Origin: Pancytospora philotis
Taxonomy: Eukaryota; Microsporidia
Assembly (NCBI GenBank): GCA_023647555.1
Contig: JALRLY010000238.1
Span: 1-36,197, forward strand
Length of the DNA: 36,197 bases
Direction: 5' to 3'
The position numbers were made by a program, and so were the translations under genes. The notes below the pieces were generated by a model. It saw nothing but the letters and a program-made list of their open reading frames with translations. It was not told the origin of the DNA and did no database searches. Of the stretch, positions 1 to 36,197 are shown piece by piece. The first letter of the stretch is position 1, and each line of letters begins with the position of its first letter.

Positions 1-1
1 C

Positions 2-307
2 GGCGGCGTGTACGCCCAGCAGGACGACGGCGCCGCCTACACGCTGGTGGTGTTCGCCTGCAACCGGCATTTCGACTTCTCGCGCTACACCGAGCCGTCC
101 GGCCTGACGATCCTCCTGGACGTCCCCGGCGACGCCGCGTTCAAGTCGTTCACGGCCCTCGGCCTCGGCTTCACGCCCGAGCACTACCGCGCCTGCCCGC
201 GCTCTTTCTACATGATCGACGCGGGCTTTGGCGCGCTGCTCTGCGACAAGTACGGCATCCGCAAGCACTACAAGAATAGCCTGATTAAGATCGATCTGCC
301 GCAGTAA
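2..307 (+). CDS. 3' end of an unidentified protein gene
   Basis: An open frame enters from the left edge and stops at TAA (305-307), giving the last 101 residues of a protein whose start lies outside the window. Codons are strongly C/G-ending, as in the conserved genes here, so it is very likely real. The segment has a beta-like run (YTLVVFACN), then GLTILLDVPGD, an aromatic stretch with YRACPRSFYMIDAGFG, and a basic end (KYGIRKHYKNSLIK). The order 'G-hydrophobic-D-x-x-G ... Y-x-x-x-P-R' recalls the lipid-binding half of CRAL-TRIO/Sec14 domains, but that is only a loose resemblance and I do not assign a function. It is convergent with PWP2 on the other strand, 206 bp away. Confidence 0.6.
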   Translation, partial: GGVYAQQDDGAAYTLVVFACNRHFDFSRYTEPSGLTILLDVPGDAAFKSFTALGLGFTPEHYRACPRSFYMIDAGFGALLCDKYGIRKHYKNSLIKIDLPQ

Positions 308-513
308 ATTGTTTGATGTTGCTGTATTATTTTGGAGTTGCGGGCGGTCTGTGACATGAAGAATCGCTAAATGCCGTAGCCTGTACTAACTTTTGGTCCA
401 TCTTACTGTTCAGTTAAAGCTGCTACATCATAGCCAAAATTCTACCTACACCCGCTATCGACACTATAAAGATGCAAATCACCGATTTATTGAAGCAGAC
501 CTAAGCAAACCCC

Positions 514-2829
514 CTACGACTTCTTCATGATATTCTTGAGCATGAAGTAGCTCGCCCTGAGCGCCTCGTACTCCTCAGCATTGCCCTCCTTGATGGCCTC
601 GTAGCTGTGGGGCGCCACAACACCATGGTAGTACGTCGCCCACTTCACAAACTCGAGCAGACGGGTGTTCGAGTAGTCGGAGCGCAGCAGCTCCATCACG
701 CAGTCCACCATGGTCTCGACGAGCGCACGCGGCACGTACTTCACGGCCGCTGGCACGTCCTGCGTCGCTTCGACCACCCGCTGAATCAGCGGATAGTCGC
801 CGAGCTGCAGCGCCGCGACGAGCGCAGCGGTGGGGTTCCCCGCCGCCAAGCTCTCGGCGACAAACTCGGGCGACGCCGTGACGTTGAACTCGATGGGGTT
901 GAAGGCGCGCGCCGTCGTATCGAAGATCACGATGCCCTCGCGCGACAGCGCGTAGATGCGCCCGCCAGAGACGACCAGCTGGCGCGCCTCAATGAAGTTC
1001 TCCTTGGAGAAGCTCGTCTTGCGCTCCTTGTCGAGCCGCTCTTTGTAGTTCTCCCAGTCGCGGTTCCTCGAGATGCGCAGCGTCTGCACGAGATTGTAGG
1101 GAACGAGCGAGGCGCCCGCCGCAGCCTCGCGGCCCAGCACCTTGATCTGGTTGGAGTTTCCGGCGCACACGATCGCATGCCCGTCGAAGTCGATCTGCTC
1201 GACCGGCTTGGGCTTGCTGAACAGCTCCTCGCGATGGCGCGCCTCGAGGCTGGCCGCGAAGCTGCTCACAAAGCAGAAGTCCAGATCGTAGAGCGTCACG
1301 CCGGAGAACGTGGAGACCGCGAGCATGCGGCCCTTCACAGCGAAGCCCACGGCCGTCTCCTCGAGCGCCAGCTCCGTCGCCTTGCCGCTCACGAAGTCGT
1401 GCTTGGTCAGCTTATTGTCATAGCACAGGTAGTAGATGAAGCCGTCGTGAAACGCGAGCCGGGCGACGGGCGCCGCGAGCTTGATCTCGTCTATCTGCTT
1501 GCTCCGCTGCATGTCCACGATCGCAATGGAGTTGCCGGCCGCCATGAAGACCACCGCGCCGTCCTCGGTGGCCGCCGACTGGCTGTACTCAGCCAGGCTC
1601 CCGCGCGTGGAGATGCTGAAGGAGCGGTAGCAGTGCTGGTCGGCGACGTTGAACGCGGAGATGTAGCCGGTCTTGAGCGTGGTGATGCACGTGTTGCCGC
1701 ACTGGAAGACACCGAGGATGTCCCCCACGGCCTTCGTATCGAGCAGGAGCCCCTTGCAGACGTGGTCGCGGTACAGCCGCGTCCGCCCGTCGGCGCACCC
1801 GGCCGCGACCAGGCCCCTGTCCACCGAGAACGCGACAATCCGCGGCAGATCCACGCAGAACACGAACTTTTCGAGGTGCATGTCAAAGATCCCGACGAAG
1901 CTCCTCGAGCGCATGGCTATGCGCTGCTTGTGCATGCTCAGATGCTCCACGCGCCTGTCGATGTCGGCGCGGTAGAGCTCCTCGTCTCCCCGCCGCACCA
2001 CCAGCGTGTAGCGCTTCGGAGCCGCCCGGAAGCCGGGCTTGATGATGTTCTCGTCCACGCCGTCCGCCGGCTCAGCGCCCGTCGTGATCGTCTTCTTCTC
2101 CTCGCTGAAATGGAAATGGTCGTTCTCCGCCGCGGGCTTGGGCTCCTCGACGGGGCACTCGAGCACCACGGCGAACAGCCCGCCGTCCGCCGCGCCGCAG
2201 AGCACCGGCCATTCGAACTCAGCACGTTTCGAGCCGCTCCCGTGAAGCGGGAAGTGGGTCATCGTGCCGTCGCGGGACGTAACCGCGGCCATCCCGTCGC
2301 CGAGCAGGAACAGCCCGGCGGGGTCGTCGCGTGTCGTGGCCACCAGCTTCGACTCCTTGGTGACAACGTTGAACAGCCGCACGGAGCGGTCGCGCGCGGC
2401 CGTCAGAATCCACTCGTCGTCGACGATCCGGATGATAGAAATGGCGCTGTGGTGCCCGGGCAGCGTGGCCAGCTTGCGGAAGAGCGTGAACTTGTACTCC
2501 CGCGGCACGGCCCACACCTCGAGCACGGGCCCGACGCCGATCGCGAAGATCCGCTCGTTCGCATCTATCGCGGTGGCGGCCCTGCGCAGCGACCCCACGC
2601 TGTGCGGCCCGTAGTTCATCACCACGCGGTCGTCGGTGCACACAAAGAGGTTGTTGCCGTTCACGGCCGCGTGGCGCGCCGTGCCCTCCACGCTCGCGAA
2701 GGCGCTGAAGCTCTCGCCCTCGACCTTGTATATATTCGTGTGCGCCGCGAAGTAGAGCGCGTCGCCCAGCACCAGCATGTCGGCCTCTGACTCGGTCGGC
2801 ACCGTCGTCTTGTAGGCGTAGCCGCTCAT
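514..2829 (-). CDS. PWP2: PWP2/UTP1-like WD40 protein, UTP-B subunit of the SSU processome
   Basis: A 771-residue WD-repeat protein. PWP2 belongs to the UTP-B complex, which binds the 5' external spacer of pre-rRNA and U3 snoRNP in the nucleolus for 18S rRNA maturation. N-terminal propeller blades include a GHHSAIS...DDEWILTAARDRSVRLFN repeat. The family-typical tail follows: RDWENYKERL, then ARQLVVSGGRIYALSREGIVIFDT, FNPIEFNVTASPE, ALVAALQLGDYPLIQRVVE and VPRALVETMVDCVMELL, matching the Utp12-type C-terminal region. Yeast and human PWP2 are about 920 aa, so this one is compacted. The start is supported by AAAAATTTT 13-21 nt upstream. Stop is TAG, and an AATAAA (486-491, minus strand) lies 23 nt beyond. 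A CCAAT box lies upstream near 2935. Confidence 0.85.
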   Translation of the reverse strand: MSGYAYKTTVPTESEADMLVLGDALYFAAHTNIYKVEGESFSAFASVEGTARHAAVNGNNLFVCTDDRVVMNYGPHSVGSLRRAATAIDANERIFAIGVGPVLEVWAVPREYKFTLFRKLATLPGHHSAISIIRIVDDEWILTAARDRSVRLFNVVTKESKLVATTRDDPAGLFLLGDGMAAVTSRDGTMTHFPLHGSGSKRAEFEWPVLCGAADGGLFAVVLECPVEEPKPAAENDHFHFSEEKKTITTGAEPADGVDENIIKPGFRAAPKRYTLVVRRGDEELYRADIDRRVEHLSMHKQRIAMRSRSFVGIFDMHLEKFVFCVDLPRIVAFSVDRGLVAAGCADGRTRLYRDHVCKGLLLDTKAVGDILGVFQCGNTCITTLKTGYISAFNVADQHCYRSFSISTRGSLAEYSQSAATEDGAVVFMAAGNSIAIVDMQRSKQIDEIKLAAPVARLAFHDGFIYYLCYDNKLTKHDFVSGKATELALEETAVGFAVKGRMLAVSTFSGVTLYDLDFCFVSSFAASLEARHREELFSKPKPVEQIDFDGHAIVCAGNSNQIKVLGREAAAGASLVPYNLVQTLRISRNRDWENYKERLDKERKTSFSKENFIEARQLVVSGGRIYALSREGIVIFDTTARAFNPIEFNVTASPEFVAESLAAGNPTAALVAALQLGDYPLIQRVVEATQDVPAAVKYVPRALVETMVDCVMELLRSDYSNTRLLEFVKWATYYHGVVAPHSYEAIKEGNAEEYEALRASYFMLKNIMKKS

Positions 2830-2841
2830 TGCAACGGCCGC

Positions 2842-2850
2842 AAAAATTTT
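2842..2850 (-). promoter_or_regulatory. AAATTTT-type start-proximal signal of PWP2
   Basis: Minus-strand AAAATTTTT ends 13 nt before the PWP2 start codon. The same kind of motif sits beside many starts in this window, which is the main argument for its being a transcription or start signal. Confidence 0.6.
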
Positions 2851-3064
2851 CTTTTTCCTCGCCAGGCGGTGCTACCGCTGCGGCTATTGCTGTAGGTCCT
2901 GTTGCGCTGCCACACCTCCTTAGTACGCAGCTTGATTGGTGGTGTAACCATTCATAGATTTCCTGTGTATGCTTCTGGATCCCCCTCACAAACGCTCTTC
3001 TCATAGACTGCGCCATTTTAATATTTATTTAACACTGCCGGGAGCAATACCCAGCGTCCCCACT

Positions 3065-3721
3065 CTATGGCCCTGCCGAGCGCACGACGTGCTTCGCACG
3101 CAGGCTGATCGTGCACAGCCCCGTCTTGTTGCTGTTGGTGATCTCGGGCACATCCTCGACCGGGTCCTCCTTCTCGAGGTCCATGCGCCGCGCGAGCAGC
3201 AGCAGCAGCACAATCACGCCGGAGCACCCGATGCACAGCAGCGCGTATATGCTGAAGACGCCGGCCATCCCGTTCATGACGCCCTTGCAGAGATCGCGCA
3301 GCTTCGCGACCTGCACGTCCGGCCGCCAGTTGCGGATCCGCATGTTGAGCTGCGTCCGCGAGTAGAACTCGCTCTCGAGGATCGCCGCGAAGTTGCTGCG
3401 CAGCTCGAAGTACACGAAGTACCCGAAGTACACATGCAGCACCAGGAAGACCGCGCTGACGTAGCCGTCGAGCAGCATCCCGAACTTGCTCGCGATATTC
3501 ATCACGTAGCACGTGAGCGCGCCGGTCAGCAGCGCGAAGAAGCCCGCGGTCTTGGCGACCGTCTGAAACGAGAGCAGGCTTTCCTTCATCGCCTCGGCCT
3601 CGATCTGCAGGAAGCGGATGTTCCACACGCAGTAGCCCCAGAACACCGCCGTGGCGAGTATCATCGCGATGCTCAGCGAGCTCGCGAGCAGCCGCAGCGC
3701 CTTGAAGCTCCTCGTCTGCAT
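3065..3721 (-). CDS. Four-pass (tetraspan) membrane protein, unknown function
   Basis: A 218-residue protein with four hydrophobic segments at about residues 11-33, 57-76, 87-107 and 151-177. The loop before the last segment is the largest (about 45 residues), followed by an acidic cytoplasm-like tail (DLEKEDPVEDVPE). This spacing is tetraspanin-like, but the CCG motif of true tetraspanins is absent. I chose the ATG at 3721 because the 14-mer GCTGATTGGTCAGC lies 32 nt upstream, in the same place as at another four-pass gene (17097). The frame stays open upstream to in-frame ATGs at 3826 and 3928; the latter would overlap the start of the divergent gene. Stop is TAG, with AATAAA (3024-3029, minus strand) downstream. 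Membrane location is well supported; function is not. Confidence 0.7.
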   Translation of the reverse strand: MQTRSFKALRLLASSLSIAMILATAVFWGYCVWNIRFLQIEAEAMKESLLSFQTVAKTAGFFALLTGALTCYVMNIASKFGMLLDGYVSAVFLVLHVYFGYFVYFELRSNFAAILESEFYSRTQLNMRIRNWRPDVQVAKLRDLCKGVMNGMAGVFSIYALLCIGCSGVIVLLLLLARRMDLEKEDPVEDVPEITNSNKTGLCTISLRAKHVVRSAGP

Positions 3722-3753
3722 CGGCGCCCGCGCGTGTCCCGTTAACTGCTTGT

Positions 3754-3767
3754 GCTGACCAATCAGC
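3754..3767 (-). promoter_or_regulatory. CCAAT-containing 14-mer upstream of the 3721 membrane-protein gene
   Basis: Read in the gene's direction it is GCTGATTGGTCAGC, an inverted CCAAT box inside an imperfect palindrome. The identical 14-mer, in the same orientation, lies upstream of the gene at 17097. Confidence 0.55.
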
Positions 3768-3926
3768 GGCGAGGGCGCAAACGACTGGCTCGCGACAAGG
3801 GGAATGGACGAATGCGCTTGCGGCATCTGGCGGGGCTCCCACGCACGCGGTTGGTGCGGCCGCACGCGCAGGACAGCGCCCGGCCACACCCGCTGCAAAG
3901 TTTTAACGGCGGGCGTCTTTTTGTCC

Positions 3927-4493
3927 ATGTTTCGCAGGGCGAAGCTGGCCGAGAAGCTGGCGCGCGAGAACAAGTTCAAGGAGCCGAAGGTGCGCAAGTG
4001 CAAGGAGATCGTGACGCACGCGAAGGAGCGCAACGACGTGGAGCGGATCTTCGCGCTCGCGTCCTTCCCGAAGAAGCGCCAGGCGCTCTACCGGACCGTC
4101 GTCGGGCTGCCGCAGACCGAGCTGGACCAGAACATCTACATGCTAGCCGACATCGTGCTGCGCTGCCTGCTCGAGGACTCCGTGATCGACAAGCTGTTCT
4201 ACACTGCGCTGGGCCGGCTGCTGCGCTCCGCGCGCGGCGCCGCGATCTAGGGCCTGTGCGTGGACTATCTGAAGGCGCAGCTGGCCGTGGACTCCGCGTA
4301 TCTGACGTACGCGGAGTTTCTGGTGCGCAACCACAGCAGAGTCGTCGCTGCGCGGAGGAACGAGCTGCTGCTCTGCATCACCGACCCGAAGCTGAGCAAG
4401 TCCATAGCGAACATGAAGGCGCCGAGCAGTGTGCGCACCTGCAGCTACACCGAGCCTGTCGTCTTCACCCGGGCTGCGTGCGGGATCTCCTAG
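3927..4493 (+). pseudogene. Unidentified basic protein gene interrupted by an in-frame TAG
   Basis: The frame opens at ATG 3927 with AAAGTTTT (3897-3904) upstream. It encodes 107 residues, beginning with a Lys/Arg-rich helix (FRRAKLAEKLARENKFKEPK), and stops at TAG 4248-4250. The same frame then continues for 80 more codons to TAG 4491-4493, with the same C/G-ending codon style and a coherent amphipathic sequence (LCVDYLKAQLAVDSAYLTYAEF). The two halves therefore look like one 188-codon gene broken by a single nonsense codon. A functional 107-aa product, or readthrough, cannot be excluded. I recognise no family. It is divergent from the membrane-protein gene on the minus strand. Confidence 0.55.
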
Positions 4494-4859
4494 GCTCCTT
4501 TACGTTATCAGCATGCTGTCAATTCAGCTGCCTATACATAAATATGTTTTCCACGCTTTCGTTGCCTATTGCTATGCTTGAATCACTGATATTTGTCATT
4601 CATAGCGCTAGTTACAGTATTTCGGAGTATATTCTGATCTGTTCTCAACACACAAGCCAGTTTTCGATTTGTATACTGTGGCTACTTGAGTGCTCGAGCA
4701 GCGGCCAAGTGCGGCTAACCTTTGGTATTGAACGGGTGTCAGATTTCTATGAAGATCCGCTATACAGAAGATCGGTAAAGAAAGAGCAAGGCAAATGCAG
4801 CGCATGGGGGAGCCATATTGCCGACATCACTATTTAATAAAAATTTCTCGTTATCCCCA
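4494..4859. other. AT-richer spacer before the family A array
   Basis: No supportable gene. The spacer is visibly richer in A/T than the sequence to its left. Its right end holds AAAAATTT (4839-4846), about 14 nt before the first family A start. Confidence 0.5.
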
Positions 4860-6275
4860 ATGCTGGCGCAAATTTTTCAAACAGTATTACTGTGGTGCCA
4901 TTATGCACTGGCAGCTTTTGATGTCGCGAGTATTGCGGTATCTGATTTGCAATCCTTCGGAGCGCATGACTGTAGCACGCTGAACAGTCTGGAAAACTGG
5001 GTGCTCGATAGCTTATTTGAGCACTGCGTCCAGCTCAGCCGCCCCGAGTTCACGCACGATCAAATCTCTGAGATGCTGCTCACAGAAACTGAATCTGACA
5101 AAGCGCGGTACATTATTACGTTCATCCTTCACACCGACGCTATCAGATGCATCGATCAACTGCAGCGGCTGGTCGGCCGGGTCGGATTCGGCGGCCACTG
5201 TCTGCTGCACAAGCTTTTTGCTGAGCCCTATGTTACGCATCTCGAATGGCACCATGATTGCAAGCCGTGGACAGAGACTTACGAGCGCTTTATAGACTGC
5301 CTGCTGAGCAGCGCGGATAATCTTACGGCGACGAGGAACGGGCTACTAACCACTGTCGAGAACGAGCGTTTAATGACCGCACAGGAATATGATCTGGAGC
5401 GTGCCACCACAAGTTGCAGCATAGATTACATGCTGTTTGAAATAAAGAACGCAGCATGCAATTCTACTGAAAAAGCACTCGTGAACCTCTGGGAACTGCT
5501 GTACACCTGGGTGGGGGATCCCAAGCGCTTCTCGCAGCATGAGTCTGTCGCATGCGAGCTTTTCAGTTTTCTTTTGAAGTCGGACTTTGGGGAAGCCAAT
5601 GTAAAAGCAAGACGGCAGCGTTGTATTGCCGAACTGGTCATCAAAAATGGCTTGGAGCATTATACTAATCTTCTTCGTAAACTGGGAAGTCTGGCTAGTG
5701 TAACCAACATAGTGTATAACTACATAAGGACCAATGGCTATAGCGAGTGCATTGCTGATATGATCTGGTACTACACTGACTGCATTAGAGAAGTTAATTT
5801 TCATCATGATATCAACCGTGCCACCTATGTTTTGCACAAGAAGTATTTCCCTGCCGCTCACGAGCGTTTTTACGCCGAGGATTATTGCTGGAAAAAGTAT
5901 CCACTCTACTTCAACAAAATATCGCCGCGGCTGCTGTGCAGCTACTTCACCGAGCTTTTCGATGCTCGAGTAGACCCAGAGGCCGAAGACGAAAAGATGA
6001 AAGAGTACATGCGCATGCTAAGTTGCGATAATTGCGCTGAGGTATTAAAGTGGTCCAGCCTGAGCGACAATGATGCCATGACAAAATTTATTCTTGGGCA
6101 TCTCGATAGAGCGTTATGGAAAGAATATATGGACAGAGCCTGTAGTAGACTTGGAGAAAAGCTAAAGGATCAACACCTCGATGTAGCGTATCGAAGGATT
6201 AAAGCATACATATCAAAGCAGAATTCTAGCCCTGTACTTAATGATGGTCCCTCAGTCAGCGTCCACACAGTTTAA
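4860..6275 (+). CDS. Family A secreted protein, copy 1
   Basis: 471 residues from ATG 4860, chosen because all four paralogues share the opening M(V)LAQIFQ at this point and an AAAAATTT lies just upstream. The N-terminus looks like a signal peptide: MLAQIFQTVLLWCHYALAA, a hydrophobic core and a small-residue A-x-A-type site. The mature part appears mostly helical and shares landmarks with the other copies: VSDLQSFGAHD, SIDYMLFEIK, KISPRLLCSYFTELF, MRMLSCDNCAEVLK and a C-terminal helix ending LDVAYRRI. No known domain is recognised. Codon usage is nearly neutral, unlike the GC-biased housekeeping genes. A tandem family of secreted, divergent proteins in a probable parasite suggests a host-facing role, but that is inference. 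Confidence 0.8.
   Translation: MLAQIFQTVLLWCHYALAAFDVASIAVSDLQSFGAHDCSTLNSLENWVLDSLFEHCVQLSRPEFTHDQISEMLLTETESDKARYIITFILHTDAIRCIDQLQRLVGRVGFGGHCLLHKLFAEPYVTHLEWHHDCKPWTETYERFIDCLLSSADNLTATRNGLLTTVENERLMTAQEYDLERATTSCSIDYMLFEIKNAACNSTEKALVNLWELLYTWVGDPKRFSQHESVACELFSFLLKSDFGEANVKARRQRCIAELVIKNGLEHYTNLLRKLGSLASVTNIVYNYIRTNGYSECIADMIWYYTDCIREVNFHHDINRATYVLHKKYFPAAHERFYAEDYCWKKYPLYFNKISPRLLCSYFTELFDARVDPEAEDEKMKEYMRMLSCDNCAEVLKWSSLSDNDAMTKFILGHLDRALWKEYMDRACSRLGEKLKDQHLDVAYRRIKAYISKQNSSPVLNDGPSVSVHTV
4869..4879 (+). promoter_or_regulatory. CAAATTTTTCA element inside codons 4-7 of family A copy 1
   Basis: The 11-mer CAAATTTTTCA occurs at the same codon position in all four family A copies (also 6662-6672, 8199-8209 and 10158-10168), and again at 11860-11870 just before another start codon. 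It matches the AAATTTT start-signal class but here lies inside the signal-peptide codons. Confidence 0.45.
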
Positions 6276-6649
6276 AAACGTGCGTACATATGAAAACGAT
6301 ATGAATAAATTTGAATTAGAGAAAAACTAGGATGTTTGTCTGCATGCTACTCACTCCGCGCATCTCTTCTGGAGTCCTATGCGCCACATACTGGGCGCCT
6401 GCAGTCATCCTCCTCGTATGCATAACGATCTCTTTTGCAATGAAAACTTGCCAGCGTGTCTTCTCTATTGCGACAGTCCACAACTGGTTTCAGCCGGCAG
6501 CGCCATTTTTGGTTAACGGACCGGGTTGCACTATCTGCCGCCCAAGAGGTCCTGAGCATATTCGAAGTATAAACTAAGTTGTATCAGGCGCTGCTCATCG
6601 ACCGGCCACATTGGAAGCGCCGGCATCAGTAAAACTTTTCTGGCATCCC
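6276..6649. other. Spacer between family A copies 1 and 2
   Basis: Contains a possible 81-codon ORF (6332-6577, ATG start) with a hydrophobic stretch but no upstream signal and no paralogue in the other spacers, so it is not called. AAAACTTTT (6631-6639) precedes the copy 2 start. Confidence 0.4.
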
Positions 6650-8017
6650 ATGGTGCTGGCTCAAATTTTTCAGGTGCTGGTGGTGTGCAGCTGCTATGCC
6701 GAGGCAGCCATAAATCCTGCAAACGTCGCTGTATCGGATCTACGGTCGTTCGGTGCGCCTGACCGCCACACACTAACCATTTTAGAAAGCCAAATACTCG
6801 ACAGCCTATTTGAGCGCTGCTGGCGGCTCGAGTGCTGTAAGATCGCACGAAAGAGGATTGACAGACTGCAATCCACAACAGAGGCAAGCGACAAAGCACG
6901 CCACATCATCCTCTGTGTCATTACCGATGCAAATCCCGCTGTACAGCTCCTACAACTGCTAAACAGCGTCGGCTTTGGCGGCCACTTTCTGCTACTCAAA
7001 CTGTTCACGAAAGACTACGTTGGGTCTCTCAAAATGGACACGCTGACCAGATTCAGGGAGTTTTTCGCGACCAGAGCGGCGCGTGACGAAGTTCTTTGCG
7101 CGTATCCCAGGCAGCTGCTGCGTGAGACTGTCGACAACGTGCTCAATCTGGACATACGCGACTACGATAAGACGCACGGCGCCGCGAACAGCTGCATCGA
7201 TTATATGCTCTTTGAGATGAAGAAGGGGCTGCCCTTGTTCACCAAATCAGAACTACAGGATCTCTGGCGCCTGCTGGGCTATTGGCTCGAGGATGCCGTG
7301 CGGTTTGCGCCGCGAAGGTCCGTTGCCAGCGATCTCATCAGATTTGTTATGCAGTCAAATCTATTGAAAGACAGGATGAAATTAGATTGGAAGTCAAGCA
7401 TTGTCAAAAAGATCGTGGACAACGGCTCACAGGATTATATCAGCCTTCTAAGTGCGCTAGATAGCACGAAAACTGCAACTGCAGAGGTGAAGGCCCTTGT
7501 GGAGAGCCTCGGCTATGATAAACACATCGCAGGTTTGATCTGGAACTTCACGGACCACATCGAGAACGGAAATGCCTATAAGTACCCCGGAGATGTCATC
7601 AGTGCTCTGCACGGAAAGTACTTCCCTCCCACCTTCGAGGCTTTCTACAAAACACCAACGCCCTGGAACCAGGATCCGCGCTTCTTCAGCAAAATATCGC
7701 CGAGGCTGCTCTATGTCTACTTCACCGAGCTATACTACGCTAAGAATAGGCTCAAAACCAGAGACCGGAACATGAGGGAGTGCATGCGCATGCTGAGCTG
7801 CGATGCATGCGCTGAGTTTTTGAAATTTGTCTGGTTGAGAGATGAAGAGGGCTCGGCCATACTGCTGGGCTTTATGCTACGGTATCTCGATGAAGATTAT
7901 ACGCGAGAATATCTGGCCAGGGCCCGCAGCAGGCTCGCAGTAAAAATAAGCGACCCACACCTTGATTTGGCATATCGGAAAATATTCAATAAAATAATCG
8001 GCGTTTATGTGGCTTAG
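6650..8017 (+). CDS. Family A secreted protein, copy 2
   Basis: 455 residues from ATG 6650. It opens MVLAQIFQVLVVCSCYAEAA, a convincing signal peptide with cleavage likely after AEA. The mature chain follows the family pattern: VSDLRSFGAPDRHTL, HIILCVITDANPA, GFGGHFLLLKLF, SIDYMLFEMKK, KISPRLLYVYFTELY and MRMLSCDACAEFLK. It has somewhat more C/G-ending codons than copy 1. AATAAA occurs about 30 nt before the TAG stop. Like its neighbours it has no recognised domain, so function is open; secretion is the best-supported property. Confidence 0.8.
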   Translation: MVLAQIFQVLVVCSCYAEAAINPANVAVSDLRSFGAPDRHTLTILESQILDSLFERCWRLECCKIARKRIDRLQSTTEASDKARHIILCVITDANPAVQLLQLLNSVGFGGHFLLLKLFTKDYVGSLKMDTLTRFREFFATRAARDEVLCAYPRQLLRETVDNVLNLDIRDYDKTHGAANSCIDYMLFEMKKGLPLFTKSELQDLWRLLGYWLEDAVRFAPRRSVASDLIRFVMQSNLLKDRMKLDWKSSIVKKIVDNGSQDYISLLSALDSTKTATAEVKALVESLGYDKHIAGLIWNFTDHIENGNAYKYPGDVISALHGKYFPPTFEAFYKTPTPWNQDPRFFSKISPRLLYVYFTELYYAKNRLKTRDRNMRECMRMLSCDACAEFLKFVWLRDEEGSAILLGFMLRYLDEDYTREYLARARSRLAVKISDPHLDLAYRKIFNKIIGVYVA

Positions 8018-8074
8018 TAGTGCTATACTGGGCAGCCACTGCTCGCGAGCTTGCGCCCTTCGCGGCGGCCTGGA

Positions 8075-8121
8075 TGGCTGCACCGAGCTTGCGGAAGCTC
8101 GAGGGTGGCAGCCAGTTTTTT
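8075..8121 (+). other. 16-bp imperfect hairpin followed by T6 in the copy 2/copy 3 spacer
   Basis: TGGCTGC (8075-8081) pairs with GCAGCCA (8108-8114), ACC (8082-8084) with GGT (8104-8106), and GAGCTT (8085-8090) with AAGCTC (8095-8100) around a GCGG loop. Six T residues follow at 8116-8121. In a eukaryote, hairpin plus T-run would fit the 3' end of a small Pol III RNA, but no known RNA family is recognised. Confidence 0.4.
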
Positions 8122-8189
8122 CAAGTTATTCTAGAATTGAATCTAACGCCGCGACGTCGAGCTTCACGAGAAATTTTAGCTCTCCCAGA

Positions 8190-9536
8190 ATGCTGGCGCA
8201 AATTTTTCAGGTAACGCTGGTGTACAGCCATGTCGCAACAGCAGCCACGAACTTCGTATGCGCTCTACAGTCTTTCGGAATGCACGAACGCTATACGCTG
8301 ACCAGTTTGGAGAGTCGGGTGCTCGAGTCGCTATTTGAGCGCTGCTGGCTGCTCGACTATAGAATGATCACTAAAGAGGAACTTCACGAGCTGCAATGTA
8401 CGACGGGCTTGAACGACAAGGTGCGCCATATTATCCTCAGTGTCATTACCAACGCAAATCCTGCTCTTCAGCTCCAGCAGCTGCTGGGCGGCGTCGGCTT
8501 TAGCGGCTGCTGCCTGCTAAGCAAGCTGTTCCACAAGAACTACGTCGATTGGCTCAGAATGGAGATACGAACCAGATCCCACGAGTACTTCGCAACCACG
8601 GTAGCGCACCGCGAAGAACCTCTAGCGGGCCTCAGGCAGCAGCTGCTTGACACCGTCGATGCGGCGCTCAAGATGGACATACGGGACTATGACAAACAGC
8701 GCGGCGCAACGAACGTCAGCATCGATTATATAATTATTGAGATGAAGAAAAAGGTATCCAGGTTCACCAAAGAGGGAAATCGGAGCCTCTGGCGCTTGCT
8801 GAGCTATTGGCTGGTGGATGCCAGCTATTTTCAGCAGCGCAAGTCCGAGGCCTACTTTCTCTTCGATTTTTTACTGACGTTCAACACGCTGGGAAACAGC
8901 TCAATGCTCCTGCGCAAGTCAAAGATAGCCAAACAGATAATTGAGAACGGCTCACGAGATTACATCGATCTCCTCGGAGTGTTGAAGGATCTCAACAGCG
9001 CGGCGTACGAGGTGCGCAGTCGTATAACGGGCTGCGACTTTGAGGACAACAGTATTGCCGAGCTAATATACAACTACACGGATCACATCGTGAGTATGCA
9101 TACTCATAAATGCACCGAAAAGGCCATTCATTCTTTGCACGTGCTGTATTTCCCCGCACCGGAAGTTTTCTACAAATCGCGCTCTCATTGGAATTAGGAC
9201 CCGCGCTACTTCAACATAATATCTGCAAAGTGGCTGAGGGCCTACTTCACCGAACTTTATCAATTTCAGCAGAAGTTCGACGACCTGGACGGTGGCATGG
9301 TAAAATATATGGGCTGGCTGGAATTCGACGTCTGCGCTGAAATCTTAAAGATTTGTCGTATGAGAAAGGATCGCACTGCTTTAATGGAATTTATGCTCGA
9401 CCATCTAGGTACCAATTCCTGTAAAAATTACTTAGCTCACGCCAGGGATAAACTTAAGGATAAAATAGATGAAGGTATGCTTGGATCAGTATACAGATCC
9501 ATTGTAATTTATTTATCAATTAAATACAATCTTTAA
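8190..9536 (+). pseudogene. Family A secreted protein, copy 3, with one in-frame TAG
   Basis: Starts at ATG 8190 with the family opening MLAQIFQV and a signal peptide (LVYSHVATAA), preceded by GAAATTTT (8170-8177). The frame runs 335 codons to TAG 9195-9197, then continues open for 112 codons to TAA 9534-9536. The stop falls in the conserved 'W-N-x-(D/N)-P-R-(Y/F)-F' block, where copy 2 has CAG, so a single C-to-T change explains it. The downstream part keeps the family landmarks (RAYFTELY, DVCAEILK, LDHLG, LGSVYRSI). The total of 448 sense-plus-TAG codons equals the length of copy 4, with no frameshift. This is either a recent nonsense allele, a truncated 335-aa product, or a readthrough gene. 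Confidence 0.75.
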
Positions 9537-10148
9537 GCTATTTTACAGCGTAAATCTTATGCTCATCGGACTTTGGAAAGCACAGGCCTGAAGAATCTAT
9601 GTGTCATCGCAAAGAGCGATACGGGCGCAGACTACTGCTGCGGGCTCCAGACCATGCTCATCTACAGCGATCTAGTACAGATAAACAAGATGACGAGCCA
9701 GGCCGCTACCTTGGTCGCGCTTATCGGTTATGGAGAATGCACGGCTTGCGCTGTTGTATTGCAAATGACACACTGGCGTGCGGTCAGCACGAGGCTGCTA
9801 GGTGGTCTGCAGTTCTGTGGCTGGACAGACCGTGAGGACATCAAGCGCCCGTGCCAGCGAATATACTGCGCCTTGTTCGGCGCGGTGCTTTCCCATGGCA
9901 TGGCTAAGTCAATAAAGAAATCAGCGCCCAATACGCACCATATACGGCCTCCGTAGCGAGGCTCATTATAATCTCGTTGTTTATCGCAGCATTTCGCGCT
10001 TCTGTCAGGCGTTTGACGCCAAGATTGCCCGTCGAATCGGGCCAATCCTGAAAAGCTCGCAGATCGTGGCAAAATGATTACAAAGTACTCTTGAGTTAAT
10101 TTCCATACCGCAGGGCCGACATTCAGTAAAAATTTCCTATATCCCAGA
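9537..10148. other. 612-bp spacer between family A copies 3 and 4
   Basis: An open frame at 9573-9956 lacks an ATG start and shows no family resemblance, so it is not called. AAAAATTT (10128-10135) lies about 14 nt before the copy 4 start. No RNA gene is seen. Confidence 0.4.
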
Positions 10149-11495
10149 ATGCTGGCTCAAATTTTTCAGGTAATGCCGGTATGCGGCGCGCTCACAACGG
10201 CAGCCATGAACCTTGCAGATATCACCTTGTCTGATCTACAATCCTTCGGAACGCACGACCGCCACACGTTGACAGGCTTGGAAAGGCTGGCGCTCGACGG
10301 ATTGTTTGAGCACAGCTGGCGACTCGAGTGCAGCGCGATCAAACAAGAGGAGATTGATGAGCTGCGTTCCACGACGGATGTAAATGACAAAGCACGCTAC
10401 GTTATCCTCTGCGTCATCACCAATGCGAACTCTGCTGGCCAGCTGCTGCGGCTGCTGGACCGCCTGGGCTTCTGCAGCCACTTTCTGCTTCGAAGACTGT
10501 TCCAGGTAAGCTACGTTGAGTCTCTTCGAACGGAGGTGCAAACTAGATTTCAGGAATATTTTGCAGGCAGAGTAGCGCACCACGAAGACCACTGGGTGTA
10601 CATCAGGCAGCTGCTGCTCGAGACTCTCGATGTGGCACTCGCGATGGACATACAAACATATGATGGTCTGCAGGGCGCGACGAACAACAGCATCGACTAC
10701 GCATTTATTGAGGTGAAGAAGCAGCAGCTCGGGCTTTGCCAAAGCGGCTATCGGAACCTCTGGTGCTTGCTAAAGTATTGGCTGGAGGATCCCAGACGAT
10801 TTGCGCAGCGCAAGCTCAGCGCTCGCGGCCTTTTCAAAGTTTTGCTGAAGCTAAACTGCTTCGAGACTTGCGCGATGTCTCGGTGGAAGGGATGCATAGT
10901 CAGGCAGATCATCAAAAACGGCACGCGGGGCTACATCAGTCTCCTCAGCGTGCTAGACGATCCGAACATTGCGACCCAGGAACTGCGCGCGCGTATAACG
11001 GATTGCGACTTCAAAGATAAGTCTATTGCAAAGTTAATCTGGAACTACACGCACCACACCGTGAGCAGGAATACCCATAAACGCATTCGCGAAGCCATTT
11101 ACTCTATACACAAGATGTATTTCCCCGCCGCGAAGGACTTCTACGAAAAGCCAAATCGCTGGAATAAAAATCCGCGCTATTTCAACAAAATATCGCCGAA
11201 GTGGCTGCGAGAGTACTTCACCGAGCTTTATCGCAGCCGGGAGGAGCTTAAGGACCTAGAAAGTACCATGAAGCGCTATATGCACATGCTGAAAATCGAC
11301 GTCGTTGCCGAGGTTTTAAGGAAAAATAGCGAGGGAGACCGTGCTGTCATAATGGGGTTCATGCTCGATCACCTCGGCTGTGACGCTCGTAGAGAGTATT
11401 TGGTTGCTATCAACAACAAACTCAGTTCTAAGGTGCGTGAGAATATACTGAAATCGGTATATAAATGTATCAGATCATATTTGTTAAATAAATAG
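10149..11495 (+). CDS. Family A secreted protein, copy 4
   Basis: 448 residues from ATG 10149, opening MLAQIFQVMPVCGALTTAA (signal-peptide-like, weaker core than copy 2). Family landmarks are intact: TLSDLQSFGTHDRHTL, YVILCVITNANSA, SIDYAFIEVKK, RYFNKISPKWLREYFTELY, MHMLKIDVVAEVLR and LKSVYKCI. It is the closest relative of copy 3, with the same total length and shared blocks such as RITDCDF/RITGCDF. AATAAA (11488-11493) lies directly before the TAG stop, implying a very short 3' UTR. Function unknown; probably secreted. Confidence 0.8.
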   Translation: MLAQIFQVMPVCGALTTAAMNLADITLSDLQSFGTHDRHTLTGLERLALDGLFEHSWRLECSAIKQEEIDELRSTTDVNDKARYVILCVITNANSAGQLLRLLDRLGFCSHFLLRRLFQVSYVESLRTEVQTRFQEYFAGRVAHHEDHWVYIRQLLLETLDVALAMDIQTYDGLQGATNNSIDYAFIEVKKQQLGLCQSGYRNLWCLLKYWLEDPRRFAQRKLSARGLFKVLLKLNCFETCAMSRWKGCIVRQIIKNGTRGYISLLSVLDDPNIATQELRARITDCDFKDKSIAKLIWNYTHHTVSRNTHKRIREAIYSIHKMYFPAAKDFYEKPNRWNKNPRYFNKISPKWLREYFTELYRSREELKDLESTMKRYMHMLKIDVVAEVLRKNSEGDRAVIMGFMLDHLGCDARREYLVAINNKLSSKVRENILKSVYKCIRSYLLNK

Positions 11496-11875
11496 AATAT
11501 TCATTGTTGTGCTGCACGATGTGTTGACCGCATTGATAAAAGTCAAAGATTATTTACTTGCTAGCGGTTATGAAGCAATACTGAGTTCAGTTTTCTTGTG
11601 CAACTCAGCATGTGCAACATAACCTTCATTTATACTTTAACTGCGATAAGATGATACTCATTCACGTATTCATTGAGCGACTAGCCGCTGAAGTTGATTT
11701 GAGCTACTGCACGCGGTGTGTTGCGCACATATCGATGCAGAAGATATGCCCATGGCGCAAATCATCGAAGATCATATAAGTCCTGCGAAGTGCGTCGTGA
11801 ACATGCCGCCTCGCTACTATGTGCCCGTTGCAGCTGTTACTTCAATTTTTCTCTCAGCACAAATTTTTCATCCTT
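11496..11875. other. Spacer after the family A array
   Basis: No supportable gene. Its right end carries CAATTTTT (11843-11850) and then CAAATTTTTCA (11860-11870), 5 nt before the next start codon. In one frame that end reads LSAQIFH, reminiscent of the family A opening LAQIFQ, so it may be a relic of a family A 5' end or simply the shared start signal. Confidence 0.4.
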
Positions 11876-12421
11876 ATGAAGGAGGAGCATCTGGATCTAC
11901 TCGCGAACGTGCTGACCGATCTCGGGGTCAGCTGCGAGGTGTTCACAGATAAATTCACGCCGGAGCAGATCTTCTACCAGCTGCAGCTTGCTACCGAGGC
12001 GAAGCTGAGCGGGCTGGAGGGCAGAATCAACGCCGACTATGAGAACTATCTCAAGAAGGCCGACATCGCGAGAGAGAAGGCTGCCGCCCTCGGCGGTGCT
12101 GAGTGCGAGGACAGCGCCGACAATATCGAGTCTTGCGATGGTGCCCAGACCAGCGAGAGCGCGTCCGATTCTGAGACCAGCGCGTCTGAGTCTGAGCTCG
12201 GCGCGGAGCCCTCCGAGACTGCCAGCACTGAGTCTGCGAGCCAAGAGGGCCCGTCCGATGGCTCGGCTGAGGAGAGCGACGAGCTGCTCTTCGCAAGCGA
12301 AGACGAGGAGGAGCTCAGCTCTGTCGACTGGAACGGATCTTACTCCTCAGCCGACGAGCTGCTCGACAAGCCGGCCGGTGAGATCTACGATCTCTTGTTC
12401 TCCAAGAAAAATAAGAAATGA
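11876..12421 (+). CDS. Acidic Ser/Glu-rich protein, unknown function
   Basis: 181 residues from ATG 11876, chosen because CAAATTTTTCA lies 5 nt upstream; the frame is also open from ATG 11819. The first 70 or so residues are likely folded and helical (EEHLDLLANVLTDLGVSCEV, EQIFYQLQLATEAKLSGLEG, a coiled-coil-like ADYENYLKKADIAREKAAAL). The rest is low-complexity Ser/Glu/Ala with SES/SDS runs suited to casein kinase 2 phosphorylation. It ends in YDLLFSKKNKK, a short basic tail. Such composition is common in nuclear or nucleolar factors, but I recognise no family. AATAAA appears downstream near 12503. Confidence 0.6.
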   Translation: MKEEHLDLLANVLTDLGVSCEVFTDKFTPEQIFYQLQLATEAKLSGLEGRINADYENYLKKADIAREKAAALGGAECEDSADNIESCDGAQTSESASDSETSASESELGAEPSETASTESASQEGPSDGSAEESDELLFASEDEEELSSVDWNGSYSSADELLDKPAGEIYDLLFSKKNKK

Positions 12422-12893
12422 ATGATGCCGCGAGCTGCCGTGCTTCCTTTTACAAGTCTGGATCTGCCCGTGCGATAGAAGCCGCCAGCGCCAGCCCACA
12501 CTCAATAAATACCCGTGCTACTAGTTTAATTCAAGGATGATGAAGCTAAGGAGCGCGAGCATCACTATTTGCAAAGCCTCGTGCATTCTGCTCTTCCTCG
12601 GCCTGGCCATCCCCTGGAAAGGTCCTGGATAGTAAAAGGCAATAAGGGGCAGAATGGTCCAATGGCTCAGGGCTAGGCACGATCTGCCTCCTTATTACCA
12701 GTGCGCTCATTTGCTGCGAGGCACAGTACGCACTCTACCGATTATTAAACGTATCTTGAACCAAGCTTGTATTTTCACCTTGTTATACGCGTCTCGCTGG
12801 GCAGGGTATAGATCTGAACTGCTGCCAAGGGCATCTTCCTACGTGTGCCCTCGCTTTGAGAAGAGCCGAATCAGATAGGTTCTTTTCTGTGGC
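12422..12893. other. Spacer with several short hairpins, no confident gene
   Basis: Holds a 46-codon ATG ORF (12537-12677) with a hydrophobic stretch, and inverted arms around 12643-12705 (AATAAGGGGCAG versus CTGCCTCCTTATT) and 12826-12850 (AGGGCA versus TGCCCT). These could belong to a structured RNA. No tRNA, SRP, RNase P or snRNA signature was found. Confidence 0.3.
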
Positions 12894-13133
12894 CTAGAAA
12901 ACGGCGTCCCTTGCCTTGTCGGCGTCCATGAGGACCTTGAAAATGTGCCAGCAGTAGTCGGCGCCGCACGAGCAGTGGATCCGCGAATCGCCCCGGATCA
13001 GCTTCGCATCGGCCACCGTGTAGTACCTGATGCCGTGGAAGTAGTGCACGCGCAGCTCGCTCTGGTCCACCAGGCCCAGCTCGTCGCCTATGCAGAGATA
13101 CACCATCTCCCGCGTGACGCCCGAGAAGTCCAT
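12894..13133 (-). CDS. Small SWIM zinc-finger protein (SWS1/Shu2-like candidate)
   Basis: 79 residues from the ATG at 13133, which directly follows CCC; TTCAAAACC lies a little further upstream. The frame is open back to 13274, but that extension is Cys-rich and unlike the rest, so I prefer the shorter protein. The C-terminal half has HCSCGADYCWHIFKVL: Cys-x-Cys-x5-Cys-x-His, the SWIM-type zinc-binding signature. A minimal SWIM protein of this size resembles the zinc-binding core of SWS1/Shu2, which works with RAD51 paralogues to promote strand exchange. Other SWIM proteins exist, so the family assignment is tentative; the motif itself is clear. It is divergent from the Sel1-repeat gene. Confidence 0.65.
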   Translation of the reverse strand: MDFSGVTREMVYLCIGDELGLVDQSELRVHYFHGIRYYTVADAKLIRGDSRIHCSCGADYCWHIFKVLMDADKARDAVF

Positions 13134-13580
13134 GGGCTCGCTGCCAGCGGTTTTGAAGCGGACTTCTGAAGAAAAAGAGCGTGCAACGCTATAAAGAGTA
13201 CAATCAAGGATCAGGCAACAACAACTGGTTAGATAGTCACTAGCACCACATCTCACCGCCGAGTAACGCCGCACCCAGTCAACAAACAGCCTGAAACACG
13301 TGCAAGCAGCGCCACGCCATGCGTTTCATCGGTGCTGCTGCACAACTTTCATGGCCGGTGTTCAGAAGGATGCGATAGCTACCGCAAATGCAGACTCTAG
13401 CAGCGTTTTGAGACGCACGTCGGTCGCATGCAGCTTTGCCCAGCCTATAGAAGCCGCTGTAAGGCCATTAATCTCCATTGGTTACTTCGCCTGCCCGGCC
13501 AAACAACGCTGTCCTATTGGAGAGGCGCAGGCAGCGCGTAAAGGGGCACTCATTAAATACTCCTCGAACGAGCGCATCTT
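13134..13580. promoter_or_regulatory. Divergent promoter region between SWIM and Sel1-repeat genes
   Basis: 447 bp with no gene. Two CCAAT boxes on the minus strand (CATTGGTTA near 13479 and CTATTGGAG near 13514) lie about 60-100 nt before the Sel1-repeat start. An E-box core CACGTG occurs near 13298. Confidence 0.4.
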
Positions 13581-14753
13581 ATGATCAACTCGAAGTTCTT
13601 GACGCTGCCGGAGGAACTCATCGAGGATTACCACGGCGCGATACAAAACGACGACAACCACAGGCTGATGGCCTTCCTGCGCAAATACCTCAAGTACATC
13701 GAGTGCGACGACGGCGCGTACAACCGCTACTTCAGCCTCAAGGACCCGCTCGCGAGCCTCGAGACGACCAAGAGCTTCATGGACGACTTCAACAGCACGA
13801 TGAAGAGCTCGCTCAACTTCATGCTGAAGCACAGCAGCCAGCACGGGAACAAGGGCATCAAGGAGGGCGACGTGACCTGCTACCTCGGCGTGGGCAATGA
13901 GTTCGGCCTGTTCGGCATGCCGCTGAACAACAGCAACGCCTTCTTCTACTACACGGTCTCCGCCCAGCTGGGCAGCGCGCTCGGGACGTTCCGCCTCGCG
14001 CAGTGCTACGAGAAGGGCATCGGCACGTCCGTCAACCTCGCGAAGGCCGCCGACTTCTTCCGGTGCTCGGCCAAGCTCGGGCTCTGCGAGGGCATGCACG
14101 TGTACGGCACCGTGCTGGCCTACGGGCTGCTCGGCTGCAACGCCGACATGGAGCTCGGCAAGCACTTCCTCTCCGCGGCCTCGATCAACGCCACGAAGAC
14201 GTATCCGTACGCCATGTACGACATGGGCAAGTGGTACGAGAACAGCCGGAACATCGCGGAGATCGCGGTGGACGAGGGCTTCGCGTTCGACCTCTACTCG
14301 AAGGGCGCGCAGCTCAAGGAGCCGAACTGCATGCACCGCATCGCGCAGGCGTACGAGAAGGGCGATCTCGGGCGGAAGCCCAACGCGAACAAGGCGCTGG
14401 AGCTCTACAAGCTCGCCGCGCAGCACGGGCAGGTCGATGCGCAGCTCGCACTCTGCGAGCTCTACTTCAACGGCGTCGGCCGCAAGCGCAAGCGCTCGCC
14501 GGAGCAGTCGTACTACTGGGCGCTGCAGGCGGCGTCGAAGGGCAGCGGGCGCGGCGGCTACATCCTCGGCGAGTACGCGATGCGCGGCTTCGGCGTGCGC
14601 TGCGACATGCTGCTCGCGCTGTGGTGGTTCACGATTGCGGTGAACCTCGGCTACGAGGAGGCCGTCGACAAGCTGATCGAGCTCAAGCAGGAGATTAATA
14701 AGAAGGACGTGGGGCTCTACGTGCAGAACGGCTGCTGCAACTTTTTCTGCTGA
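13581..14753 (+). CDS. Sel1-repeat (SLR) protein, possible chitin-synthase activator type
   Basis: 390 residues. From about residue 130 on there are tandem Sel1-like helical repeats, with the A-x-x-x-G-x-(A/G)-x-A pattern and G-(I/V)-G turn: SAQLGSALGTFRLAQCYEKGIGTSVNLAKAADFF, then KGAQLKEPNCMHRIAQAYEKGD, KLAAQHGQVDAQLALCELYFNGVG and QAASKGSGRGGYILGEYAMRGFG. Sel1 proteins are scaffolds; in fungi Skt5/Chs4 uses them to activate chitin synthase, which would suit a chitin-walled spore former. Chs4 ends in a CaaX box, whereas this protein ends GCCNFFC, which is cysteine-rich but not a CaaX motif. ATG 13581 is the first in-frame start. Function is therefore a family-level guess; the repeats are certain. 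Confidence 0.8.
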   Translation: MINSKFLTLPEELIEDYHGAIQNDDNHRLMAFLRKYLKYIECDDGAYNRYFSLKDPLASLETTKSFMDDFNSTMKSSLNFMLKHSSQHGNKGIKEGDVTCYLGVGNEFGLFGMPLNNSNAFFYYTVSAQLGSALGTFRLAQCYEKGIGTSVNLAKAADFFRCSAKLGLCEGMHVYGTVLAYGLLGCNADMELGKHFLSAASINATKTYPYAMYDMGKWYENSRNIAEIAVDEGFAFDLYSKGAQLKEPNCMHRIAQAYEKGDLGRKPNANKALELYKLAAQHGQVDAQLALCELYFNGVGRKRKRSPEQSYYWALQAASKGSGRGGYILGEYAMRGFGVRCDMLLALWWFTIAVNLGYEEAVDKLIELKQEINKKDVGLYVQNGCCNFFC

Positions 14754-14785
14754 ATGCAGTTCTGTTAAATGCAGTCCCTTCTGCT

Positions 14786-14831
14786 GGAAATATATGAATA
14801 CAAATATGAATACGAATATGAATACGAATAG
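14786..14831 (+). repeat. 12-bp tandem repeat after the Sel1-repeat gene
   Basis: About 3.5 units of GAATAC(A/G)AATAT, immediately 3' of the Sel1-repeat stop codon and before an AATAAA near 14838. Confidence 0.7.
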
Positions 14832-14962
14832 AGTCACAATAAAGGAATTTATAAAGCGGTTTTGAGTGTAAGTATAACGGCGGCAGAGCTGCCATCCATG
14901 GTATACATGGTCTTTTAGCACATGCTTTAGAGTAACGCCTTGATTGCGAATGGATCTTGCTT

Positions 14963-16738
14963 TCACTCCTGCGCGTCGGGCTCCACGCGAAATACATGCC
15001 GGTAGAAGTCCTCGACGAAAAGATCGTCCGCGAAGAAGTACGTGTTCCGGTTCGAGTAGTGCGTAAGCAGCAGCTTCTTTGCATTCGCATAGTACGCAAC
15101 TTTCTCTGCCTCTTTCACAAGGCTGTGGTTCGTTTTCTCGGCGTTCTCCTCCTGGCCCTTAATAAACGTGGCCTCGTGCACCAGCACATCCACGTTCTGC
15201 GCAAGCGCCGCGAAGAGGACGGACGGACTTGTGTCGCCCGAGTAGGCGAACCTCGTGCCTTCCTTACTGTCATGCACAACGACTGACCCAGAATCGTGGC
15301 AGTGCTGCGCCCCGACGATCCGCAGCGCAAACTCGTCGACCTCGATCTCTATGGCGTACTTTTCCATGTCGGTCCCAGCGATCAGCTTTCTGACCTCCTC
15401 TTCCGGCCGGCCGGTCCAGGTGCGGCTCGCCCATCCGTTGTTATCGTCGTAGAACTGCTGCTCGAGCGCTTTGCAGTCCGTAGTCTCGATGTAGCGGTGG
15501 ATGAACTCACCGGAGGGCGAGCAGCCGTACTTCTCGATGAAGCTGCGGCAGCCCCGCGGCGCAACCACCGTGATGGGGCGCCGCAACTCCTGCAGCAAGT
15601 TCGTGGTGCCCAGAATGTGGTCGGCGTGCGAGTGGCTCAGATAAACCAGCTTGAGCTTGGCCAGCACGCCGAGGTCGCCGTACAGCCTGCGAATCTGCGC
15701 AGTGGTATCCTCGCCGCAGTCCAGCAGCATTGCAGAGTCGCGCGACTCGTAGAGAATGGACGACACGTTTCTGTGATTGGAGGGCGACGAGCAACCGGTG
15801 CCGAGAAAGACGATGCTCGGTGTAACCGCCTCGTTATGCACAGTGACAAACTCGGTCTTGGGGAGCTCCTCCGTGCGGTGAAGGACGAAGCCTGTTTGGT
15901 TATTGAACCGCAGTTCCGAGGCCCTGTCGAGCAGCACGCATCCGGACGGATCAGGCTGGGCCGTTTTCAGCGGCCAGCACGGCAGCAGATGATTGCTGTT
16001 CACCGCATTCATCTTTAGTTGCTTTTCGTACAGGTCCAGGTAGTCTACACCCGGCGAGTCCCTCACAAAGTAGACTGTGCTGTCCTTTGCCACCCCGCGG
16101 GCATAGGAAAGCGACTTGCGGGTGGTGCAAATGATCTGAGGGGCCGCCCAAAACTCGGCGGGGAGCTCCTTGAGGCACTTGTCGCTGAATATAATGGCCG
16201 TGGTGTCGGGCTGCACGGGCTCGTCCGCGTAGTCCCTCCTGTAATAGACCACGCCGTCAACCTCCAGCGTTTCGTTCTGCAGCAGCTGCTTGTACATCTT
16301 CTTCGGAATCGCCGGCGGCACGCGCTCGACGTGCAGCTTCCCGCGGCTCGGCGCAAACTTGACCAGGTAGTTGTCCACACCGTCGGCCCGGAACGAGCGG
16401 ACGTCAATATTCTCGTCGGCGTAGCTCTGCATCTGCTCGATGCACAGGGTCTGCTGCTTCGCGAAGCGGTGCACCATGGCCATGTCGACCGGCTCGGCCG
16501 CGACCACCTTCATCCCCTCCTTCGGCATATCGCCGAGCGAGAGGTACGCGCCGGCCAGCGCGGGCACGCAGCGCCTGTCCGGGAAGAACACAACATCGAT
16601 CGTGCCCATGCGGACACTTGCCTCGATGCAGTAGCGCTGGAAGCCCTCGAACATGTTGAATGCGTACTTCCTACCGGCCAAGGCCAGTATGATGGACTTG
16701 CCGCTCATGGTGCTTAAGAAGTTGAGCGATGCCAGCAT
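14963..16738 (-). CDS. TRZ1: Long-form tRNase Z (tRNA 3' endonuclease)
   Basis: 591 residues from the ATG at 16738, chosen because AAAATTTT ends 11 nt upstream; the frame extends upstream to 16843. tRNase Z cuts the 3' trailer from pre-tRNA in the nucleus and mitochondrion; the long form has two metallo-beta-lactamase halves, the C-terminal one catalytic. The catalytic half shows VFLGTGCSSPS, the metal motif LSHSHADHILG (about residues 363-373), AQHCHDSGS (about 485), YSGDT (about 499), HEATF (about 521) and LTHYSN (about 558). The N-terminal half lacks the metal motif, as expected. It is shorter than human ELAC2 and yeast Trz1 (over 800 aa), in line with genome compaction. Stop is TGA. Confidence 0.9.
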   Translation of the reverse strand: MLASLNFLSTMSGKSIILALAGRKYAFNMFEGFQRYCIEASVRMGTIDVVFFPDRRCVPALAGAYLSLGDMPKEGMKVVAAEPVDMAMVHRFAKQQTLCIEQMQSYADENIDVRSFRADGVDNYLVKFAPSRGKLHVERVPPAIPKKMYKQLLQNETLEVDGVVYYRRDYADEPVQPDTTAIIFSDKCLKELPAEFWAAPQIICTTRKSLSYARGVAKDSTVYFVRDSPGVDYLDLYEKQLKMNAVNSNHLLPCWPLKTAQPDPSGCVLLDRASELRFNNQTGFVLHRTEELPKTEFVTVHNEAVTPSIVFLGTGCSSPSNHRNVSSILYESRDSAMLLDCGEDTTAQIRRLYGDLGVLAKLKLVYLSHSHADHILGTTNLLQELRRPITVVAPRGCRSFIEKYGCSPSGEFIHRYIETTDCKALEQQFYDDNNGWASRTWTGRPEEEVRKLIAGTDMEKYAIEIEVDEFALRIVGAQHCHDSGSVVVHDSKEGTRFAYSGDTSPSVLFAALAQNVDVLVHEATFIKGQEENAEKTNHSLVKEAEKVAYYANAKKLLLTHYSNRNTYFFADDLFVEDFYRHVFRVEPDAQE

Positions 16739-17096
16739 GTCAGGGCTGCAAAATTTTGGACGAAGGCGTTTTGAGAACGGCGGACGAACTGGCGCTTCTT
16801 GCCACATAGCTGTGCTACAGCGGTCAACTGAAAAGGACTTCATACGCGATTACCACCAAAAACTAGCGTAGTGCAACACCGATGGAGCGCTCGTACAAAA
16901 TAGAATATTGTCGATCCCCTGGCTGTCCTCGAAAATACTGATCCATCTACACGCACAGCCCCTTCCGGAGCTGCCCCTTGGAAGCGCTCTGCCATTAGCC
17001 CGCCGCTGCCCCTTATCGCCGCAATTAAGGAGACCAAATCGCTGATTGGTCAGCCGATTAAGGGAAATTGATAACAGTAATCGCATCCCTCACGCC
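16739..17096. promoter_or_regulatory. Divergent promoter between tRNase Z and a membrane-protein gene
   Basis: AAAATTTT (16750-16757) serves the tRNase Z side. The right half has GCCCCTT three times (twice as GCTGCCCCTT), then the CCAAT 14-mer at 17041-17054 and GAAATTG near 17064, ahead of the ATG at 17097. No gene is seen. Confidence 0.45.
17041..17054 (+). promoter_or_regulatory. CCAAT-containing 14-mer upstream of the 17097 membrane-protein gene
   Basis: GCTGATTGGTCAGC, 42 nt before the start codon. It is identical, in sequence and orientation to the gene, to the element upstream of the four-pass gene that starts at 3721. Confidence 0.55.
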
Positions 17097-17678
17097 ATGG
17101 CTGAATCACTGAACCCGAGTAGGCAGGCTGAAAGAGCTGGCCAGAAGGCGTCCAGCATGATCAACAAGATCCGCGACTCGGAGTACGGCAAGATGATCCC
17201 GACCGAGCTGCAGGACGTAACGCTGCACATGATGATCAGATTCGCGCTCTTCGCGAAGCTGGGCTACTTCTTCCCCACGTATCTGATCGTCACGCTCACC
17301 TCGGAGCCCGAGACGGGCATCCTGCACCACATCGTCGCGTTCATCAAGTCGATCGCCGTGCTCGTCTGCCTGGCCGACTTCACGCTGCAGGCGGTCATCG
17401 GGCTGGCGAAGATCAAGATCCTCTACGCCGTCATGCTGCTCTCGATGGTCATCAAGAACGGCTTCCTAATCACCATCACGTTCTGCTACCTGGTGGACCA
17501 CTGGAGTTTCTTCTGTGCGATCATGTGGCTGCTCTACACCGCGGCCAACCTGGGAATCGACCTGGTCTTCGTCTACTACATCGGCGTGCGCTTCAACATG
17601 CTCACCGAGGACGAGGCGAACAACAACGTCGAGGATGTCAAGGAGGATGCCAAGGAGGCGGCCGAGGAGGCGGTTTGA
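17097..17678 (+). CDS. Four-pass membrane protein with acidic tail, unknown function
   Basis: 193 residues. A polar N-terminus (about 45 residues, Ser/Gln/Lys-rich) is followed by four closely spaced hydrophobic segments at about residues 47-67, 78-103, 108-133 and 136-163, then an acidic tail (LTEDEANNNVEDVKEDAKEAAEEAV). Short loops distinguish it from the tetraspanin-like protein at 3721, yet both share the same promoter 14-mer. I recognise no family. AATAAA (17678-17683) overlaps the last base of the TGA stop, so the 3' UTR must be minimal. The start is the first ATG after GAAATTG and CCAAT signals. Confidence 0.75.
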   Translation: MAESLNPSRQAERAGQKASSMINKIRDSEYGKMIPTELQDVTLHMMIRFALFAKLGYFFPTYLIVTLTSEPETGILHHIVAFIKSIAVLVCLADFTLQAVIGLAKIKILYAVMLLSMVIKNGFLITITFCYLVDHWSFFCAIMWLLYTAANLGIDLVFVYYIGVRFNMLTEDEANNNVEDVKEDAKEAAEEAV

Positions 17679-17767
17679 ATAAATCCACAATTCTTTTACA
17701 TTACTGTTGAATAGTGCTTTGCTTAATAGCGCATGAGCGTTACTTTACTAACTGATTCTGAAATCGC

Positions 17768-17774
17768 AAAATTT
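17768..17774 (+). promoter_or_regulatory. AAAATTT start-proximal signal of the MCM gene
   Basis: AAAATTT ends 10 nt before ATG 17785. It supports that start over the out-of-frame ATG at 17733, from which a long overlapping shadow frame runs. Confidence 0.6.
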
Positions 17775-17784
17775 CGGAGGCGCC

Positions 17785-19437
17785 ATGGACGGGCAGACGC
17801 AGCGGGCGGCGATCGACCTCATCGAGCTGTGCGAGAGGGACCCCAAGTACGCAAACGAGCTGATCGCGGGGCGCGCCCAGGCGATGGGCAAGGCCGAGCT
17901 GACGCGTGTGCCGGCGGCCGTCTACACGAGCAGGCCGCTCAACTCCTCCGACATCAACAGGCTCGTGTCCGTCCGCGGGAGCGTCATACGCATCTACGAG
18001 GTGCTCTTCAAGAACGTGCTGTGCGAGCAGGTCTGCCTGGTCTGCAACGCCTCCAACTTCGTGACGAGCGAGGCCAAGAGGCGCACGCACGACATCTGCA
18101 GCGCCTGCGGGAGCACCGGGCTGCGGACGAACCGCGACTTCCAGGGCGCCGTGACGAGCCAGAGCATCAGGATCCAGGACATCAGCAGCAGCGCGGCGAT
18201 GTCCGAGACCATCGAGGTCCTGCTCGAGGGCCCGCACGCGGGGCTCTTCGTGCCGGGCGACAAGGTCTTCGCGACCGGCGTGGTCACGCGCCGCTGGAAG
18301 CCGCTCAAGCCCGGGGAGCCGATGCTCTCCACGCTGGTGCTCGAGTGCCTGGCGATCTCCAAGGAGGACGAGGACGAGAGCAGGGACATCAAGCATCTGG
18401 TGGACGAGTACGCGGGCAAGGACACGTTCGCGCGCCGGCGCTTCCTGATGGACGCGTTCGCGCCGCACCTCGCGGGGCTGGCGCATGCCAAGCTCGGCAT
18501 CCTGCTTGCGCTCGCGAGCACGGGGAAGCCGGGCAGCGGCGAGACGCGGAAGAGCATCCACGTCCTTCTCGTTGGCGACCCCGGGACCGGCAAGACGCAT
18601 CTGCTGAAGCTCGCCGCGAAGCTCGTGCTCCCGGCGGTCTCCGCCAACGGGATCGGCACGTCCGACGCGGGCCTCACGAGCTGCGCCGTGCGCCACGGCA
18701 AGGAGTGGTCGATCGAGGGCGGCGCGCTGGCGCTCGCGGACACGGGCCTCTGCTGCATCGACGAGTTCCACAAGCTCAAGGTCAACGAGAAGAGCGGGCT
18801 GCTCGAGGCGATGGAGCAGCAGACGATTTCCATCGCGAAGGCCGGCATCGTCACCGCGATCAACTCGCGCTGCTCCGTCCTCGCGGCGGCCTCGACGCGC
18901 AACCTCTACAATCCGAGGAAGACCGTCTCCGAGAACCTCGGGCTCAGCACGCCGCTCGTCAGCCGCTTCGATCTGATCTTCGGGCTGTTCGACACGCACA
19001 ACACGGTGGCGGACGACGCACTGGTCGATGCGATCCTCGCGCGCGGGGAGAGCCAGAAGCTGCACGAGTCGGTCAGATGGCCCGCGGCCGCGCTGCGCTC
19101 CTTCCTCATGCAGAGCCGCCGCCGGCAGAACCGGATGGGCGAGGAGCAGGCGCGCACGGTGCTGGGTTACTACACGGCGAAGCGCAAGATGGACGGGCAC
19201 AACGAGTTCAACACGATCCGCATGCTGGAGAGCCTTGTGCGGCTCGCAGAGGCGCACTCGAAGATCATGAACCACGACTGCGTCGCCGAGGAGGACGTGT
19301 ACATAGCAATTATTCTGATGGAGCTCGGCGCGGGCACTTCCTCCACTGTGCAGATCGAAATTGAGCGGGTGTTCATCGATCAGGACTGTTTCTCTAGGAC
19401 TGTAGATGCGCTAAAAAGCGCATATGGGCTCACGTGA
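17785..19437 (+). CDS. MCM9: MCM9-like AAA+ helicase
   Basis: 550 residues. An MCM N-terminal OB region holds a C4 zinc finger (C84-x2-C87 ... C105-x2-C108), followed by the AAA+ core: Walker A GDPGTGKT (about 264-271), Walker B LCCIDEF (about 323-329) and arginine finger SRFDL (about 393). Blocks favour MCM9 over MCM2-7: GIGTSDAGLT, LADTGLCCIDEF, EAMEQQTISIAKAGIV, TPLVSRFDLIF and TIRMLESLVRLAEAH. TVSENL before the arginine finger is MCM8-like, so an MCM8/9 ambiguity remains. MCM9 with MCM8 unwinds DNA during homologous recombination and crosslink repair. The usual Asn-Pro after the second beta-hairpin is replaced (AAASTRNLYNP). It lacks a long C-terminal extension. AATAAA (19477-19482) lies 40 nt beyond the TGA stop. 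Confidence 0.8.
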   Translation: MDGQTQRAAIDLIELCERDPKYANELIAGRAQAMGKAELTRVPAAVYTSRPLNSSDINRLVSVRGSVIRIYEVLFKNVLCEQVCLVCNASNFVTSEAKRRTHDICSACGSTGLRTNRDFQGAVTSQSIRIQDISSSAAMSETIEVLLEGPHAGLFVPGDKVFATGVVTRRWKPLKPGEPMLSTLVLECLAISKEDEDESRDIKHLVDEYAGKDTFARRRFLMDAFAPHLAGLAHAKLGILLALASTGKPGSGETRKSIHVLLVGDPGTGKTHLLKLAAKLVLPAVSANGIGTSDAGLTSCAVRHGKEWSIEGGALALADTGLCCIDEFHKLKVNEKSGLLEAMEQQTISIAKAGIVTAINSRCSVLAAASTRNLYNPRKTVSENLGLSTPLVSRFDLIFGLFDTHNTVADDALVDAILARGESQKLHESVRWPAAALRSFLMQSRRRQNRMGEEQARTVLGYYTAKRKMDGHNEFNTIRMLESLVRLAEAHSKIMNHDCVAEEDVYIAIILMELGAGTSSTVQIEIERVFIDQDCFSRTVDALKSAYGLT

Positions 19438-19588
19438 GGTTGTCCGAGTTGTGCACTGATGATATCCTTGGCTATGAATAAAACTGTTGCTTTATTTCCT
19501 TTTTGTAAATACCTGTTCACCAACTATTAGATTGCTTTCCGCGCTGCAACACACAGATCGTATCAAAAACTCCTCAAATATTACACAT

Positions 19589-21166
19589 TTATTGATAATC
19601 CAACTCCTCCATCAGCTGGCCCACCAGCCGGCACTTGTCCGCGTTCCGCTCGTTCTCTACTTCCGCCAGTCTGGCGCGGATCTCCGCGAAGCGCCCGCTG
19701 AAAAACTCCAGACAGCGCCGGAAGACCTTCAGACTGAGCGCGCACTCCAGGATCGCCGGCAGGCTGCCCATGCACATCTCGTACACGAAGCCCTCGTCGA
19801 AGCGCACGATCTTCTGGATCGCGTAGTTCCCGATCGCGTGCCCGAACAGGTGGCGCCCGTGCTGCTCGAAGTACCTGGACACGAGCCGCTGGCTGCGCGC
19901 CGTCGCCGCGCACAGAATGATGGTCTGCACGGTGTACGCCCCGTGCTTCGTCGCGGCGATCGGCGCGATGTCGCTGCCGAGGTTCCTGATGATCTCGCAC
20001 AGGCTGTCCTCGTCGAGCGACTTCACCACGTTCTGCATGATGACGTTAGAGAAGCAGCCGCAGGAGATCTCCTTGCTGTTCAGGTACAGGAAGCTGTAGC
20101 GTCCCTCGTCGACCAGCGCCTGCATCTTTTTAACGTCGTTTTTAGAGAAGAAGTTCCTCATCTTATTAAAATACTCCACGCGCAATAAGAACTTGCTGCG
20201 GTCGCCCGTGTCCTTAACGCAGGGGACTGTGCTGCCGTTGTACTCCGGCGCTGCGGCAGGATCCCCGGCGCTGCTCATGCTCATGATGGAAGTCTTGGAT
20301 GCGCTGCGCTCCGTGTCCCAGCTTGCGGGGATAACAGAGCAAACGGGCACATTGTCTGCCGCGTCCGTAGCACTATTGTGCGCGGGCTGCTTCGCGCCTC
20401 CCAGGTAGGTGGCTGGGCAGCAGCGAGCGCTGCCGTTTGGCACCGGATTTGAGCTATCTGAAACATCGCAGATGCTGGCAATACCGTAGGCCATTTTCTG
20501 GTCCGACAGGTTCACCTGGGGAGTAGAGGACGTTGTCTGGTCGCCCCAGGCATTGAACGCATAGCCCCACGGCTGCTCAGCAAATGCAGACGCGCTCTGC
20601 CCGTGGTGCTCCCTGCTCGGACTTGCCAGGTGCTCCATCGGGGAGAACATCGACTCTGCCACGTCGGCGAAGCGCATCTCCACAAGCTTGAAATACTGGC
20701 GGTAGTACGAAACCGCGTCCTCGAGGCTCCAAAAGCGGATGTAGAAGAAGGGACCGAACAGCTTGAACGACTGCACGCGCAGGTCGTGGCGCAGGCTCAG
20801 CTTGAAGAACTCCTGCTTGAGCACCAGTTCTTGCTCAAGCTCCGAGCTGGGGTTGTCTGGAATAGTGCTGGCACCAGCTACCGCGCTAGCCGGGATAGTA
20901 GCGCTGTCAGCTTCCTCCGCGGGCTTGCCGTACTCCTCTCCCGCAATATCTGTAAAGTCCATGACACTCCCGGACTCTGAACACAGCTGCTCCTCATCCA
21001 TGTCGTACGCGTAGAAATCGATGTCGCAGCAGCGCTTTGCGTTCTGCGCCTCCGCCAGGAGCCCCCTCGGCCCCCTGCCCCTTTTTTCGCTGCTTTCAGG
21101 TGCTATCCTATACGTCGCCGGATCCAGCCTAATTACCTTGGTAGGCGGCTCGATGGTCGCGTTCAT
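19589..21166 (-). CDS. PUF (Pumilio) RNA-binding protein with RRM, JSN1/PUF2-like
   Basis: 525 residues. The C-terminal 190 residues form a Pumilio-repeat region with typical helices: CGCFSNVIMQNVVK, IAATKHGAYTVQTIIL, FGHAIGNYAIQKIVRF and CALSLKVFRRCLEFF. About residues 122-170 look like the second half of an RRM (SFKLFGPFFYIRFWSLEDAVSYYRQYF). RRM plus a divergent PUF domain is the arrangement of yeast JSN1/PUF1 and PUF2, which bind 3' UTRs and control mRNA localisation and decay in the cytoplasm. The region between the domains is low-complexity. Only about five repeats are clear, fewer than the canonical eight. The minus-strand AATAAA (19588-19593) overlaps the TAA stop. Confidence 0.8.
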   Translation of the reverse strand: MNATIEPPTKVIRLDPATYRIAPESSEKRGRGPRGLLAEAQNAKRCCDIDFYAYDMDEEQLCSESGSVMDFTDIAGEEYGKPAEEADSATIPASAVAGASTIPDNPSSELEQELVLKQEFFKLSLRHDLRVQSFKLFGPFFYIRFWSLEDAVSYYRQYFKLVEMRFADVAESMFSPMEHLASPSREHHGQSASAFAEQPWGYAFNAWGDQTTSSTPQVNLSDQKMAYGIASICDVSDSSNPVPNGSARCCPATYLGGAKQPAHNSATDAADNVPVCSVIPASWDTERSASKTSIMSMSSAGDPAAAPEYNGSTVPCVKDTGDRSKFLLRVEYFNKMRNFFSKNDVKKMQALVDEGRYSFLYLNSKEISCGCFSNVIMQNVVKSLDEDSLCEIIRNLGSDIAPIAATKHGAYTVQTIILCAATARSQRLVSRYFEQHGRHLFGHAIGNYAIQKIVRFDEGFVYEMCMGSLPAILECALSLKVFRRCLEFFSGRFAEIRARLAEVENERNADKCRLVGQLMEELDYQ

Positions 21167-21621
21167 CTCTGCCAGCCCGCTCGCAACTTTTATCCTTTTT
21201 TATTAATCAATCATATCGCTGATCACCGTGCCCAATCGCGCATCCGTCTGGTCGGTCCATGCCTGAACCAATCGGTGCGCATGCTGCGGGCCAACCGCCA
21301 AATTTCTGACCACTAATCAGGTTTTAGCAGTGCTGGCATGCCAGTCATTTGTGCCCACGTGGATTGGTGCCGCCATTCGCCATTGGTTGAATCCACGTGG
21401 CGATCATGTGATGCTGATTGGCGCATGCGTGCGCCAACGGATCAGCCGCCGGTGCGCTGATGAGCCGCTGGCACGGATAACCGCCAATGGGCGCGGTCTA
21501 AGGCATTGCCATATTGCATCGTTAACATGAAAGAATTATGTATGGGTAGAATAGCAAGCGCAAGATATCATCATACCTGTGTATGCATGTTTAAAATAGA
21601 CGCTGCGCAAGCTTTATTCTT
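21167..21621. promoter_or_regulatory. CCAAT- and E-box-rich divergent promoter
   Basis: 455 bp between the divergent PUF gene and the gene at 21622. Six CCAAT/ATTGG pentamers occur (near 21232, 21268, 21363, 21381, 21417 and 21484), on both strands. The palindrome CCACGTGG appears twice (21355-21362 and 21393-21400), the first fused to ATTGG. A near-palindrome GGCGCATGCGTGCGCC lies near 21419. No ORF is supportable. Confidence 0.55.
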
Positions 21622-22086
21622 ATGAGTAACACCCCGGGCTTCGGGTACCTATCCACTGGACCGCTGCATATCACCGCGGATGCATGCACCCCCGCCATGA
21701 ACTACCGGATCAAACACGAGAAATTTGCGCAGTCCATCGCCGGCGCCGCGAAGGAGACGCTCGTGGACAGTCTGGCGGCGATCGAGTACTGCCTGCAGAC
21801 GCAGAACGGGGACGAGCTCAAGTTCCTGGTCCCGCGCGAGGCCAACTTCCAGCTGCCGAACGTCTTCCTCCGGACGCGGATGGACCCCGGCGCCGAGAAG
21901 CTCCTTGCGCAGCACGCGTGCAGGGCCGACTGGGACAGCAGCATCGACGCGCTGGTCGAGCAGCTGGACGAGATCGAGTTCGAGGACGGCGCGCCAGAAG
22001 ACTCAGAGATCGAAGGCCGCGAGGAGCTCCTCGAGAGCCTTATTCGCGTGCACAGCGGCGGTTACGCCGGGGGCGCCAAGCAGTGA
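21622..22086 (+). CDS. Small conserved-style protein, unknown function
   Basis: 154 residues with strongly C/G-ending codons, so very likely real. The N-terminus is neutral (SNTPGFGYLSTGPLHITADA); an internal ATG at 21697 would give a 129-residue form. The middle is helical (KFAQSIAGAAKETLVDSLAAIEYCL), then a basic patch (LPNVFLRTRMDPGAEKLL). The last third is acidic (DALVEQLDEIEFEDGAPEDSEIEGREELLESL). No signal peptide or membrane segment is seen. It lies head-to-tail with SNU13, 107 bp away, and shares the CCAAT/E-box promoter with the PUF gene. I do not recognise the family. Confidence 0.65.
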   Translation: MSNTPGFGYLSTGPLHITADACTPAMNYRIKHEKFAQSIAGAAKETLVDSLAAIEYCLQTQNGDELKFLVPREANFQLPNVFLRTRMDPGAEKLLAQHACRADWDSSIDALVEQLDEIEFEDGAPEDSEIEGREELLESLIRVHSGGYAGGAKQ

Positions 22087-22193
22087 GCCGGTAAGTAAAT
22101 AGAAATGACGATTTGCTGCCAGCTCGTTTTGCCACCGGCCCCCACAAAAGCTGCTGAATTTTGCGGCTGTTAGCAAAAGATTTGCAACCACCC

Positions 22194-22544
22194 ATGGATC
22201 AGAAGCTGCTGCCGGACGGGAAGGCCCAGAAGGCGTACGCCCTGCTCAGCAAGCTGCGCGACACGAACAACGTCAAAGTCGGCTACAACGAGGTCATCAA
22301 GTCGCTGAACAACAGCTCCGCGATGCTCGTCATCGTGGCCGAGGACACCACGCCGTACAGCATCGTGGCGCCGCTCCCGGTGCTGTGCGAGCAGAAGGGC
22401 GTGGACATCGTGTACGTGTCGTCCAAGGCTGCGCTGGGGAAGGCCTGCAAGCTGCAGGTGGGCGTCATTGCATGTGCCATCTTCGCCGACCGCAACGACG
22501 ACTCCTCGTCCATCCAGACCAGGATCCGCGACATGCTTAATTGA
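22194..22544 (+). CDS. SNU13: SNU13 (15.5K), L7Ae-family k-turn protein
   Basis: 116 residues from ATG 22194, with GAATTTT (22156-22162) upstream. L7Ae/L30e-fold proteins bind kink-turn RNA; SNU13 binds U4 snRNA in the U4/U6.U5 tri-snRNP and box C/D snoRNAs including U3. Visible landmarks: GYNEVIKSLNNSSAMLVIVAEDT (RNA-contact helix and strand), then PLPVLCEQKGVDIVYVSSKAALGKAC, and the SNU13-like end SSIQTRIRDML. NHP2 and ribosomal L7Ae are the alternatives, but the short N-terminus and C-terminal SSI-x-T-x-I favour SNU13. With PWP2 it serves snoRNP/rRNA processing, and it hints that a spliceosome is retained. AATAAA (22550-22555) lies 5 nt after the stop. Confidence 0.85.
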   Translation: MDQKLLPDGKAQKAYALLSKLRDTNNVKVGYNEVIKSLNNSSAMLVIVAEDTTPYSIVAPLPVLCEQKGVDIVYVSSKAALGKACKLQVGVIACAIFADRNDDSSSIQTRIRDMLN

Positions 22545-23046
22545 GTGGCAATAAATAGTGATAGCCTTTTATTTTCTTGCGCAGCTTTGCTATTGAAACA
22601 GGGCGGTGGTATGCTTCTGATAGCTGCGGTGGTGTATAGCTTTGAGCTAATGTTACAGCTTTATTTTTTTGAATCTAGCCCATACTAAGTAGTCTCTAGA
22701 CCTGGACTTACTTCATTCCTTTTGCACTAAGCCAACCTCTTTGCAATTTCCATAATCTACTTACAAATCCCATAATCTACTTACAAATCCCATAGACAGA
22801 TAGCTGTGCATGTCAATAGGCAACGCAGAAGAAACCGCCTTGAGAGGAAGGCAGTGCAAAATTTTGCAAAAGCCTTGTTAGGAGCACCAGCACTGTCACT
22901 CCGCACCGCCACCGCCGCAACGCCCCGCCGCATGCTTTGTTTCATGTTTGCCCAATGGCCTGCGCGCGCGTGCGCCTCCCCGCAGGCCCGGCCGCCGCGC
23001 TGATTTGTCGGATTTAACGAATAAGAAAAAGTCCCCAAAGCGTTGT
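22545..23046. other. Spacer upstream of the CSC1-type channel
   Basis: No gene supported. The left part is AT-rich. It contains a 20-bp direct tandem repeat (22751-22790), AAAATTTT (22859-22866) at an unusual distance of about 180 nt from the next start, and a CCAAT (GCCCAATGG near 22951). Confidence 0.4.
22751..22790 (+). repeat. 20-bp perfect tandem duplication
   Basis: Two identical 20-bp units beginning CATAATCTAC, plus a 4-nt partial third, in the spacer before the channel gene. Confidence 0.85.
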
Positions 23047-25776
23047 ATGACTGACGTGAACAAAGAGGGAGTCAAGGTGATGAACAAGCTGCTCAAGGGG
23101 AGCGATTTCAAGAAGGCCGACACGGAGATCATCTCGAACGGGATGCTGCAGGCCGGCGGCGCGTTTGCGCTGATGCTGGTGTACCTCGTGTGCCGGCGGC
23201 GCGCGCCGTGGCTGTACTACCCGAACGTGCGCAACACGCCGAGCCACCCGGCGTACCGGTGCGGCGACGGCGTCTTCGCGTGGGTCCGCCCGCTGATCGG
23301 GATGGACGACTCGCAGCTGCTGGGCCTGGTCGGGCTCGACGGCTTCATGTTCCTGCAGACGATCAAGCTGCTGTACCGCATCTGCCTGCTGCTCTCGCTG
23401 ACGGTGGTGCCTGCGCTCTGCTACTGCTTCTACGTGTCGAAGGCCGGGACCGACGGGCTGTTCTCGCGGCTTTCGATCCACGAGATCCGCGAGCACCGGC
23501 TGTTCCTGCTGATCACCGTGCTTGTGTACATTGTGACGATGCTCGTGTACTACTTCATCTTCATATACTACAAGCGGTTTGTTGCGCTGCGCCAGCTCTA
23601 CCTCACGAGCCCGGCGACGATGACCTCGATTGCCAAGCTCAAGGAGCTGACGCGCAGCCTGCCGCCCGACACGAGCGCCGTTGACTACGTGGATGTCAAG
23701 TCGCGCACTGTGCTGATGAACCGGCTGCCTGCTGGGCTTGCGACCGACCGGGACGGTCTGCGCTACATGCGCGGGATCGGGATTGGCGAGGTCGAGAGTG
23801 TGGTGCTTGTGCGCGACACCATGGAGCTGCAGCGGCTGTACGGCCTGCGCAATACGGCTGTGCAGGACATCGAGAAGGAGACCGACCGGGTGTTCGAGCG
23901 GATGTGCAAGTACTACAAGACGGAGAACGCGCTCATCCGCTGCTCCTTCGGCGATGACCAGGCTGATCTGGTGCATGCGGCGATGGAGCAGCCTGAGCGG
24001 AAACTCGCTGTCGATGAGAAGGCCGCGCTGCTGAACCGCTTCGTGGAGCATGCCGATGCGTTTATGCAGCGCGTGGGCGAGCACAGCAGCCTGAAGCAGC
24101 GGATTGCCAAGTTCAAGGAGCTGCAGGACGCGATTGACGAGGAGAAGCGGCACCTGGAGAATGTGTACAAGACGGAGGAGGAGCCGGGGGAGGCCGACGC
24201 CGAGCACCCGCCCACCGCTGAGAGCCTGCGCGACACCAATGTGCTCGACAAGTCCGTGGACACCGTCGTGTCGCTCGACGACTCGCTGTTTGTGCCTGCG
24301 AATCTGCGCAAGGATGTTTCTTTCTTCTCGCTGGACCAGCTCGTCCACTGGCGCAAGAACCGCGCGATGTTCACGCTCGATCTGCCCATCGGCAAGAAAA
24401 AGGCGTTCGTAACGTTCAAGGACAAGAAGACCACCGGCATTGTGATGCAGAGCAAAATTGGCTCGCGCGTCTTTGCCTGCGATGCCCTCACCGCCCCCGC
24501 GCCGTACGACATCATCTGGTCGAACATCGTAAAGAACGAGGCCTTCTGCTACATCATGAAGATCTTCTCGTCCATCTGCTTCTTCCTCATGTACGGGCTC
24601 TTCTACTATTTCTTCGCTATGATCACCACGTTCCTTGACATTGACAGCGACTCGCCGAATGTGGTAATCCGCTTTATTGTGCAGCACGAGTTCATCCACT
24701 CGCTCTACCGCGGTTTCCTCGTTCCGTTCGTGTACAATATTCTGCTCTTCTTTATTCCGATCATAATGGCTGCCCTTCTCAACACGCAGGGCATCTACGC
24801 CTACTCCATGTTCCAGATAGAGCTTATGAACGCGTTCTCGATCTTCCTGTTCTTCAACGGCTTCCTTGCGATCTTCTGTGCCAAGGTGTTCTTCACCGGC
24901 ATCCCCGATGTGTACCACCAGCGCTCGACCGTCAAGGAGGTCATCGCCAGCCTCGGGACCTCCATCGTGGAGTCCTCCATCTTCTTCTTCAACGCGATCA
25001 TCCAGCGCCTCTGCATCGGATCGGCCATCGTGTTCCTAAAGCCGGGCCCATTCATTTTTAACTTCATGATCGCGCCGTTCATCCACAAGAACCGGCGCCA
25101 GGCCAAGGAGATCGAGTTCGCGCCGCCGGTGGATCTTGGTAACGCCATTCCGAACATCCTCCTCATATTCCCGATGGTGATCGCGTACTCTGCAATCTCG
25201 CCGGTCATCCTCGTGCTTGGCTACCTCTTCTACACCGTTTCCTACTTCACATACAAGAACGAGCTCGTGTACGCCGCGAAGAACGAGTGCGAGTCAGGCG
25301 GCATCTTCTGGAAGTACTCCATCCGCTTCATCGTGTACTCCATCTGCATCTTCCACCTCGCGACGGCCATCAAGATTTTCGTAGAGGGCTATGCGGGCGT
25401 TGCGCTCGGCCTCTTCCCGCTCATCCTCATCAACTACCTCTACTACACGGGCCTCAAGTCGATGTTCGAGCGCAGCTGCGACTACCCGCCGATCGCGAAG
25501 GTCGAGGAGGAGTACCTCGACGACTTTGCGCAGCAGGCGCTGCAGGACCGCTCCGAGCTGCTGGCCAAGTGGGTGATGAACGTGGAGAATGCGGACGAGG
25601 ACACGCTTGAGGTCTCGTCCATCCAGGCGGAGGCGGTGCAGTCCAAGGGCTCCTCGCTCTACCGGGACCCGGCGATGAGCAGCAGCCTGTCCACCTTCAT
25701 ATTCCCGCAGCACTTCTACAGCGTGCTTTCCTACATTGCCGACAAGGACAAGGACGATCTTTACGCGCTCAAATAG
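23047..25776 (+). CDS. CSC1/OSCA/TMEM63-type cation channel
   Basis: 909 residues from ATG 23047 (a second in-frame ATG lies at 23080). The order matches the osmosensitive, calcium-permeable CSC1/OSCA family: an early membrane helix (about residues 31-45) followed by RAPWLYYPNVR; then GLDGFMFLQTIKLLYRICLLL and a third helix (LFLLITVLVYIVTMLVYYFIFIY). A long cytosolic RNA-binding-like domain follows, with VLMNRLPAGL and a Lys/Glu-rich helical insert. The channel core starts at PAPYDIIWSNI and has about seven to eight hydrophobic segments, including MYGLFYYFFAMITTFL and YNILLFFIPIIMAALL. The C-terminal tail is acidic. Such channels open on membrane tension or osmotic stress, which is plausible for spore germination, but that link is inference. 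TAG stop; AATAAA at 25792-25797. Confidence 0.85.
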   Translation: MTDVNKEGVKVMNKLLKGSDFKKADTEIISNGMLQAGGAFALMLVYLVCRRRAPWLYYPNVRNTPSHPAYRCGDGVFAWVRPLIGMDDSQLLGLVGLDGFMFLQTIKLLYRICLLLSLTVVPALCYCFYVSKAGTDGLFSRLSIHEIREHRLFLLITVLVYIVTMLVYYFIFIYYKRFVALRQLYLTSPATMTSIAKLKELTRSLPPDTSAVDYVDVKSRTVLMNRLPAGLATDRDGLRYMRGIGIGEVESVVLVRDTMELQRLYGLRNTAVQDIEKETDRVFERMCKYYKTENALIRCSFGDDQADLVHAAMEQPERKLAVDEKAALLNRFVEHADAFMQRVGEHSSLKQRIAKFKELQDAIDEEKRHLENVYKTEEEPGEADAEHPPTAESLRDTNVLDKSVDTVVSLDDSLFVPANLRKDVSFFSLDQLVHWRKNRAMFTLDLPIGKKKAFVTFKDKKTTGIVMQSKIGSRVFACDALTAPAPYDIIWSNIVKNEAFCYIMKIFSSICFFLMYGLFYYFFAMITTFLDIDSDSPNVVIRFIVQHEFIHSLYRGFLVPFVYNILLFFIPIIMAALLNTQGIYAYSMFQIELMNAFSIFLFFNGFLAIFCAKVFFTGIPDVYHQRSTVKEVIASLGTSIVESSIFFFNAIIQRLCIGSAIVFLKPGPFIFNFMIAPFIHKNRRQAKEIEFAPPVDLGNAIPNILLIFPMVIAYSAISPVILVLGYLFYTVSYFTYKNELVYAAKNECESGGIFWKYSIRFIVYSICIFHLATAIKIFVEGYAGVALGLFPLILINYLYYTGLKSMFERSCDYPPIAKVEEEYLDDFAQQALQDRSELLAKWVMNVENADEDTLEVSSIQAEAVQSKGSSLYRDPAMSSSLSTFIFPQHFYSVLSYIADKDKDDLYALK

Positions 25777-26060
25777 TTGATCACCAGCAATAATAAAATT
25801 TTAAACTTAAAGGAGTTTGCTATTATTGCAATTATATATTCTGTATGGTAGTATTTAATCGAGTTGCAGTAACTAAAAAAAGTTATACTTGAGAGGTAAA
25901 ACTAGCAATGTACCTTCACTACACTATTTAGTACTGCATGTTTGAGGAGTAGTGATTAAGCGTAAAATAAGTCAGAGAGACTGAAACATTTCCATTCCGT
26001 AACTATCGCTGCGATTCAGCAGATACATTGCAACACGCTTCTTAGCAGACGCTGGCATCC

Positions 26061-28187
26061 ATGGCTACCGCCCCGCTGTCCCCATCGCACAATTTTTCTT
26101 TCGAGCTGAAGAATTATCCAGACACCGATAAAATTCACAAGCCCCAGTTCATGGCGGCGGAGAACGTGTGCTCAAGCTCCAGTCCCAGTCAGGAGTCGCT
26201 CGCGCCGGCCGCGGAGCCATCGAGCTGCATGTACGACCTCGAGAGCACCGACATCTCGTACACCGAGTCGGGCACAGACCTGGACGGGCTGCTGAGCTCC
26301 ACAGCCGAGCGGCTTGGCGGGTGCGCGGATGAGGAGCTCGGCTCAGGTGAGGAGGAGCTCTGCGCCAGCGAAGAGATAGATTTTGATGTCGGCTTCTCCG
26401 AGGCCGCGCAGCTGCTGGAGCGCGGCAGCAGGCTGTACGGTGAGTCATCCGCGACGAGCACGTGTGCTGAAGGCGCGCACATGGAGAGCTTCGACCGCGT
26501 GGACAGCCCGCGGAGCAGCTACGAGCGCGTCGGTGCCGAGCCGTCGCCTGCCAGCGGCGCCGACAATCCGGGAGAAGCCGGCAACCACCTAGAGCGTGAG
26601 TTCCCATTCCTGCACCCGAGCATCATCACCGACTCGAACGCTTCTGTGCTTGCCAACCTGAACTCTGCGGGCAGCAGCTTCTTGCGGGCCGAGGCCGGCG
26701 CAATGTCCGGCTTTGCGAGCGCGAGCAACAAGCGGATATCGATAGACAGGAGCAAGCTCGAGTCGTGCATGGGCATACTGTACAAAAACATGCCTGAGAT
26801 GCTCGGCGCGCACGATAGCGCAGCTTTGAACAGCGACGCCGATGCGAGCCTAGACGGACATGCGCATAAAAGGCCAACAGAGGACTCTGCGATGGACGTG
26901 GGCTTTAGCAGCGCTGGTGAGAATGCCAGCAACAAGGTCAAGGACGGACCGTCGCCGTGCGCCGGGTTCGTGACCGGGAACAACAAGCGGATCAAGCTCT
27001 CCGCCGAGCAATACAACAAGGCACGGGAGCTGCTCCAGCTAGGCTCTGAGGGCGATGAGGAAACGAATAAAGCGCTGCCTGTGATAGAGGAAGCGAATAA
27101 AGCGCTGCCTGTGATAGAGGAAGCGAATAAAGCGCTGCCTGTGATAGAGGAAGCAGAAAAGGAAATAGCTACGCCCCGTGATACCAAACTTCCTCCCCCT
27201 TGCGGTGCTGAGCAGACACCCCAGCCCGACAGCCTTCCAAGCAGGCTCGTGCGCAGCTACAACAATCCGCAGACCGGCCACGCAGCAGTGGAGCTCCGCG
27301 AAAAGATACAGATGGCTGAGATTTTCAGGAACGTGTGCACGTATTTCAAAAAGGAGGAGGAAGACTGGATTGCTATACAGTTCAAGTGGGCCTGGCTGCA
27401 CTTCGCCGTCAACCCGCCGAGCAGCGCAGGCAGCCTCGAGGCGGAGATCATCGAGAACATGAACATGCGGCGTATGAAGGAGCACTCGGTCCTGCGGCGT
27501 ATCGCCGAGTTCGACGATGTGCCGGGGCGGTACATGGTGCTGGGGATACTCAGGCTGGACGAGGAGAGCGTGGAGCTCTACGACGGGTGGTACTCTGTGC
27601 GCGCGCTGATCGACGCGCGGACGTACGCCATGCTGCGGGCAAAGCGGGCTGGTCTCGGGAGCCGTCTGCATGTGTTCGGCGCGCAGCGGCTGACCGAGGA
27701 GGCCACAAGCATCTTCGACCTGCACGCCCCGCTGCTGCGCCTCTCCTACAACGGCGTGAAGATGTGCCACGAGCCGTGCTGTCTGGGCTACCGCAAGAAG
27801 GTGGCCTTTCTGAACAGCATTGTCGATATCCACCCCGACGGCGGGCCCATCAGCGCGATCATCGTGCGGGTCGTCCGCGTGATTGAAACAAAGTACATCA
27901 TCACCGCCGGGCACTACAAGAAAATCGTAGACGATCCGGAGCGCGGCCTCGAGGAGGTGCACGAGCTCGCCGAGAAGGCCGGGCGCACGGACCTGAATGT
28001 GCGGACCAACAGATTCACGCGGCTGGTGGTGGCGGATGCCTCGGCCGAGTGCCTTGTCACCTGGTGGTGCTCGCCGGACCGTGTGGTCGCGGGCGAGCGT
28101 TACAAGATGATTTATCTGAAGCCTACGCACGACCGGCTCGGGCTGCAGCTGTCTACGAACAACAAAAGTTACATAGAAAAGCTATGA
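26061..28187 (+). CDS. BRCA2: Minimal BRCA2 homologue with two BRC repeats
   Basis: 708 residues from ATG 26061; ATG 26151 (M31), 10 nt after an AAAATTC, is an alternative. BRCA2 loads RAD51 on single-stranded DNA. The N-terminal 400 residues are acidic and disordered, with two BRC-type repeats: GFASASNKRISI (F218-x-x-A221) and GFVTGNNKRIKL (F303-x-x-G306), each followed by a helix. Three exact NKALPVIEEA repeats (336-365) follow. The DNA-binding domain has a helical part (about 419-480, EEEDWIAIQFKWAWLHF), OB1 (about 491-640, ELYDGWYSVRALIDARTYAM, LLRLSYNGVK, DGGPISAIIVRVVRV) and an OB2 core (653-708, VTWWCSPDRVVAGERYKMIYL). It ends at the point where OB2 ends in human BRCA2. The tower domain and OB3 are missing. 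AATAAA at 28263. Confidence 0.85.
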   Translation: MATAPLSPSHNFSFELKNYPDTDKIHKPQFMAAENVCSSSSPSQESLAPAAEPSSCMYDLESTDISYTESGTDLDGLLSSTAERLGGCADEELGSGEEELCASEEIDFDVGFSEAAQLLERGSRLYGESSATSTCAEGAHMESFDRVDSPRSSYERVGAEPSPASGADNPGEAGNHLEREFPFLHPSIITDSNASVLANLNSAGSSFLRAEAGAMSGFASASNKRISIDRSKLESCMGILYKNMPEMLGAHDSAALNSDADASLDGHAHKRPTEDSAMDVGFSSAGENASNKVKDGPSPCAGFVTGNNKRIKLSAEQYNKARELLQLGSEGDEETNKALPVIEEANKALPVIEEANKALPVIEEAEKEIATPRDTKLPPPCGAEQTPQPDSLPSRLVRSYNNPQTGHAAVELREKIQMAEIFRNVCTYFKKEEEDWIAIQFKWAWLHFAVNPPSSAGSLEAEIIENMNMRRMKEHSVLRRIAEFDDVPGRYMVLGILRLDEESVELYDGWYSVRALIDARTYAMLRAKRAGLGSRLHVFGAQRLTEEATSIFDLHAPLLRLSYNGVKMCHEPCCLGYRKKVAFLNSIVDIHPDGGPISAIIVRVVRVIETKYIITAGHYKKIVDDPERGLEEVHELAEKAGRTDLNVRTNRFTRLVVADASAECLVTWWCSPDRVVAGERYKMIYLKPTHDRLGLQLSTNNKSYIEKL
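27061..27150 (+). repeat. Three-unit 30-bp in-frame repeat in BRCA2
   Basis: Three copies of a 30-bp unit, nearly identical, each encoding NKALPVIEEA and each containing AATAAA (27066, 27096 and 27126). The repeat lies between the second BRC repeat and the helical domain. Confidence 0.9.
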
Positions 28188-28317
28188 ATGAGGGTCGGAG
28201 TATCGCTGTTCATAGAAATGGCGTGCGGTACCTTCAGGCTGCAAAACTGTGTCTGCAGAAACAATAAAACTACTACGTAACTATTTATTCTGTTTTCTAT
28301 TTATTGGCATCTAGGCA

Positions 28318-28351
28318 AAACTTTCATCTCTCATAAACTTTCATCTCTCAT
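28318..28351 (+). repeat. 17-bp perfect tandem duplication
   Basis: Two identical 17-bp units (AAACTTTCATCTCTCAT) in the tail-to-tail spacer between BRCA2 and the secreted protein gene on the minus strand. Confidence 0.85.
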
Positions 28352-28407
28352 AAAGCAAACAACCACACAAAAACTAGAATAAAAAAGAGCATCTTCACAC
28401 AGAATAT

Positions 28408-29385
28408 TTATTCGACCTTAAGAACGGTTTTAGACAGCAGCGTAATGAGGTTGGCCTTGCTGGAGTTGCGCTCGAGCATGTTCTTGATGAAGCGGCAGTA
28501 GCTCTTGACGGCTGAGTTGTACTTGTCGTCGCACTTGGGCAGGGAGATGCAGATAATATAGTAGCTGATGAGTTTGAGCTTGACCTCCTCCGCGAACAGC
28601 GCCTTGATGTTGGCGCAGCCCTTGTAGGAGCCGCAGTGCTTGGCGTAGCACTTCTCCCAGATCGCGATGAGCGCGCGGATGTCCTCGCGCACGAACATGC
28701 GCATGGAGACAAGCACGGTGTGGTGGAAGCCGATGCTGTATGTGCAGCACTTGCGGATGTCGATGATGTCGAGCGGCAGGCAGTACGTGTAGGCAGTCGT
28801 GGTGCGGTGTCTGATGATCTTGGCGGAGCGCGAGACGCAGAAGAACTCGAAGGTGTTGCCGCACTTCACGAAGAAGGTGATGTAGCTGATGCTGAGGTGG
28901 CTGGGCACGCTGGCGCAGTGCTTCTGGTTGAAGGTGTTGATGATGGTGACGAACTCCTCCTCGCGGCCGTAGCAGGCGTCAAAGATGCTGACGATGATTC
29001 TGTAGCAGCGCACGTAGTCTGGGACGGCGCAGTGCAGCGCGTCGTAGTACTCGTTGTAGACCTCGGCCGGCACGAAGTAGATGGCCTGGCGGAAGTACTC
29101 GGCGAGCTTGGCGTTCTTGTTGGACTCGCTGCCGGCGCCGAACGTGGCGGGGCGCAGCGGCGTGAAGCCGGCGTTCTTGCAGGTCTGGTCGAGCAGGCAG
29201 TTGATCGAGCTGTAGATCGCCTTCAGCGTGATGCAGCTGGGCGTGGAGTTGAACTCCGCGCAGCAGAACTTGTTCTGCACCTTGCAGCAGGAGCCGAACA
29301 TATTGTCCTTGACGAAGGTCAGGGAGTCGCCGGCAGCTGCGGAGCCGAACAGCGCGAAGGAGGCCAGGCCGAGATACGCAAACAT
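28408..29385 (-). CDS. Cysteine-rich secreted protein, possible spore-surface protein
   Basis: 325 residues starting with a clear signal peptide (MFAYLGLASFALFGSAAAG, cleavage after AAA or AAG). The mature chain has 22 cysteines, including pairs (SCC, FCC, KCC), which suggests disulfide-linked, extracellular protein. Two potential N-glycosylation sites (NST, NSS) are visible. No membrane anchor is seen. Codons are strongly C/G-ending and a TATA box sits about 22 nt before the ATG, so strong expression is likely. Secreted cysteine-rich proteins of spore wall or polar tube would fit a microsporidian, but I see no match to a named one. The minus-strand AATAAA (28407-28412) overlaps the TAA stop. 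Confidence 0.75.
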   Translation of the reverse strand: MFAYLGLASFALFGSAAAGDSLTFVKDNMFGSCCKVQNKFCCAEFNSTPSCITLKAIYSSINCLLDQTCKNAGFTPLRPATFGAGSESNKNAKLAEYFRQAIYFVPAEVYNEYYDALHCAVPDYVRCYRIIVSIFDACYGREEEFVTIINTFNQKHCASVPSHLSISYITFFVKCGNTFEFFCVSRSAKIIRHRTTTAYTYCLPLDIIDIRKCCTYSIGFHHTVLVSMRMFVREDIRALIAIWEKCYAKHCGSYKGCANIKALFAEEVKLKLISYYIICISLPKCDDKYNSAVKSYCRFIKNMLERNSSKANLITLLSKTVLKVE

Positions 29386-29736
29386 TATGGGGGCGCGGGC
29401 GCCGAGCTTTTATAGCTTGGATTTCATTAAGAAACATATCACTTATTAAGGTTTGAATCAGTCGATTAAAATTTAATATGCAATTACGGCGTGGCAACAA
29501 ACAAAGGCGGTGCGCACAAAAGCGGCACGCGCCGGTCTGCAGATAAATAATATAAAATAATGTGGTGTGCGGGTGCCTGATCGGTTACTAAGCAGTAGGT
29601 AATCACATCGCAGAAGCGCTATTTATTAAACTCATGTACTTTATTTATCGATCTGCGCCTAGCATCTGGGCTGTCAGTAGCAGATGGCGCTAGGAAAAGC
29701 TGGAAATACAATTGCAACAGAAGCCAAGCTGCTACA
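29386..29736. other. Spacer upstream of the 28408-29385 secreted protein gene
   Basis: The left end holds this gene's TATA box. The remainder is AT-rich with several TTTATT/AATAAA motifs that may end the next gene on the minus strand. No ORF is supported. Confidence 0.4.
29406..29415 (-). promoter_or_regulatory. TATA box of the 28408-29385 secreted protein gene
   Basis: GCTATAAAAG on the minus strand, about 20-30 nt before the ATG at 29385, flanked by GC-rich sequence. The gene has no AAATTTT motif beside its start. Confidence 0.6.
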
Positions 29737-30600
29737 TCAGACCCTTTCGCTTTTATTATTCGAAAGCAGCGCGGTCGCCAGTCGGGCGCACTGCTTCTCG
29801 CCGAGCGCGCGGATGTTGCGGCCGCTGCTGTCCGAAACAGACAGGCGCGCCACGGCCTCGCGCGCGCTGCGCAGCGCACGCCGCAGCTCCTGCAGCGTCG
29901 GATAGACGGCGCAGATGGACGTCGCGGCCTGCGCGCTGATCCCCGGGACCGCCCGGAGTATCGTGAGGTAGGTGTCCTGCTTCCCCTCGCAGGTGCGCAC
30001 CTTCGGCACGTAGCACTGCTGCTTCCCGAGCAGCACCGCGATGTTCTTGATCGCCCGGTGCAGCTCCGCCGCGTCCTCCACGTACGCGATGTTGCGGCCC
30101 GTGGAGATCTGGTACTCCAGAAACTCGCGCCGCCGCCCCCGGTACGCGCACGGGCCCTCGTAGAACTCGCCGCTCGCCGCGCTGCTCGCGTACGCCTTCC
30201 GCTGGCTGCTGCGCGCGCCATGCCTAAACCGCTCGCGCCCGGTGATGAGCACCAGCCGGCTGCCCAGCTCGTCGGGGAAGGCGAACGCGCCGTAGTCGGA
30301 CACGTGCACGCGGTACAGCGCCTCGCCCGTATCTGCATCGACGAAGGCCAGGCAGTCGCTCTCTGTGTATCTGTAGATGAAGTTGACGGCCTCGACGCCC
30401 TGGAACAGCGGCGCGATTGAGCGCGGAACCTCGATCGTGTAGGGGAGGAAAGCGGCATCCACTACGTCCGGCGCTGCTGTGCGCGTTTTGTTACTCGCTG
30501 CTTGCTCTGGCGGCGCGCTGCGGGCCGTGCTCACGCCGCCGAGTGGCTCGATGAAGGAGAGCGACGTGTCCGTCCCGGCGTCCTCGGGCTCCCTGGTCAT
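29737..30600 (-). CDS. XPF/MUS81-family protein, EME1-like
   Basis: 287 residues from ATG 30600, with AAAATTT 14-20 nt upstream. The C-terminus has tandem helix-hairpin-helix features: DTYLTILRAVPGISAQAATSICAVYPTLQELRRAL (about 209-243), then GRNIRALGEKQCARLATAL. Before it, EFLEYQISTGRNIAYVEDAAELHRAIKNIAVLLGKQ fits the end of an inactive XPF-type nuclease domain; no ERKxxxD catalytic motif is seen. This pattern is that of non-catalytic partners. EME1/Mms4, which pairs with MUS81 to cut recombination intermediates and stalled forks, fits best; ERCC1 and FAAP24 are alternatives. The first 45 residues are disordered. Family-level confidence is moderate. Confidence 0.55.
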   Translation of the reverse strand: MTREPEDAGTDTSLSFIEPLGGVSTARSAPPEQAASNKTRTAAPDVVDAAFLPYTIEVPRSIAPLFQGVEAVNFIYRYTESDCLAFVDADTGEALYRVHVSDYGAFAFPDELGSRLVLITGRERFRHGARSSQRKAYASSAASGEFYEGPCAYRGRRREFLEYQISTGRNIAYVEDAAELHRAIKNIAVLLGKQQCYVPKVRTCEGKQDTYLTILRAVPGISAQAATSICAVYPTLQELRRALRSAREAVARLSVSDSSGRNIRALGEKQCARLATALLSNNKSERV

Positions 30601-30853
30601 GGAGGCGTGCTGTAAATTTTGATATTCAACCGGAGAGCGCTCAGAATAAGCAGGCGTTTTGTATCGGGCTATGATTAGCCATTGCTTCGCTCGATGCTGG
30701 ATATACAGATCTAATAAGCACCCGGTTCATAGCTCAGATCGCCCACGGGCTAGCAATAAATTTACTTCTGTACATTGTTTATGTCATTTTGGACGCCAAC
30801 TCTCTGCCTTGTCTGTCAAAAGCACGTGTTAGCGCCTTGACCGCCATTTTGCT

Positions 30854-30933
30854 GCGATCGTTGACTAGTGCGATCTCTGCTTCGTGCAATCGTTGCCTGC
30901 TGCGATCTTTGCCTGGTGTGATGTAGCATCCGA
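30854..30933 (+). repeat. Degenerate 16-bp tandem repeat, about 4.5 units
   Basis: Units begin GCGATCGTTGACTAGT, GCGATCTCTGCTTCGT, GCAATCGTTGCCTGCT and GCGATCTTTGCCTGGT, with a decayed fifth unit (GTGATGTAGCATCCGA). The 16-nt period is exact across the units. Confidence 0.65.
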
Positions 30934-31223
30934 AACAAACAGAGGCGCAAAAGCACCGGCTGTAATCGACGCCTCATCCCGCACGCAGAACAGAGCACGG
31001 GCAAGCGCGCATAAGTCTAGCAGGGCCGCACACGGCCACGCAAACCCGCACCGTGGAGATGCACGTCCGATGCGTGCACTCTGAAACACAACAATCGCCG
31101 CGATCAGCGCTGCGCGGCGCCGGCCCTTAATTAATTAATAGCAATCCACTCCATTGTTTGCTTGGCTGCCATTTAATATGGAATTAAAACACGCACTCAA
31201 ATTTTGTTTTAATTAATTTCAAA

Positions 31224-31233
31224 GTATATATAG
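31224..31233 (+). promoter_or_regulatory. TATA box of the secreted protein gene at 31252
   Basis: GTATATATAG about 20-27 nt before the ATG, followed by a GC-rich leader. No AAATTTT lies beside the start, mirroring the other cysteine-rich secreted gene. Confidence 0.6.
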
Positions 31234-31251
31234 CGCGCCGCAGCCCCTGCC

Positions 31252-32382
31252 ATGTTCGGACGCCTCAACCTCGCCATGCTCGGCCTGCTCCTCGAGTGCG
31301 CCCTCGCGCTCCGCGCGCGCGCGTCCTTCCGCGGCCCGCGCCACAGCGACTCCGAGTCCTCCTCGCGCGCCAACGGCAGCGACAGCTCGCAGTCCTGCTC
31401 CGAGGCCGTCGCCACCGTCCTCAACGCCGAGTTCGTCATCACGCTCGGCGACAGCAACGTGATCAAGTGCGGCGGCATCAGCGAGAAGGTCTGCGTCGTC
31501 TTCCCGCACATCACCGAGGCGTGCTGCAGGCTCTACTGCGCGCCCTACTTCATGGTCGGCGACCTCAACGGCAAGTGCGCCGTGCGCAACGGCCTCTACT
31601 ACGAGTTCATGGACTTCCCCGCCTTCTACCTCGCCGTCCCGCTCACGCACGCGCGCCGCGACCTGCTCAAGTTCGCCACGCTCTCGAAGTGCGACGGCGC
31701 CGAGCGCACGCGCATCTGCGACAAGATCTTCGCCGACTGCTGCTCCTACAAGAACTACGACAACCTCAGGCCGTACCTATACAACCTCGACGTCCTCGAC
31801 GCGCTCGCGAAGAACAAGTACGACACCAACTTTATGACGTACTTCCTCAACGTGTACTACAACTACATCGACGTCTACCTCGCGACCTTCAGCCCGAACG
31901 CGCGCGTCTTCTACAACGCGCAGACCGGCTTCCTCTCGAACTCCGAGGCGCCGCTTAGCTTCGTCGCGCCCGTCACGAACTACCACTTCGACGAGCGCGT
32001 GCTCGGCGAGATCTTCAACAAGATCGTCTCCTTCATGCCGAACTCGACCTTCAACATCCTCTTCGTGCGCATGCTGCTCTTCCAGTTCGACGAGTACGTG
32101 CGCAACTGCGCGTGCATCGACGGCAAGGGCGAGCTCTCCACGTACGAGGCCTACATCATCACGTACAACGCGGTGCTCGTGCACCTGCTCGCGCAGCTCG
32201 AGCGCGCGGTCGCCACCGTCGAGGGCTACAAGCCGAACTTCCTCGCCGCCTTCGCGGCCGTGCCCTTCAGGTACACCACCACGGCGGCCCCGACGGCGGT
32301 CCCGACCAACCAGACCACCTTCGTGCTCATCGACACAGCCGCCATCGACCTCGACAAGCTTGTCCTGTTTATTAACCAGTAA
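31252..32382 (+). CDS. Cysteine-containing secreted protein, possible spore-surface protein
   Basis: 376 residues opening with a signal peptide (MFGRLNLAMLGLLLECALAL, then RARAS). A short Ser-rich acidic stretch (SDSESSSRANGSDSSQS) follows, then a mature domain with 13 cysteines (including EACCRLYC, ADCC and NCAC) rich in Tyr/Phe/Asn (FMTYFLNVYYNYIDVYLATF). Near the C-terminus a Thr/Pro stretch (TTTAAPTAVPTNQTT) could be O-glycosylated. No internal membrane helix is clear; the last residues (FVLIDTAAIDLDKLVLFINQ) are mildly hydrophobic. Codon bias is extreme toward C-ending codons and a TATA box precedes it, pointing to abundant expression. It may be a distant functional counterpart of the 28408-29385 protein, though sequence similarity is not evident. 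No family recognised. Confidence 0.75.
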   Translation: MFGRLNLAMLGLLLECALALRARASFRGPRHSDSESSSRANGSDSSQSCSEAVATVLNAEFVITLGDSNVIKCGGISEKVCVVFPHITEACCRLYCAPYFMVGDLNGKCAVRNGLYYEFMDFPAFYLAVPLTHARRDLLKFATLSKCDGAERTRICDKIFADCCSYKNYDNLRPYLYNLDVLDALAKNKYDTNFMTYFLNVYYNYIDVYLATFSPNARVFYNAQTGFLSNSEAPLSFVAPVTNYHFDERVLGEIFNKIVSFMPNSTFNILFVRMLLFQFDEYVRNCACIDGKGELSTYEAYIITYNAVLVHLLAQLERAVATVEGYKPNFLAAFAAVPFRYTTTAAPTAVPTNQTTFVLIDTAAIDLDKLVLFINQ

Positions 32383-32544
32383 ATGTTCCATTTCGTACTT
32401 GCGCTTTGTTTGTGTTTCTTATTGGTGCTTTGGCTGGTTTGCGGGTGCAAGTAAATCGGCCTCTGGTTTTGTGATCTCTGACCGTCTGGGCAGATGATCG
32501 CTCACGCTTTCAGAGTTGATATGAGGTGCGGGCAAAATTTACCC

Positions 32545-33804
32545 ATGCGCTGCGCGATCAGTTATACGTGTGTTGCACAGTGCCTCGCGGCATCCATGCT
32601 GCGCCAGGCCGGCTTACTAACAGCCGATGATTACGCGCGGGTGGCCAGCGCGGGCTTCGATTTGGCTGCCATCGACAGCAGCTCGCGCTACAAGCCGGAT
32701 GCCTTTCCGCGCCTAGCCCATGAAATGTGCCTCGCCAAACCGATGCGCGACGACGAGCTGCTGCAGACTGCGAGGGGCGGCGGCGCAGGCGAAGCCACTG
32801 CCCATGCTCTATATTTAGAATGGGTGGACCAGTCCCTCAAATTGTACCAGGAGACGCTCAGCGCCTATGTGAAGCAGTTTTATAAGGAGCACAGCTTCGA
32901 CAAGCGCTGCGAAGACGCAGCAGCTTTTGCCAGTGAGCGCACCACAGAGCTGGAGCGATTCTTTTCGTCTCCAGAGCGGTTGCGTAAGAGCTACTTGTGT
33001 GCGAAGTCTCTAATACGTGCCTACGATTTTAAATACTACGAGTTTTATGACATTGTGAAGGCAATAAGCAGTAAATCTAGGGGGATCTTAGACATTGTCA
33101 GAAACCCCGACAGGCTCGACGCTGGGACGATTGGTAAGTTGAACGCACTTAGGCGGGAACTAGACCGCGACGGCGGTGCGTGGCACAAGCTCAGTAAGGG
33201 CTTCCGCAGCCGCATCCATGAGTGCGAGTTAGACACAGCCGAGGCGCCTAAAGCACTTGACGGCAAGCTTGTCAGAAGTTTCGAGGAATACTGCGATGCT
33301 GCGCTCGTGTACGTCAGCAAATTCCCGGAGAGAATCTCGAGGGAGATCATCCTGAAAAGAGTGTTCGGTATGAGCAAAAAGGACCAAAATATGGATGGGG
33401 CTGGCCAGTCTGCACGCCTGCACTTCGTGTTTCTGCGTTTCGTGTATCCAGAGATGAGCTACAAAGCATGGGGGTCCTTTTGGCAGAGGGTCCAAAAACA
33501 AGTCGCCGATGAACTGAAAGCCTTGCAGAAGCATGCCGAGGATGTTTCCAACTGCATGTCAAGCCATCGCAAAATTGTGCTGGGGCTGTTCGAGGGCATC
33601 GACACCGCTATTGCGAAACACAGCCGCGCCCGCCGTTCCGGCTATGAATTTGACACCGCAAAAATCGATAAGATAATAGCTGATGAAATCGCTGTTGTCG
33701 CTAGGAAGATGCTTGACCAAACCCACGGGGAAAGATTTAAAGAGATGATCTGCGACGAGGCTGCGGTTCCCAGGGAGTCAAAGGAGATGGAGGAGTTAAA
33801 TTAA
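32545..33804 (+). CDS. Family B protein, copy 1, unknown function
   Basis: 419 residues from ATG 32545, chosen because AAAATTT (32534-32540) plus ACCC precede it; the frame is open from ATG 32494. It is clearly paralogous to the gene at 34601: AGLLTADDYARV versus AGLLTDDDYARL, RKSYLCAKSLIRAYDFKYYEF versus RRSYLYVSALIYAYSKKFYAF, FPERISREIILKRVFGM versus IPERISSEIIVRGAFGV, FVYPEMSYKAWGSFW versus FVYPEMDYEAWGSFW, and LKALQKHAEDVSNCM versus LSALQKHVDELSNCM. The protein looks all-helical with no convincing signal peptide or membrane segment. Codon use is neutral, as in family A. No known domain is recognised. It is likely intracellular, possibly a lineage-specific family. Confidence 0.75.
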   Translation: MRCAISYTCVAQCLAASMLRQAGLLTADDYARVASAGFDLAAIDSSSRYKPDAFPRLAHEMCLAKPMRDDELLQTARGGGAGEATAHALYLEWVDQSLKLYQETLSAYVKQFYKEHSFDKRCEDAAAFASERTTELERFFSSPERLRKSYLCAKSLIRAYDFKYYEFYDIVKAISSKSRGILDIVRNPDRLDAGTIGKLNALRRELDRDGGAWHKLSKGFRSRIHECELDTAEAPKALDGKLVRSFEEYCDAALVYVSKFPERISREIILKRVFGMSKKDQNMDGAGQSARLHFVFLRFVYPEMSYKAWGSFWQRVQKQVADELKALQKHAEDVSNCMSSHRKIVLGLFEGIDTAIAKHSRARRSGYEFDTAKIDKIIADEIAVVARKMLDQTHGERFKEMICDEAAVPRESKEMEELN

Positions 33805-34600
33805 ATGGATGAACGGTCTCATTGCTATCTTTGTGTAGCTATCGTATTCGTAGATACTCTCACAGTCTTGAGTCCATTTACTTGATGCTTACTGCTCATC
33901 GACTCTGGTTTAATCTTGATTTTCTAGTCGTTTTATTTCTCACTGTATCGGGCAGTGCATCTGTTTGGGAAGCACAGAATGATTTTAGAATCTGTGTTGC
34001 TCAAGGCCCGCTGGGGGAGGAGCGCTACGGCAGATGGCCAAAGGTGGCAGCCGAGGAGCTGGCGCGCGGGCTCGCAAATGCGGCGCGGGCATATGTGATG
34101 CACGTACGATCATTTTAGATCACTTTCTAGATCAATTTATTTTTGAGCCTGCTGGTCTGTATCTCTTTTTAGATGCCAGTGAACTCGAACTGATAGATCT
34201 CCGTACGGAAATGTCCCCTACATGCGTGTATCTTGAGTAGTAAGTGGCATACCGATTCAGCAATGAGAAGCGGCCGGTCAATAGTCATAGTTATAGTCGA
34301 CCGTGCTGCTTCACTGTGAATGGTATTCTTAAATCCCATAAAACTAGCAAATGAGCGCATCGCATGCCTGACCAGTGGCTGAACTCGCTATCTTGGCAGT
34401 TTGGCATTGTATCAGATGCATGCCAGGCCAATTGGCCGCAGATCTGCATAGCGAGCCTATAGCATGCGCGTGCAGATATGGAAAAAACTGAAACAATTAC
34501 AAAAATCCATTGGGCCATGCGTGCTATCTGGCCAATCAGAGCAATAACCGCCTATCGCTTCTGCTTTTCGTGCTATAAAAAATACCGAGATTTCCACCCC
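33805..34600. other. 796-bp spacer between family B copies
   Basis: No ATG-initiated gene is supportable. A short GC-rich patch (about 34010-34100) stands out in AT-rich surroundings and could be a gene remnant. The right end is a promoter: the palindrome GGCCAATTGGCC (34426-34437), GCAGATCTGC (34438-34447), CCAAT (34532-34536) and TATAAAAAAT (34574-34583). Confidence 0.45.
34532..34583 (+). promoter_or_regulatory. CCAAT plus TATA promoter of family B copy 2
   Basis: CCAATCAG begins 69 nt before the ATG and TATAAAAAAT begins 27 nt before it, a classical Pol II layout for a short leader. A degenerate AGATTTCC lies between the TATA box and the start. Confidence 0.55.
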
Positions 34601-35977
34601 ATGGACAGCAAGAAAAAGTCTACATGTACCACCCGGTGCAGCGGAGCATGCATGTTGCACCACGCCGGTCTACTGACAGACGACGATTATGCGCGGCTGG
34701 TCAGAGCTGGCGCCGCCCAATCTGCCGGCGATAGCTGCCCGGGCTACGTGCCGTATGGCTTCTCAGAATTCAACCATGAAATGCGAGCACTTGCCGGCCC
34801 GTTAATTGACAACGAGCCGCTGCATGCGGGGGCGGGGGATGATGTTCGTATCAGTGCTTATGATCACTACAGCGAATGGAGAGAGCAGCTCTGCAGAAAG
34901 TGCCAGGAGATGCTTGGAAGATATGTGCAGCAGGCCTATCGGAAAGACAGTTTCGTAAAGCGCGATGGCGAAAACGATATCGCGCCCTTGATCGATGCCT
35001 GTGCTGGAGAGCTGGCGCAAATACTTTCATCCTCAGACCAGCTGCGTAGGAGTTATCTGTACGTCTCAGCTCTAATATATGCCTACAGTAAGAAATTTTA
35101 TGCGTTTAATGATCTTATGGGAGCAATCAGGTGCAGAGCAAGGGATACTGCGGATATCGCCAAAAATGTACAGGACAAAGAGCTCGAAGAGCTTGATGCA
35201 GCCACAATTAGGAAGTTGGACAGGCTCAGGATGTTGATGGACCATGATGGCGTGGGGCTTGGACTCGAGAGAGGCTTCGACGGTTCGATACCCAACGATG
35301 TGCTGGGCACATTCGCAGCTGTCGATGCGACTGGTAGCACTTTTATCAATAGCTTCAAGGACTTTTGCAAAAAGGCCTTCGCATACGTTAATCGAATCCC
35401 GGAAAGGATATCGAGCGAAATAATCGTTCGCGGAGCATTCGGTGTGGACGACAAGACCCAGCATATAGACGAGGATCCATTCGAGTATCTGCATTTCGTG
35501 TATCCCGAAATGGACTATGAGGCATGGGGATCGTTCTGGCGTGCGGCCCGAAATCAGGTCACCAATGAACTGAGCGCTTTGCAGAAGCACGTCGATGAAC
35601 TTTCCAACTGCATGAATCTCGATGTGGGTGCTGACAGCACTGCCAACTGTCGCAGATTCGTGTCGGAGCTGTTCAACAACTTCGATGACGCGATGGCGGG
35701 GCACCAGGAGGCTGGATATTTTGATCAAATTGCATTCACTTCTAAGTTAATCCCCAAGATAATTCCCGGTGAAATTGAAAAAACTTCCGAGGCAACGCTC
35801 AACCAAATCCTTGGAGAAATGTACAAAAAAACAATTATCGATGAACTTGCATACATGATGGAGCTTGAAGAGAAAAGGAGCAACATTCTAGCCGCGTCTG
35901 CCGATACCTCAAATAAAAGGGAGAGCACGGATGATGCTGCATCTGCCGGGGAGCCTGAAGAGAAAAGACAAAAATAA
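34601..35977 (+). CDS. Family B protein, copy 2, with charged C-terminal tail
   Basis: 458 residues from ATG 34601, chosen because the TATA box lies 27 nt and CCAAT 69 nt upstream; the frame is open from 34478. The body aligns along its whole length with copy 1 (ERISSEII, FVYPEMDYEAWGSFW, LQKHVDELSNCM). It differs by a Lys-rich N-terminus (MDSKKKSTC) and a longer tail (MMELEEKRSNILAAS ... DDAASAGEPEEKRQK) whose basic runs could be nuclear-import signals. No signal peptide or membrane segment is seen. Codon usage is more A/T-ending than in most of the window. AATAAA (35973-35978) overlaps the TAA stop. Function unknown. Confidence 0.75.
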   Translation: MDSKKKSTCTTRCSGACMLHHAGLLTDDDYARLVRAGAAQSAGDSCPGYVPYGFSEFNHEMRALAGPLIDNEPLHAGAGDDVRISAYDHYSEWREQLCRKCQEMLGRYVQQAYRKDSFVKRDGENDIAPLIDACAGELAQILSSSDQLRRSYLYVSALIYAYSKKFYAFNDLMGAIRCRARDTADIAKNVQDKELEELDAATIRKLDRLRMLMDHDGVGLGLERGFDGSIPNDVLGTFAAVDATGSTFINSFKDFCKKAFAYVNRIPERISSEIIVRGAFGVDDKTQHIDEDPFEYLHFVYPEMDYEAWGSFWRAARNQVTNELSALQKHVDELSNCMNLDVGADSTANCRRFVSELFNNFDDAMAGHQEAGYFDQIAFTSKLIPKIIPGEIEKTSEATLNQILGEMYKKTIIDELAYMMELEEKRSNILAASADTSNKRESTDDAASAGEPEEKRQK

Positions 35978-36104
35978 AGTGGTCTAACATTCTTCAGCTT
36001 TACCTCCTTTTATAACTTTTTAATCCAGCAGTTTCTTAATGGCACTGTCGGAGTCTGACCTCCAACACCTCCTTTTTCTAAAACTGATCTGATCTTTACC
36101 CCTT

Positions 36105-36128
36105 TCATTTGAGACATGTCTCAAATGA
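36105..36128. other. Perfect 24-bp palindrome
   Basis: The left half TCATTTGAGACA is exactly repeated as its reverse complement with no spacer, centred on GACATGTC. It lies 127 nt after family B copy 2. An imperfect 22-bp palindrome (CAGG...CCTG, 36138-36159) follows. It could be an operator, a hairpin-forming 3' element or part of a repeat that continues beyond the window. Confidence 0.7.
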
Positions 36129-36197
36129 TCTAATTTCAGGTATTTAAATAAATGCCTGGGGTAACCCATCATGCAAGTAAATACTTCCCTCTCTAAA

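What the first reader, a model, noticed from the sequence alone, without database searches (positions are those of the whole stretch)
12894..30600. Four recombination/crosslink-repair proteins in an otherwise stripped-down genome
Within about 18 kb lie a BRCA2 homologue, an MCM9-like helicase, a minimal SWIM protein of SWS1/Shu2 type and an EME1-like XPF-family protein. In well-studied eukaryotes all four act around RAD51-mediated recombination and fork or crosslink repair. Compact parasite genomes, microsporidia in particular, usually retain few such factors. They are not co-transcribed, so this may be chance proximity, but joint retention suggests a functioning BRCA2-MCM9-RAD51 axis.
Basis: partly seen in the sequence, partly recalled or inferred. 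Interest (0 to 1): 0.75.

Follow-up and report, generated by a model that had tools for sequence, protein, structure and literature searches.

The report
Recombination-repair genes in a microsporidian parasite
A tiny-genome parasite keeps a working-looking set of DNA recombination genes, including a cut-down BRCA2 and an MCM9 helicase subunit whose usual partner MCM8 could not be found, which would make it a natural test of what MCM9 does alone.

Summary
The window is contig C26 of a 3.68 Mb microsporidian genome related to Pancytospora. Three of the four named proteins hold up. 26061-28187 (+) is a short BRCA2-type protein (OB1 E 5e-13; a BRC repeat just under cut-off, over it in the homologue). 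17785-19437 (+) is MCM9. 29737-30600 (-) has an XPF/MUS81-type fold nearest EME1/EME2 and no nuclease motif (low-confidence model). 12894-13133 (-) is a convincing 79-aa gene with a SWIM motif but lacks the alanine of the SWS1/Shu2 signature, so I do not file it there. RAD51, RAD52, MUS81, XPF-type, ERCC1 and SPO11-type genes are elsewhere in the genome. That supports a recombination core. The 'BRCA2-MCM9-RAD51 axis' is only partly supported: seven MCMs were found, MCM2-7 plus MCM9, no MCM8; HROB was not found (no valid control). Microsporidian-type MCM9s have another residue at the sensor-1 asparagine in 41 of 60 sequences. The clustering is best read as chance: both strands, unrelated genes between; MCM9 and the EME1-like gene are probably linked in Pancytospora too. 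New points: MCM9 without MCM8, and an EME1 candidate in a group where Mms4/EME1 was reported missing.

The parts
26061..28187 (+). Short BRCA2-type RAD51 mediator, 708 aa
   Evidence: PF09103 E 4.9e-13; BRCA2 crystal-structure chains E 2e-4 to 7e-4 over residues 502-613; metagenomic homologue P0122, E 1.5e-140
26958..27035 (+). BRC repeat (residues 300-325; F-V-T-G at the FxxA position)
   Evidence: PF00634 18.9 bits in the whole protein and 19.1 bits in the piece, cut-off 20.3; the aligned repeat of P0122 scores 23.2
26709..26786 (+). Possible second BRC-like motif (FASASNKRISI, from residue 218)
   Evidence: Seen by eye and by pattern; not recognised by Pfam on its own and not present as such in P0122
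27486..27794 (+). BRCA2 OB1 domain
   Evidence: Only PF09103 match in the genome, 52.8 bits
17785..19437 (+). MCM9, 550 aa, short N-terminus and no long C-terminal extension
18892..18894 (+). Sensor-1 codon of MCM9: serine in place of the usual asparagine (residue 370)
   Evidence: Alignment of 120 listed MCM9 relatives and six own MCMs
29737..30600 (-). EME1/EME2-like non-catalytic XPF-family subunit, 287 aa
30004..30453 (-). Pseudo-nuclease domain of the EME1-like protein (residues 50-199)
   Evidence: VIA model range 50..199; no ERK motif in either homologue
29755..29976 (-). C-terminal helix-hairpin-helix region (residues 209-282)
12894..13133 (-). 79-aa SWIM-motif protein, family not settled
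   Evidence: PF04434 14.4 bits, sub-threshold; coding score rank 1 of 52 small ORFs
12936..12974 (-). SWIM motif CSCGADYCWHIFK (C54, C56, C61, H63; K66 where SWS1/Shu2 has A)
   Evidence: Sequence; signature CXC...Xn...CXHXXA from PMC6316741

Best explanation
This is a pared-down RAD51 recombination system of a microsporidian, four of whose genes (counting the SWIM gene, whose role is open) lie near one another largely by chance. Proposed working: the short BRCA2 binds RAD51 through its BRC motif and single-stranded DNA through OB folds, and so loads RAD51 (RAD52 is there as a second mediator). Joint molecules are cut by MUS81 paired with the EME1-like protein, while XPF-ERCC1 serves excision and flap cutting. 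MCM9 acts without MCM8, either as a homo-oligomeric ring or as an ATP-binding accessory subunit. Shown: the genes, the family assignments of BRCA2 OB1 and MCM9, the fold of the EME1-like protein at model level, and the presence of RAD51, RAD52, MUS81, XPF-type, ERCC1 and SPO11-type genes. Inferred: the interactions, the loading step and the MCM9 role.
For: BRCA2 OB1 and BRC evidence. One RAD51-family gene, 427 bits, with GFTTATEYH. RAD52 164 bits. MUS81 by phmmer, E 3e-9, with a D...ERK...D motif. A second ERCC4-domain gene, taken as XPF, with an ERK motif. ERCC1/Rad10 elsewhere, 109.7 bits, so the EME1-like protein is not the missing ERCC1. SPO11-type match 40.6 bits, cut-off 26. EME1-like fold and absence of ERK in it and in its homologue. 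MCM9: scores; quick tree of 84 rows in which 60 microsporidian-type MCM9s form one group (SH-aLRT 100) and 18 of the other 60 listed MCM9s another (96), with the six own MCM2-7 apart. No MCM8: 7 MCM P-loops, all 7 candidates scored, six of them assigned to MCM2-7, MCM6 by its MCM6_C domain (24.6 bits, cut-off 23.7), the other five by phmmer. Assembly looks complete: 8 CCT matches and 17 proteasome matches, 14 if the three pairs of equal score are copies; the expected 8 and 14 are recalled.
Confidence: 0.72

Rival explanations
1. The four genes form a selected recombination gene cluster that is kept together and co-regulated.
For: Proximity is somewhat unlikely by chance if only 20-30 such genes exist (0.002-0.012). 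Pancytospora MCM9 and EME1-like proteins are both listed on contigs of exactly 54,831 bases, so probably the same one.
Against: The genes are on both strands and are separated by other genes: Sel1 repeats, a metallo-beta-lactamase protein, DUF5090, a protein with only a sub-threshold PUF match, DUF5100, L7Ae, an RSN1-type channel and an unrecognised gene. RAD51, MUS81, RAD52, XPF-type, ERCC1 and SPO11-type genes are on other contigs. Gene order is often conserved in these genomes (recalled), so linkage in one relative says little.
Confidence: 0.1
2. MCM8 exists in this organism but is missing from the assembly or too divergent to be seen, so MCM9 works in the usual MCM8-9 helicase.
For: Mcm8 and Mcm9 are tabulated for E. 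cuniculi (PMC2667178 Table 1). The assembly is in 83 contigs. HROB and DSS1 searches were blank but uninformative.
Against: The same search found seven MCM P-loops at 216-335 bits. Marker families look complete: 8 CCT matches and 14 distinct proteasome matches (expected numbers recalled).
Confidence: 0.22
3. The 287-aa protein is another non-catalytic XPF-family subunit (FAAP24-, ERCC1- or Zip2/Spo16-like) and not the partner of MUS81.
Confidence: 0.2
4. The 79-aa SWIM protein is a true SWS1/Shu2 orthologue whose alanine has been substituted.
For: A free-standing small SWIM protein is typical of SWS1/Shu2 (recalled); the CxC...CxH part is intact.
Against: HxxA is HIFK here; no RAD51 paralogue was found by PF08423 (one match); no homologue search was run for it.
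Confidence: 0.35

Closest known systems
BRCA2 family (BRCA2, fungal Brh2)
   Same: BRC repeat followed by BRCA2 OB1 in one protein; RAD51 with GFTTA present
   Different: 708 aa; one Pfam-recognised BRC repeat, with FxTG; no recognised helical, tower or OB3 domain; the protein ends 130 residues after OB1
MCM9 of the MCM8-MCM9-HROB helicase
   Same: Closest to MCM9 by score and tree; zinc cysteines, Walker A/B and arginine finger kept
   Different: No MCM8 found; HROB not found; shorter N-terminus; 550 aa against 1143 in the MCM9 chain 8s91_D; sensor-1 Asn to Ser
EME1/EME2/Mms4, partner of MUS81
   Same: Predicted pseudo-nuclease fold plus HhH region, no ERK motif, MUS81 in the genome
   Different: 287 aa, so little N-terminal region; sequence similarity below cut-off; only one homologue found (Pancytospora)
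SWS1/Shu2 SWIM proteins
   Same: Small free-standing protein with CxC...CxH
   Different: K instead of A in HxxA; no RAD51 paralogue partner seen

Membership tests
BRCA2 | BRCA2-specific OB1 domain | tested here: met
   49.5 bits, cut-off 25.6
BRCA2 | BRC repeat(s) that bind RAD51 | tested here: inconclusive
   18.9-19.1 bits under the 20.3 cut-off in the window; the aligned repeat in P0122 is over it at 23.2. Binding not testable
BRCA2 | Helical domain, tower, OB3 | tested here: inconclusive
   Not reported by hmmscan at E up to 1; reduction as in other short BRCA2s possible (recalled)
BRCA2 | DSS1 partner in the genome | tested here: inconclusive
   No match, but nothing rang in the controls
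MCM9 | MCM AAA+ core nearest to MCM9 | tested here: met
   255 bits MCM9 against 153 MCM8; tree (no MCM8 rows in it)
MCM9 | Zinc cysteines, Walker A Lys, Walker B, Arg finger | tested here: met
   All present in the window protein; sensor-1 Asn is Ser
MCM8-MCM9-HROB helicase system | MCM8 present | tested here: not met
   7 MCM P-loops = MCM2-7 + MCM9, as far as the assembly goes
MCM8-MCM9-HROB helicase system | HROB present | tested here: inconclusive
   No match; no control genome over the cut-off
EME1/MMS4 | XPF-type fold with HhH region but without ERKxxxD | tested here: met
   with a low-confidence model
EME1/MMS4 | Sequence match to the EME1-MUS81_C profile | tested here: inconclusive
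   12.5 bits, cut-off 27.4; none in the Pancytospora homologue
EME1/MMS4 | MUS81 in the genome and physical pairing | tested here: inconclusive
   MUS81 present with ERK motif; pairing not testable
SWS1/Shu2 | CxC...Xn...CxHxxA | tested here: not met
   CxC...CxH met, A replaced by K
SWS1/Shu2 | RAD51 paralogue partner | tested here: inconclusive
   One PF08423 match only; divergent paralogues could be missed

The most novel reading that the evidence does not exclude
This lineage carries an MCM9 that works without MCM8, the mirror image of Drosophila's MCM8 without MCM9. Across microsporidia MCM9 is drifting from helicase motor to ATP-binding accessory factor: it is shortened at both ends and has repeatedly changed the sensor-1 asparagine, while keeping Walker A, the arginine finger and the zinc site.
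Probability: 0.35. Interest if true: 0.75.

Novelty: new variant of a known kind. Interest (0 to 1): 0.5.

Why it matters
In the one survey seen here Mcm8 and Mcm9 were present or absent together in all sampled taxa except Drosophila, which has Mcm8 alone (PMC2667178). A genome with MCM9 alone would separate MCM9's own role from the MCM8-9 helicase. An EME1 candidate matters because Mms4 was listed as missing in E. cuniculi while Mus81 was present (PMC1851970 Table 1), so the partner may simply be too divergent for sequence searches. A 708-aa BRCA2 narrows what is needed to load RAD51.

Tried and rejected
Rejected: operon or co-transcription (both strands, intervening genes). Rejected: the 287-aa protein as ERCC1 (ERCC1 found elsewhere). 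Rejected: the MCM as one of MCM2-7 (each has its own gene). Rejected: the SWIM ORF as a chance reading frame.

Led nowhere: PDB sequence searches of the EME1-like and SWIM proteins (best E 0.43 and 1.2). BRCA2 structure model unusable, so no fold search was run on it. The homologue search for BRCA2 returned only itself and P0122 out of 7991 candidates scored, and only those sharing most words were scored, so absence in Pancytospora is not shown. The SWIM family search of the own genome missed even the window's gene, so it says nothing about other copies. Sensor 1: serine, threonine or aspartate can serve as sensor 1 in some AAA+ proteins (PMC5039278 passages), so for the window's Ser loss of activity is open; Gly (13 of 60), Arg (2) and Cys (1) are harder to excuse. 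FANCD2 search unanswered twice.

Papers: PMC2667178 passages and section 5; PMC1851970, PMC12134460, PMC9053307, PMC11061109, PMC13174016, PMC11675949, PMC2866331, PMC5039278, PMC6316741 and PMC6180034 passages only; others only as search listings. PMC11061109 lists EME1 and BRCA2 among the proteins it surveyed in fungi; whether it scored them in Microsporidia I did not see. PMC12134460 surveyed 432 repair proteins with microsporidia among its genomes; its main text has no BRCA2, MCM9 or EME1, and its supplements were not seen. The searches microsporidia+MCM9, microsporidia+BRCA2, BRCA2+Encephalitozoon, two of microsporidia/MUS81/EME1 (10 of 786 listed), and MCM8+MCM9+lost+HROB+evolution (10 of 12 listed) showed me no title or abstract start describing MCM9 without MCM8 in microsporidia or a microsporidian EME1; subscription journals are mostly not in that library.
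Full report
Setting. The window is contig C26 of a 3,680,843-base genome in 83 contigs. Its MCM9 is 61% identical to that of the microsporidian Pancytospora epiphaga and 49% to those of Enteropsectra breve and Vittaforma corneae, so the organism is a microsporidian of that group. G+C of 2-kb steps along the window is 49-64%.

BRCA2. 26061-28187 (+), 708 aa. Pfam finds the BRCA2 OB1 domain at residues 476-578 (E 4.9e-13) and a BRC repeat at 300-325 just under cut-off. BRCA2 crystal chains align at 502-613 (E 2e-4 to 7e-4). A metagenomic homologue, P0122 (42% identity over 96%), has OB1 at 50.3 bits and, at the aligned place, a BRC repeat over cut-off at 23.2 bits. Both repeats read F-x-T-G where the textbook motif is FxxA (recalled); a second, FASA-bearing stretch from residue 218 is seen only in the window protein and is not recognised by Pfam. 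The genome's one RAD51-family match keeps GFTTATEYH, the motif that BRC repeats imitate (recalled). RAD52 is present. DSS1 was not found, without a valid control.

MCM9. 17785-19437 (+), 550 aa. phmmer against solved structures puts MCM9 first (255 and 252 bits), with MCM8 at 153 and 152. Named microsporidian relatives include Pancytospora, Vittaforma, Enteropsectra, Encephalitozoon, Ordospora, Nosema, Vairimorpha, Nucleospora, Hamiltosporidium, Astathelohania and Dictyocoela; sources call some of them MCM9, some plain Mcm ATPase and two (P0034, P0055) Mcm7. In a quick tree of 84 rows (60 microsporidian-type, 18 of 60 other listed MCM9s, 6 own MCM2-7) the first 60 form one group with support 100 and the other MCM9s another with 96. 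MCM8 rows were not available, and the MCM2-7 branches are long. The genome search gave seven MCM P-loops, all seven candidates scored. Six are MCM2 (L005), MCM3 (L006), MCM4 (L003), MCM5 (L004), MCM6 (L002, MCM6_C domain just over cut-off) and MCM7 (L007). The seventh is the window gene. So no MCM8 was found in the assembly. Marker families argue against a gap: eight CCT matches, one of them partial, and 17 proteasome matches that are 14 if the three pairs of equal score are copies; that 8 and 14 are the full numbers is recalled.

MCM9 anatomy. The zinc cysteines are kept in 60 of 60 microsporidian-type rows, as are the Walker A lysine and the arginine finger; Walker B aspartate in 59 and glutamate in 54 of 60. 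The sensor-1 asparagine is kept in 18 of 60 (19 S, 13 G, 6 T, 2 R, 1 C, 1 gap) against 60 of 60 other MCM9s, needing at least 7 changes on the tree. Median residues before the OB-domain motif are 62 (range 21-150) against 124 (range 0-162), so the N-terminal part is about half as long at the median. The window protein stops at 550 aa, while the MCM9 chain 8s91_D has 1143 and aligns only to its residue 602. [quoted passage not shown]

SWIM protein. 12894-13133 (-), 79 aa. Coding score 0.638, first of 52 ORFs of 60-110 aa, with GC3 0.91. CxC...CxH is present, but the SWS1/Shu2 signature CXC...Xn...CXHXXA (PMC6316741) is not met. I leave its family open.

Neighbourhood and chance. The four genes are on both strands with eight other genes of over 115 aa between that I count as real. 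Under random scatter some four of 20, 30, 40 or 50 such genes fall within 17.7 kb with probability 0.0019, 0.0115, 0.033 or 0.079; I do not know the true number, and the cluster was picked after the fact. MCM9 and the EME1-like protein of Pancytospora are both listed on 54,831-base contigs, probably the same, which fits conserved gene order.

Verdict. Observation mostly right, interpretation partly right. The set is a reduced RAD51 system with a SPO11-type gene but only one RAD51-family match. The surprising parts are MCM9 without MCM8 and a findable EME1 candidate.

Noticed in passing
window 4860-11495 (+): Four tandem paralogues of about 400-470 aa (37-51% identity to one another), with secreted-looking N-termini by eye; the two scanned (first and fourth) match no Pfam family over cut-off. 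The third (8007-9197) is cut short by a stop, with similar sequence continuing after it.
   Followed up: partly
window 32494-33804 and 34478-35977 (+): A second pair of paralogues (40% identity) with no Pfam match; genes 28408-29385 and 31252-32382 also match nothing.
   Followed up: partly
G000 contigs C59, C39, C47: Three proteasome matches occur twice within one contig with identical scores, which suggests duplicated or uncollapsed assembly segments.
   Followed up: no
P0030: A protein labelled Biomphalaria pfeifferi (snail) sits inside the microsporidian MCM9 clade next to P0033, probably parasite sequence in a host assembly.
   Followed up: partly
window 17785-19437 and P0001-P0060: Repeated change of the sensor-1 asparagine in microsporidian-type MCM9s (41 of 60 with another residue, 1 gap), at least 7 changes on the tree.
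   Followed up: yes
G000:C70:5733-5906 (L013): SPO11-type TP6A_N match, although only one RAD51-family match and no separate DMC1 was found.
   Followed up: partly
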